Shown here one piece after another: positions 1-49,052 of a DNA stretch of 49,052 bases. The translations under genes and the position numbers were made by a program. Below the pieces are notes generated by a model, which saw only the letters and a list, made by a program, of their open reading frames with translations, was not told the origin of the DNA and searched no databases. Numbering within the stretch: the first letter of the stretch is position 1; the number at the start of each line of letters is the position of its first letter. Source of the DNA: Candidatus Eisenbergiella pullistercoris (GTDB lineage: Bacteria; Bacillota; Clostridia; Lachnospirales; Lachnospiraceae); contig DXDD01000166.1 in assembly GCA_019115665.1 (NCBI GenBank), forward strand, positions 1-49,052, read 5' to 3'.

Positions 1-955
1 ATTTTCCTTCATAAACGATCTGGGCGAACTTGTTGCCCATGTCCAGCTTCATGGTGGTGGTTTCGCGGTCGAGGATCAGCTCTTCAAGCTGCTGATGGGC
101 TTCATACAGGATGGTTCCGCCGGGGGTCTCATAAACGCCGCGGGATTTCATGCCGACAACGCGGTTTTCCACGATATCCACGATGCCGATGCCGTGCTTT
201 CCGCCCAGCTCGTTGAGTTTGCGGATGATATCGGAAACCTTCATCTTCTCTCCGTTGATGGAGGTGGGGGTGCCCTTTTCAAAGGTCATGGTCACATATT
301 CAGGTTCGTCGGGAGCCTTCTCGGGCGTGGTGCCCAGAACCAGGAGATGGTCGTAATTGGGCTCGTTGGCGGGATCCTCAAGCTCCAGCCCTTCGTGGCT
401 GATGTGCCAGAGGTTGCGGTCCCGGCTGTAGCTGGAATCTGCGGAGAAGGGCAGGTCGATGCCGTGGGCTCTGCAGTATTCGATCTCGGATTCGCGGGAA
501 TCCAGCGTCCACTTGTCGTTTCTCCAGGCTGCGATGATCCGGATATCGGGAGCCAGGGCCTTGATGCCAAGCTCGAAACGGATCTGGTCGTTGCCCTTTC
601 CGGTAGCGCCGTGGCAGATGGCGACAGCGCCTTCCTTCCTGGCGATCTCCACCAGCTTCTTGGCGATCAGCGGCCTTGCCATGGACGTGCCCAGCAGATA
701 TTTGTTCTCATAAACGGCGTGCGCCTTTACGCAGGGCATCACATATTCGTCGCAGAATTCATCCACCACATCCAGGATGTACAGCTTGGAAGCACCGCAG
801 AACTTCGCCCGCTCCTCCAGGCCGTCCAGCTCTTCGCCCTGTCCGCAGTCGATGCAGACGCAGATCACTTCATAATCAAAATTTTCCTTCAGCCACGGGA
901 TGATCGCCGTGGTATCCAGTCCGCCGGAATAGGCGAGAATGACTTTTTCTTTCAT
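1..955 (-). CDS. argG: Argininosuccinate synthase, 3' end beyond the window
   Basis: Joins citrulline and aspartate using ATP to make argininosuccinate, the penultimate step of arginine synthesis, in the cytoplasm. The reverse strand from the ATG at 953-955 encodes about 318 residues beginning [16 protein letters not shown], which contains the [10 protein letters not shown]-pyrophosphatase loop near the N-terminus. Later segments such as [16 protein letters not shown] and [18 protein letters not shown] are hallmarks of the family. The usual length is about 400 residues, so roughly 80 C-terminal residues lie off the left edge. A GGAGG ribosome binding site is at 967-971. It diverges from argC, and argH was not seen here. 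Identification is secure. Confidence 0.97.
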
Positions 956-1015
956 TGGTATCTGTTCCTCCATATTTCTCCGTTTGGCCGCAGGCGCGGC
1001 CCTTGACTCTCAACT

Positions 1016-1044
1016 ACTATACAACAAAATTCTTTGTATTGCAA
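1016..1044 (-). promoter_or_regulatory. argG promoter
   Basis: On the reverse strand TTGCAA (1044-1039) and TATAGT (1021-1016) are separated by 17 bp, a good SigA-type promoter about 60 bp upstream of the argG start. Two ATATGC half-sites (1053-1059 and 1063-1069), similar to the palindrome at the argC promoter, lie just upstream, so shared control by the arginine repressor is likely. Confidence 0.65.
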
Positions 1045-1106
1045 GTGAAAAAATATGCACAGAATATGCTTTGTTTTGGTGGATTATACAGAAAATGAAA
1101 AAAGTG

Positions 1107-1135
1107 TTGCATATTATGCATGATAGAAGTATAAT
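1107..1135 (+). promoter_or_regulatory. argC operon promoter with ArgR-like palindrome
   Basis: TTGCAT (1107-1112) and a perfect TATAAT (1130-1135) are separated by exactly 17 bp. A perfect palindrome, TGCATA-T-TATGCA (1108-1120), covers the -35 box and the start of the spacer, and a further TTATGC half-site follows the -10 box. The position suits a repressor. Given the genes on both sides, the arginine repressor ArgR/AhrC is the obvious candidate, but this assignment is inference. Confidence 0.65.
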
Positions 1136-1164
1136 TATGCGAAGCGGCGGAGGAACGTCCCAAG

Positions 1165-1377
1165 ATGAGGATTGTCAGAGGACTTTTTTCCTATTATACT
1201 GGAAAGGGTCTGGGCCCGGCTGGATCGGTCCGAACGCGGGCCGCATGGAAGCGGGCGATCATGTCAGCGAACGCGGGCCGCATGGAAACAGAGGATCTGG
1301 CATTGAATGCGGAAGGTGCCATGGAATTGGAATTTGTAATTGTAATTGTAATAAGGAAAGGAAGGATAAACGGATGA
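1165..1377 (+). other. Possible 70-codon leader ORF coupled to argC
   Basis: A short reading frame starts at an ATG about 30 bp below the argC -10 box, has a weak GGCGGAGG upstream, and ends in a TGA that overlaps the argC start codon (ATGA at 1374-1377). It contains two copies of a 20-bp direct repeat (1231-1250 and 1268-1287) and ends in a stretch encoded by three TGTAAT hexamers (VIVIVI). I recognise no family. It could be a translated leader coupled to argC, or chance: the region also stays open in the argC frame. Confidence 0.25.
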
Positions 1378-2426
1378 TAAAGGCGGGAATTATCGGAGCT
1401 ACAGGCTACGCGGGCGGCGAGCTGGTCAGACTGCTGCTTGCACATCCGCAGGCGGAGATCGTCTGGTACGGCTCCAGAAGCTATATCGATCAGAAATATG
1501 CGGACGTGTACCGGAACATGTTTGAGCTGGTGGACGCCTCCTGCATGGACGATAATATGGAAGCGCTGGCAAAGAAGGCTGACGTGATCTTCACGGCCAC
1601 GCCCCAGGGCCTGTGCGCTTCGCTGGTGAACGACGAGATCCTTTCCGGGACGAAGATCGTGGATCTGAGCGCGGACTTCAGGCTGAAGGATGTGGCGGTG
1701 TATGAAAAATGGTACGGCATCACCCACGCGGCTCCGCAGTATCTGCCGGAAGCGGTCTACGGGCTCTGCGAGATCAACCGGGAGGCGGTGAAGGGCGCGC
1801 GCCTGGTGGCGAATCCGGGCTGTTATCCCACCTGCTCCATCCTGTCCGTTTATCCGCTGATAAAGGAAGGGCTGATCGAGCCCTCCACCCTCATCATCGA
1901 CGCCAAGAGCGGAACCTCCGGCGCGGGCAGGGGGGCGAAGGTGAACAACCTGTTCTGCGAGGTGAACGAAAACATCAAGGCCTACGGAGTGGCGTCCCAC
2001 AGACATACGCCGGAGATCGAAGAGCAGCTTTCCCTGGCGGCGGGCGGGCCGGTGCTTCTGAATTTCACCCCTCATCTGGTGCCCATGAACCGGGGGATCC
2101 TGATCACCGCCTACGCCTCCTTAAAGAAAAAGGACGGACGCCTTCCTTCTTCCGAAGAAGTGCGCGCAGCCTATGAAAAGTATTATGCCTCCGAACGTTT
2201 CGTCCGCGTCCTGCCCGCCGGCGTCTGTCCGGAGACCCGCTGGGTGGAGGGCAGCAACTATGTGGACGTGAACTTCGTCATCGACGAGCGCACCGGGCGT
2301 GTCATCATGATGGGAGCCATGGACAATCTGGTAAAGGGCGCGGCAGGGCAGGCCGTGCAGAACATGAACCTCATGTTCGGCCTTCCCGAGGAGACGGGGC
2401 TTACGCTGGTCCCTCTGTTCCCGTAA
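1374..2426 (+). CDS. argC: N-acetyl-gamma-glutamyl-phosphate reductase
   Basis: Third step of the acetylated ornithine pathway: NADPH-dependent reduction of N-acetylglutamyl-5-phosphate to the semialdehyde. The 350-residue protein starts MIKAGIIGATGYAGGELVRL, a Rossmann dinucleotide-binding turn (GATGYAG). The catalytic cysteine is Cys150 in VANPGCYPT, and a conserved HRHTPEIEE segment follows. Length fits the type-1 family. The frame is open further upstream, but the ATG at 1374 has a GGAAAGGAAGG ribosome binding site and gives the canonical N-terminus. First gene of the rightward arginine operon. Confidence 0.97.
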   Translation: MIKAGIIGATGYAGGELVRLLLAHPQAEIVWYGSRSYIDQKYADVYRNMFELVDASCMDDNMEALAKKADVIFTATPQGLCASLVNDEILSGTKIVDLSADFRLKDVAVYEKWYGITHAAPQYLPEAVYGLCEINREAVKGARLVANPGCYPTCSILSVYPLIKEGLIEPSTLIIDAKSGTSGAGRGAKVNNLFCEVNENIKAYGVASHRHTPEIEEQLSLAAGGPVLLNFTPHLVPMNRGILITAYASLKKKDGRLPSSEEVRAAYEKYYASERFVRVLPAGVCPETRWVEGSNYVDVNFVIDERTGRVIMMGAMDNLVKGAAGQAVQNMNLMFGLPEETGLTLVPLFP

Positions 2427-2472
2427 ATATATGATCAGAGAGGAACATGGAGGAGAACAGAGAGGAAAAGGG

Positions 2473-3096
2473 ATGAAAGGGGAACTGAGTCCGTCCCGCG
2501 TTCTGAACGCGGCGGGTTATGAGCGGGCAGTCCATGAGCGGGCAGTCCATGAGCAGGCGGTTCATAAGCAGGCAGCCTATGAGCGGGTGGTTCATGAATT
2601 CGCGCCGGTGTATGACGGCGCTTCCCGGATCCTGATCCTGGGAACCTTTCCTTCGGTAAGATCCCGGGAGCAGCACTTTTATTACGGCCACCCGCAGAAC
2701 CGGTTCTGGAAGGTGCTTGCGGCGCTTCTGAAAGCCGAAACGCCCGGGACCATCCCGGAAAAGACCCGTTTTCTTCTGGAAAACAGGATCGCCGTCTGGG
2801 ATGTGATCGCTTCCTGCGAGATCGTGGGCTCCAGCGACAGCTCCATCCGTAAGGTACAGGCGAACGACATCGCAGGACTGCTGCAGAAAAGCCGGATCAG
2901 CGCCGTTTATGCCAACGGCTCCGCGGCGGCCCGCCTTTATCGGAAATACTGCCTGCCCTCCGCCGGGACAGAAGCGGTCTGCCTGCCTTCCACCAGCCCG
3001 GCCAACGCGGCCTGGAGCCTTCCGCGGCTGACAGAGGCCTGGCGGGTGATCCTGCCGGAGCTGTCGGAGCAGGATGATCCTGGGTGGTTCGATTGA
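2473..3096 (+). CDS. Hypoxanthine/uracil-type DNA glycosylase
   Basis: Resembles the single-domain DNA-deoxyinosine glycosylases of the uracil-DNA glycosylase superfamily, which remove deaminated bases from DNA. The diagnostic stretch is LGTFPSVRSREQHFYYGHPQ followed by NRFW, and a later STSPANA motif corresponds to the second active-site loop. The roughly 160-residue catalytic core is normal. It is preceded by an unusual N-terminal extension with five pentapeptide repeats (ERAVH, ERAVH, EQAVH, KQAAY, ERVVH) encoded by five 15-bp units at 2521-2595. The ATG at 2473 follows AGAGGAAAAGGG; an ATG at 2431 lies just after argC but has no ribosome binding site. It sits inside the arginine operon with no obvious functional link. 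Confidence 0.8.
   Translation: MKGELSPSRVLNAAGYERAVHERAVHEQAVHKQAAYERVVHEFAPVYDGASRILILGTFPSVRSREQHFYYGHPQNRFWKVLAALLKAETPGTIPEKTRFLLENRIAVWDVIASCEIVGSSDSSIRKVQANDIAGLLQKSRISAVYANGSAAARLYRKYCLPSAGTEAVCLPSTSPANAAWSLPRLTEAWRVILPELSEQDDPGWFD
2521..2595 (+). repeat. Five 15-bp tandem repeats inside the glycosylase gene
   Basis: Units are GAGCGGGCAGTCCAT twice, then three diverged copies. The period is a multiple of three, so the repeat is translated as a pentapeptide and keeps the frame. Confidence 0.9.
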
Positions 3097-3696
3097 TGGA
3101 TGCGCTGCAGAGACCCGGTCGGACGCAGGCGGGGCGGTTCGGCTGACCAGATGCAGACGGGGGGCGGCTGATCAGACGCTGCCGGGGTGGGCGATTGCTC
3201 AGACCATCGGGGCAGCCCGGGCAGACTCCTCAGGGACGGTTAAAAATGAAAATTTGTATTCTGTAACCGTATGAAAGTGGTCCGGTACGGTTCAAAATAA
3301 AAGTTTTGGAGTTTTTGCCGTAGGATTTTGCTGCCCTGTACGGTAGAAAATGGAATTTGGGGCTTTCTGACCGTAGTCGGACGGATTTTTCCCTTTTTCG
3401 GGAAAGACGACAAAGACAGAAGCAGTCAGGAGCCGGGCCCCGCGCCTGCCGGCCGGGCGGCAGGCAGGAACCCGCAGCCGCACGGCAGTCCGCATCCGCA
3501 CAGCAGGCCGAAACGCACGGCAGGCCGCAGCCGCACGGCAGTCCGAAGCGCACAGTACCGCAGCCGCACAGCAGGCCGCAGCCGCATGCGGCGCGGGATT
3601 GACAGGCGCGCCGCAGAGGCGTAAACTGCAAGGGATCTTTCAGAAAACAGAAAAGAAAAGAGCCGCCTCGCGGCGGCGGAAACCGAGGAAACGAAC
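3097..3696. other. 600-bp gene-free region with two repeat types
   Basis: No convincing gene. It contains a three-unit palindrome array (3233-3376) and then a GC-rich stretch (3473-3592) of roughly 20-bp units variously reading CCGCAGCCGCACGGCAG and CCGCACAGCAGGCCG. Open frames here are repeat-derived. The ribosome binding site of the next gene is at its right end. Confidence 0.8.
3233..3376. repeat. Palindrome array A (3 units)
   Basis: Three imperfect palindromes of about 39 bp, ending at 3271, 3323 and 3376. Each opens with GACGG or GTACGG and closes with CCGTA(G); the middle is AT-rich (AAAATGAAAATTT-like). Spacers are 13-14 bp, giving a period of 52-53 bp. Same family as arrays B-E. Confidence 0.85.
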
Positions 3697-4140
3697 ATGC
3701 TTCGCAAGATGACGATCGAGGATTATGAAAATGTGAGCGCGCTGTGGCATAAGATCAAGGGCTTTTCCATCCGCAGCATCGATGATTCCAGGGAAGGGGT
3801 GGAGCGCTTCCTGAGACGAAACCCGGATACCAGTGTGGTCGCCATTGAGGACGGCAGAGTGGTGGGCGCGATCCTGTGCGGCCACGACGGCAGGAGAGGC
3901 TGTCTGTATCATGTGTGCGTGGATCCGGAGTACCGGATGCGCGGCATCGGAAAGTCCATGGTGGTGTTCTGCATGAATGCTCTGAAGCAGGAGAATATCA
4001 GCAAGGTGTCTCTCATTGCCTTTACCAGGAACGATATCGGAAACATGTTCTGGAAGACCATCGGCTGGACGAAGCGGGAAGATCTGAATTATTACGATTT
4101 TGTCCTGAATGAAAAAAACATCGAGCGGTTCAATGAATAA
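3697..4140 (+). CDS. GNAT-family N-acetyltransferase
   Basis: A 147-residue single-domain acetyltransferase using acetyl-CoA. The acetyl-CoA loop is visible as VDPEYRMRGIGKSM (the R/Q-x-x-G-x-G/A signature) at about residues 76-89, and the last strand carries the usual aromatic residues (GWTKREDLNYYDF). The start has a GAGGAAACG ribosome binding site. It lies 39 bp upstream of argJ in the arginine operon. A short GNAT here could serve as an N-acetylglutamate synthase, as small stand-alone GNATs do in some bacteria, but ArgJ can already supply that activity and the substrate cannot be told from sequence. Confidence 0.85.
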   Translation: MLRKMTIEDYENVSALWHKIKGFSIRSIDDSREGVERFLRRNPDTSVVAIEDGRVVGAILCGHDGRRGCLYHVCVDPEYRMRGIGKSMVVFCMNALKQENISKVSLIAFTRNDIGNMFWKTIGWTKREDLNYYDFVLNEKNIERFNE

Positions 4141-4179
4141 TGGAATGCTGCCCTGCGGGCAGCGGAAAAAGGAGTAGAT

Positions 4180-5403
4180 ATGAAGCACATCACAGGCGGG
4201 GTGACCGCGGCGAAGGGATTTGAAGCGGCCGGCGCCGAGGCGCGGGTCAAATATCAGAACAGAAAGGACATGGCGATGGTGTTCAGCCGCACGCCATGCC
4301 GGGCGGCAGGAGTGTTCACCAGCAACGTGGTGAAGGCGGCGCCGGTGGTCTGGGACCGGGAGATCGTGGAAAAGAAGGCTGCGGTCCATGCGGTGGTGGC
4401 CAATTCCGGGATCGCCAACGCATGTACGGGAGAGCAGGGAAGACAGTACTGCAGACAGACCGCGCAGGCTGCGGCGGAAGCGCTTGGGATCCCGGAGGAT
4501 TCCGTCCTGGTAGCGTCCACGGGCGTGATCGGGATGCAGCTTCCCATGGACCGGATCACGGAGGGCGTGAAGGCGCTGGCGGGAGCGCTTTCCGATACGG
4601 AGGACGCAGGCCGGGAGGCGGCGGAAGCCATCATGACCACGGACACCCATTCCAAACAGGCGGCGGTCACCGTGGAGCTTTCCGGAAAGACGGTCACCGT
4701 CGGCGGCATGGCCAAGGGGAGCGGCATGATCCATCCCAATATGTGCACCATGCTCGCTTTTGTGACCACGGACGCGGCGATTTCCGGAGAACTTCTGCAG
4801 GAGGCGCTGCGGGCGGATGTGACGGACACCTTCAACATGATCTCCGTGGACGGGGATATGTCCACCAACGACACCCTGCTGGCGCTGGCAAACGGCTGTG
4901 CGGGCAATCCTGAGATCACGGAAAAAAATGAGGATTACCGCCTTTTCTGCGAGGCCCTGCATGAGGTGAACGTGACGCTTGCGAAAATGCTTGCGGGAGA
5001 CGGGGAGGGGGCTACGGCCCTGTTTGAGTGTCATGTGATCCATGCGGACACGAAGGAGAACGCCCGGACGCTGGCGAAGTCCGTCATCTGCTCCAGCCTG
5101 ACCAAGGCGGCCATCTTCGGCCATGACGCCAACTGGGGAAGGATCCTCTGCGCGCTCGGGTATTCCGGCGTGCAGTTTGATCCGGAAGCCATCGAGCTTT
5201 TCATCGAAAGCGAAGCAGGCCGGCTTCTGATCTATCAGAACGGAAGCGCGGCGGATTACAGCGAGGAAGAAGCCACCCGCATCCTGTCCTGTCCGGAGGT
5301 CACGGCTCTGGTGGACATGAAGACGGGAGAGGCGGAGGCGACAGCCTGGGGCTGCGACCTTTCCTATGATTATGTAAAGATCAACGCGGACTACCGGTCC
5401 TGA
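4180..5403 (+). CDS. argJ: Bifunctional ornithine acetyltransferase / N-acetylglutamate synthase
   Basis: Transfers the acetyl group from N-acetylornithine to glutamate, so the pathway can run as a cycle. Members that also use acetyl-CoA prime the cycle. The 407-residue precursor cleaves itself into alpha and beta chains before a conserved threonine; here the site is KGSGMIHPNMCTMLAF, with Thr190 as the nucleophile. A cysteine replaces the more usual alanine before it, a variant I believe is common in Clostridia. Strong AAAGGAG ribosome binding site. Lies between the GNAT gene and argB. Confidence 0.95.
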   Translation: MKHITGGVTAAKGFEAAGAEARVKYQNRKDMAMVFSRTPCRAAGVFTSNVVKAAPVVWDREIVEKKAAVHAVVANSGIANACTGEQGRQYCRQTAQAAAEALGIPEDSVLVASTGVIGMQLPMDRITEGVKALAGALSDTEDAGREAAEAIMTTDTHSKQAAVTVELSGKTVTVGGMAKGSGMIHPNMCTMLAFVTTDAAISGELLQEALRADVTDTFNMISVDGDMSTNDTLLALANGCAGNPEITEKNEDYRLFCEALHEVNVTLAKMLAGDGEGATALFECHVIHADTKENARTLAKSVICSSLTKAAIFGHDANWGRILCALGYSGVQFDPEAIELFIESEAGRLLIYQNGSAADYSEEEATRILSCPEVTALVDMKTGEAEATAWGCDLSYDYVKINADYRS

Positions 5404-5519
5404 GCGCGAAAAAGAGGCGCAGTCCTGAGCAGGGCTCTGAAAAAGCGCGCGACAAAAAGACGCAGGACGAAAAGACCGGGTAAAAAGCATGCCGCAGAGC
5501 GCGGCGGAAGGAAACGGAT

Positions 5520-6404
5520 ATGGAACAGAGGGAAATGGATCAGGTGATGCAGAAAGCGTCGGTGCTTATCGAGGCGCTTCCCTACATCCAGAAATTCAAC
5601 AGAAAGATCATCGTGGTAAAATACGGCGGCAGCGCCATGAGCAATGAGGAGCTGCAGAAAAATGTGATCAAGGACGTGACCCTTTTAAAGCTGGTCGGCT
5701 TCAAGCCCATCATCGTGCACGGCGGCGGAAAGGCCATCAGCCGCTGGGTGGAAAAGGTGGGGAAGGAACCCGCTTTCGTCAACGGGCTGCGGGTCACGGA
5801 TGAGGAGACTATGGAGATCGCGGAGATGGTCCTTGGCCGGGTCAACAAGAATCTGGTGACCATGGTGGAGGAACTGGGCGTGAAGGCCGTCGGCATCAGC
5901 GGCAAGGACGGCGGCCTCCTGAGAGTGGAAAAGAAGTATTCGGACGGAAAGGATATCGGTTTTGTGGGAAACATCACCCAGGTGGACCCCAAAGTGATCT
6001 ATGACCTTCTGGAAAAGGATTTTCTGCCCATCGTCGCGCCCATCGGCCTGGATGAGCATTTTCAGACCTACAATATCAACGCGGACGACGCGGCCTGCGC
6101 CATCGCGAAGGCTGTGGGCGCAGACAAGCTGGTATTCCTGACGGATATCGAGGGGCTGTACCGGGATATTAACGACAAATCCACCTTTATCTCCAGACTG
6201 ACGGCCAGCCAGGCGGAGGAGCTGATCGCCGGCGGCGTGATCGGGGGCGGCATGCTTCCCAAGCTTGGCAACTGCACCTCCGCCATCAGAAACGGCGTCA
6301 ACCGGGTGCATATTCTGGACGGACGGATCCCCCACTGCATGCTGCTGGAGATCTTCACCAATCAGGGAATCGGAACGGCCATCATTCAGGACGGAGATAC
6401 CTGA
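5520..6404 (+). CDS. argB: Acetylglutamate kinase
   Basis: Phosphorylates N-acetylglutamate with ATP, the second step of ornithine synthesis and in many bacteria the arginine-sensitive one. The amino-acid-kinase fold is clear: VVKYGGSAM near residue 32, the glycine-rich [10 protein letters not shown] loop near 62, and the C-terminal GGMLPKL motif. The N-terminal segment before the fold ([20 protein letters not shown]) matches the helix found in arginine-inhibited hexameric kinases, so feedback inhibition is plausible. 294 residues is normal. The last 18 bp of the gene, including the stop, are repeated 35 bp downstream. Confidence 0.96.
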
Positions 6405-6439
6405 CGGGACGATGCGCCTGACAGGACGGAGATACCTGA
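6387..6439 (+). repeat. 18-bp direct repeat spanning the argB stop
   Basis: CAGGACGGAGATACCTGA occurs at 6387-6404, where its TGA is the argB stop, and again at 6422-6439 in the gap before argD. It looks like a local duplication of the gene end. Confidence 0.9.
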
Positions 6440-6464
6440 GTCAGAAAAAAAGGAGCAGACGGGC

Positions 6465-7667
6465 ATGAGCGAACAGATGAAGCAGTATATAGACGAGGCG
6501 GAGGCAGCGCTGCTGCATACCTACAACCGGTATCAGGTGGTGCTGGATCATGGCGACGGCGTGCATCTTTACGACACGGACGGAAAGCGCTATCTGGATT
6601 TCGTGGCTGGCATCGCGGTGTTTGCGCTTGGCTATAACAACCGGGAATACAACGATGCGCTGAAGGCGCAGATCGATAAGGTGATCCATACCTCCAACTA
6701 TTATTACAACGTGCCGGCCATCGAGGCGGCAAAATGCATCAAAAAGGCTTCCGGCATGGACCGGGTGTTTTTTACCAACAGCGGAGCGGAGGCCGTTGAG
6801 GGCGCGCTGAAGGCGGCCAGAAAATACGCGTACCTGAAGGATGGGCGCACGGATCATGAGATCATCGCCATGAACCATTCCTTCCACGGAAGGACCTTTG
6901 GGGCGCTTTCCGTAACCGGAAATCCCCATTACCGGGAGGCGTTCGAGCCCATGATCGGAAATATCCGGTTTGCGGAGCTGAACGATTTTGACAGCGTGAT
7001 GGAACAGGTGAACGACCGTACCTGCGCCGTCATTCTGGAAACCGTACAGGGCGAGGGCGGCATCCATCCCGCGGACGGAGAATTTTTAAAGAAGCTGCGC
7101 GCGCTCTGTGACGAGCGGGATATCCTGCTGATCCTGGACGAGATCCAGTGCGGCATGGGACGGACCGGGACCATGTTCGCCTGGCAGCGTTATGGCGTGA
7201 AGCCGGACATCATGACCATGGCAAAGGCCCTGGGCTGCGGCGTGCCGGTGGGAGCGTTCGCGATGACGGAGAAGGTGGGGGCCCATTCCCTGACAAGCGG
7301 GGACCACGGCACCACCTACGGAGGCAATCCGCTGGCCGGGGCTGCCGTCTGCAAGGTGTTCGAGCTGTTTGAAAAGGAACACATCCTGGAAAATGTAAAC
7401 CGGGTGGGAGATTATCTGGGAGAAAAGCTGGAGAAGCTGGCGCAGAGCTATGATTTCATCGAGGAAAGCCGGGGAATCGGCCTGCTCAGAGGCCTTGCCT
7501 GCTCCATTCCCGTGGGGGACATCATCAGCCGTGCGCTGGAGAAGGGACTGATCCTCATCAACGCGGGGAGCAATATCATCCGTTTCGTTCCGCCTCTTGT
7601 GATTTCGGAAGGGGATGTGGATGAAATGATCCGTATCCTCACGGAATGTCTGGATGAAACGGTATAA
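6465..7667 (+). CDS. argD: Acetylornithine aminotransferase
   Basis: PLP-dependent class-III transaminase converting N-acetylglutamate semialdehyde and glutamate to N-acetylornithine and 2-oxoglutarate. Of 400 residues, FTNSGAEAVEGALK (about 103-116) binds the cofactor phosphate, LDEIQCGMGRTG (224-235) holds the ring-binding aspartate, and Lys254 in MTMAKALG is the Schiff-base lysine. Start ATG at 6465; the stop lies in the ribosome binding site of the next gene, 10 bp before its start. Last recognised arginine gene of the operon; argF and argH are not in the window. Confidence 0.95.
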   Translation: MSEQMKQYIDEAEAALLHTYNRYQVVLDHGDGVHLYDTDGKRYLDFVAGIAVFALGYNNREYNDALKAQIDKVIHTSNYYYNVPAIEAAKCIKKASGMDRVFFTNSGAEAVEGALKAARKYAYLKDGRTDHEIIAMNHSFHGRTFGALSVTGNPHYREAFEPMIGNIRFAELNDFDSVMEQVNDRTCAVILETVQGEGGIHPADGEFLKKLRALCDERDILLILDEIQCGMGRTGTMFAWQRYGVKPDIMTMAKALGCGVPVGAFAMTEKVGAHSLTSGDHGTTYGGNPLAGAAVCKVFELFEKEHILENVNRVGDYLGEKLEKLAQSYDFIEESRGIGLLRGLACSIPVGDIISRALEKGLILINAGSNIIRFVPPLVISEGDVDEMIRILTECLDETV

Positions 7668-7677
7668 GGAGAACTGC

Positions 7678-9207
7678 ATGAAGAAAAAGGAAACAAAGGA
7701 AAAACACAGCCGCAGATTTTCTCTGCCCTCCAGGATCCTTGCCGTGGCCGCCGTTCTTGCGGCCGCGGCGCTTCTGCTTTATTTCGGGATCGGGAGCGAC
7801 CGGCTGGCGAACCTGGCTCCGATCCCGGATAACGCGCTGGTGGATAAGCCGACGCTCAATCTGTGGTATACCGACGAAACCCTTTCGGACTTTCTGGCCG
7901 CCGCGGCTCTGGATTTTTCGGAAGACAGCGAGGTGCGCGTGATCCCCAGACTGGTATCCGGGCTGGAATATCTGGAAAGCATCAACGAAGCCTCCCTGAC
8001 CACCAACATGATCCCGGACGTCTATATCATCGGAAACGACAGCCTGGAAAAAGCGTGGTTGTCCGGACTTGCCGCGGAGATCCGGGATGAGGAGGGCTAT
8101 GTTTCTGAGAAAAATTTCCCGGAAACGGCGCTTTCCGCCGTGACCTGCGAGGGACACCGGATCGGCTATCCCTTTTATTATGAGACCAGCGCGCTGGTCT
8201 ATAATCTGACCTATCTGGAAGAAGCCGCCGCTGACCAGCTGCAGGCGGAGGCGGACGCCATCGCCGGGCAGGAAGCCATGGCGGCTCTGGATGAAAACGG
8301 GGAGCCTCCTGCGGCGGAAGGGGAGATTTCTTCGGAAGGACAGACACCCTCCTCCGAAGCGCAGCTTACGGAAAGAACACAGGAGCTGGTCCCGCAGACC
8401 ATCGAGGACATCCTGGCCTTTGCGGACGGCTATAACGCGCCGGAGCAGGTGGAAGCCGTCTTTTCCTGGGACGTTTCGGACGTTTTTTACAACTACTTTT
8501 TTCTGGGAAATTATGTGAACGTGGGCGGCCGGGACGGAGACGATGAAACGAAGATTGATATCTACAATCTGGACGCCATCCGATGCCTGGAGGCCTATCA
8601 GGAGCTGACGCAGTATTTTTCCATCGACCCGGAGGAGGTCAGCTATGAATCCGTGGCCCAGGATTTTCTGGATGGAAAGCTGGTGTTTACCATTGCGACC
8701 ACGGATATGGTTTCCCGTCTGGAGCAGGCGTCTGCAGACGGCAGCTTCCCCTACGCCTGGGGCGTCGCGCGCGTCCCGGATATCGACGGCGAGCTGATCA
8801 CCCGGAGCCTTTCCGTGACCAGCGCCGTCGTGGTAAACGGCTACAGTGAAAAAAAGGATACGGCAAACGCGTTCGCCCGTTACCTGACGCAGACAGCGGC
8901 GCAGAAGCTTTATGAAAGCACGGGAAAGCTGCCGGCGGATACCGGTATCGCTCTTCCGTGCGAACAGGCGGAGATGTTCGCGCAGGAATATGCGGCGTCG
9001 GTGCCCATCCCCAAGATGATGACCACGAGCAATTACTGGGTGCAGATGGAGATCGCCTTTACCCGCGCCTGGAACGGCGAGGAGGTTTCCGCCGTGCTGC
9101 AGGAGATTTCCGAACAGATCATGACGCAGGTGACAGGGGAAAGCTATACGGAAGAATACATCCAGCCGCCGCAGGAGGAGACGGAGAGCAGCGCTCCCGT
9201 GGAATAG
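7678..9207 (+). CDS. Orphan extracellular solute-binding protein, membrane-anchored
   Basis: Looks like a family-1 (maltose/sugar type) ABC substrate-binding protein. After a basic stretch (KKKETKEKHSRR) comes one hydrophobic segment at about residues 20-37 with no lipobox, so it is probably a signal anchor. The mature part begins LNLWYTDETLSDFL, the typical first beta strand of binding proteins. A low-complexity acidic insert (about residues 190-235, rich in E, A, S, P) interrupts the lobe, and the C-terminus is a short E/S tail. The start at 7678 has AAGGAG seven bases upstream. No ABC permease or ATPase is adjacent, so its transporter is unknown. It follows argD at 10 bp and may be co-transcribed. 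Confidence 0.75.
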   Translation: MKKKETKEKHSRRFSLPSRILAVAAVLAAAALLLYFGIGSDRLANLAPIPDNALVDKPTLNLWYTDETLSDFLAAAALDFSEDSEVRVIPRLVSGLEYLESINEASLTTNMIPDVYIIGNDSLEKAWLSGLAAEIRDEEGYVSEKNFPETALSAVTCEGHRIGYPFYYETSALVYNLTYLEEAAADQLQAEADAIAGQEAMAALDENGEPPAAEGEISSEGQTPSSEAQLTERTQELVPQTIEDILAFADGYNAPEQVEAVFSWDVSDVFYNYFFLGNYVNVGGRDGDDETKIDIYNLDAIRCLEAYQELTQYFSIDPEEVSYESVAQDFLDGKLVFTIATTDMVSRLEQASADGSFPYAWGVARVPDIDGELITRSLSVTSAVVVNGYSEKKDTANAFARYLTQTAAQKLYESTGKLPADTGIALPCEQAEMFAQEYAASVPIPKMMTTSNYWVQMEIAFTRAWNGEEVSAVLQEISEQIMTQVTGESYTEEYIQPPQEETESSAPVE

Positions 9208-9271
9208 GATTTCGGATTTCCGGACAGAATAGAGACAAGAACATTCTGGAAGGAAAGGCGGAACGAATTTT

Positions 9272-9712
9272 ATGTGGGGTCTGATCATTGCGCTCCTGTC
9301 CGGCGCGCTGATGAGCGTGCAGGGAGTTTTCAACACACAGGTGACAAAGGCGTCCGGCATCTGGGCGGCAGGCTGCTTCGTGCAGCTTTCCGCCCTGCTT
9401 GTCAGCCTGGCGGCCTGGGCCGTATCGGAGAGAAGCTCCTTTTCGGCGGTCCTTCAGGTACAGCCCAGATACATGCTGCTGGGCGGCGCCATCGGAGCCT
9501 TCATCACCTATACCGTGATCAAAAGCATGGACATGCTCGGGCCCGCCCGGGCGGTCATGCTCATCGTGGTGGCGCAGCTTCTGGTGGCCTATCTGATCGA
9601 GCTGCTCGGCATGTTCGGCGTGGAGAAGGCCGCCTGGGACTGGCGGAAGGCCGTCGGAATGGCGTTTGCCATCGCGGGGATCGTGGTGTTCAAGTGGGAG
9701 CCGGGAAAGTGA
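9272..9712 (+). CDS. DMT-superfamily YdcZ-type membrane protein
   Basis: A 146-residue, very hydrophobic protein with four to five predicted membrane helices. The N-terminal pattern (GLIIALLSGALMSVQGVFN) and the central GAIGAFITYTVIKSMDMLGP fit the DUF606/YdcZ half-size members of the drug/metabolite transporter superfamily, which usually act as pairs. Substrate unknown. It ends one base before a perfect 30-bp palindrome that probably closes the arginine transcription unit. Confidence 0.8.
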   Translation: MWGLIIALLSGALMSVQGVFNTQVTKASGIWAAGCFVQLSALLVSLAAWAVSERSSFSAVLQVQPRYMLLGGAIGAFITYTVIKSMDMLGPARAVMLIVVAQLLVAYLIELLGMFGVEKAAWDWRKAVGMAFAIAGIVVFKWEPGK

Positions 9713-9742
9713 CGGGAGAGTGAGGATATCCTCACTCTCCCG
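9713..9742. terminator. Perfect 30-bp palindrome after the arginine operon
   Basis: CGGGAGAGTGAGGAT is followed directly by its complement, giving 15-bp arms with no spacer. It sits between the rightward YdcZ gene and the leftward membrane protein gene. There is no T-run, so if it terminates it is not a classical intrinsic terminator. Confidence 0.55.
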
Positions 9743-9804
9743 ATGTTTGGGTGTGCCCGGCCGATAAGCCCGAAGGGCGGCCGCATGAATGGGAAACAGA
9801 CAGC

Positions 9805-10386
9805 TCAGTTCAGGGCAAAGCCTTTGTAGTTGGCGCCCTCGATATCCGACTGGTAAAAGGTTACGGTGTCCCCGTTGGGGCCGTAATAAACCACATGGTC
9901 GCCGTAGGTACCCTGCTTGTGCCAGACGGCCCGGGCGTTGTTGGTGTCATAGATAATATCAGGCATTGCATCCAGACCCGAAGCTTTGGTTTCGCCGCTG
10001 TCCATGGGCACGTGGGCAACAATAGCCAATAACAGCCGCCAGATGAATCCGGCTCCGATCAGGCAGGCCACCAGAGGCAGCATTACCTTCTGGGCGGTGG
10101 TTTCGCAGCGCCCCACAATGACCATCGCCATGTACCCCAGGCAGATCAGCATGACGATCACTGTGCCGACGATCTCGCCCGCGCCGCTGCCCAGCTCCTG
10201 TCCCGTTATCGCCTTGATCACGGTGCCGATGGTCGCAAACAGCAGCATGACCCCAAGCAGTATGGCGTAGGAACCTCCCACGCCGATGATGCCTGCCCAT
10301 TTGCGCCGCAGACTGTTGTAGCCGATGGTGCCGACCAGGCATAACACCAGCATAATCACACCCAATACCGCAACAATTCCTTCCAT
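9805..10386 (-). CDS. Small multi-pass membrane protein of unknown function
   Basis: 193 residues with about four hydrophobic segments in the first 130 residues (for example VAVLGVIMLVLCLVGTIGY and IVGTVIVMLICLGYMAMVIV), then a soluble tail with VWHKQGTYGDHVVYYGPNG and a final FYQSDIEGANYKGFALN. I do not recognise the family. The ATG at 10386 is preferred because AAGGAG lies at 10403-10398; a GTG four codons earlier overlaps that site. Downstream of the recombinase gene on the same strand, but the 250-bp gap suggests separate transcription. Confidence 0.65.
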   Translation of the reverse strand: MEGIVAVLGVIMLVLCLVGTIGYNSLRRKWAGIIGVGGSYAILLGVMLLFATIGTVIKAITGQELGSGAGEIVGTVIVMLICLGYMAMVIVGRCETTAQKVMLPLVACLIGAGFIWRLLLAIVAHVPMDSGETKASGLDAMPDIIYDTNNARAVWHKQGTYGDHVVYYGPNGDTVTFYQSDIEGANYKGFALN

Positions 10387-10636
10387 TTTGAAAACCACTC
10401 CTTTTTCTTTTTTTCGGCTTTTCCGACGTGATCCGCTTTTTTTCGGATCATCCGGCCGCCGGTTTTGAAAAGGTTGTACATTTCTGTAAATGCCAACTTT
10501 TCTTTACGAATATTTATTATACTTCGGTGCATGTCAAAAATCCAGTCCTTTTTGTCAATTTTAGCAAAATGACGATAACTGATTTGAGGTTTTGCAGTGT
10601 CTGCGAAAAAGTACACCTTTCTGTAAAAACAGCTGT
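10387..10636. other. AT-rich gap between recombinase and membrane protein genes
   Basis: Contains the leader of the membrane protein gene, an inverted repeat GATCCG-CTTTTTTT-CGGATC (about 10431-10451), a reverse-strand TATAAT inside TTGACATGCACCGAAG-TATAAT (spacing too short for one promoter), and two related stretches TTGTACATTTCTGTAAA (about 10473-10489) and AGTACACCTTTCTGTAAA (about 10609-10626). The last two might be recombinase sites but are not palindromic enough to call. Confidence 0.5.
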
Positions 10637-11628
<992 letters not shown>

Positions 11629-11655
<27 letters not shown>

Positions 11656-13053
11656 AGCCTGTCCGGACAGGGTCAGGGAGACGGTCTTTTCCGCATAGGC
11701 GCTGTCGGTGATGCTCTGTACGGTCAGATTTACGGTCTGGCCTGCCTTATAATACTGAAGCAGCTCCTGCAGCTGGGACACATCCGTTACGCTGCGGCCG
11801 TCCAGGGCGGTGATCACGTCGCCGCGGCGGAGTCCGGCTGCCTGCGCGCCGCTGCCTTCCGTCACTTCGGATACATAGACGCCGGTGGGGATGCCGTAGG
11901 CTTCCGTTACGCTGGCGGGAACGGTGGTAGCTGTGATGCCCAGGGTGCCGCGCTCATTTTCCGCTACCTTTGTCAGCGTGCTCTCATTCATCAGGGTGCT
12001 GATGATGGAGGAAGCTCTGGAGACCGGGATGGCGTAGCCCATGCCCTCTACCTCGGTGCTGGCAAGCTTTGCGGAGTTGATGCCGACGACCTCGCCCTTC
12101 ATGTTGACCAGAGCGCCGCCGGAGTTGCCGGGGTTGATGGCCGCATCCGTCTGGATGTAGGAAGCGCTGCTCTGAACCGGTCTGCCGTCAGAGGAGGTTT
12201 CCGTGAGGGTACGGTTGGTGGCGCTTACGATGCCGGTGGTCACGGACTGACCGTAGCCCAGCGCGTTGCCGATGGCAACCACCTGCTCGCCCACTCTCAG
12301 ATCATCGGAGCTTCCCAGCGTGGCGGGTTTGATCTGCGCCATGGTGTCTGCCGAGATGCCGGTCAGCGGAACGGCGATCACGGCCAGATCGTTTTCCGCG
12401 TCCGTGCCCTTCAGATTCGCTTCATAGGCCTGATTGTCAATGAAGGAAACCGTCAGGGTGTCCGCTCCTTCCACCACGTGGTTGTTGGTGGCGATCAGAA
12501 GCTCGCTGTCGTTCTGTCCGATGATGATGCCGGAGCCCACGCTTTCCGTTTCCTGGGCCTGCGGCTGCATGCCGTAATAGCCGAACATGCTGAAATAGTT
12601 CTGTACCTCCTGTACGGAACGGTTGGTGATGGACACGATGGAGGGCATCACATAATCTGCCACGTCCGCTACGCTCATTTCTCCGGAATCGGAGGCTGTG
12701 GCGGTCTGCAGCGTCTGGCTGCCGGCGGAAGCGCTGCCGTTCTGTGCCGGGCTGCCCGCCGACCCGCTGCCGACGGAAGCGCTCTGCGCGCTTTCCTCCG
12801 CCTGCGCCGTCTGCTCTGCCGTATATCCGGTGAGATAATTGACGCCCTGGAAGGTTCCCGCGGCTACGCCGCCGAACAGGACGGCGCTCAGCGTGATCGC
12901 TCCGATTTTCTTCGCGGTCCTTGCCGCTCTGCCGGAGGATTTCCGACGCTTCGGCGCGGACGGTTCCGGTGTGTGCAGACCGTTGTTTTCACTTCCCATA
13001 TTCTGATTTCCCATGTAAGGGTTCTGGCTGTAGTTGTTATAATATTCTGACAT
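11629..13053 (-). CDS. htrA: HtrA/DegP-type membrane-anchored serine protease with PDZ domain
   Basis: Quality-control protease for misfolded proteins outside the membrane. 474 residues: a short cytoplasmic N-terminus with basic residues (KRRKSSGRAARTAKK), one membrane segment (about 50-67), a low-complexity S/G/A linker (80-125), a trypsin-like domain with His192 (ATNNHVVEG), Asp222 (AENDLAVIAV) and Ser311 (INPGNSGGALVN), and one C-terminal PDZ domain (about 375-465). The start at 13053 has AAAGGAGAT upstream. The promoter region carries four TTGTGA boxes, which suggests induction by a stress-responsive regulator. It ends within a 25-bp tandem repeat array. Confidence 0.94.
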
Positions 13054-13159
13054 CAAAAAGATCTCCTTTCCTGATGCTGATAAGCTGTTTACGGGCGCCG
13101 GCGCCGCCGCTTTTTATTTCGGCCCTGCCGGTTCGCCTTCCTTTGTTTCTATGCCTTGC

Positions 13160-13212
13160 AGTATAGAGGGAAATTGTGATGAAAAGGTTGTGATTGTGAG
13201 GAGCATTTGTGA
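13160..13212 (-). promoter_or_regulatory. htrA promoter with four TTGTGA boxes
   Basis: Reverse-strand -10 box TATACT (13165-13160) without a good -35 box. In its place, TTGTGA (top strand) occurs at 13174-13179, 13188-13193, 13194-13199 and 13207-13212, two of them head to tail. Direct repeats over a missing -35 box are typical of promoters activated by a response regulator. The regulator is not in the window. Confidence 0.55.
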
Positions 13213-13286
13213 AAAAAATAAGGAGAAAGTGTGAACGCCGCAGGATGAAAATCTGCAGCAGGGGTCCGGCAGACGGGAGGCTGTCA

Positions 13287-13742
13287 TTATCGTTTTATTT
13301 CCAGGCAATAGAAGGACGGCCTGTCCGGATACCTTTTATCGGGAGTATTCCAGATCTCTGCTTCATCGATCTTACGGATCTGTTTTGCGGTAAGCTCATC
13401 CACGGAAACGGTCTGCCTGTGAATGACAGGTCTGTCTTCATATTCATAATAGTCTGTTAACCACACATGCCAGAGCTCTACGGATGCCGCATGCCGCAGG
13501 GCATCTTTGATATATGCGATCATCTGCTCTGCTCTGTCTTCTGTATAGCGCCATTCCAGACAGACTCCTTTTTTCCTGTCGGTATAATCGGAAACATCCG
13601 GAAAGAAGCGCAGAGAAAAATTGTCCTCTGCGCCGTCGTCGTAGATCGTGCCGTTATCAGGGCTTATTTCAAGGGGATGATCCGGAACGGGCATGACTTC
13701 CGTCAGGGGAAAATCCGAAGCAATAAATGTGCATACGCTCAT
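13287..13742 (-). CDS. Conserved hypothetical protein
   Basis: About 151 residues beginning MSVCTFIASDFPLTEV, hydrophilic, with no signal peptide or membrane segment. It has many aromatic and acidic residues (VELWHVWLTDYYEYEDRP) and ends PDRPSFYCLEIKR. I recall similar uncharacterised proteins in Clostridia but know of no function. The ATG at 13742 gives the conserved-looking N-terminus; its ribosome binding site is weak. The frame stays open 222 bp further upstream, but that extension looks repeat-like and basic. It stands alone between the htrA promoter and a repeat region. Confidence 0.6.
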   Translation of the reverse strand: MSVCTFIASDFPLTEVMPVPDHPLEISPDNGTIYDDGAEDNFSLRFFPDVSDYTDRKKGVCLEWRYTEDRAEQMIAYIKDALRHAASVELWHVWLTDYYEYEDRPVIHRQTVSVDELTAKQIRKIDEAEIWNTPDKRYPDRPSFYCLEIKR

Positions 13743-14502
13743 GGTTTTTTCACCGGCTTTCAATTTGCTCTTATTGTATTTAAAAACTGCGGACAATGCA
13801 ACCATGAAAATCCCTGCTCCTTTTTTCCACATCGGGAAAGGTTGCTGATCGCAGTTACCGGGTCCTTTGATTTGACGGCGTCTTGAACTCCGCCATCGCG
13901 TGGACGCTTCCGGAGGCGCAAAGCTTTTGCAGGAAGCCTTTCGGGGATGACGGAAGTTTTTCATGTTTTTCCGGCTGCCGGAACTGGGGCCGGTATGAGA
14001 AAACCGCCTGCTGCGGGCGATATTGCCTCTTACTACAGGAAGTTAACCGGTTTCTCTGATTTCTGCCGTAGGAAATTGCTGTTCACTACGGGAAAAAACC
14101 TGATTTTCCGGATTTTTGCCGTAGAAAAATCCCACTCACTGCGGGTAAAACCCCGGTTTTCCAGATTTCTGCCGCAGAAGCGGTTCCTGTTCGCTGGTAA
14201 GCCGGCGAACAGGAACCCGGCCTGCCATTCCAGGTCGTCTGTGGCGATGGACAGGCCGGCTTCCGGCCGGAATGATTTTCCTGCGTGCCGGTCAGCAAGC
14301 AGCCGGCCCTGGCCTGAACCGGAAAATTCATGTTTGGCGTCCGGCAGGATGTCCCGGCAGGGTTTAAATCCGGCTTTTCCGTTTTGGGGCTGCATATAGG
14401 CAGAGGGATTCCGCGGAAGGCTCCGCGAAATGTTTTTCAGCGAGAATCTGCACATCATTCCATCGGGATTCCTGCCCGTAAAAAATGTCTTCTGAAACGG
14501 CC
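13743..14502. other. 760-bp region without a convincing gene
   Basis: Holds palindrome array B (14033-14177), a perfect 13-bp hairpin immediately after it (14182-14194 paired with 14205-14217, arms GGTTCCTGTTCGC), further GC-rich inverted repeats (for example GGCCGG-CTT-CCGGCC near 14253) and no start with a good ribosome binding site. A 162-codon reverse frame runs through the array and is regarded as spurious. Confidence 0.7.
14033..14177. repeat. Palindrome array B (3 units)
   Basis: Units at 14033-14071, 14086-14124 and 14139-14177, each exactly 39 bp with a 53-bp period. The arms are CTACGGG ... CCGTAG. In the third unit both arms change together to CTGCGGG ... CCGCAG, a paired substitution that keeps the palindrome. 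Confidence 0.88.
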
Positions 14503-14531
14503 TTGACAGCAGAAAATACAACTGTTATATT
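14503..14531 (+). promoter_or_regulatory. Promoter of the dnaJ-like gene
   Basis: Consensus TTGACA (14503-14508), 17-bp spacer, TATATT (14526-14531). The leader that follows contains AGAAC-AAAAA-GTTCT and a CCGGAG...CTCCGG hairpin. No CIRCE element was seen. Confidence 0.8.
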
Positions 14532-14605
14532 ACATATAGAACAAAAAGTTCTTCCGGAGAAGTCTGAACCGGACGGCTCCGGAATCTCATAGAAAAGAAG
14601 ATTTT

Positions 14606-14662
14606 ATGGAACTTATTACAGAAAGACTCGTCCTGATACGGACTTTTCTGAAAAAGGAGTGA
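14606..14662 (+). pseudogene. 18-codon ORF resembling a GNAT N-terminus
   Basis: Encodes [18 protein letters not shown] then stop. The first 14 residues look like the conserved start of RimJ/RimL-type acetyltransferases (usually TERLxLR-F). The stop overlaps the ribosome binding site of the dnaJ-like gene. It may be a remnant of a lost gene, a short leader, or chance. Confidence 0.3.
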
Positions 14663-14669
14663 GAGCGTC

Positions 14670-15803
14670 ATGGCAGCAAAGAGAGATTATTACGAGGTGC
14701 TGGGCGTTGACAGGAATGCGGACAGCGCAGCGATTAAAAAAGCATACAGAAAACTGGCGAAAAAATACCATCCCGATACGAATGCGGGTGATCCCCATGC
14801 GGAGCAGATGTTTAAGGAAGCGACGGAGGCCTATGAGGTGCTCAGCGATCCGGAGAAGAAGAAGCTTTACGACAGGTTTGGCCATGCGGCCTTTGACGGA
14901 AGCGCGCAGGGAGCCCAGGGGGGCTGGGGCGGCGCGGACGGAGCAGGAGGCTTTCATGGTTTTGAGGGCTTCGGCGGCTTCGGCACAGGCGGCTTCGGCT
15001 CGGGCGGCGGCTTCGGCCAGGGCGGCGGCTTCGGAACAAACAGCGGCTTTGGTGGCGCAGACGGAAGCGGCGGTTACCGGGAGTTCCATTTTGAAGGCGG
15101 AAATATGGACGATCTGTTCGGAGATATTTTCGGAGACATGTTCCGCGGAAAAGGCGGCGGTTTCAGCGGCTTTTCCGGACAGAACGGACAGAGCGGGCGA
15201 AACGGAAGCTTTCATGACGGCTTTTCCGGCGGCGGGAAGAGGGGAGCGGACCTGCGCGCGCAGGTGACCGTCAGCTTCGACGAAGCGGCCTTCGGCTGCG
15301 ATAAGGTGATCCGTCTGCAGGGAGAGGACGGCAGGGTCCAGTCCCTGCAGGTGCATATCCCTGCGGGCATTGAATCCGGAAAGAGCATCCGCCTGAAGGG
15401 AAAGGGCGCGCCGGGAGCCGGCGGCGCGCAGGACGGGGATCTGCTCCTTCAGGTAACGGTGGCGGAAAAACCTGGTTTTGAGCGGAAGGGAATGGATGTG
15501 TATACCACGGTTTCCGTACCCTTCACTACGGCCGTATTCGGCGGGGAGGTGAGGGTCCCTACCATCTCCGGCAGTGTGATCTGTAAGATCAGGGAAGGAA
15601 CGCAGTCCGGCTCCCGGATCCGTCTGCGGGGAAAGGGGATCGTGTCCATGGCCGACCCGAATGTTCATGGGGACGAATATGTGACGGTGCAGATCCAGGT
15701 TCCCACCAATCTGAGCCGGGAGGCCAGACAGAAGCTGAAGGAATTTGAAGAGCTCTGCGGCAGCCATGCCGCAGGCAGAAGGAACCGCAATCCCGCGGCG
15801 TAA
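14670..15803 (+). CDS. dnaJ: DnaJ-type co-chaperone without zinc finger (class B)
   Basis: Stimulates the ATPase of DnaK and delivers substrates. Of 377 residues, the N-terminal J domain ([20 protein letters not shown], with HPD at 34-36) is followed by a long Gly/Phe-rich stretch (about 75-195, many GFGG/GGGF repeats) and two C-terminal substrate-binding domains (from about residue 197; [19 protein letters not shown]). The four CxxCxGxG motifs of canonical DnaJ are absent, so this is a CbpA-like class B protein. The start has AAAAAGGAG. DnaK and GrpE are not adjacent. The gene end is triplicated (see 15771-15872). Confidence 0.9.
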
Positions 15804-15872
15804 GGCAGGCAGAAGGAACCGCAGTCCCGCGGCGTAAGGCAGGCAGAAGGAACCGCAATCCCGCGGCATAAG
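15771..15872 (+). repeat. Three 34-bp tandem repeats spanning the dnaJ stop
   Basis: Units at 15771-15804, 15805-15838 and 15839-15872, nearly identical (core AGGCAGAAGGAACCGC). The first contains the last codons and TAA of the dnaJ-like gene. The 34-bp period is not a multiple of three, so only the first copy is coding. Confidence 0.93.
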
Positions 15873-15886
15873 AACGGGCAGAGAAG

Positions 15887-15940
15887 CCGGGAAGGGGCGG
15901 CGTCTGCCGCCCCTTCCCGGCCGGACGCCTGCGGGCAGGC
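15887..15940. terminator. Paired hairpins after the dnaJ-like gene
   Basis: A 14-bp perfect stem (15887-15900 with 15907-15920, loop CGTCTG) is followed by a second small stem CGCCTG-CGGG-CAGGCG (15925-15940). On the top strand they are followed by A-rich rather than T-rich sequence. They probably end or protect the dnaJ transcript. Confidence 0.55.
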
Positions 15941-16006
15941 GAAAAAAGGAAAAAAGAAAAAAGGATTTTGGGAAAAAACGCAGAATAATAAAATAGCGGG
16001 TTTGGG

Positions 16007-16078
16007 AAGCCGGAGCTTCCGGCTTTTCGCGGATCCCTTCAAATGACCGGAAAGGAAGCAGAGCGCCTTTCCTTTTTT
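16007..16078 (+). terminator. Two stem-loops with T-tracts before dgt
   Basis: Stem AAGCCGGA / TCCGGCTT (16007-16014, 16018-16025) is followed by TT; then GGAAAGG / CCTTTCC (16049-16055, 16066-16072) by six T (16073-16078). The second is a good intrinsic terminator, 50 bp upstream of dgt. It ends dnaJ read-through or attenuates dgt. Confidence 0.65.
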
Positions 16079-16127
16079 CACCTTAAATCTGCCGTGAGAT
16101 TCAGAGGCGGCTGCGGGAGAACGGCAT

Positions 16128-17138
16128 ATGACAACGATTCGGGAAAATCTGGAAAAGTGGGAAGAAGCGTATCTGAGTCCTTATGCGACGCTGAGCAAAA
16201 ATTCTCTGGGAAGGCTGCGGGATGAGGAGCCCTGCGATATCCGTCCCGTGTTTCAGAGGGACCGGGACCGGATCCTTCACTGCAAGGCTTTCCGGCGGCT
16301 GAAGGATAAGACGCAGGTTTTTCTCGCGCCGGAGGGCGATCACTACCGGACCCGGCTGACCCATACGCTGGAGGTTTCGCAGAACGCCAGGACCATTGCC
16401 AAGGCCCTGCGGCTGAACGAGGATCTGGCGGAGGCCATCGCCCTCGGCCATGATCTGGGGCATACGCCCTTCGGCCATGCGGGGGAGCGGGCGCTGAACC
16501 GGGTCTGCCCCTACGGCTTTGAGCACAGCGAGCAGAGCGTGCGCACGGTGGATGTGCTGGAAAAGGACGGACAGGGACTGAATCTGACCTTTGAGGTGAG
16601 GGACGGCATCCGCAATCATCAGACCAAAGGAAACCCGGCTACGCTGGAGGGAAAGATCGTCCGCCTTTCCGACAAGATCGCCTATCTCCATCACGACTGC
16701 GACGACGCCATCCGGGCGGGCATCCTGAAGGAGGAGGATATCCCGAAGGAGATCCAGGAAGCGGTGGGGAGAACGACGGGAGAGAGGCTGGATCATTTCA
16801 TCCATGACATCGTGACGAACAGCTCCGGAAAAAATGAGATCTGTATGTCTCCCGCAGTGGGGGAAGGTCTGAAAAAGCTGCGCGCCTTTCTCTATGCCAA
16901 TGTGTATACCAACCCTTATGCCAAGAGCGAGGAGGGGAAGGCGGAGCTTCTGGTGGAGACGCTGTACGAATATTATCTGCACCGCCCGGATAAGATGTCT
17001 CCGGAGTACCGCATGCTCATGGAGCGGGGAGAACCCAGGGAACGGGTGGTCTGCGATTACATAGGGGCGATGACGGACCGGTTTGCCATCGCCGTATACG
17101 AGGAAATCTATATTCCCAAATGCTGGCCTGTGAAATAG
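16128..17138 (+). CDS. dgt: Deoxyguanosinetriphosphate triphosphohydrolase-like protein
   Basis: HD-domain dNTP triphosphohydrolase that removes tripolyphosphate from dNTPs and helps balance nucleotide pools. In 336 residues the metal-binding ligands are visible as RLTHTLEVSQ (His79), then ALGHDLGHTPFGHAGE (His108-Asp109), and a later downstream aspartate in IAYLHHDCDDA. The N-terminal RPVFQRDRDRILHCKAFRRL segment is typical of the shorter Dgt-like subfamily found in Gram-positive bacteria. Ribosome binding site GGGAG. It heads the replication/transcription operon with dnaG and rpoD. Confidence 0.93.
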   Translation: MTTIRENLEKWEEAYLSPYATLSKNSLGRLRDEEPCDIRPVFQRDRDRILHCKAFRRLKDKTQVFLAPEGDHYRTRLTHTLEVSQNARTIAKALRLNEDLAEAIALGHDLGHTPFGHAGERALNRVCPYGFEHSEQSVRTVDVLEKDGQGLNLTFEVRDGIRNHQTKGNPATLEGKIVRLSDKIAYLHHDCDDAIRAGILKEEDIPKEIQEAVGRTTGERLDHFIHDIVTNSSGKNEICMSPAVGEGLKKLRAFLYANVYTNPYAKSEEGKAELLVETLYEYYLHRPDKMSPEYRMLMERGEPRERVVCDYIGAMTDRFAIAVYEEIYIPKCWPVK

Positions 17139-17153
17139 AAAGGTGTGAGACAG

Positions 17154-18923
17154 GTGTATTATCCGGATGAAGTTATCGAGGAGGTCCGGTCGAGAAACGA
17201 TATCGTTGACGTGATCTCCGGCTATGTCCGCCTGCAGAAAAAGGGAGCCAATTATTTCGGGCTGTGCCCTTTTCATAATGAAAAATCTCCTTCCTTTTCC
17301 GTCTCCCGTTCCAAGCAGATGTACTACTGCTTCGGCTGCGGAGCGGGCGGAAATGTGTTCACATTTCTGATGGAATATGAAAACGATACCTTCCCGGAGG
17401 CGGTAAAGGCGCTGGCGGATCGGGCGGGGATCCGGCTGCCGGAGGCGGACGCGTCGGAGGAAGAAAAAAGGGAGCAGAGCAGGAGAAGCCGGCTTCTTGC
17501 CGTCAACAAAGAGGCGGCAAAATATTTTTATTTTCAGCTGCGCGCCAGACAGGGGGAGCAGGGGCTTTCCTATCTGAGGGGGCGGAAGCTGACGGATGAG
17601 ACGATCCACCGGTTCGGACTTGGTTTTGCCAATAAGACGCCGGACGATCTGATCCGGTATCTGAAGAGCAGAGGTTTTCCGGAGGAGCTGATCCGGGAGG
17701 CGGGGCTTGCCAATACGGATGAAAAGCACGGCATGTATGACAAGTTCTGGAACCGGGTGATGTTCCCCATTGAGGATATCAACCACCGCGTCATCGGCTT
17801 CGGCGGCCGGGTGATGGGAGACGGGAAGCCCAAGTATCTGAATTCCCCGGAGACCCCCATTTTCGATAAAAGCCGGAACCTGTACGGGCTGAACTTCGCC
17901 CGTTCTTCGCGGAAGGGAAATATCATCCTCTGCGAGGGCTACATGGATGTGATCGCCATGCATCAGGCGGGCTTCGATCAGGCGGTGGCGTCTCTCGGAA
18001 CCGCCTTTACGCCGGGACAGGCCGGGCTTCTGAAGCGGTATACGAAGGAGGTGCTCCTGTCCTACGACAGCGACGGCGCGGGCGTGAAAGCGGCGCTGCG
18101 GGCCATCGGAATCCTGAAGGAGGCGGGGCTTTCCGGCCGGGTGATCAGCCTGGAGCCCTATAAGGATCCGGATGAATTCATCAAAAACCGGGGAGCGGAA
18201 GCCTTTCAGGAGAGGATCGACAATGCGGAGAACAGCTTTCTGTTTGAGATCCGCATGCTCGAGAGGGAATATGATCTGAACGATCCGGAGAAAAAGACGG
18301 AATTTTACCGTGCCGCGGCAAAGAAGCTCTGTGAATTTCCGGAAGAGCTGGAACGGGAAAATTATCTGCAGGCGGTGGCGGAAAAATATCATATCGGCCG
18401 CGACAGCCTGAGAAAGCTGGTTACTGCCACGGCGGCCGCAGGCTATGCCCGCCCGGCGGAGAAGCCAAGATCCGGCATTCAGAAAAAAAACGCGCCGGAG
18501 GATAATGTGAAGAAGACCCAGCGCATGCTTCTGACCTGGCTGGCGGAGGAACCGCAGATCTATCCCAGGATCGCCGCCTTTCTTTCTCCGGAGGATTTTA
18601 CGGAGGAGATCTACCGCAGGGCGGCGGAAAAGCTGTTTGAAAATCTCTCCCGGGGCGAGGTGAACGCGGCTTCCATCATCAGCATGTTCCCTGAGGAGAA
18701 CGAGCAGAGGGAGGCGGCGGCCATTTTCAATACGAGCCTGCCGGAGCCGGGAACGAAGAAGGAAAAGGAGAAGGCCCTGCACGATATTCTGGTCTCGGTC
18801 AAACGGATCAGCTACGAGTACAACAGCGGGCGTCTGGGAAGCGATATCGAGGCATTAAACCGCGTGATCGCGGGAAAGAAGGCGCTGGAAGAACTTAGCA
18901 AAACGCATATTTCCCTTGATTAA
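17154..18923 (+). CDS. dnaG: DNA primase
   Basis: Makes RNA primers for chromosome replication. The N-terminal CHC2 zinc ribbon is complete: Cys38 and His41 in [12 protein letters not shown], then Cys59 and Cys62 in [10 protein letters not shown]. The TOPRIM core has [17 protein letters not shown] and SYDSDGAG, and a C-terminal helicase-binding region follows. I prefer the GTG at 17154 because it gives [20 protein letters not shown], the conserved start, with AAAGGTG upstream; a GTG at 17145 would add three residues. About 589 residues, normal. 15 bp after dgt, upstream of rpoD, as in many Firmicutes. Confidence 0.96.
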
Positions 18924-18964
18924 GGATAACAATAGTAACATGCGCAGGAAGGATGGACGGAAAA

Positions 18965-20152
18965 ATGGGAAAAAAGACACAGGAAAAAGCGGAAGAAGGA
19001 AAGAAAACCACTCCCGTGGCCGAGATGACTCCGGAGGAGCGGGCTGCGGCCGAGGCGAAGTTTCTGGAACGGGTGCGCGGCCTGATCACGGTCGCCAGAA
19101 AGAAGAAAAACATCCTGGAATACCAGGAGGTCAACGACTACTTTGCGGATATGAAGCTGAATGAGGAGCAGTTTGACAAGCTTCTGGAGCTTCTGGAGCA
19201 GAGCGGTGTGGATGTGCTGCGCATCACCGGAGAGGAGGATGATATCCCGGACGAAGAGCTTCTTCTGGCCGAAGAAGATGAAGTGGATATGGAGAATATC
19301 GACCTTTCCGTGCCGGACGGCGTGAGCATCGAGGATCCCGTGCGCATGTATCTGAAGGAGATCGGCAAGGTGCCGCTTCTGTCCGCGGACGAGGAGATCG
19401 AGCTGGCCCAGCGCATGGAGGACGGAGACGAGGATGCGAAGAAGCGTCTGGCGGAAGCCAACCTGCGTCTGGTGGTCAGCATCGCCAAGCGCTATGTGGG
19501 CCGCGGCATGCTGTTTCTGGATCTGATCCAGGAAGGAAATCTGGGCCTGATCAAGGCGGTGGAAAAATTTGACTACCGCAAGGGCTATAAATTTTCCACC
19601 TATGCCACCTGGTGGATCCGCCAGGCCATCACCAGAGCCATCGCGGACCAGGCCAGGACCATCCGGATCCCCGTTCACATGGTGGAGACCATCAATAAGC
19701 TGATCCGCGTCAGCAGACAGCTTCTGCAGGAGCTGGGGAGAGAACCTTCCCCCGAGGAGATTGCGGAGGAGATGAACATGCCCGTGGAACGGGTGCGCGA
19801 GATCCTGAAGATCTCCCAGGAGCCGGTTTCCCTGGAAACGCCCATCGGCGAGGAGGAGGACAGCCATCTGGGAGACTTTATCCAGGACGACAATGTCCCC
19901 GTCCCGGCGGATGCGGCGGCGTTTTCTCTGCTGAAGGAGCAGCTTAACGAGGTGCTGAGCACGCTGACGGAGAGAGAGCAGAAGGTGCTGCGCCTGCGCT
20001 TCGGACTGGACGACGGCAGGGCCAGGACCCTGGAGGAAGTGGGAAAGGAATTCAACGTGACCCGTGAGCGGATCCGGCAGATCGAGGCGAAGGCGCTGAG
20101 AAAGCTCCGTCATCCCAGCCGCAGCCGCAAGCTGAAGGACTATCTGGACTGA
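18965..20152 (+). CDS. rpoD: Primary sigma factor SigA/RpoD
   Basis: Housekeeping sigma subunit that directs RNA polymerase to TTGACA/TATAAT promoters like those in this window. About 395 residues: region 1.1-like N-terminus (about 20-90), region 1.2 ([20 protein letters not shown]), region 2 with the -10 recognition helix [19 protein letters not shown], region 3, and region 4.2 with [20 protein letters not shown]. The long region-1/2 insert of proteobacterial RpoD is absent, as expected for Firmicutes. ATG 18965 is 11 bp from AGGAAGGA; an ATG at 18953 (four residues more) overlaps that site. Its stop overlaps the start of trmK. Confidence 0.96.
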
Positions 20153-21072
20153 TGGCAGGAAGGAAGCGGGAAATGGAGCTGTCGGAACGGCTTTTGATGT
20201 CCGCTCTGCTGGTGGAGCGGGGCAGCGTCGCGGCGGATGTGGGCTGCGACCATGGGTTTACTTCGATCTGGCTGGTGCAGCGGGGGATCTGTCCCCGTGT
20301 GCTTGCCATGGATGTGAATCCCGGACCTCTGGAACGGGCCGGGGAGCATATCCGGGAGGCGGGACTTTCCGCGTACATAGAGACCCGTCTTTCTGACGGG
20401 CTTTCCGCCATGAAATGCCCGGACGGGAAACCGGAGGCGGACACCCTTCTCATGGCGGGGATCGGAGGAAGGCTTGCCTGCCGGATCATGAAGGATGCGC
20501 AGGATAAGCTCCGCCGGATGCGCGCCGTCATCGTGCAGCCCCAGTCAGAGCTTTTCTGCGTGCGCAGGACGCTCGCGGAGCTGAGATATCGGATCACGGC
20601 GGAGAATATGGTGAAGGAGGGCGGAAAATTCTATACCGCCATCCGGGCGGAAAATGCGGCTTTTTCCGGAAAAAACGGCTTTGGGGAAAAAGAGGCTTTT
20701 CCTGCGGATCAGCCGGAGGCCGGCATGATACCGCCAGTCCCGGCAGATCAGCCGGAGGCCGGCATGATACCGCCAGTCCCGGACGGGCTTCGGCTTTCTG
20801 AAAAGGACTGGGAGTCGGCGGGAGAGCAGTATGGCTTCTGCCTGCTCCTGAAAAAGCATCCCGTGCTGAGAGAATATCTGGAGGATGTGCTTCGCAGAAA
20901 CCGCACGGCGCGGGAAGCGCTTCTGGAGGGAACCGGCCGGAAGGCAGGAGAATGTCCGCCGGAGGAGGCCGGCGTTTTGGAAAGAAGCCGTGCGCGGCTT
21001 GCCGGGCTGGAGGCTGAGGCCGCCCTGGCCGGAACGCTGGCGGCCTGGCTGAAGGAGCGGGAAGATGGCTGA
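20152..21072 (+). CDS. trmK: tRNA (adenine-22-N1)-methyltransferase
   Basis: SAM-dependent enzyme that methylates A22 in tRNAs. The SAM-binding motif is VAADVGCDHGFTSIWLV (about 27-43), with AMDVNPGPLERA as motif II and LLMAGIGGRL matching the TrmK MAG(M/I)GG motif, then VIVQPQSE. It starts in TGATG, overlapping the rpoD stop, which implies translational coupling; rpoD-trmK order is common in Firmicutes. It is 306 residues against about 230-240 usual; the extra length includes a duplicated 13-residue segment (PADQPEAGMIPPV, twice) from a 39-bp tandem repeat. The stop lies in a 19-bp tandem repeat. Confidence 0.9.
   Translation: MAGRKREMELSERLLMSALLVERGSVAADVGCDHGFTSIWLVQRGICPRVLAMDVNPGPLERAGEHIREAGLSAYIETRLSDGLSAMKCPDGKPEADTLLMAGIGGRLACRIMKDAQDKLRRMRAVIVQPQSELFCVRRTLAELRYRITAENMVKEGGKFYTAIRAENAAFSGKNGFGEKEAFPADQPEAGMIPPVPADQPEAGMIPPVPDGLRLSEKDWESAGEQYGFCLLLKKHPVLREYLEDVLRRNRTAREALLEGTGRKAGECPPEEAGVLERSRARLAGLEAEAALAGTLAAWLKEREDG
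20701..20778 (+). repeat. Two 39-bp tandem repeats inside trmK
   Basis: Units 20701-20739 and 20740-20778 are almost identical and in frame, duplicating PADQPEAGMIPPV in a loop of TrmK. Very low divergence suggests a recent duplication. Confidence 0.9.
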
Positions 21073-21123
21073 GGCGGCGGAAGAGGGCTGAGGCGACGGA
21101 AAAAGGCTGAGGCGGCGGAAAAA
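21067..21123 (+). repeat. Three 19-bp tandem repeats spanning the trmK stop
   Basis: GGCTGAGGCGGCGGAAGAG and two near copies. The TGA of trmK (21070-21072) is in the first unit. The array fills about half the gap before the nucleoside kinase. Confidence 0.9.
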
Positions 21124-21178
21124 GGCAGTGCGGCCGGGAAGGCGGAATGCGGCCGAAGCGGCGAAAAGGAGACAGGAT

Positions 21179-22873
21179 ATGGTTAGGGTGACAGTGAACG
21201 GCGTCAGCAGGCAGTACCGCTCTCCCGTGACCTACGGGCAGCTCGCGCAGGAGCATCAGAAGGATTACAGCCACAGAATCGTGCTGGCAGTCGCCAACAA
21301 CAAGATCAAAGAGCTGAATAAAAATGTGACGAAGGATGTGTCCGTGACCTTCCAGACCACGGCGGACCGGATCGGCCACGACACCTATGTGAGAAGCGCC
21401 TGCATGCTCATGCTGAAGGCCATCAGCGATACGGCGGGTTCCCCGCGGGAGGGAAGCGCCTCCGTGGAATTTTCCATCGGAAAGGGATATTTCTGCATGC
21501 CGAGGGGAGAACTGGCGGAGCGGATCCTTTACGTGGGAAAGGACGGAAGGGAGCAGACGGATCCCGCGTTTGTGGAGCGGGTGAAGACCCGGATGCGGGA
21601 GCTGGTCAGGGAGGATATTCCCATCATGAAGCGGGCCTGGCCTACGGACGAGGCGATCGAGCTGTTTGAAGACCAGGGGATGGACGACAAGGCCAGACTG
21701 TTCCGCTACAGGAGAGGCTCCTATGTCAACGTCTACTGCCTGGACGGCTATTACGATTACAATTACGGATACATGGTTCCTTCCACGGGCTACCTGGAGT
21801 ATTTTGACCTGCTTCCCTACCGGGACGGCATGATGCTCATGCTGCCGGGCAGACGGGAGCCCGAGCGGGTGAGAGAATTTGAACCCAGGGAAAAGCTGTT
21901 TCAGGTGCTGGAGCGGACCAACGACTGGGGCGCTCAGATGGGCATTGAAACAGTGGCGGATCTGAACGACAAGATCTGCGAGGGAAATCTGGCGGAGCTG
22001 ATCCTGGTCCAGGAGGCTCTGCAGGAAAGGCGGATCGGCGAGATCGCCAGCGATATCGCGGAAAGAGGAAACGTGAAATTCATCATGATCGCGGGACCCT
22101 CCTCTTCCGGAAAAACCACCTTTTCCCACAGGCTCTCCATTCAGCTGAAGACCCATGGTCTGACGCCGCACCCCATCGCTGTGGATGATTATTTTGTGGA
22201 CCGGACGAAGACGCCACTGGATGAAGACGGCAATTATAATTTTGAATGTCTGGAAGCCATCGACGTGGCGAAATTCAATCAGGACATGTGCGCCCTCCTT
22301 GCGGGAGAACGGCTGGAAATGCCCCGCTTTAATTTTAAGACGGGACTGCGGGAATACAAAGGAGATTTTCTCCAGCTGGGGCCGGAGGATATCCTGGTGA
22401 TCGAGGGAATCCACGGCCTGAACGACAGGCTGTCCCATTCGCTCCCGCTGGAAAGCAAATATAAGATCTATATCAGCGCCCTGACCAGCCTGAACGTGGA
22501 CGCTCACAACCGGATCGCCACCACGGACGGGCGGCTGATCCGCCGGATGGTGCGCGACGCCAGGACCCGGGGGGCAAGCGCCACCCACACGCTGCGGATG
22601 TGGAATTCCGTCCGCCGGGGGGAGGAGGAAAATATTTTCCCCTTCCAGGAAAGTGCGGACGCCATGTTCAATTCCGCGCTGATCTATGAGCTTTCCGTGC
22701 TGAAGCAGTTTGCGGAGCCGCTGCTCTACAGTGTGGAAAGAGATACGCCGGAGTATTTCGAGGCCAAACGGCTGCTGAAGTTCCTGGAATATTTTCTTGG
22801 CGTCAGCAGCGAAAACCTTCCTCAGAATTCCATTCTCAGAGAATTTGTGGGCGGCAGCTGCTTTCTGGTGTAG
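21179..22873 (+). CDS. TGS-domain nucleoside (uridine-type) kinase
   Basis: 564 residues. The N-terminus (VRVTVNGVSRQYRSPVTYGQ) looks like a TGS domain, followed by a region related to the editing-associated part of threonyl-tRNA synthetases (about 65-200), then a uridine kinase/phosphoribulokinase-type P-loop domain with IAGPSSSGKTTFSHRL near residue 305 and HPIAVDDYFVDR after it. Such fusions are common in Clostridia and annotated as nucleoside kinase; the exact substrate is uncertain. ATG 21179 follows AAAAGGAGACAGGAT; an upstream ATG at 21128 lies in repeat-rich sequence. It has its own gap after trmK. Confidence 0.82.
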   Translation: MVRVTVNGVSRQYRSPVTYGQLAQEHQKDYSHRIVLAVANNKIKELNKNVTKDVSVTFQTTADRIGHDTYVRSACMLMLKAISDTAGSPREGSASVEFSIGKGYFCMPRGELAERILYVGKDGREQTDPAFVERVKTRMRELVREDIPIMKRAWPTDEAIELFEDQGMDDKARLFRYRRGSYVNVYCLDGYYDYNYGYMVPSTGYLEYFDLLPYRDGMMLMLPGRREPERVREFEPREKLFQVLERTNDWGAQMGIETVADLNDKICEGNLAELILVQEALQERRIGEIASDIAERGNVKFIMIAGPSSSGKTTFSHRLSIQLKTHGLTPHPIAVDDYFVDRTKTPLDEDGNYNFECLEAIDVAKFNQDMCALLAGERLEMPRFNFKTGLREYKGDFLQLGPEDILVIEGIHGLNDRLSHSLPLESKYKIYISALTSLNVDAHNRIATTDGRLIRRMVRDARTRGASATHTLRMWNSVRRGEEENIFPFQESADAMFNSALIYELSVLKQFAEPLLYSVERDTPEYFEAKRLLKFLEYFLGVSSENLPQNSILREFVGGSCFLV

Positions 22874-22921
22874 AACGGCCGCCGTTCCGGCCGGAGCCTG
22901 GCCGGCCGCTGTCCCGCTGCT

Positions 22922-23055
22922 TTTCGCGGGGGCTTTCACGGAACCCTTCCGCGGGGGCTTCCATAGAACCCTTTCGCGGGGGCTTTCACGGAACCCTTCC
23001 GCGTGGGGGTTCCGCAGGGCCTTCCACGGAACCCTTCCGCGTGGGGTTCCATGGA
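22922..23055. repeat. GC-rich 25-bp tandem array after the nucleoside kinase gene
   Basis: About five units of the form TTYCGCGKGGGCTTYCAYGGAACCC, some shortened. It lies 50 bp after the stop codon and directly before palindrome array C. Confidence 0.8.
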
Positions 23056-23069
23056 ACTCTTCCATCCAT

Positions 23070-23382
23070 GTACGGTTGAAAAACGAAAAAATGGCTTTGG
23101 AACCGTACAAAAATTCATTTTTTACGGATCCAATTCCGAAAAAGGCTGTTCTGAACCGTACTTTTTATGGCGCAATACGGTAAAAATATCGAAAAATCTG
23201 TTTTTACCCGTACTGGATGGCCCAAAAGTACGGTTACAGATGAGAAAATCAGGTATTGAACCGTACTAATGACAGGCAGCACACCAAAAAGTACGGTTAA
23301 GGATCGGAAAATCCTGTTTTTTAACCGTCATTTCAGAGTTTTTGTACGGTTATACAGTGCAGATTCTCATTTTGAACCGTAT
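23070..23382. repeat. Palindrome array C (6 units)
   Basis: Units at 23070-23108, 23123-23161, 23175-23213, 23228-23266, 23291-23329 and 23344-23382, all 39 bp. Arms are GTACGGTT ... AACCGTAC. Spacing is 52-53 bp except between units 4 and 5, where the spacer is 24 rather than 14 bp (63-bp period). That long spacer resembles the left end of the IS at 34057. Confidence 0.9.
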
Positions 23383-23542
23383 TGGAGCATCCTGCCGGGT
23401 GTCAGGCAGTTTTTTTCGATAGGGGAAAAGGAAGCCGCCGCAGTATTTTCCCGCCCCATGAAAAGCAGTCCCGTCCGCCGGTATTCCGCCCGGAGTATGA
23501 TTCTGCTCAGAGCATGATTCCGCCCGGAGCATGAAATGGGGC

Positions 23543-23571
23543 TTGTCAGAGACGGCATAAAAGGGTATATT
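23543..23571 (+). promoter_or_regulatory. rnpB promoter
   Basis: TTGTCA (23543-23548), 17-bp spacer, TATATT (23566-23571), placing the transcription start at about 23578-23581, exactly where the RNase P RNA begins. Confidence 0.8.
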
Positions 23572-23580
23572 ATTATGGAA

Positions 23581-23962
23581 GAAAATGAGCAGGATGAATG
23601 ATCGCGGCCGTCCGTCCCTCCATGCGGAGGGCGGCGGGTGAGGAAAGTCCGGGCTTCGCAGGGCAGGATGCCGGATAACGTCCGGTGGAGGCGACTCCAA
23701 GGCCAGTGCAACAGAAATGTACCGCCCGCGGTTTCCCGGGAACGGGATCCCGTGTGGTAAGGGTGGAAAGGCAGAGTAAGAGACTACCGCCCGTCTGGCA
23801 ACAGGCGGGGCACATGTAAACCCCATCCGAAGCAAGACCAGACAGAAAGCGACAGGCTTGCCCGGCCTGCTTTCAGGTAGGTCGCTTGAGGCTGCCGGCA
23901 ACGGCAGTCCTGGATAGATGATCATTCACGACATAACCCGGCTTACAGTCCTGCTCATTTTC
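23581..23962 (+). ncRNA. rnpB: RNase P RNA (catalytic subunit)
   Basis: Ribozyme that trims the 5' leader of tRNA precursors. Conserved segments occur in order: GAGGAAAGTCCGGGCTTCGC (P4 5' strand region), GGATAACGTCCGG, AGGCCAGTGCAACAGAAA, GGGTGGAAAGG, GTAAGAGACTACCGC, GTAAACCCCA, GAAGCAAGACC, AGGTAGGTCGCTTGAGG and ACATAACCCGGCTTAC. The ends pair as a 14-bp helix P1 (23581-23594 with 23949-23962). P1 is followed by TTTTTT, so the closing helix also serves as the terminator. The RNA is about 380 nt. Reading frames overlapping it are spurious. Confidence 0.97.
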
Positions 23963-24021
23963 TTTTTTATGCCCAAAGGAAGAGAAACGGCGGCATTTTT
24001 GTTCATAAGGCGGAGACAGAC

Positions 24022-25038
24022 ATGAAGCAGGAACGAAAAGGGCTGCTTCCGGTACGGCTTTCCGGACATCTGTCAGCCTGTCTGACAGCCTGCGCTGCCG
24101 CGGCGCTGTGCATGGCTGTTCTGGCCGGCTGCGCGGGACGGGAGGCGGACATGCGGCGGCAGGAGGATATGACCGGCTGCGTGGCACAGGAAGCGGACAT
24201 GCGGCGGCAGGAGGATATGACCGGCTGCGCGGGACGGGAAGCGGCATCGCGGCAGGAGAGCGCGGAGGAACCGGTCTTTCCCGTGCTGGAGGCGCTGGAC
24301 GGAGAGCGTGTCCGGGAAGCGAAGCAGAGAGCTGTCCGCTGCTGCGTCCGGCTGGATGTGGCGGGGGAAAATGAGGAATATTATGGGAGCGGCGTTCTGT
24401 GGGACCAGAGGGACGGCCGCCTGATCCTGGCGACCGCAGGACATCTTCTGAAAGAAGGAGAGGTTCTGCGCGTTGTTTTTTATGACGGGACGGCTGTGCG
24501 GGGCAGGTGCATCGGCGTCAGCGATTCGTTTGACGTGGGCTTTGTGGAAACGGACGGGAAGCCCCCGGCTGGAGCGGAAGAAGATGCTTTTCCGGAATGG
24601 CAGGATCCGGAGGCCATGCCTGCTCTGGTCAGCCTTCATCAGCGCAGGTTCGATACCCTGGACGAATACAGTCCCCTGTTTGCGGTGTCGTCCACGCAGG
24701 ATGGCTGTGCGGACCGGATTCTGGAAGCGTCTCTCATGGAGCGCGCCTGGTATCGGGAAGAATTTGGAAGCGACGTGATGATCCTTTCCTGCGGCGCGGG
24801 ACAGGGAGATTCCGGCGCGGGCGTGTTTGACGGCTGCGGCAGCCTGGTCGGCCTGATCGCGGGCGGGACGGGAGAGCAGACGGCCGTTCTGTCCATGGAG
24901 CAGATCAACCGGGCCGGCGGAGAGGTGTACGGCGCGGAGCGCAGGACGGACGATTATGCGGAGCGCAGGACGAACGACTATGCGGAGCGCGGGACAGACG
25001 ATTATGCGAAGCGCAGTGCGGACGGCTATGGCAGTTGA
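24022..25038 (+). CDS. Lipoprotein trypsin-like serine protease with repeated N- and C-terminal tails
   Basis: 338 residues. An N-terminal signal ends in a lipobox (AVLAGC), so it is probably lipid-anchored outside the membrane. The protease domain has His in ILATAGHLLKEG, Asp in SDSFDVGFVE and Ser in GAGQGDSGAGVF, a complete chymotrypsin-type triad. Two repeat arrays flank the domain. A 16-residue unit (GCAGREADMRRQEDMT) occurs 2.5 times after the lipobox, each copy recreating a cysteine in TGC context; an 8-residue unit (AERRTDDY) occurs four times at the C-terminus. Substrate unknown. It lies 60 bp after rnpB, and the zinc cluster follows. Confidence 0.78.
   Translation: MKQERKGLLPVRLSGHLSACLTACAAAALCMAVLAGCAGREADMRRQEDMTGCVAQEADMRRQEDMTGCAGREAASRQESAEEPVFPVLEALDGERVREAKQRAVRCCVRLDVAGENEEYYGSGVLWDQRDGRLILATAGHLLKEGEVLRVVFYDGTAVRGRCIGVSDSFDVGFVETDGKPPAGAEEDAFPEWQDPEAMPALVSLHQRRFDTLDEYSPLFAVSSTQDGCADRILEASLMERAWYREEFGSDVMILSCGAGQGDSGAGVFDGCGSLVGLIAGGTGEQTAVLSMEQINRAGGEVYGAERRTDDYAERRTNDYAERGTDDYAKRSADGYGS
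24127..24250 (+). repeat. 48-bp tandem repeats at the lipobox of the protease gene
   Basis: Units 24127-24174 and 24175-24222 plus a partial third from 24223, in frame. Each begins GGCTGC, the codons for the lipobox Gly-Cys. Confidence 0.9.
24934..25029 (+). repeat. Four 24-bp tandem repeats at the protease C-terminus
   Basis: Units of the form GCGGAGCGCAGGACGGACGA ending TTAT, in frame, giving AERRTDDY-like octapeptides. They end nine bases before the end of the stop codon. Confidence 0.92.
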
Positions 25039-25063
25039 CAAGCGGCGGAAAACGGGGCAAAAT
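25035..25063 (+). promoter_or_regulatory. Possible promoter of the zinc cluster
   Basis: TTGACA (25035-25040) overlaps the protease stop codon; 17 bp later is CAAAAT (25058-25063), a weak -10 box. No clear Zur operator was recognised in the 100 bp that follow. Confidence 0.35.
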
Positions 25064-25167
25064 AGTAACCGTTCAGAATATGCGGAAGCGTCCGCCCGGG
25101 ATGGCTTCCGAAAGAAAAGAGGCATTCAGGGAGCATGCGCTGCAAAATGCCGGATAAGGAGGAAGGA

Positions 25168-26274
25168 ATGACCAAAATAGATATTGTATCAGGCTTTCTG
25201 GGAGCGGGAAAGACTACGCTGATCCGGAAGCTTCTGAAGGAGGCTCTGGCCGGAAGCCAGGTGGTTCTGATCGAAAACGAGTTCGGGGAGATCGGCATCG
25301 ACGGCGGATTCCTGAAGGAATCCGGGATCGAGATCCGGGAGATGAATTCCGGCTGCATCTGCTGTTCCCTGGTGGGAGATTTCGGAACTTCCCTGAAGGA
25401 AGTGATGGAGACCTATCATCCGGACCGCATTCTGATCGAGCCCTCCGGCGTAGGTAAGCTTTCCGATGTGATGAAGGCGGTGGAAAACGTGGACATGGAG
25501 CTCACTCTGAACAGCGCGGTCGCGGTGGTGGACGCCTCCAAATGCCGGATGTACATGAAGAATTTCGGCGAGTTTTTCATCAACCAGATCGAGCATGCGG
25601 GAACCATCATCCTGAGCAGGACGGACGTGACAAGCCCGGCGAAGGTGCAGCAGGCGGTGGATCTGATCCGGGAGCACAACAGCAGGGCCGCTCTGATCAC
25701 CACGCCCATCGACCGGCTGGACGGAAAAGAAATCCTTGCCACCATCGAGAACGGCTCCGAACTGGAAAAGGAGCTGATGAAGGAGGTGCTGGCGCACAGG
25801 GAAGAGGAGCATGCTCATGACCACTGCCACGATCACGGGCATCATCACGACCATGAGCACCATCACGGGAACGGGGAAGAGTGCGGCTGTCACGACCATC
25901 ACCACGAGCACGGAGAGGAGTGCGGCTGCCACGACCATCACCACGAGCACGGAGAGGAGTGCGGCTGCCATGAACACCATCACCATCACCACCATGCGGA
26001 CGAGGTGTTCACCAGCTGGGGCTTGGAGACGCCCGCGGTTTATTCCAGAGAAAGGGTGGAGGCCATTCTGAAGGCACTGGACGACGAGGAAACCTATGGA
26101 TTTGTCCTTCGCGCGAAAGGGATGCTTCCGGCGGAAGACGGAACCTGGACCTACTTTGACTATGTGCCGGGAGAGGGCAGCGTCCGGGAGGGAAAGCCCG
26201 ATGTGACCGGAAAATTCTGCGTGATCGGCTCCAAACTGAACGAGAGCGCCCTGAAGGAGCTTTTCACCGCCTGA
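25168..26274 (+). CDS. CobW/COG0523 GTPase with His-rich metal-binding loop
   Basis: GTP-dependent metallochaperone of the zinc-associated COG0523 group, thought to bring zinc to client proteins under scarcity. 368 residues: P-loop GFLGAGKTT (9-17), the metal-binding CxCC motif in NSGCICCSLVG, LIEPSGVGK (Walker B region), and a C-terminal CobW domain. Between them is a His/Cys-rich stretch (about 208-280) with 2-3 copies of ECGCHDHHHEHGE, a likely zinc store or sensor. The ATG at 25168 follows AAGGAGGAAGGA; an ATG 33 bp upstream lacks the canonical N-terminus. The downstream znuACB genes support a zinc role. Confidence 0.9.
   Translation: MTKIDIVSGFLGAGKTTLIRKLLKEALAGSQVVLIENEFGEIGIDGGFLKESGIEIREMNSGCICCSLVGDFGTSLKEVMETYHPDRILIEPSGVGKLSDVMKAVENVDMELTLNSAVAVVDASKCRMYMKNFGEFFINQIEHAGTIILSRTDVTSPAKVQQAVDLIREHNSRAALITTPIDRLDGKEILATIENGSELEKELMKEVLAHREEEHAHDHCHDHGHHHDHEHHHGNGEECGCHDHHHEHGEECGCHDHHHEHGEECGCHEHHHHHHHADEVFTSWGLETPAVYSRERVEAILKALDDEETYGFVLRAKGMLPAEDGTWTYFDYVPGEGSVREGKPDVTGKFCVIGSKLNESALKELFTA
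25879..25980 (+). repeat. 39-bp tandem repeats coding the His-rich loop
   Basis: Units 25879-25917 and 25918-25956 and a partial third, in frame, coding ECGCHDHHHEHGE. Nearly identical copies; the number may vary between strains. Confidence 0.9.
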
Positions 26275-26296
26275 TTTTTCATGGGGAGGCAAGCAT

Positions 26297-27232
26297 ATGA
26301 AACCTGTATATATCATCAACGGCTTCCTGGAAAGCGGGAAGACGGAATTTATCACCTACACGCTGGATCAGCCCTATTTTCAGATCAGGGGAAAGACGCT
26401 GATCGTGCTGTGCGAGGACGGGGAAAACGAATATGATCCCGCCCTTCTCAAAAGAAGCAATTCCGTGCTGGAACCGGTGGAATCCGAGGCGGATTTTACG
26501 CCGGAGCATCTGCTGGAATTTGAAAAAAAGCATAAGCCGGAGCGGATCATCATCGAGTACAACGGCATGTGGAATTTTAAAAACATGAAGCTGCCTTGGC
26601 ACTGGCGGGTGGAGCAGCAGATCACCACGATCGACGCTTCCACCTTCGCCACGTACTATACCAACATGAAATCCCTTCTGGCCGAAATGCTGCGGAAGTC
26701 GGAAATGATCATTTTCAACCGCTGCGACGGTCTGGACGAGCAGGCGCTTGCCGCGTACCGCAGGAATGTGAAGGCGGTGAACCAGCAGGGGGAGATCATT
26801 TTTGAGGATCAGAACGGGGAGATCGACCAGATGTTTGAAGAGGATCTGCCCTTCGATCTGAATACGGATCCCATCGTGCTGGACGATATGGGCTACGGCG
26901 TCTGGTACATCGATTCCCTGGACAGGCTGGACCGGTATGTGGGAAAAAACATCCAGTTTACCGCCATGGTGATGAAGCCGGACGGTTATCCGGAGGATCA
27001 TTTTATCCCGGGCCGGATGGCGATGACCTGCTGCGCCGAGGACATGGCGTTTCTGGGCTATGTGTGCGTCTGGAAGGATGCGCGGCAGCTGAAGGAGCAG
27101 GACTGGGTGAAGGTGACGGCCCGGGTGGAAAAGGAATACTGGGCGGAGTACGGCGGGGAAGGCCCCGTGCTGCACGCGAGCAGCGTGGTGAAGACGAAAG
27201 CGCCTAAGGAAGCCGTAATCAGCTTCGTATAG
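26297..27232 (+). CDS. CobW-type GTPase joined to a YcgQ/DUF1980-like C-terminal domain
   Basis: 311 residues. The N-terminal half is a CobW-like GTPase with a variant P-loop, INGFLESGKTEF, in place of GAGKTT, and no CxCC motif. The C-terminal third (about 210-311) does not look like the usual CobW C-terminal domain. It matches the pattern of the TIGR03943/DUF1980 (YcgQ) C-terminal domain: YVGKNIQFTAMVMKPDGYPE, FIPGRMAMTCCAEDM, LGYVCVW. YcgQ and its partner permease YcgR are zinc-regulated in Firmicutes; no YcgR is adjacent here. Probably zinc handling. Strong GGGGAGG ribosome binding site, 22 bp after the first CobW gene. Confidence 0.75.
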   Translation: MKPVYIINGFLESGKTEFITYTLDQPYFQIRGKTLIVLCEDGENEYDPALLKRSNSVLEPVESEADFTPEHLLEFEKKHKPERIIIEYNGMWNFKNMKLPWHWRVEQQITTIDASTFATYYTNMKSLLAEMLRKSEMIIFNRCDGLDEQALAAYRRNVKAVNQQGEIIFEDQNGEIDQMFEEDLPFDLNTDPIVLDDMGYGVWYIDSLDRLDRYVGKNIQFTAMVMKPDGYPEDHFIPGRMAMTCCAEDMAFLGYVCVWKDARQLKEQDWVKVTARVEKEYWAEYGGEGPVLHASSVVKTKAPKEAVISFV

Positions 27233-27281
27233 GTCCGATGCGTTTTGCATCAGGGCGCACGCTTAATGACAGGGAGGAAAA

Positions 27282-28103
27282 ATGTCGGCGGAAACACAGA
27301 AGGAACTGGAACAGCTGAAAAAGAGATTTCAGGATCTGGCGGAAAAATCTTACAGACAGAACGTGTTTGCCTTCACCGGCTTTCTCTCCCTGGCGGAGCA
27401 GGACGCTCTGCAGGAAGTGGTGGGAAGGGCTGTCTGCGGAAAAAAATCCGCAGGCAGCGCCTGTGTCAAAACAGGCGGCTTCGTTACGCTCTGGGGAGGA
27501 AACGAAGACTGCGAGAGACGGATGGCCCGCTTCGGATCCGCGGAAGAGTTTGGCTACGAGGAGGATTTCCCCATCGCCGCCCTGAAGATCAGCCCTCTTT
27601 CTGAAAAATTTGCGGAGGACTGCTCCCACCGGGATTTCCTGGGGGCGCTGATGCATCTGGGAATCGACCGGAGTACAGTGGGCGACATTTTCCTGGAGGG
27701 AAAGCACGCCTGGATCTTCTGTACGGAGACGATCGCCCCCTTTCTCTGCGAGAATCTGGACCGGGTCAGGCATACCGCCGTGCGCTGCGAAATGCTGGAC
27801 AAAAACGCGGACGCCGGAAAATGGCCCGCGCCCAGACAGCCGGAGCCGGCGCGTCTGGTGGTGAGCGCCAACCGGGCGGACGCGGTGGCGGCGAAGGCTT
27901 TCAGCCTGTCCAGAAGCCAGAGCCTGGAGCTGTTCCGGGCGGGAAAGGTCTATGTCAACGGCAGGGTGTGCGGGAACAACAGCCAGGCCCTGAAGGCGCG
28001 GGATGTGGTGAGCGTCAGAGGGTTCGGGCGTTTTGTCTTTCTGGAAGAGGGGGAAGAGACCAGGAAGGGAAGGCTCAGCGTGACGGTGGGCCTGTACCGC
28101 TGA
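27282..28103 (+). CDS. ylmH: YlmH-type S4 RNA-binding protein
   Basis: 273 residues. The N-terminal part (KSYRQNVFAFTGFLSLAEQD; later LGALMHLGIDRSTVGDIFLE) is the YlmH module, and the C-terminus has an S4 domain (AKAFSLSRSQSLELFRAGKVY with VNGRV). YlmH homologues are linked to cell division loci and, in Bacillus, to ribosome quality control by adding alanine tails on stalled nascent chains. Here the gene sits between zinc genes, away from the division cluster. Ribosome binding site GGGAGG. Confidence 0.88.
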   Translation: MSAETQKELEQLKKRFQDLAEKSYRQNVFAFTGFLSLAEQDALQEVVGRAVCGKKSAGSACVKTGGFVTLWGGNEDCERRMARFGSAEEFGYEEDFPIAALKISPLSEKFAEDCSHRDFLGALMHLGIDRSTVGDIFLEGKHAWIFCTETIAPFLCENLDRVRHTAVRCEMLDKNADAGKWPAPRQPEPARLVVSANRADAVAAKAFSLSRSQSLELFRAGKVYVNGRVCGNNSQALKARDVVSVRGFGRFVFLEEGEETRKGRLSVTVGLYR

Positions 28104-28220
28104 CGGCGCGAGCGTACTGCCGGCGCGACCGCAGCGCCGGCGGCGCTTCATAATGCGACGCGTCCGCGCTGCCGGAGACGCATCCGCGCCGCCGGAGGCG
28201 GGAAAGGGAAGGGTGAGGAA
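28104..28220. repeat. GC-rich degenerate repeats between ylmH and the PF06541 gene
   Basis: 117 bp of short GCGCCGGCGG/CCGCGCCGCCGG-type units, partly palindromic, ending in the ribosome binding site GTGAGGAA of the next gene. Confidence 0.5.
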
Positions 28221-29234
28221 ATGTATCATTATACGGCGGTGCAGTGGCTGTTCTTTTTCTTTTTTTACTGCTTTTTCGGCTGGTGCTTTGAATCCGCCTA
28301 TGTGTCCCTCTGCAAAAGGAAATTTGTAAACAGAGGCTTTGTCCGCGGGCCGTTCCTGCCGCTGTACGGCTCCGGCGCGATCCTGATGCTTCTGGTCTCC
28401 GCCCCGGTGAAGGAGAACCTGCTGTTTGTGTTCCTTTCGGGCTGCGTGGGCGCGACCGCGCTGGAATACGTGACCGGCGTGGCGATGGAGGCTTTGTTTA
28501 AGGTGCGTTACTGGGATTATTCCAATCAGCGCTTCAATTTTCAGGGGCAGATCTGTTTAAGCTCCACGCTCTGCTGGGGCGCGCTTACCGTATTCATGTC
28601 CCGTTGTCTGCATCCGGCGGTGGAGCGGCTGGCCTTCCTGATCCCGCCGGCGCTGATGGCCGGTCTTGTGACCGTGATCTTGGTCTGGTTCTCCGTTGAC
28701 TTCGCTTTTTCCTTCCAGGCAGCCATGGATCTGCGGGATATCCTGGTACGGGCCGAGCGGGCGAAAAAAGAACTGGAACGCATGCAGAAGCGGCTGGATG
28801 TGCTGATCGCCGTGGCCGGAGAGGAGCTGGACAGCCGGAAGGAGGCGTTCGAGGAGAAACGGGATGCCTTTGCGGACTGGCGCGAGGAAATGGCCAGACA
28901 GCGGGAGGACCGCCGGGAAAACCGGCGCGAAGAGCTGCGTCTGGGCATGGAGGAGCTGCTTGACGGCTTGGAAGAACGTTTCAGCAGGATAAGAAAAGAG
29001 CTGCCCGCATCCGAGCGCCTGAAGGAGAAACGGGAGGAGCTGATGGAGCTGAGGGACCGTTATGTGGGAAGCAGGCGGGTGAGAGAGGAAAAGCTGGAGG
29101 CGTTTTTCCGCGGAGCCAACCGCCGCAGGCTGCTTGGAAGCAATCCCAGCATGCGGTCAAAGCGGTTCCAGGATGTGCTGGATGACCTGAAAAAGGCTGC
29201 GTCCGAATACAGAAACAGGAGAGACAGGGATTGA
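28221..29234 (+). CDS. PF06541-type membrane protein with coiled-coil tail
   Basis: 337 residues. The first 170 contain about five membrane helices and the motifs of the PF06541 family (annotated as putative ABC-transporter type IV or CmpB): FYCFFGWCFESAYVSLCKRK, NRGFVRGPFLPLYGSG, ALEYVTGVAMEALFKVRYWD and FQGQICL. The remaining 165 residues are charged (E, R, K) and predicted to be coiled coil. Biochemical role unknown; the position directly before znuA (4-bp overlap) may connect it to the zinc transporter. Confidence 0.82.
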   Translation: MYHYTAVQWLFFFFFYCFFGWCFESAYVSLCKRKFVNRGFVRGPFLPLYGSGAILMLLVSAPVKENLLFVFLSGCVGATALEYVTGVAMEALFKVRYWDYSNQRFNFQGQICLSSTLCWGALTVFMSRCLHPAVERLAFLIPPALMAGLVTVILVWFSVDFAFSFQAAMDLRDILVRAERAKKELERMQKRLDVLIAVAGEELDSRKEAFEEKRDAFADWREEMARQREDRRENRREELRLGMEELLDGLEERFSRIRKELPASERLKEKREELMELRDRYVGSRRVREEKLEAFFRGANRRRLLGSNPSMRSKRFQDVLDDLKKAASEYRNRRDRD

Positions 29235-30226
29235 AAAGATTTCGGCAGAGGATGCTTCTATTTTTTATCATGACAGCCGGTCTGCTTCTGACCGGCTGTT
29301 CGGCGGTCCGGCAGGAGGCGGGGCCGGCTCCGGACGGAGGGGAAAGGGTCAGGGTGGCGGCTACCATTTTTCCGCCCTGTGATTTTGTCCGTCAGATCGG
29401 CGGGGAATATGTGGACGTGGTCCAGCTGTTAAAGCCCGGAATGGAGCCGCATTCCTATGAGCCTTCCCCGGCGGATATCATCCGAATCATGGACAGCGAC
29501 CTGTTCCTGTACGCGGGCGGCGAGTCGGACGTGTGGGTGGAGGAGATTCTGGAGGGGAGCGACCGCGCGCCTGTTTCCTGCAGCCTTCTGGACTGGGTGG
29601 ATCCGCTGGAGGAAGAAACCTCCGAGGGAATGCAGGTAAAGGAGCATCATCACGAGCATGCGGAGGGGGAAACGGACGGCGTTCATCTGGAGGAAACGGA
29701 GTATGACGAGCACGTATGGACCTCTCCGGTCAACGCGCAGCTTCTGGTGGAGCAGATCCGCGACGTGCTGATTTCCCTGGATCCCTGCAGAGAAGAGATC
29801 TATGAAAAAAACGCGGCCGCGTATCTGGAAGAGCTTCGCGCCCTGGATGAGGATTACAGGCAGATGACGGAGAACGCGAAACGAAAGACGCTGGTGTTCG
29901 GCGACCGTTTTCCCTTTCTGTATCTGGTCCGTACCTATGGGCTGGAGTATTATGCGGCCTTTCCCGGCTGCAGCGGGGAGTCGGAGCCCAGCGCCGCCAC
30001 CATCGCCTTTCTGACCGATCAGGTGGAAGAGGAGGGGATACCGGTGGTATTTCAGCTGGAGCTGTCAAACGGCAGAGTGGCGGACGCCATCGCGGAGGCG
30101 GCGGGAGCGGAGACGGAGATTCTGCATTCCTGCCACACCCTCACCGTTTCCGAGGCGGAGCGGGGGGAAACCTATCTTTCCCTGATGAGAAGGAACCTGG
30201 AAGCGCTCAGACGCGCCCTGAACTGA
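29231..30226 (+). CDS. znuA: Zinc ABC transporter substrate-binding lipoprotein
   Basis: Captures zinc outside the membrane and passes it to ZnuB. 331 residues: signal with lipobox LLLTGC (Cys23), ATIFPPCDFVRQIGG, the metal-ligand histidine region GMEPHSYEPSPADI, a His/acidic loop (EHHHEHAEGETDGVHLEETE with DEHVWTSP after it) typical of zinc rather than manganese transporters, and a C-terminal HTL segment. The start is TTG (29231), overlapping the previous stop as TTGA, with AGGAGAG upstream. Followed by znuC and znuB. Confidence 0.92.
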   Translation: MKRFRQRMLLFFIMTAGLLLTGCSAVRQEAGPAPDGGERVRVAATIFPPCDFVRQIGGEYVDVVQLLKPGMEPHSYEPSPADIIRIMDSDLFLYAGGESDVWVEEILEGSDRAPVSCSLLDWVDPLEEETSEGMQVKEHHHEHAEGETDGVHLEETEYDEHVWTSPVNAQLLVEQIRDVLISLDPCREEIYEKNAAAYLEELRALDEDYRQMTENAKRKTLVFGDRFPFLYLVRTYGLEYYAAFPGCSGESEPSAATIAFLTDQVEEEGIPVVFQLELSNGRVADAIAEAAGAETEILHSCHTLTVSEAERGETYLSLMRRNLEALRRALN

Positions 30227-30255
30227 CAGAACGGAAGTCGAAAAGGAGAAAACGG

Positions 30256-30969
30256 ATGTCTTTGATTACATGCAGCGGAATTTCTTTTTCCTATGAAAAC
30301 CAGACGGTGGTTTCCGGGCTGAGCTTTCAGGTGGAGCAGGGGGACTACCTGTGCATCGTAGGAGAAAACGGCACGGGAAAAACCACGCTGATCCGCGGGC
30401 TTCTGGGCCTGAAAAAGCCCTCCGGCGGGAAGCTGCTTTTAGGGGACGGCCTGAAATCCACCCAGATCGGCTATGTGCCGCAGCAGGATGCGGTGCAGAA
30501 GGACTTTCCTGCGTCCGTCTATGAGGTGACGCTGTCCGGCTGCCTGAACGCCAGAGGTCTTCTGCCCGGATATAACGCTTCGCAGAAAAAACGCGCTCTG
30601 GAAAATCTGAAGCTTCTTGGTATTTCAGATCTGAAAAACAGAAGCTTTCAGGAGCTTTCCGGCGGCCAGCGCCAGCGGGTGCTTCTCGCCCGTTCCCTGT
30701 GCGCGGCGGAAAGGCTGCTGCTTCTGGACGAGCCGACGACGGGGCTGGATCCCATCGCCATAGAGGAATTTTATGCGCTGATGGATGTTTTGAACAGGGA
30801 GCGCCATATGACCCTGATCATGGTCTCCCACGCGATCCGGGAGGCGGTGGAGCATGCGGATCATATCCTGCATCTGTCCCAGGACGGAAGCTTCTTCGGA
30901 ACGACGGAGGAATATGCGGCCAGCGCCTTCGGCAGAAAATTTCTGGGAGAGGAGGAAAACGACAGATGA
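30256..30969 (+). CDS. znuC: Zinc ABC transporter ATPase
   Basis: Energises zinc import. 237 residues with Walker A GENGTGKTT (about 37-45), Q-loop in YVPQQDAV, signature LSGGQRQRV, Walker B LLLLDEP and the H-switch MVSHAI. Length and order of motifs are standard for the ZnuC/MntB group. Ribosome binding site AAAAGGAG. The stop overlaps the znuB start as ATGA (30966-30969), which indicates tight coupling. Confidence 0.93.
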   Translation: MSLITCSGISFSYENQTVVSGLSFQVEQGDYLCIVGENGTGKTTLIRGLLGLKKPSGGKLLLGDGLKSTQIGYVPQQDAVQKDFPASVYEVTLSGCLNARGLLPGYNASQKKRALENLKLLGISDLKNRSFQELSGGQRQRVLLARSLCAAERLLLLDEPTTGLDPIAIEEFYALMDVLNRERHMTLIMVSHAIREAVEHADHILHLSQDGSFFGTTEEYAASAFGRKFLGEEENDR

Positions 30970-31793
30970 CAGAAATATTCGCGTATCTGGGTGAAATGCT
31001 CACCTATCCCTTCATGCAGCGCGCCTTCCTGGCGGGGATCCTCATTTCCGTCTGCGCTTCCCTTCTGGGCGTCAGCCTGGTGCTGAAGCGCTATTCCATG
31101 ATCGGCGACGGCCTTTCCCATGTGGGCTTCGGCGCTCTGGCCGCAGCGAGCGCTCTTCACCTTGCGCCCCTGGCCGTGGCGGTTCCGGTGGTGATCCTTG
31201 CGGCCTTTGTGCTGCTTCGCCTCAGTGAGAACGGAAAGCTGAAGGGAGACGCGGCGGTGGCCATGTTTTCCACCGGAGCCCTGGCCGCCGGCGTCATGAT
31301 CGTTTCCGTGACGACCGGCATGAACGCGGATCTAAACAGCTACCTTTTCGGCTCCATCCTCGCCATGAGCAGAAGCGACGTTGTGCTGAGCGTCGCCCTG
31401 GCCGCCGCAGTGCTGATTCTGTATCTGGTCTTCTACAACCAGCTCTTTGCAGTCACCTTTGACCCGGTCTTTGCCAGAGCGACCGGCGTGCGCACCGGAT
31501 TTTTCAACAGTCTCCTCGCGGTTCTTACGGCGGTGACCGTGGTGCTCGGCATGCGCATGATGGGAGCGCTTTTGATCTCCAGCCTCATCATTTTCCCGGC
31601 GCTGACCGCCATGCGCGTCTGCCGCCGCTACCGAACGGTGATCCTTGTATCGGCCCTGCTTTCCGTTTCCGGCTTCGCGCTTGGCATGACGGTTTCCTTC
31701 CTGTTCGCCACGCCGGCAGGCGCGAGCATCGTGGTCGTTGACATTCTTTTTTACTGTATTTTTGCGGCTCTGGGGGCGGCCCGCTCCCGCTGA
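30966..31793 (+). CDS. znuB: Zinc ABC transporter permease
   Basis: 275-residue ABC-3 family permease with about eight membrane helices. Typical motifs are LVLKRYSMIGDGLSHVGFGA near residue 40 and GMRMMGALLISSLIIFPAL near 195-215. The start lies within the last codons of znuC. Last gene of the zinc cluster; downstream is a 16-bp tandem array between convergent genes. Confidence 0.93.
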   Translation: MTEIFAYLGEMLTYPFMQRAFLAGILISVCASLLGVSLVLKRYSMIGDGLSHVGFGALAAASALHLAPLAVAVPVVILAAFVLLRLSENGKLKGDAAVAMFSTGALAAGVMIVSVTTGMNADLNSYLFGSILAMSRSDVVLSVALAAAVLILYLVFYNQLFAVTFDPVFARATGVRTGFFNSLLAVLTAVTVVLGMRMMGALLISSLIIFPALTAMRVCRRYRTVILVSALLSVSGFALGMTVSFLFATPAGASIVVVDILFYCIFAALGAARSR

Positions 31794-31827
31794 CCGTTTC
31801 CTAATGACGCAGGCGCTTCAGAGAAAA

Positions 31828-31922
31828 GGGCCGTCAGAGAATGGAGCCGCCAGATAATGGAACCGCCGGATAAAGGATCCGCCGGATAAAGGAGCCGTCA
31901 GATAAGCGGTCTGTCAGATATA
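31828..31922. repeat. 16-bp tandem array spanning the nitrite/sulfite reductase stop
   Basis: Six units of about 16 bp (GAGCCGCCAGATAATG, GAACCGCCGGATAAAG, GATCCGCCGGATAAAG and similar). The unit at the right end contains the stop codon of the leftward reductase gene (31914-31916). Confidence 0.88.
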
Positions 31923-33470
31923 TTTTCCGGCCAGCTCTTCCAGCTTTCCGGGATTGGCGTCCTTCCAGGCAAAGAAGGAGAGTCCGCTTTTTGCCACCAT
32001 TTTTCCGAGTTCGACCAGAAATGCGGGGATGTCTGTTTCCAGGATGGCGCCGAGCTGGGTCCCGATGCAGGCGTCAGCCTGTCCTTCACGGCCGTTTACA
32101 TGAAGGAAGAATGCGGGATGCGCGACCTTGTCGATCATTTTTACCGTGCCGTTGAAGCCGATGGCGCCGGTCTGATGGGTGCCGCAGGAGGAAGTGCAGC
32201 CGGAAATGTGGATCTGCGGCAGGGCGTCTGCCGGGAGATCTGCCTCGCGTACGGCCTTTATGCAGGCGGCAAGAAGACCCTGGGAGTCTCTGGGGCCGAC
32301 CTGACAGGTGGTTCCTCCGATACAGCTGACGGAGGCTTCAAACAGATTTTCCGCGCCTCCCTCCGTCGCCTTCAGGACGGTCTGCGCTTCAGAACCGGTG
32401 AGGTTGATGATGTAGACCGTTTCGTCCGGAGAAAGACGAAGCTCCACATCCCGCATGTCGCGAATCACTTCATAAATGGAAGCGAACCAGGTAATGGGAG
32501 GCTGGCCGCCGACAGGATGATAGAGGACGCTGTAAAGGCCGTCCTGCTTCTGCGGGATCACGCGGAAGCCCTCCGCCGTGCTTCCGTCTCCCTGTTTGGC
32601 AAGGGGCGTTTCGGCCACGGAAAGCTTCAGATCCTCGCCGGAAGCGAAAACCTCGTCCAGCTTTTCCAGATATGCTTTCTTATAGGCTTCCGGTCCTCCC
32701 AGCGCCTCCTGCATATAGCGGGTTCGCGCCTTCGCGCGGGACTCATAATTGCCGTAGGCCAGGAAGGTCAGCCACATGGCCTTGATATAATACCGGATAT
32801 CGGAAGGCTCTATGGCTTCGGCGACCAGAACGCCGAGACGGGGATTGTTTCCCAGCCCTCCGGCGCTGTAGACATCAAATTTTCCGTCGCTGCGCGCGGC
32901 AAAGCCCAGATCCCGGTAGGTAGCGTGGGTGATGTTCCTGGGAGAATTGGAGAACGCAACCTTCAGCTTGCGGGGCATTTTTTCCGCATGGATAAAGGTC
33001 ATCAGATATTCGCCTGCCGCTTCCGCCCAGGGAAGGGTATTGAAGCACTCGCCCCGCTCTACGCCGGCAAGAGGAGAGCACATGACGTTTCTGGGAAAAT
33101 CCCCGCCGCCGCCCAGAGTAACGATCCCTGCATCCAGCGCCGCCGACATGATCTCATAGGCGTCCTCTCCGCTCAGGTCGTGAAGCTGGATGGTCTGGCA
33201 GGTGGTGAAATGCGCCCGCTTAACCTGATGGGCCGCGATGGAATCGGCGATGAATTTCAGCTTTTCCTTCGTGACGCGGCCCGCAGGCATGCGAAGGCGC
33301 AGCATGCTCGCCTTTCCGCCCTTCTGCGCGTAGCTGCCGAAGCGCCCGGAAAAGGACTTATAGGCGCCCTTGTCCATCTCGCCCGCGTAGAAAGCCTCTG
33401 TCTTTTCCCTGAATTCCTTCATCTCCTCACGGATCGAAGAAATCTCAAGCTGTTTCGTGTTTTCTGCCAT
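31914..33470 (-). CDS. Siroheme nitrite/sulfite reductase
   Basis: Six-electron reduction of sulfite to sulfide or nitrite to ammonium using siroheme linked to a [4Fe-4S] cluster. 518 residues. The cluster cysteines appear as CIGGTTCQVG (C-x5-C) and SGCTSSCG (C-x3-C), the standard C-x5-C-n-C-x3-C arrangement, and the ferredoxin-like half-domains are present (HFTTCQTIQLHDL, GGLGNNPRLGVLV). Sequence alone does not decide sulfite or nitrite, and no electron-donor or siroheme gene is adjacent. The ATG at 33470 follows AGAGAGG; a reverse TATAAT at 33537-33532 and a GGGCCG...CGGCCC leader hairpin lie upstream. The frame is open for another 96 codons upstream, regarded as noncoding. Confidence 0.9.
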   Translation of the reverse strand: MAENTKQLEISSIREEMKEFREKTEAFYAGEMDKGAYKSFSGRFGSYAQKGGKASMLRLRMPAGRVTKEKLKFIADSIAAHQVKRAHFTTCQTIQLHDLSGEDAYEIMSAALDAGIVTLGGGGDFPRNVMCSPLAGVERGECFNTLPWAEAAGEYLMTFIHAEKMPRKLKVAFSNSPRNITHATYRDLGFAARSDGKFDVYSAGGLGNNPRLGVLVAEAIEPSDIRYYIKAMWLTFLAYGNYESRAKARTRYMQEALGGPEAYKKAYLEKLDEVFASGEDLKLSVAETPLAKQGDGSTAEGFRVIPQKQDGLYSVLYHPVGGQPPITWFASIYEVIRDMRDVELRLSPDETVYIINLTGSEAQTVLKATEGGAENLFEASVSCIGGTTCQVGPRDSQGLLAACIKAVREADLPADALPQIHISGCTSSCGTHQTGAIGFNGTVKMIDKVAHPAFFLHVNGREGQADACIGTQLGAILETDIPAFLVELGKMVAKSGLSFFAWKDANPGKLEELAGKYI

Positions 33471-33615
33471 TCTGCTACCTCTCTTCCTTTTTGGGGTTAT
33501 GGAAAAATGAAGGGCCGGTACGGCCCATGGAATTATACTTATCATACGTGAAAGCGTGGGGATATGCAAGCTTTTTCGGCTGGAGGGTTCATACTGAGGG
33601 TTCTTACCGAGGGTT

Positions 33616-33663
33616 CCTACCCGCCGTTCCATTTCCCGGCCGGGAAATGGAACGGCGGGTAGG
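33616..33663. repeat. Perfect 48-bp palindrome
   Basis: Two 24-bp arms (33616-33639 and 33640-33663) are exact reverse complements with no spacer; the centre reads TTCCCGGCCGGGAA. No T-run follows on either strand. It could extrude as a cruciform or fold as a long RNA hairpin. Confidence 0.95.
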
Positions 33664-33791
33664 TGGCTGGCGGGTATGTGGTTGGCGGGTATGGGCCGGC
33701 GGATAGGGGCCGTCCGGGGAGGGTCCCTGAGAAATGGGATGTTCCGGGTCTCTTTCATGGGCCGGGAAGGCGGTGATATGCTACCCGCGGT

Positions 33792-34039
33792 GTACGGTTA
33801 GAAATATCAATTTCCTGTCCTGGATCCGTACAAAAAAAGTTCCTGTACGGTTACAGATGAGGTTTTTGGCTTTATTACCGTACTATTTTGGCTTTTGTAT
33901 GGGCGGAAATGAGAATTTTCGGAATTTTGCCGTAGAATTTTGGTCTTGTACGGGTAGAAATGAGTTTTTCTTGATTTTTGCCGTAGAAAATAAGGGTCTT
34001 GTACGGGTAAAAATGAGACTTTTGAGTTTTTTACCGTAG
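33792..34039. repeat. Palindrome array D, left part (5 units)
   Basis: Units at 33792-33831 (40 bp), 33845-33883, 33897-33935, 33948-33986 and 34001-34039. The first two have GTACGGTT...CCGTAC arms, the next three GTACGGGT-like...CCGTAG arms. Period 52-53 bp. The array resumes at 35769 after the IS. Confidence 0.9.
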
Positions 34040-34126
34040 AAAATGACTGTTTGGTGTGCTACCTGTCAATAGGACAATGAAAAATAATAAAGTCCTTTCT
34101 GCCAGCCGGTACCGGCTGGCAGGCTC

Positions 34127-34960
34127 TTACGCTGCCTGCAATACATACTCATGATACTTCATCGGTGACATGACCTGCAGCTTCCTCTGTATCCTCTCAT
34201 TATTGTAGTACTCTATATATTCTTCGATGCTCCCCACCAGATCCTCCCGGTTGGTAAAACGCCTCCCGTAATACATCTCCCTCTTCAGGATCCCCCAGAA
34301 TCCTTCCATCGGGCCATTATCTATGCAGCGCCCTACCCGCGACATGCTCTGCCTCATCCGGTTCTCTTCCAGCCTCTTTCGGAATGACGGGCTTGTGTAC
34401 TGGAACCCCCGGTCCGAATGGACCAGCGGATGCGCTCCCGCCTCTTTCCCCACCGCTTCGTCTATGGTAGCCATGACCAGCTCATTATCATTATGGTTTC
34501 GGATCTTATACGCCACCAGCCTCCGGTCACATAGATCCAGTATGGCACTCAGGTACACCTTGTGCACCTCCGTCCCTGTGTAATACTTGAACTCCGTCAC
34601 ATCCGTTACCCATTTCTCATTCGGCTTCTCCGCGTGGAATTCCCTTGCCAGGAGGTTCTCCGCCGTGTACTTTGCTGACCGCTCCCCCCTCGTGCAGCCC
34701 CTGGGCCTCCATTTGACAGTGGACTGGATCCCCAGCTTCCGGCACAGGCGCAGTACCCGCTTGTCATTGACCTTTCTCCCGTAACGCGCCGCCAGCTCAT
34801 CCCGGATCCGGCGGTATCCCATGTCCGGATGGGCGGTATGGATCTGGCGGATGAGCGCACAGAGCTCCCCGTTTTCCCTTTCATTTCCGCTTATGGGATG
34901 TTTCAGCCAACGGTAATAAGCCGAACGTGTCACACCGAAATATCCGCACATCCGCTCCAC
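34127..34960 (-). CDS. IS3-family transposase OrfB (DDE integrase domain)
   Basis: Catalytic half of the transposase. About 277 residues from the first usable start: an HTH_21-type segment (GVTRSAYYRWL, DMGYRRIRDEL), then an rve domain with the DDE triad visible as WVTDVTEFKY (Asp), VHSDRGFQYTS (Asp) and GPMEGFWGILKREMYY (Glu). Its frame is open upstream to the A7 run at 35056-35062 inside orfA, so the active protein is probably an OrfAB fusion made by -1 frameshifting rather than by starting at 34960. Confidence 0.9.
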   Translation of the reverse strand: MERMCGYFGVTRSAYYRWLKHPISGNERENGELCALIRQIHTAHPDMGYRRIRDELAARYGRKVNDKRVLRLCRKLGIQSTVKWRPRGCTRGERSAKYTAENLLAREFHAEKPNEKWVTDVTEFKYYTGTEVHKVYLSAILDLCDRRLVAYKIRNHNDNELVMATIDEAVGKEAGAHPLVHSDRGFQYTSPSFRKRLEENRMRQSMSRVGRCIDNGPMEGFWGILKREMYYGRRFTNREDLVGSIEEYIEYYNNERIQRKLQVMSPMKYHEYVLQAA

Positions 34961-35019
34961 CGGATAGCTTCCTGCTTCTGACAGTTCCCGGATGGTCTGA
35001 TAGTGGCTGAAGGATCGTG

Positions 35020-35703
35020 TTAAAGAAAGGCATCCCTCCTTTCTATCTCCTGCAGTTTTTTTAACAGATCATTCTCCATCTGCAGCGCTTTCTTCTCCCG
35101 CTCCAGCTGCGCGATCCGTGCCTCCCATTCCTCTTCCCGGGTGCGGGGCGGCAGGGTGCCTGTCCGCTTCCCCCTCCGGTCCTCCAGGCCGGCTTCCCCC
35201 ATGGTCTCATACTTCTGCACCCAGTTGCGTACCTGCTGGTAGGAGCAGCCATATCTTCTGGCGGTTTCCCCATAGTTCCGTTCCCGGGCCAGGCAGTCCT
35301 TTACGATCTCAAGCCGCTCCTGCGGGGATGTCTTTTTTGCTTTCTTCATGGATGTACCTCCGGTAAAATCTCGTAATGGTTTACCTTCATTATACATCCT
35401 GATCCAATGCAGGAGAACCTCATGTGTCCGGATCCCATACTTTGTACAGATGGTATCCAGAGAACCCTGGTGATCCAGGTAGGCTTTGACTGCCTGAAGC
35501 TTTCGGTCTGCGGGATAGCGGGTCCATCCGTGTTTCTGAAAAGCGGCCGGGCCATCCACCTGATAGAGGCGGATCCAGGACTGGATAGTCCGGATATGGA
35601 CCTGGTACTTCTTTGCGGCGGAAGTCTGTGTGAGTTTTCCAGCCAGGTACTGTTCTGCCACGGTAATCTTATCGGCTGGGGCTATGGTTCTTTTTTCCGA
35701 CAT
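35020..35703 (-). CDS. IS3-family transposase OrfA (helix-turn-helix)
   Basis: 227 residues with two helix-turn-helix segments (KITVAEQYLAGKLTQTSAAK; YGETARRYGCSYQQVRNWVQ) and a C-terminal leucine-zipper-like stretch (LEREKKALQMENDLLKKLQE) that mediates multimerisation. The start at 35703 has GGAGG upstream. Near the end, TTAAAAAAAC (T-run at 35056-35062 on the top strand) is a typical slippery site; slipping back one base continues into the orfB frame with no stop. Confidence 0.9.
   Translation of the reverse strand: MSEKRTIAPADKITVAEQYLAGKLTQTSAAKKYQVHIRTIQSWIRLYQVDGPAAFQKHGWTRYPADRKLQAVKAYLDHQGSLDTICTKYGIRTHEVLLHWIRMYNEGKPLRDFTGGTSMKKAKKTSPQERLEIVKDCLARERNYGETARRYGCSYQQVRNWVQKYETMGEAGLEDRRGKRTGTLPPRTREEEWEARIAQLEREKKALQMENDLLKKLQEIERRDAFL
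35056..35062 (-). other. Programmed -1 frameshift site of the IS
   Basis: Seven A on the reverse strand, read as TTA AAA AAA C in the orfA frame. The -1 frame after it has no stop and joins orfB. OrfA ends 36 bp beyond. Confidence 0.7.
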
Positions 35704-35768
35704 AATGGGATGCCTCCTAAGCAGGTTTTTATATTTGGGTGTCCTACTTACGGGTAGCATATCAGTTT

Positions 35769-35965
35769 GTACGGGTAAAAATGGAACTTTTTGGTTTTTT
35801 ACCGTAGAAATGGCCGTTTTTGTACGGGCAAAAATAGAATTTTTGCAGTTTTTACCGTATGACCCAGTGTTTTAGTACGGATCAAAATGTCATTTTTGCG
35901 TTTGTTATCGTATCAGGGGACTTTTTGTACGGAGATAAATGAGATTTTTGATTTTCTGGCCGTAA
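35769..35965. repeat. Palindrome array D, right part (4 units)
   Basis: Units at 35769-35807, 35822-35860, 35875-35913 and 35927-35965, all 39 bp, period 52-53. The arms are GTACGGGT...ACCGTAG in the first and more diverged in the last two. Confidence 0.9.
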
Positions 35966-36012
35966 TGGGGAGGGCTGAGCCGGAAAGCTGCCGCGGTCAA
36001 GGGGGGAGGCTG

Positions 36013-36135
36013 GCCGGAAGGCCGCCATGCTGACTCGGAGGGCTACTATGTTGGGCGGAAGGCCGTCATGCTGAACCGGAGGGCTGTCATTCTGAACCGG
36101 AAAGCCGCCATGCTCAGCCGGAAGATGCTGTGCAT
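36013..36135. repeat. 21-bp tandem array downstream of lacI
   Basis: About six units alternating CCGGAAGGCCGCCATGCTGA and CGGAGGGCTGTCATTCTGAA variants. The period is three times seven but there is no start or ribosome binding site, so it is probably noncoding. Confidence 0.75.
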
Positions 36136-36223
36136 CTTCCGGCTGACGGCTGTCGCCGTATGTCCCCTCGGGCAGAACTCCCTCTGTGAGCAAGCTCACG
36201 TCGGGAGTTTTGCCCGGGGGGAC
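36116..36223 (-). terminator. Two strong hairpins after lacI
   Basis: The first, nearest the stop codon, is a 62-nt nested stem-loop (36162-36223): GTCCCC/GGGGAC, CGGGCA/TGCCCG, AACTCCC/GGGAGTT and an apical GTGAG/CTCAC, broken only by wobble pairs and a small internal loop. The second is a perfect 13-bp stem with a 3-nt loop (36116-36128 and 36132-36144). Neither has a U-tract; they may stabilise or end the lacI message. Confidence 0.5.
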
Positions 36224-36236
36224 GCATGGCTCGTAG

Positions 36237-37253
36237 TTAGACATTTTCCCGTATTCGGATGTCTATTGATGTGTAGTTGTACTCATGGGCGGGGCGCTGG
36301 CCGGTGGCGAGGTAGGTGAAGAGAAGCTCGAGGGGGAGGCTTCCCTGGGTGGAGGGCTGCTGGCAGATGGTGGCGTCGATGACGCCGTTTAAGAGCATCT
36401 CGCGGGTGGTGGGGACCTTGTCGCAGGCAATAACGGTCATGTCAGTGCGGCCGGCATCGAGAACGGCGCGGCAGCCGCCGTAGACGCCGCCGGCGGCGAA
36501 ATAAAGGGCGTTGATGTCGGGATGTTCCTCAAGCATGGACAGGGTATTGGAATAGCTCTCAAATTCATCGTCGCTGTTTTCTCTGGTGTCCAGAATGCGG
36601 ATGTCTGGATATTCGGCGCGGATCCGGTCCTGAAAGCCGGCGATGCGGTCGGTGTGGCAAAGAACGCGGGAGGAGCCTGTGATGATGCCGGCGCGGACAG
36701 GTGGCTTTCCGATCAGGTGCATCAGTCCCGCGGCAGTCTGGCCGGAACGATAGAAGTCGCAGCCCACATAGGCAAGACGGGCGGAGTTCTGGATGTCGGT
36801 ATTGGTGGTGATGACGGGAATGCCGCGGGAGTCCAGTTCATTGATTTTATCCCGGATCAGAGGATCGTTGTAGGGCGTAAGAACGATGCCGCAGGCGCCG
36901 TCTTCCGCCAGCCGGTCCAGCGCGGCCAGCTGTGCTTCAAGACTGAAGTTCACACGGGAAACGGAGACGCTGCAGTTATAATCGGAAAGTTCCCGGGACT
37001 TTTTCTGCACGCCAAGCAGGACCTCGTCAAAGAAAGGATTGCCGTTGTCAAAAAGGAGAACGCCGATCTTGAGATTCCGCTTTCTGGCGGCGAGGACGAT
37101 GCCGGCGCGGTTTGGCCGGTACTGAAGCGCCTGGGCGATCTCCAGCACCTTTCGCTCGGTCTGTTCGCTGACCGCGCCGCGTCCGTTGAGGACACGGTCC
37201 ACCGTTCCTCTGGAAACTCCTGCCAGTTCTGCGATTTCTTTGATGGTAGCCAC
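36237..37253 (-). CDS. LacI-family sugar-responsive regulator
   Basis: 338 residues. N-terminal helix-turn-helix ATIKEIAELAGVSRGTVDRV with the hinge LNGRGAVSEQT, then a periplasmic-binding-type ligand domain (KIGVLLFDNGNPFFDEVLLG; ITTNTDIQNSARLAYVGCDF). The ligand domain resembles ribose-type binding proteins. The start is the GTG at 37253 after GGAGGGAT, which gives the canonical N-terminus; the open frame upstream is not conserved-looking. It diverges from the kinase/isomerase operon, and identical 18-bp operators precede both units, so it probably represses that operon and itself until a sugar or sugar phosphate binds. Confidence 0.9.
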   Translation of the reverse strand: MATIKEIAELAGVSRGTVDRVLNGRGAVSEQTERKVLEIAQALQYRPNRAGIVLAARKRNLKIGVLLFDNGNPFFDEVLLGVQKKSRELSDYNCSVSVSRVNFSLEAQLAALDRLAEDGACGIVLTPYNDPLIRDKINELDSRGIPVITTNTDIQNSARLAYVGCDFYRSGQTAAGLMHLIGKPPVRAGIITGSSRVLCHTDRIAGFQDRIRAEYPDIRILDTRENSDDEFESYSNTLSMLEEHPDINALYFAAGGVYGGCRAVLDAGRTDMTVIACDKVPTTREMLLNGVIDATICQQPSTQGSLPLELLFTYLATGQRPAHEYNYTSIDIRIRENV

Positions 37254-37377
37254 CCGGATCCCTCCTGTCTTTTGCCCTGCGCGGCAGCAGGCGGCTTTCC
37301 GGCCGGCCGCCTGACGCCGGATAGCACCCGCTCCGCCTGTTTCTGCGCGCCTGCATGATAAGGGCAGTCTTTTGTTT

Positions 37378-37406
37378 ACCGTAGCATAAACGGGCGGCAA
37401 AGTCAA
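37378..37406 (-). promoter_or_regulatory. Probable lacI promoter
   Basis: Reverse-strand TTGACT (37406-37401) with TACGGT 17 bp downstream (37383-37378). The -10 box is weak. The operator copy at 37423-37440 lies just upstream of the -35 box. Confidence 0.4.
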
Positions 37407-37422
37407 TTTGAAATCAGGGGAA

Positions 37423-37440
37423 AACGTGCACGGGCACGAA
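37423..37440. promoter_or_regulatory. LacI-family operator, copy 1 (lacI side)
   Basis: AACGTGCACGGGCACGAA, identical over 18 bp to the copy at 38107-38124. The core CGTGC-ACGG-GCACG is an inverted repeat of the GTGCAC type used by LacI-family proteins. It is found only near the two divergent promoters. Confidence 0.7.
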
Positions 37441-37540
37441 GGGAATGCTCCTTTTTTTACTTTTCGCGGGGCGGGAAACTACTGCGATTGATTCCTTTCC
37501 CCATATCTGCGCTCTGTTTGACGCCGGACAGAATGCTCCG

Positions 37541-37851
37541 ATACGGTTTAAAATGAGAATCTGCATTGTATAACCGTACAAAAAGTCCGAAGTGACGGTT
37601 AAAAAAAGGATTTTCCAATCCTTAACCGTACTTTTTGACCACTATTTCGTCACCAGGACAGTTAAATACCTGATTTTCTTATCTGTAACCGTACTTTCTG
37701 GCTATCCAGTACGGTCAAAAACAGAATTTTTGATTTTTTAACCGTATCAGACCATGAAAAGTACGGTTCAGAATGGCATTTTCCGGAATTGGATCCGTAA
37801 AAAACGGATTTTGTACGGTTACAAATCCCTTTTTTGCGTTTTCAACCGTAA
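37541..37851. repeat. Palindrome array E (6 units)
   Basis: Units at 37541-37579, 37593-37631, 37656-37694, 37709-37747, 37761-37799 and 37813-37851, all 39 bp with GTACGGTT...AACCGTAC-type arms. The period is 52-53 bp except between units 2 and 3, where a 24-bp spacer gives 63 bp. The second unit also has an inner AAGGAT...ATCCTT stem. Confidence 0.9.
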
Positions 37852-38071
37852 TATGGGCGGAAGGGTACCGCAGAAGCCCCAGCGGAATGCCATTCTGCCA
37901 AAAATCCGCAGAAGCCCCGGCGGAATCCTTTCCTGAAAAAATCCGCGGAACCCTTCGCCGGGGCTTCTGATCCATGAAAAGCAGCGAAAAGATGCCGGCC
38001 TGTGCAGAATAAACAAGAAAACAGCGGCGGGAGCAGATAAAACAGAATATTTTGAAAAGATCAAAACCGGA

Positions 38072-38100
38072 TTGATTTTTTATGGGAAATCAATTATGAT
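38072..38100 (+). promoter_or_regulatory. Promoter of the sugar kinase/isomerase operon
   Basis: TTGATT (38072-38077), 17-bp spacer, TATGAT (38095-38100). The expected start point falls at the edge of the operator 38107-38124, so a bound repressor would block initiation. Confidence 0.75.
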
Positions 38101-38106
38101 AACAGT

Positions 38107-38124
38107 AACGTGCACGGGCACGAA
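38107..38124. promoter_or_regulatory. LacI-family operator, copy 2 (kinase side)
   Basis: Identical 18-bp copy of the site at 37423-37440, beginning six bases after the -10 box of the kinase promoter. The two copies are 684 bp apart, compatible with DNA looping by a tetrameric or paired dimeric repressor. Confidence 0.72.
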
Positions 38125-38250
38125 AAGGCTGCAGGAGATAAAACGAAGCCCTGAAGAAAAGCAGCCGCAAAAAGACAGAGCAAGAAGACAGCGCAATAAA
38201 ACAGCCGCAAAGAAATGCTGGCGAAAGAAAAGGCGGAAGGGAGGCGCGCC

Positions 38251-39723
38251 ATGTTTTATATCGGAGTGGATCTCGGGACCTCGGCGGTCAAGCTGCTTCT
38301 TATGGATGAGAAGGGATGTGTCCGGAAGGTGGTATCGAAGGAATACCCGCTGTATTTTCCGCGGCCGGGCTGGTCGGAGCAGCGGCCGGAGGACTGGTTT
38401 TTGCAGACGATGGAGGGACTGAAGGAGCTGGTGGCGGACTGCGACCGCTCTCAGGTGGAGGGCATCAGCTTCGGCGGGCAGATGCACGGCCTGGTGATCC
38501 TGGATGAAAAGGATGAGGTGATCCGGCCCGCGATCCTGTGGAACGACGGCAGGACCGGCGAGGAGACGGATTATCTGAATCAGGTGATCGGAAAGGAAAG
38601 GCTTTCCGAATATACGGGAAATATCGCGTTCGCGGGCTTTACCGCGCCCAAGCTTCTGTGGGTGAAAAAGCATGAGCCGGAGCATTTCGCCGCCATCCGG
38701 AAGATCATGCTTCCCAAGGATTATCTGGCCTACCGTCTGTCCGGCGTACACTGCACGGACGTGTCCGACGCGTCCGGCATGCTTCTGTTCGATGTGAAGA
38801 ACCGGCGCTGGTCGCAGGAAATGTGCGAAATCTGCGGCGTGCGTACGGAACAGCTGGCGAAGGTGTACGAGAGCTGGGAGCCGGTGGGAACGCTGCTTCC
38901 GGAAATCGCGCGCTCGCTGGATCTGCCGGAGAGCGTGCGGGTGATCGCCGGAGCGGGAGACAACGCGGCGGCAGCCGTGGGGACGGGAACCGTGGGAGAC
39001 GGCAAATGCAACATTTCCCTGGGAACCAGCGGAACGATCTTCATTTCCTGCGGGCATTTCTGCGTGGACGCGCACAATGCGCTGCATGCCTTCGCCCACG
39101 CGGACGGAAGCTGGCATCTGATGGGCTGCATGCTCAGCGCGGCTTCCTGCAATAAGTGGTGGATGGACGATATCCTGAAAACATCGGATTACGCGAAGGA
39201 GCAGGCCGACATCGGCGCTCTGGGAGAAAACAGGGTCTTTTTCCTTCCCTATCTGATGGGAGAGCGTTCCCCCCACAACAATCCCAATGCCAGAGGGACC
39301 TTTATCGGCATGACCATGGATACCGCGCGGGCGGATATGACCCAGGCGGTGCTGGAAGGAGTGGCCTTTGCGCTCCGGGATTCCTTCGAGGTGGCGAAGT
39401 CCCTGGGACTGAAGATCGAGAAGACCAGGATCTGCGGCGGAGGCGCGAAGAGTCCGCTCTGGAGGACGATCATGGCGAACGTCCTGGGCATTCCGGTGGA
39501 ACGGATCGAGAGCGAGGAGGGACCGGGACTTGGCGGCGCGATCCTTGCGGCTGTGGGCTGCGGCGCGTTTGAAAGCGTGGAGGACGCGGCGGAAAAGCTG
39601 GTGAGGACGGCGGGCTGCGAGGAGCCGGATGCGGCCCTGACAGCAAAATATGAGGCCAGATATCAGCAGTTCCGGCAGATTTATCCCACCTGCAGAGAAC
39701 TGTTTGACCGACTGGTATTTTAG
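38251..39723 (+). CDS. xylB: FGGY-family sugar kinase, xylulokinase-like
   Basis: Phosphorylates a keto-sugar with ATP. 490 residues with the FGGY signatures: YIGVDLGTSAVKLLLMDEKG (phosphate-1 motif), ISFGGQMHGLVILDEKDEV typical of xylulokinases, a central ISLGTSGTIF and the C-terminal ICGGGAKSPLWRTIMANVLG. The start at 38251 has GGAAGGGAGG. The XylB-type QMHG motif supports xylulose-type ketoses, but the adjacent isomerase is not xylose isomerase, so the natural substrate may be another ketose. The last 10 bp of the gene are duplicated 12 bp downstream (39713-39722, 39725-39734). Confidence 0.87.
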   Translation: MFYIGVDLGTSAVKLLLMDEKGCVRKVVSKEYPLYFPRPGWSEQRPEDWFLQTMEGLKELVADCDRSQVEGISFGGQMHGLVILDEKDEVIRPAILWNDGRTGEETDYLNQVIGKERLSEYTGNIAFAGFTAPKLLWVKKHEPEHFAAIRKIMLPKDYLAYRLSGVHCTDVSDASGMLLFDVKNRRWSQEMCEICGVRTEQLAKVYESWEPVGTLLPEIARSLDLPESVRVIAGAGDNAAAAVGTGTVGDGKCNISLGTSGTIFISCGHFCVDAHNALHAFAHADGSWHLMGCMLSAASCNKWWMDDILKTSDYAKEQADIGALGENRVFFLPYLMGERSPHNNPNARGTFIGMTMDTARADMTQAVLEGVAFALRDSFEVAKSLGLKIEKTRICGGGAKSPLWRTIMANVLGIPVERIESEEGPGLGGAILAAVGCGAFESVEDAAEKLVRTAGCEEPDAALTAKYEARYQQFRQIYPTCRELFDRLVF

Positions 39724-39734
39724 GTGGTATTTTA
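39713..39734 (+). repeat. 12-bp duplication across the xylB stop
   Basis: TGGTATTTTA occurs at 39713-39722 and 39725-39734. The first copy includes the first two bases of the TAG stop. Confidence 0.8.
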
Positions 39735-39825
39735 AAGGGGGACGCTGCCAAAATGGTGGGAGCCGTTCTATCAGGAAGACCCTGACGCACGGCGGCAGGG
39801 AAGAGAAAAGAGAAGGAGGAAGAAA

Positions 39826-40458
39826 ATGAAACTGCAGAAGGTAACGGATCCGGCTTTTAAAAAGTACGGAAAGGTAGTAACAAACGTGGATTTTTCCCAG
39901 CTGGTGGAGGAGCTGAAGAAAACGCCCTGCCCGGAGGGAGTGGTGTATGAGCCAAGCGTGGAGAGCCTGGAGGCGCTTCCGGTTTATCAGGCGCTGCAGG
40001 ACGTGTCCTACGGGGAGATGCCCATCCAGATCGGCTACTGCAACGGGCACAACGAGTATCTGAACGCGCTGGAATACCACAGGACTTCGGAAGTCGATGT
40101 GGCGGCGAACGATCTGATCCTGCTTCTGGGACAGCAGCAGGATATCGAAGAGGGAGACACCTATGACACGTCGAAGGTGGAGGCCTTTCTGCTGCCTGCG
40201 GGCGTGGGCGTGGAGCTGTATGCCACAAGCCTGCACTATGCGCCCTGCAACGCTTCGGACGAGGGCTTCCGCTGCGCCATCATTCTGCCGGACGGAACCA
40301 ACCAGACGCTGGATGAGAACCATTATGCAGGCGGCGAGGACCAGCTGCTTACCGCGAAGAACAAGTGGCTGATCGGCCATCCCGAAGGCGGGCTTCCGGA
40401 AGGAAACCACCTGGGACTTACGGGAGAAAACCTCTGCGTGAAGGATCTGGAACGCTGA
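39826..40458 (+). CDS. DUF4867-family protein of the sugar operon
   Basis: 210 residues, soluble, apparently a cupin-like beta-rich protein. Motifs MPIQIGYCNGHNEYLNALEY and HRTSEVDVAANDLILLLGQQ, then VEAFLLPAGVGVELYATSLH, fit the DUF4867 family as I know it. Members often sit beside sugar kinases and fucose-isomerase-like proteins in Lachnospiraceae. The conserved histidines and glutamates (GHNEY, EYHR) could bind metal, as in sugar-phosphate or lyxose isomerases, but no activity is established. Ribosome binding site GGAGG. Confidence 0.78.
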   Translation: MKLQKVTDPAFKKYGKVVTNVDFSQLVEELKKTPCPEGVVYEPSVESLEALPVYQALQDVSYGEMPIQIGYCNGHNEYLNALEYHRTSEVDVAANDLILLLGQQQDIEEGDTYDTSKVEAFLLPAGVGVELYATSLHYAPCNASDEGFRCAIILPDGTNQTLDENHYAGGEDQLLTAKNKWLIGHPEGGLPEGNHLGLTGENLCVKDLER

Positions 40459-40554
40459 GAGGAACCCGCATGCGGCACTGCCTGCGCGCCGCGTGCGGAC
40501 AGCGCCGCGCCCTGAGATTCCCGTTTTACGGGCGGGGCGACTTTGAAAAAGAAG

Positions 40555-40605
40555 GTGCGGCAGGAAACAAAGCGCGGCAGGAAATAAAGTGCGGCAGGAA
40601 ATAAA
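40555..40605 (+). repeat. Three 17-bp tandem repeats before the isomerase gene
   Basis: Units GTGCGGCAGGAAACAAA, GCGCGGCAGGAAATAAA and GTGCGGCAGGAAATAAA. Each contains an AGGAA element like a weak ribosome binding site, upstream of the actual one. Confidence 0.88.
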
Positions 40606-40625
40606 GCCGCGGAAAGGACAGGAAA

Positions 40626-42104
40626 ATGAACAACATGCCGAAAGAAAAGATCGCTCTGGTCGCGGTAAGCCGCGACTGCTTCCCCATGGATCTGTCCGTA
40701 TCCAGGAGAAAGGCAGTGATCGCCGCCTATACGGAAAAGTACGGAGAGGGGCTGTATGAGTGCCCGGTCTGCATCGAAAACGAGGTCGATATGAGAAAGG
40801 CCCTTGCGGACGTAAAGGCTGCGGGCTGCAACGCCATCGTGGTCTACCTTGGAAACTTCGGCCCGGAGACGCCGGAAACCCTGCTGATCAAGGAGTTTGA
40901 CGGGCCGGCCATGGTGATCGCCGCGGCGGAAGAGACCGGAGACAATCTGGTGGGCGGCAGAGGCGACGCCTACTGCGGCGTTCTGAACGCCAGCTATAAC
41001 CTGAAGCTGAGAAATCTGAAGGCCTACATTCCGGAGTATCCGGTGGGAACGGCGGAAGAATGCGCGGACATGATCGCGGAGTTTGCGCCCATCGCCAGGG
41101 CGGTCATCGGCCTGCACAGCCTGAAGATCATCTCCTTCGGCCCCCGTCCGAGAGATTTCATGGCCTGCAACGCGCCCATCAAGCAGCTTTTCAACCTGGG
41201 CGTTGAGATCGAGGAAAATTCCGAGCTGGATCTGTTTGAAGCCTTCAACAACCATGCGGGCGACGAAAGGATCCCTTCCGTGGTCGCCGATATGGAAGCG
41301 GAGCTTGGAGCCGGAAATAAGAAGCCGGAGATCCTGCCGAAGCTGGCCCAGTATGAGCTCACCCTTCTGGACTGGATCGAGGAGCATAAGGGAAGCCGGG
41401 AATATGTGGTTATCGCCGGAAAATGCTGGCCCGCCTTCCAGACCCAGTTCGGCTGCGTGCCCTGCTACGTGAACAGCCGCCTCACCAGACGCGGCATCCC
41501 GGCCTCCTGCGAGGTAGATATCTACGGCGCTCTGAGCGAGTTCATCGGAACCGTCGTCAGCCAGGACGCGGTGACCCTGCTTGACATCAACAACACCGTT
41601 CCGGCGGATATGTATCAGTCCGAGATCGCCGGAAAATACAGCTATACCCAGAAGGATACCTTCATGGGCTTCCACTGCGGAAACACGCCGTCCAGCAAGC
41701 TGTCCTCCTGCGAGATGAAGTACCAGTTCATCATGGCAAGAAGCCTTCCGGAGGAAGTGACCCAGGGAACCCTGGAGGGAGATATCGCCCCCGGTCCCAT
41801 CACCTTCTACCGCCTGCAGAGCACGTCCGACTGCAAATTGCGCGCCTATATCGCCCAGGGCGAGGTCCTTCCCGTCGCCACACGCTCCTTCGGCGGCATC
41901 GGCATCTTCGCCATTCCGGAGATGGGACGCTTCTACCGCCACGTGCTGATCGAGAAGAACTACCCGCATCACGGCGCGGTGGCCTTCGGCCATTACGGAA
42001 AGGCCCTCTATGAGATCTTCAAGTACATCGGCGTGGAGCTTTCCGAGATCAACTTCAACCAGCCCGCGGGCATGCTGTACCCTTCCGAGAACCCCTTCGC
42101 GTAA
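40626..42104 (+). CDS. L-fucose/L-arabinose isomerase-family protein
   Basis: 492 residues related to COG2407 (fucose isomerase and relatives), enzymes that interconvert aldoses and ketoses with a divalent metal. Visible features are an N-terminal Rossmann-like domain (IALVAVSRDCFPMD; NAIVVYLGNFGPETP), a central domain with IISFGPRPRDFMAC and WPAFQTQFGCVPCYVNSRL, and a C-terminal GFHCGNTPSSKL segment with GPITFYRLQ, as in the family. A conserved Glu and Asp with a C-terminal His (EKNYPHHGAVAFGHYG) may bind metal. With the kinase upstream it implies conversion of an aldose to a ketose phosphate; the sugar is not identified. Ends before a bidirectional terminator. Confidence 0.82.
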   Translation: MNNMPKEKIALVAVSRDCFPMDLSVSRRKAVIAAYTEKYGEGLYECPVCIENEVDMRKALADVKAAGCNAIVVYLGNFGPETPETLLIKEFDGPAMVIAAAEETGDNLVGGRGDAYCGVLNASYNLKLRNLKAYIPEYPVGTAEECADMIAEFAPIARAVIGLHSLKIISFGPRPRDFMACNAPIKQLFNLGVEIEENSELDLFEAFNNHAGDERIPSVVADMEAELGAGNKKPEILPKLAQYELTLLDWIEEHKGSREYVVIAGKCWPAFQTQFGCVPCYVNSRLTRRGIPASCEVDIYGALSEFIGTVVSQDAVTLLDINNTVPADMYQSEIAGKYSYTQKDTFMGFHCGNTPSSKLSSCEMKYQFIMARSLPEEVTQGTLEGDIAPGPITFYRLQSTSDCKLRAYIAQGEVLPVATRSFGGIGIFAIPEMGRFYRHVLIEKNYPHHGAVAFGHYGKALYEIFKYIGVELSEINFNQPAGMLYPSENPFA

Positions 42105-42180
42105 AGAGAAGGAGGCCCCGGAAAGGACAGGAAGCATCGCTTCAAAGACACCTTTTTATATAGAAGCAGAATGAAAACAT

Positions 42181-42222
42181 AAGACCCGCCGTACCGGCTG
42201 AGCTGCCGGTGCGGCGGGTCTT
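42181..42222. terminator. Bidirectional terminator between the isomerase and XRE genes
   Basis: Stem AAGACCCGCCG-T-ACCGGC paired with GCCGGT-G-CGGCGGGTCTT, loop TGAGCT: 17 pairs plus one central T-G wobble. It lies between convergent genes, with AA/TT-rich edges on both sides. Confidence 0.8.
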
Positions 42223-42254
42223 ATGCTGTGCCCGGCGGGCACACGTTTTCAAAT

Positions 42255-42593
42255 CTATCCTCTCAGCCTCAGCGCGGTGAGAATGAGGTCGTAAATGACC
42301 TGCTGTTCATTCGGCTGAAGATCGGACAGCAGCCAGGAGATCCTGTCGGGGATGTAGTTCGCATTTTCCTGTTCACAGCAGGATATGTTGGAAAAAAGCT
42401 GTTCGATCGGAATGCCAAGGCCGACCGCGATCTCCATGACGCTCTCTACCGTAGGATTCTTTTCTCCGCGCTCCAGCTGTCCGATATAGGTGGGGTGCAG
42501 GTCGCATTTTTCCGCCAGCGCTTCCTGGCTCAGCTTCTTCTGCTTGCGAAAGCCCCGGATCCTGCGGCCGATGATCTTGCTGATATCTTCCAT
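42255..42593 (-). CDS. XRE-family transcriptional regulator
   Basis: 112 residues. N-terminal helix-turn-helix IRGFRKQKKLSQEALAEKCD followed by LHPTYIGQLERGEKNP, the typical Cro/C1 pattern, then a short helical C-terminus with no recognised domain. GGGGAG lies 12 bp before the start. It diverges from a secreted protein gene across an AT-rich region containing several ATACT/AGTAT palindromes, one of which overlaps its own likely promoter (TTGCCT-16-TATATT on the reverse strand), so autoregulation and control of the neighbour are likely. Confidence 0.88.
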   Translation of the reverse strand: MEDISKIIGRRIRGFRKQKKLSQEALAEKCDLHPTYIGQLERGEKNPTVESVMEIAVGLGIPIEQLFSNISCCEQENANYIPDRISWLLSDLQPNEQQVIYDLILTALRLRG

Positions 42594-42681
42594 ATTTCTG
42601 TTGACTCCCCTGGATTCAGAAACGTTCCCCCCTTCTGCCCGTTCCTGTTCCGGCTGTCCTGTGTCGAAAAAGGAACAAAAC

Positions 42682-42795
42682 AGTATAAATATACACTATA
42701 AATATAGTAAGGCAATTTCAATATACTATGGACAGTATTTATTACAAAAGAAAGACTATAGGCGTTAAAAAGAATGGTTTTCATACTGATAGTAT
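42682..42795. promoter_or_regulatory. Cluster of ATACT/AGTAT palindromes (XRE operators)
   Basis: Related inverted repeats: AGTAT-AAAT-ATAC (42682-42694), ACTATA-AA-TATAGT (42695-42708), ATACT-N6-AGTAT (42723-42738) and ATACT-GAT-AGTAT (42783-42795). They occupy the 409-bp gap between the XRE gene and the secreted protein gene, whose AT content is far above that of its surroundings. Binding by the adjacent XRE protein is inferred. Confidence 0.6.
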
Positions 42796-42865
42796 AAAAA
42801 GGTAGTAAAGAAAGACGGAAAAGAGAGCCGGAAGAAAAATCCTGGAAAAAAAATGGGCTGTCCTA

Positions 42866-42902
42866 TTGACTTTATTTCGTTAGAAATATATACTACAAGT
42901 AT
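42866..42902 (+). promoter_or_regulatory. Promoter of the secreted protein gene with overlapping operator
   Basis: TTGACT (42866-42871), 17-bp spacer, TATACT (42889-42894). A palindrome ATACT-ACA-AGTAT (42890-42902) of the same type as the upstream sites covers the -10 box and start point, a repressor position. The leader to the ATG at 43003 is about 100 nt. Confidence 0.72.
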
Positions 42903-43002
42903 TGAAAACGCAAAAATACATACTATAGATATTCTTTTCGGGAAGCAGCATTCCCGGATGAATATAAAAAACAAATGTATCAGATGCAAGGAGGAATCTA
43001 CC

Positions 43003-43680
43003 ATGATCAAGAACAAGTTCATGAAGAGAGTGCTGACCACAGCGCTGGCTCTGAGTCTCGTGATGGCGCCTGTCGTTGGCGTGAGCGCGAGCAGCGGAAG
43101 CAGCAGCCCGGTATCCGGAAACAGCGCTTCCGGAACGGCGTCCAGCACCTCTGTTTCCACCGCTGAAGCAGTGGAAATCCCCACCACCAGCAGCGTGACC
43201 GTAAACGGTCAGGTGCTTACCACCACGGTTAAGGGCGCTTACATGTCCAAGACCGTTCCCGGAACGGTTGTTATGACCGCTGCGGATACCATCGCTGCCA
43301 ATTACGGCCTGGAAGCCGGCGAGCAGCCCTATGTGCGTATCTATGACATCAACGAGGACAACAGCCCTGCGGCTTTGACCAGCATCAACGCCGCTGCGGA
43401 CGCCATCGGCGGAACGGTTGTCGCTACGGTTAACGTTGAGCTTGGCAAGCTGGGCGGCGGAAAGTTCGCTCTTCTGGCTCAGGGCGGCGCTCCGATCACC
43501 ATGGTCTTCGGCATTCCCCGCAACATGGTGAACGCCGGCTATACTTATGCCATGATCTGCGTACGTCCCGGCGGAGCGGTTGAGATCCTTCCCGACCAGG
43601 ATCTGGATCCCAACACCGTTACCTTCGCAACCACCGGCGGACTTGGCGCATATGCACTGGTAATGTATCCTGCCGCATAA
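43003..43680 (+). CDS. Secreted protein of unknown function
   Basis: 225 residues. A typical signal peptide (KRVLTTALALSLVMAPVVGV then SAS) is followed by a Ser/Thr/Gly/Ala linker (about 30-55) and a compact domain (60-225) with no cysteine except one near the end. The domain is rich in small residues and beta-like (VTVNGQVLTTTVKGAYMSKT; LGKLGGGKFALLAQGGAPIT). I recognise no family. Ribosome binding site AAGGAGGAA. Highly regular codon usage and a strong promoter suggest abundant expression. Divergent from the XRE regulator; glycan-related genes follow. Confidence 0.75.
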   Translation: MIKNKFMKRVLTTALALSLVMAPVVGVSASSGSSSPVSGNSASGTASSTSVSTAEAVEIPTTSSVTVNGQVLTTTVKGAYMSKTVPGTVVMTAADTIAANYGLEAGEQPYVRIYDINEDNSPAALTSINAAADAIGGTVVATVNVELGKLGGGKFALLAQGGAPITMVFGIPRNMVNAGYTYAMICVRPGGAVEILPDQDLDPNTVTFATTGGLGAYALVMYPAA

Positions 43681-43750
43681 TCCGGAAGGAGACAGACATA
43701 GGAAGAACGGACGTTTTCGGAAGAAAACGGCGTAAAGAACATACTGGGAG

Positions 43751-45619
43751 ATGGAGAACTCGAACGGATCAGCCGGGAAGGATAATTCCGACAGGAAAAC
43801 TCCGGGAATGAGGCTCCGTTTCCCAGTTTGTCCGAAAAGGCTGAAAATGTTTGCTGGATTAAAGAAAAGAACAGAAGTATGTTATCTTGCGGCTGCCCTT
43901 CTTCTGTGCTTCTGCCTGGGGCAGTACGGCATAATGGGGCTGTTCGGGTTCGCAATATTTCCGGATGAATTCGGCTACTGGGCGCCCGCGGCGGAGCTTC
44001 TGGGATGGGACTGGTCGCAGACATCGTCCCTCGGCTCCTATTATTCGTTTGGCTATGGAGTGATCCTGCTGCCGGTCCTTGGAATGGTGAAGGATTCCAT
44101 TCTGGCGTACCGGACGGCTGTTTTTTTGAACGTTCTGTTCATGGGAGCAGGGCTGTGCCTGATGCTGTGGCTCCTGAAAAGGCTCTTCGCGGGTCTGGAA
44201 GGAAGAAAAGCGGTCCTGATGGCCGCTGCCGCGGTGATCTGTCCCCCATGGATTTTTTATATGCAGTGCACGTTGACCGAGGCGATGCTGATGTTTACCT
44301 ACCTTCTGGTCTGCGCGCTGTTTGTACGATTCCTTGAAAAACCGGGAGCGCTTTCCGCCTGCCTGCTGGCGGCCGCGCTCGTTTATCTGTATACCATACA
44401 TATGCGCTGCATCGGCACGGTGGCGGCGGGAGCGCTGACGCTTTTCATCTGGCTGGTAAAGACCGGAGATCAGAAGCGAAGGCGCAGCGTGTTGACAGCC
44501 TGCGTTTTTCTGGCGCTTCTGTTCCTTGCTGCGCTTGCGGTAAAGAACGGCGTGATCGATCGCCTGTATGATGCGGCGTCCGCGGAAACCCTCAGCTATA
44601 ACGACTATTCCGGACAATGGGAGAAGCTCCTTTCCGTGTTCAGCGCAAAAGGGCTTCAGGCATTCCTTGCCGGGGCGGCGGCAAAGCTTCTGTACCTGGG
44701 CACCTCCACCTTCGGACTTGCCTGCTGGGGACTGTGGAGCATGGGGCGGAGGGCCTTCTGCTTTGTGAGAGGGCTTTGGAAGCAGGAGGAAGCAGAGAGT
44801 CGGGACGGGCTGATCTGGCTGTTTCTCTTTCTTTCCGTGTCGGCGCAGATCCTGGTTACCGTTTTCTATACGATCGGAAGCGCGGATGAGGGAAACCAGA
44901 GGCTGGATCTTTTCATCCATGGCCGTTACGATGAACTGATCGTTCCCGTTCTTACCGCCGTGGGGCTGGAACGGCTTCTTGCCAGCCGGAAGAGCTGGGC
45001 CGGAGCCGGCATCAGCGCGGGACTGATGAGCCTGTTTACCATGAGCAGCGCCTTTTTCGTCCAGCGGGCGATGATGACGAATGTACACGGCTATTTCATG
45101 GTGGGGATGAGCTATCTTCTGAAGGAAGAAAACCTGCAGCCCGTATCCTTTCTCTGGAAGGCCCTCGCCCTTGGCTGCGCCCTGATGGCCGCGGTGACGG
45201 CTCTGGCGGAGCTGGTCAGAAGGGGAAAACGGCTGGAATGGCTGCTGGCGCTTCTGCTGCTCCTTCAGGTGACGCTGGGAATGCATGCCAGTCAGCATTA
45301 TCTGTATATTGGAAATTCCTACGGATACGGGGATGTGATCATGGCGGACAAGGTGCTGGAGCATCTGGATCCGGACGGGACAGACCGGGTGATCCACATC
45401 TATGAAGGAGGCACTCAGTATATTGAACAGGTGCAGTTCCGGCTCCGGGACATGCGGGTGGATGTGTGGGACGCGAGAGAGCAGGAAATCTCTCTTGCGG
45501 AGCTGAGGCCGGAGGATAAGGTGATCGTCCAGCACATGAGCGGGCTGGAGGAGGAGCTTGAAAAGCAATATGACAGCAGATGGACATCAGGTCATCTGAG
45601 CCTGTTTTACAACGAATGA
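43751..45619 (+). CDS. Polytopic membrane protein, GT-C-type glycosyltransferase-like
   Basis: Up to 622 residues with about 11-12 membrane helices in the first 510 and a soluble C-terminal 100 residues. The first extracellular loop holds FGFAIFPDEFGYWAPAAELL; an acidic pair there (DE) is the usual catalytic site of GT-C glycosyltransferases, which use lipid-linked sugars. The next gene encodes the kind of GT2 enzyme that makes such donors. The start is uncertain: GGGAG abuts the ATG at 43751, while ATGs at 43808 or 43847 (the latter with AAAAGG) start nearer the first helix. Substrate unknown. Confidence 0.72.
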   Translation: MENSNGSAGKDNSDRKTPGMRLRFPVCPKRLKMFAGLKKRTEVCYLAAALLLCFCLGQYGIMGLFGFAIFPDEFGYWAPAAELLGWDWSQTSSLGSYYSFGYGVILLPVLGMVKDSILAYRTAVFLNVLFMGAGLCLMLWLLKRLFAGLEGRKAVLMAAAAVICPPWIFYMQCTLTEAMLMFTYLLVCALFVRFLEKPGALSACLLAAALVYLYTIHMRCIGTVAAGALTLFIWLVKTGDQKRRRSVLTACVFLALLFLAALAVKNGVIDRLYDAASAETLSYNDYSGQWEKLLSVFSAKGLQAFLAGAAAKLLYLGTSTFGLACWGLWSMGRRAFCFVRGLWKQEEAESRDGLIWLFLFLSVSAQILVTVFYTIGSADEGNQRLDLFIHGRYDELIVPVLTAVGLERLLASRKSWAGAGISAGLMSLFTMSSAFFVQRAMMTNVHGYFMVGMSYLLKEENLQPVSFLWKALALGCALMAAVTALAELVRRGKRLEWLLALLLLLQVTLGMHASQHYLYIGNSYGYGDVIMADKVLEHLDPDGTDRVIHIYEGGTQYIEQVQFRLRDMRVDVWDAREQEISLAELRPEDKVIVQHMSGLEEELEKQYDSRWTSGHLSLFYNE

Positions 45620-45635
45620 GGAAAGGGGAACGGTT

Positions 45636-46673
45636 ATGAAGCTGATCATCCAGATCCCATGCTACAACGAAGCGGAAACCCTGGAGGTGGCGTTAAACGA
45701 TCTGCCGAAGAAGCTGGACGGGGTGGACGAGATCGAATATCTCATCATCAACGACGGCAGCCACGACAACACCGTCGAGGTGGCAAGGAAATGGGGAGTC
45801 CACCATGTGGTGAACTTCAAACAGAACAAGGGCCTGGCAAAGGGCTTCATGGCCGGTCTGGACGGCTGCCTCAGATGCGGGGCGGACATCATCGTCAATA
45901 CGGACGCGGACAACCAGTACCGGGGCGAGGATATCGCCGCGCTGATCCGTCCCATTCTGGACGGCGAGGCGGACATGGTGATCGGAGAGCGCCCGATCGA
46001 CGAGACGGAGCATTTTTCCTATGTGAAAAAGAAGCTGCAGCATTTCGGAAGCTGGGTGGTGCGCAAGGCATCCCACACGGATATTCCGGACGCGCCCAGT
46101 GGCTTCCGCGCCTTTTCCAGGGAAGCGGCCATGCGCATGAACGTGGTGAACGACTACACCTATACGCTGGAAACCATCGTTCAGGCGGGACGGGAAAAGA
46201 TCGCCATCACCAGCGTGCCGATTCACACCAACGCGGAGCTTCGGCCCTCCAGACTCTTCAAAAGCATCTGGAGCTATGTGAAAAAATCCATTCTCACGAT
46301 CCTGCGCGCCTTCATGATGTACAAGCCCCTCATGTGCTTCACCCTGCTGGCGATTCCCAGCACGGTGATCGGCCTTGGCATCGGCGTGCGGTTCCTGATC
46401 TATCTGGCGAACGGAACAGGGAACGGCCATATCCAGTCCCTGATCCTGGCCTGCACTCTGATCATCATCGGCTTCCTCACCTTCATGATCGGCCTGGTGG
46501 CGGACGTGATCGCCGCCAACCGGAAGATCCTGCAGGACGTGCAGTACCACGTGAAGCGGATGGAATACGACAGGATTGTCCCGGAAAAGGGGAAAAAGAA
46601 GGATCCGGGCAGAGACATTCTCTACTTTGACTCCGCGGCAGGCGGAGAAGAAAGGCTGGCAGCGGAAAAATGA
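45636..46673 (+). CDS. GT2 glycosyltransferase, polyprenyl-phosphate sugar synthase type
   Basis: 345 residues. An N-terminal GT-A domain (IIQIPCYNEAETLEVALNDL; LIINDGSHDNT; VNTDADNQY with the metal-binding DxD-like DAD) is followed by two to three C-terminal membrane helices (about 225-295). This layout fits enzymes that transfer a sugar from a nucleotide donor to undecaprenyl or dolichyl phosphate at the membrane. It would supply the upstream GT-C protein. 16 bp separate the two genes; ribosome binding site AAAGGGG. A terminator-like hairpin overlaps its stop. Confidence 0.88.
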   Translation: MKLIIQIPCYNEAETLEVALNDLPKKLDGVDEIEYLIINDGSHDNTVEVARKWGVHHVVNFKQNKGLAKGFMAGLDGCLRCGADIIVNTDADNQYRGEDIAALIRPILDGEADMVIGERPIDETEHFSYVKKKLQHFGSWVVRKASHTDIPDAPSGFRAFSREAAMRMNVVNDYTYTLETIVQAGREKIAITSVPIHTNAELRPSRLFKSIWSYVKKSILTILRAFMMYKPLMCFTLLAIPSTVIGLGIGVRFLIYLANGTGNGHIQSLILACTLIIIGFLTFMIGLVADVIAANRKILQDVQYHVKRMEYDRIVPEKGKKKDPGRDILYFDSAAGGEERLAAEK

Positions 46674-46699
46674 AAAATGCGTGCGACAGCGCATTTTTC
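46672..46699 (+). terminator. Hairpin with T-tract at the GT2 stop
   Basis: GAAAAATGCG (46672-46681) pairs with CGCATTTTTC (46690-46699), an 8-nt loop between; the 3' arm holds five T. It overlaps the stop codon of the GT2 gene and may reduce transcription of the next three genes. Confidence 0.5.
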
Positions 46700-46735
46700 C
46701 AGCGGAGCAAAGGGCGCTCCGACAGGGAGGTAAAA

Positions 46736-47380
46736 ATGAAAAAAAACGGAAGCAGAGAAATACTGGCGGGACTTGCGGCTGTCCTGATCCTTGCGGGATG
46801 CTTTTTCCCTGCCGGAGTAAATGCGAAGAATGCGGACGCGGCGGAGGAAACCGCAGTGGAGACGGAATCTCAGAGCGCAGAGGGAGCTGCCGCAGGAGAG
46901 GCGCAGCTCATCGACGAGAGCGCAGCGGCGGAAGGAAACCTGTCGGGAAGCCTGATGATGCTGGCTGAGGATGCGCAGGCAAGGGAGAATCCGGACGAGG
47001 ACGCGGCCGTGGTGGTAGAGCTTCCCGCCGGGGCGCAGCTGCTCGTGACCGGAGAAGAAGACGGCTGGTATGAGATCTTCTATCAGGGAAAGACCGCATA
47101 TGTGCCCATGGCGTCTGCAACGGCATCTACACAGGTGGATCAGGAGGCCCTGGACGAGGAAATGCATCGGGTGGAAGAAGAGGGCGCGGCCTTCGTGGAG
47201 TCCCTGGAGGCCCAGAGAAAGGCGGCGCAGCGCTCACGGATCTGGCAGATTATTATTATTGTCCTGATCGTTGCAGTGTTCCTGACCGGCGTGGTGTCGG
47301 CGGTGAAGAGCGCGAAGGCGGAGGATAAGAAGGATACCGGAAGCAAAGCGAAGGGAAAAGGGGAGAAGCAGAACAAATGA
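46736..47380 (+). CDS. Membrane protein with SH3-like domain
   Basis: 214 residues. An N-terminal hydrophobic segment (about 8-27, including LILAGC that could be a lipobox or a signal peptide), an acidic low-complexity region, a bacterial SH3-like domain (about 70-125; AQARENPDEDAAVVVELPAG, then GWYEIFYQGKTAYVP), a charged helix, and a C-terminal membrane segment (IWQIIIIVLIVAVFLTGVV) with a basic tail. SH3 domains of this kind bind cell-wall peptides. ATG 46736 follows GGGAGG; the upstream in-frame ATG lies in the GT2 stop hairpin. The stop overlaps the GT4 start (ATGA). Confidence 0.75.
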   Translation: MKKNGSREILAGLAAVLILAGCFFPAGVNAKNADAAEETAVETESQSAEGAAAGEAQLIDESAAAEGNLSGSLMMLAEDAQARENPDEDAAVVVELPAGAQLLVTGEEDGWYEIFYQGKTAYVPMASATASTQVDQEALDEEMHRVEEEGAAFVESLEAQRKAAQRSRIWQIIIIVLIVAVFLTGVVSAVKSAKAEDKKDTGSKAKGKGEKQNK

Positions 47381-48519
47381 GCGAGGAGATAAAAAGGATC
47401 GTTCTGATCGGTCCGGTCTATCCTTATAAAGGCGGAATTTCCCATTACACCGGGCTGATGTACCGCGCCCTTGCGAAGAAATACCGGACTTTCATGGTCA
47501 GTTACCGGTTTCAGTATCCGGGATTCCTGTATAAAAAGGAACAGAAGGACTATACCAACGACAGCTTCCGGGTGGAGGATACCCGGTTCTGGATTCATAC
47601 GGCGAATCCCCTGAACTGGATCCGGACGGCGGGAAGGATAAAGAAGCTGAAGCCTGACCTGACCATCATCCAGTGGTGGCATCCCTATTTCGCGCCGTGC
47701 TACTTGGCGCTGACCGGACTTCTGGGAAAAAGAAAGATCCTTTTTATCTGCCATAATGTGTTCCCTCATGAACGTTTCCCTTTTGACAGAAAGCTGACGA
47801 AAATGGTGCTGAAAAGGGGGGACGCTTTTGTCGTACAGTCCGGCAAAGACGCGGAGGATCTGACCTCAATCCTGCCCGACGCGAGATTTGAACAGGCGGT
47901 GCACCCTACCTATAACGCGTTCAAGTTTGAAAATATGTCGAAGGAAAAGGCAAGGCAGCTTCTGCAGATCCCTGCGGAAGAAAAAGTGCTCCTGTTCTTC
48001 GGCTTCGTGCGCGAATACAAGGGACTGAAATACCTGATCCAGGCTCTTCCCCGCATCCTCAACGGCTGTGATAAGATCCGGCTGTTTGTGGTAGGAGACT
48101 TCGGCGGCGAACAGAACCGGGAGGCCTATGAAAAGATCATGGAAGAAAATCATGTGAAGGACGCGGTCACGGTCTGCGACGGCTATATCCCGGACAGGGA
48201 GATCGAGAAATACTTCGCCGCCTGCGATCTTGTGGTGCTTCCCTATGTCAGCGCTACCCAGAGCGGCATTGTCCAGATCGCCTACGGCTTTGAAAAGCCT
48301 GTTGTGGTGACGAATGTGGGCGGCCTGCCGGATGTGGTGGAGGACGGAAAAACCGGCTATGTGGTTGAACCGGAAAATCCGGATGCACTGGCGGACGCGG
48401 TGGTAAGGTATTTTGCGGAAGATAAGGAAGAAGAGTTCGGGGAGAATGTGAAGAAGGAAGCGTACCGGTTCGACTGGGAGCGGATGGTGGAGACGGTGGA
48501 GAGGCTGAGCATGAAATGA
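47377..48519 (+). CDS. GT4-family glycosyltransferase
   Basis: 380 residues, GT-B fold. The N-terminal domain begins RIVLIGPVYPYKGGISHYTG and has IQWWHPYFAP and FICHNVFPHE; the C-terminal nucleotide-sugar domain has LLFFGFVREYKGLKYLIQAL and the EX7E-type region YVSATQSGIVQIAYGFEKPV with VTNVGGLPDVVEDGKTGYV. Cytosolic, adding a sugar to a lipid-linked or teichoic-type acceptor; donor unknown. The start and stop each overlap the neighbours by 4 bp, so the three genes are one translational unit. Confidence 0.9.
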   Translation: MSEEIKRIVLIGPVYPYKGGISHYTGLMYRALAKKYRTFMVSYRFQYPGFLYKKEQKDYTNDSFRVEDTRFWIHTANPLNWIRTAGRIKKLKPDLTIIQWWHPYFAPCYLALTGLLGKRKILFICHNVFPHERFPFDRKLTKMVLKRGDAFVVQSGKDAEDLTSILPDARFEQAVHPTYNAFKFENMSKEKARQLLQIPAEEKVLLFFGFVREYKGLKYLIQALPRILNGCDKIRLFVVGDFGGEQNREAYEKIMEENHVKDAVTVCDGYIPDREIEKYFAACDLVVLPYVSATQSGIVQIAYGFEKPVVVTNVGGLPDVVEDGKTGYVVEPENPDALADAVVRYFAEDKEEEFGENVKKEAYRFDWERMVETVERLSMK

Positions 48520-49052
48520 AAAAAATTGTGATTTCCGGGGCGAATGGCTTCATTGGCTCCTGGCTGATAAAGGAGCTGGAAAAGGAAAAAAAGTATACTC
48601 TGTTTCCACTGGTTCGGGAAAACAGTGACATATCTCATTTACCGGATCTGGAAAATGGGAATATTGTCAAAGTAGATTATGATAATTCCGAATTGTTGGA
48701 AAAAGCAATTCAGGGAGCTGACGTTTACATTCATCTGATCGGGCAGATGGGCGGTTATGGAATCCCCCTGAGTACCTATGAATATGTCAACGTAGAACTT
48801 ACCAGAAGAATGCTGCAGCTTTGTGAAAAATGTAAAGTCAGGCAGTTCGTTTTTTGCAGTACGCCCGGCGTTCAGGGATTCGGACACAGGCTGGCTGCAG
48901 AAGAGGAAGCATATGCCCCAAGAAATCTCTATGAAAAGACCAAAGTGCAGGCGGAACAGCTTATTATTGAATTTTGTAAAACGTCTGCAATGAAATATAC
49001 GATCATCAGACCGGACTTTGTATATGGCCCCGGGGACTACCGAAGGGTAAAA
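48516..49052 (+). CDS. NAD-dependent epimerase/dehydratase, 3' end beyond the window
   Basis: 179 codons are present, starting MKKIVISGANGFIGSWLIKE, a Rossmann SGANGFIGS motif for NAD(P). A serine (FVFCSTPGVQG) and YEKTK (Y-x3-K) provide the short-chain dehydrogenase catalytic residues. Later IIRPDFVYGPGD matches sugar-nucleotide epimerases and dehydratases. It starts in ATGA, overlapping the GT4 stop. The sequence is clearly more AT-rich than upstream genes, suggesting a horizontally acquired glycan module to the right. Confidence 0.88.
   Translation, partial: MKKIVISGANGFIGSWLIKELEKEKKYTLFPLVRENSDISHLPDLENGNIVKVDYDNSELLEKAIQGADVYIHLIGQMGGYGIPLSTYEYVNVELTRRMLQLCEKCKVRQFVFCSTPGVQGFGHRLAAEEEAYAPRNLYEKTKVQAEQLIIEFCKTSAMKYTIIRPDFVYGPGDYRRVK

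Follow-up and report, generated by a model that had tools for sequence, protein, structure and literature searches.

The 39-bp inverted repeats that lie in intergenic arrays across the genome of Candidatus Eisenbergiella pullistercoris are probably double-stranded DNA sites, set out in phased arrays and most likely read by the N-terminal part of a cognate nuclease-like protein. The best reading of the sequence data is that Lachnospiraceae have a system in which proteins and arrays form orthogonal pairs, whose binding and purpose we infer; there appears to be a previously unrecognised nuclease-like gene family, many members of which have their own matching site sequence. On balance, and with somewhat less assurance, we favour the wider proposal of an undescribed class of single-gene proteins. 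Each would join a diversifying beta-sheet reading domain to a PD-(D/E)XK nuclease-like domain and have a private half-site, which recurs in a helically phased array ahead of the protein's own gene and in a chromosomal network of arrays; one genome could hold several orthogonal pairs, and the reading domain would change together with the half-site and the period (5, 6, 7 or 8 turns) under a constant lattice rule. If true, this adds a repeat-protein partnership to REP/RAYT, CRISPR/Cas and parS/ParB, in a main family of the animal gut, and provides one small DNA-reading domain in many naturally occurring specificities, the variants already paired with their sites by genomes. Since these variant-site pairs come ready-made, the recognition code, the purpose of the phased arrays and the reason why a nuclease-like protein should have dozens of chromosomal sites would be directly testable.

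Table 1. Features located in the window (the whole stretch of 49,052 nucleotides analysed)
Feature	Coordinates	Strand	Units	Details
Array A	3234-3376		3	3234-3272, 3285-3323, 3338-3376; gaps 12 and 14 bp; half-sites degenerate
Array B	14033-14177		3	14033-14071, 14086-14124, 14139-14177; degenerate, CTACGGG..CCGTAG; gaps 14 bp; read by eye
Array C	23070-23382	+	6	ordered six-unit block; gaps 13, 13, 14, 24 and 13
Array D, first part	33792-34039		5	33792-33831, 33845-33883, 33897-33935, 33948-33986, 34001-34039
Array D, second part	35769-35965		4	35769-35807, 35822-35860, 35875-35913, 35927-35965
Array E	37541-37851	-	6	six-unit block of array C, reversed
IS3-like insertion	34052-35764	-		ORF 35020-35760 (HTH); ORF 34127-34960 (rve integrase core); 25-bp inverted repeats; 3-bp duplication GTT
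MITE-like element with array C	22916-23469	+		degenerate TIRs at about 22916-22933 (hand-counted) and 23453-23469
MITE-like element with array E	37456-37985	-		TIR 37456-37472; other end at about 37985 (hand-counted)

The original prediction of 27 units in five arrays was confirmed, and its array coordinates were borne out to within one or two bases (Table 1). The window has 21 pairs of inverted ends (3 mismatches or fewer) at length 39; 19 of these lie inside arrays and 2 elsewhere. The 40 other lengths between 20 and 60 gave 0 to 10 such pairs (median 2). Genome-wide, 39 strict and 173 relaxed copies were counted, and the reversed-pattern control gave 0 for both. Units and gaps were then measured in 36 own-genome stretches (the window plus loci L124-L158, selected for holding matches), with unit lengths of 37-42 allowed and those other than 39 penalised by one mismatch. 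Under these rules 206/208 units are 39 or 40 bp long, and 157/164 gaps between units are 12-15, 23-24 or 35 bp; in one own-genome gap tally loci L001-L004 overlap, and the counts are inflated. The spacing between units, absent from the original prediction, is as fixed as their length.

This geometry corresponds to half-sites (TACGGTT/AACCGTA) 3 helical turns apart within a unit, the unit being repeated mostly every 5 turns (~53 bp) and sometimes every six. Two inverted half-sites three turns apart, stacked every five (sometimes six) turns, would place the half-sites on one side of the helix, and arrays may have grown by local duplication of the ~53-bp unit. The same lattice runs through array D. 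Removal of the insertion within it, IS3-like by its gene order, together with one GTT copy leaves a 13-bp linker. Because excision restores this lattice value, array D is regarded as one nine-unit array split by the IS3-like element.

All 54 own-genome arrays with both neighbours present sit between called genes, as foreseen for the window. A crude longest-ORF caller placed an ORF over 11 of 29 array loci; these ORFs are taken as spurious because a codon-based caller placed no gene there. Of 29 own arrays, 19 lie between tandem, 9 between divergent and 1 between convergent genes; gaps of 150 bp or more, counted throughout the corresponding stretches, gave 101, 32 and 8, respectively, and no clear difference was found.

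The suggestion to look for a DNA-binding gene whose presence tracks the repeat proved right: a nuclease-like gene was found, and its N-terminal part tracks the half-site. The own-genome copy (G000:C126:6727-7563) lies outside the window, with an eight-unit array 70 bp upstream. Among 68 homologues (70 taken from the upper part of the match list rather than at random, less two with <150 bp upstream), an array lies upstream, within 1.1 kb, of 40 and downstream of 3; shuffles gave 0/340. The pairing of gene and array recurs across many genera. The remaining 28 have no upstream array visible to an exact-5-mer search, at least 5 of them having <300 bp upstream on the contig. Among 357 called own-genome genes, an upstream motif was found in 35, only in forms of the genome's own motif. 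The distance from array to gene varies, from 48-118 bp for the initial five cases to several hundred elsewhere (e.g. L236). Mean periods of the 40 homologue-adjacent arrays fall at 51.5-54, 62-64.5, 71-74.8 and 84.3-85.5 bp, i.e. 5, 6, 7 or 8 turns, and a scan for phasing peaks at 10.5 bp (R(10.5) = 0.888). For the 15 arrays away from 53 bp alone, R = 0.81 (P = 5.7e-5); because 25/40 periods lie near 53 and the homologues share ancestry, the Rayleigh P cannot be taken as a real probability.

Gene and lattice also co-occur among genomes. A homologue (E ≤ 1e-20) is present in 13/15 genomes with a TACGG lattice (at least 6 forward matches) and in 104/382 others (P = 4.5e-6), and a close one (E ≤ 1e-98) in 11/15 and 16/382, respectively (P = 1.8e-11); the thresholds of 6 matches and 1e-98 were chosen after the counts had been seen, and the counts were tallied by hand from tables. 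Two lattice-positive genomes, G341 (84% complete) and G351 (89%), do not appear among the homologue-bearing ones, and the same-genus genome G394 has neither TACGG lattice nor gene.

Half-sites differ between the arrays of different homologues, and the difference follows the N-terminal part of the protein. Motifs were typed from 33 of the 40 arrays plus L219 (seven, mostly short chains, were omitted: L263, L266, L269, L271, L274, L284 and L285), and the 29 of these 34 with a row in A2 entered partial Mantel tests. Half-site correlates with N-terminal identity given the C-terminal part (0.44, P = 0.001) and not with C-terminal identity given the N-terminal part (-0.11, P = 0.88); joint inheritance of gene and array may inflate this result, and only the N-versus-C contrast argues otherwise. 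As predicted from the pairing, TACGT lattices were abundant in each of the three genomes tested in which the gene is accompanied by a TACGT array; among nine other tested genomes, one had a single match. Of the seven paralogues in G005, three are preceded by arrays, and these differ from one another in half-site and period. A second homologue in the own genome (L248) has no upstream array visible to the exact-5-mer search.

The linked protein is ~265 amino acids long, with a beta-sheet N-terminal part, which most likely reads the sites, and a PD-(D/E)XK-like C-terminal part. Residues E161, P191, D192, F193, E207, H208 and G210 are invariant in 46/46 homologues; they include the conserved acidic residues expected of the PD-(D/E)XK superfamily (E161, D192 and E207), which we infer to form the active site. 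Foldseek matches against the PDB are weak (best E 0.075, with DrdV, Bax1 and BamHI among the top), so that motif and fold class are the grounds for the putative nuclease function; against a viral library the best E is 2.6e-4. The C-terminal ~125 residues match the PADLOC candidate PDC-S68 (best E 2.1e-27); the PDC-S68 models differ in having ~1200 positions, and the array-linked proteins have a different N-terminal part. Within the sample, full-length homologues are confined to Lachnospiraceae, the family of the window genome. A phage or plasmid origin was rejected: no plasmid record covers 80% of the protein, and among 50,697 phage records only one does, a fecal contig of 4.2 kb (32% identity); viral_contigs gave 0 matches to one four-core TACGG pattern.

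On a rival account the arrays would be only passengers of mobile elements (MITE or satellite-like) moved by a TIR-specific transposase, the nuclease link being incidental. Arrays C and E do lie in a dispersed, TIR-bounded element of ~0.5 kb. Its GTTACTTTTCAYGGGG-type ends are found in both orientations and are degenerate in the copies within the window; the element also carried one six-unit array about, which brought the same block into the window twice, in opposite orientations, as C and E. The array C locus is empty in two relatives (G665 and G666), with differing junction bases, and the array E element has a copy at the orthologous place in G666. By eye, among five copies with both ends, one (L136) has a perfect 8-bp target-site duplication, the others 6/8, 6/8, 5/8 and none. 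The close spacing of some TIR end pairs (121, 159 and 328 bp) suggests that copies have been shortened; with one mismatch allowed in the draft assembly, none of 25 end matches pairs in inverted orientation more than ~520 bp apart on one contig, as an autonomous partner might. The MITE-like family originally proposed stands for C and E; array D is absent from one relative but shows no TIRs by eye. An empty-site comparison with G394 was uninformative, synteny being lost beyond the gene.

As an account of the arrays in general, passenger status is nevertheless unlikely. Arrays at L124, at L141 and in Blautia keep the lattice with sequence unlike the MITE block (that at L156 aligns only weakly), and the gene link holds for 40/68 homologues. 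Moreover, half-sites evolve 4-5 times slower than middles and linkers: in 18 MITE copies the difference per pair is 0.044 for half-site columns, 0.181 for middles and 0.236 for linkers.

Rather unlikely, too, is that the arrays act as RNA, as 5' leader or 3' UTR hairpins, for example in a leader controlling the nuclease-like gene. Array transcripts are predicted to fold well (z -6.8), and no sigma-70-like site was found on the gene's strand in L221 600-1560 (array plus gap before the gene). Against this, both strands fold alike, and RNA offers no reason for spacers to be helically quantised. Among 121 non-redundant units, arm positions 1-8 show no compensatory change; position 9 has z 3.3, shifts of one base give small signals (z 2.7-2.8 at positions 7-8), and the near-constancy of the arms limits the power of the test. 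Since the arms vary independently, a hairpin or cruciform under selection is considered unlikely, on covariation and not on folding energy, and the RNA hairpins suggested earlier find no support there. In the window, only RNase P reached the gathering score of an Rfam covariance model.

Strict helical phasing, independently varying arms and the linked gene together support protein-binding sites. This part of the earlier suggestion of nucleoid or partition sites stood; the kind of protein is not indicated, the tracking gene being nuclease-like. That another host protein (nucleoid organiser, partition protein or global regulator) binds the arrays, the nuclease-like gene being merely one target, would agree with their genome-wide intergenic positions and with two orthologous array positions that persist between Blautia species although the middles have diverged, and is very unlikely given that the half-site tracks the N-terminal part of the nuclease-like protein specifically, that the G005 paralogues have three half-sites and periods, and that G394 lacks lattice and gene alike. 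On the reading by the linked protein, it would bind cooperatively, may regulate its own gene and could use the scattered arrays as chromosomal docking sites.

Iteron and centromere-type arrays (F sopC, parC, plasmid iterons) are likewise tandem, helically phased sites for an oligomerising DNA-binding protein; the present arrays differ in being chromosomal, at many loci, and linked to a nuclease-like gene. REP/BIME elements, as described in PMC3733652, are intergenic palindromes of 20-40 bp that are present in many copies, often in clusters, and the RAYT gene family is flanked by them, so that multicopy intergenic palindromes and a gene family flanked by its own repeats are shared features. Here, in contrast, spacing is strictly helical, the arms vary independently, the linked gene is PD-(D/E)XK-like, and no Y1 transposase was found in the own genome, G666 or G238. 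The REP-type (Y1/RAYT) transposase considered earlier is not borne out: PF01797 has 0 matches in the own genome (89.9% complete), G394, G238 and G666, 2 in G665 and 4 in G283, and REP/RAYT was rejected on this own-genome result and on the lack of arm covariation at positions 1-8. CRISPR was rejected, as it had been from the start, the half-sites being inverted, the middles related and cas families absent from the ten proteins of the window that were scanned. In Streptococcus pneumoniae, BOX elements are modular and interspersed, and between their fixed ends the number of inner units varies (boxA-boxBn-boxC; PMC3049150); the array-bearing MITE resembles them in these respects. Its inner units, by contrast, are inverted sites in phase, and such sites are also present beyond the MITE and beside the cognate gene. 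We found no description of such a protein-array system in the openly licensed literature; one may be in print elsewhere.

Two observations concern the units themselves. Array B is a degenerate member, missed by pattern searches. On visual inspection, TACGG/CCGTA forms both ends of most units, with no unpaired GTAG or CGTC tag; units of B and D end in CCGTAG, where GTAG is part of the arm.

The five arrays of the original prediction were all recovered in place, with 27 units in total, and the unit length of 39 bp was equally borne out: 21 pairs of ends lie at that spacing (19 inside arrays), against a median of 2 at 40 other lengths. In the whole genome (3.29 Mb in 178 contigs, 89.9% complete), the strict unit was found in 39 copies and a relaxed form in 173, with none for the reversed control. 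Several contigs terminate in or close to arrays (here, for example, contigs C5, C15, C26, C34, C45, C113, C142 and C174), so array counts from draft assemblies are minimum values. The strict unit is present in 4 of 295 genomes of the order. At the loci of the window's genome, 206 of 208 units are 39 or 40 bp long (other lengths being penalised by one mismatch) and 157 of 164 inter-unit gaps measure 12–15, 23–24 or 35 bp. The main distances between half-sites are 21/22, 31/32, 52/53, 62/63, 74, 83–85, 94/95, 105/106, 114–116 and 126/127 bp, with some values scattered and overlapping loci entered more than once; they correspond to whole 10.5-bp turns.

The lattice pattern TACGG-N26-28-CCGTA-N14-16-TACGG has 203 forward matches in this genome and at least six in 15 of 397 family genomes, whose reversed controls gave 0 in 14, while the remaining one (G580) had a single match, for one orientation; the pattern has no match in the sole same-genus genome sampled. 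Arrays of other genera retain 38–40-bp units with gaps mostly of 13–14 bp and, in two cases, arrays adjoin the same gene in two Blautia-group species, their middles having diverged. A search of viral contigs with one TACGG pattern found no arrays. In Papillibacter cinnamivorans, of a genus outside the family of the window's genome, 41-bp GTACGGTT..AACCGTAC units occur singly and not in arrays (loci L062, L086 and L093); the unit length was read on these three of four contigs, the fourth being L123.

The suggestion that a gene might track with the repeat proved correct. A gene coding for a protein of ~265 amino acids starts 48–118 bp downstream of an array on contig C126 of the window's genome and at loci in four other genera (L203, L205, L207 and L209), and homologues of its product are found in 13 of the 15 TACGG carriers versus 104 of the 382 other genomes. 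The two carriers without one are G341 and G351. At 1e-20, homologues occur in 117 of 397 family genomes, part of which may match partially. Sampling across the phylum gave matches in 7 of 299 genomes: in the four that belong to the family they span from 226 to almost the full 262 positions, and in the three others they cover the C-terminal half to two thirds alone, inside longer frames. One homologue (L243, in lattice-positive G618) has two in-frame TGA stops within the matched stretch; arrays may outlast their gene.

Neither Pfam nor NCBIfam gave a family match of meaningful E-value for the linked protein, whose C-terminal part is similar to the C-termini of PADLOC PDC-S68. The predicted structure (pLDDT 91.5, pTM 0.71) consists of a helix, three strands, a long helix and then a mixed, PD-(D/E)XK-like domain in which E161, D192 and E207 are invariant (46/46 homologues). 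Fold matches in the PDB are weak (best E 0.075; the leading ones include restriction enzymes), those to phage proteins better (2.6e-4). From its strand order in the model, the N-terminal part may be akin to AP2 or arm-binding sheets.

Arrays were also sought without any motif, within 1.1 kb upstream and with periods of 40–94 bp permitted. Such an array was found upstream of 40 of 68 homologues, compared with 3 of 68 downstream and 0 of 340 shuffled sequences (35/68, 3/68 and 0/204 in a narrower search), at variable distances reaching several hundred bp. Among 357 control genes of the window's genome, drawn from stretches selected for arrays, 35 had an upstream array, all of them forms of its own motif. 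Mean periods fall at 51.5–54 (n = 25), 62–64.5 (n = 8), 71–74.8 (n = 5) and 84.3–85.5 bp (n = 2), and their phasing peaks at 10.5 bp (R = 0.888); leaving out the first group gives R = 0.81 and a plateau at 10.5–11.5 bp. Upstream of one homologue (L269, in G234), successive unit starts are ~63 bp and then ~53 bp apart, the period thus shifting inside a single region.

Half-sites are highly diverse (TACGG, TACGT, TTGAC, GTGAC, TGTAA, CCGACT, ACTAA and others), even among paralogues: of seven in genome G005, three have upstream arrays (TTAGC, TACGT and TTACG, with periods of 75, 63 and 51 bp), another has an array on its far side and the last three show none. Over 29 arrays, half-site similarity follows identity of the N-terminal part (columns 26–105 of the homologue alignment; rho = 0.47), also when the nuclease part (columns 166–250) is accounted for (0.44, P = 0.001); given the N-terminal part, the association with the nuclease part is −0.11 (P = 0.88). 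A genome with a TACGT array at the gene was predicted to carry TACGT lattices elsewhere. Three such genomes gave 201, 68 and 16 forward matches, versus 0 in eight comparison genomes (the window's included) and 1 in another (G238), with at most 2 in reversed controls; the three had no forward TACGG lattice match and, in one, a single reverse match. In G028, TACGGAC-type arrays flank a homologue on both sides (L258, L313), so a single genome may use a half-site differing by a base or two from that of the window's genome.

Direct observations are the phasing, the linkage to the gene, the divergence of half-sites, the corresponding lattices across genomes and the slower change of half-sites; beyond them, we infer that the linked protein would bind the array, probably cooperatively and on one helix face, and might regulate its own gene. 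Scattered arrays would serve as docking places, and arrays could expand through duplication of one unit. A cell could hardly tolerate continual cleavage at dozens of sites, so the nuclease-like domain is presumably controlled, active elsewhere or active on special structures. No account of such a repeat-protein system was found among openly licensed papers.

Window features at arrays C and E
Feature	Position	Strand	Remark
Array C	23070-23382		six-unit block, common to E
RNase P RNA, bacterial class A	23586-23961	+	directly downstream of array C
Array E	37541-37851	-	six-unit block, common to C

A REP/MITE-like family had been proposed for the arrays, and this holds in part: most marks of a MITE are seen, only in C and E. 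Among 18 dispersed copies of their block (one truncated by a contig end), many remain alike for about 118 bp to the left and 86 bp to the right, up to inverted repeats of GTTACTTTTCAYGGGGC type; judged by sequence, block and flanks are a MITE-like element of ~0.5 kb. End pairs separated by 121, 159 and 328 bp suggest shortened copies. Evidence for target duplication is thin, with one perfect case among five inspected. Two relatives have an empty site in place of array C: there the flanking alignment pieces lie 16 and 11 bp apart, versus 659 and 619 bp here; one of the two shares array E. Array D is a single nine-unit array interrupted by an IS3-like element, whose excision restores a 13-bp linker, and with its flanks it is missing from G666. 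Per-pair difference among MITE copies is 0.044 in the half-site core, 0.181 in middles and 0.236 in linkers, and this slower change of the core is suggestive of selection acting on the sites once the copies had dispersed. The system resembles REP/RAYT in combining repeats with a cognate gene, but lacks two of the REP/RAYT marks tested; it resembles BOX in that the arrays are in part modular MITE-like elements. A second dispersed repeat, CATCCGGCCCATCGCGAAGCGATTGGAATGGCCGGATGCCGTTAC-like, lies at or adjoining array elements in three MITE-copy flanks (L129, L130 and L143) and seems to have taken the place of the right end in two.

A role as RNA hairpins, also proposed, is made less probable, although a transcript of an array would fold well. 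Among 121 non-redundant units, departures from consensus in one arm are independent of those in the other, except at position 9 (z = 3.3) and for small signals when the arms are shifted by one base; the symmetry therefore looks like that of two half-sites read separately rather than a paired stem.
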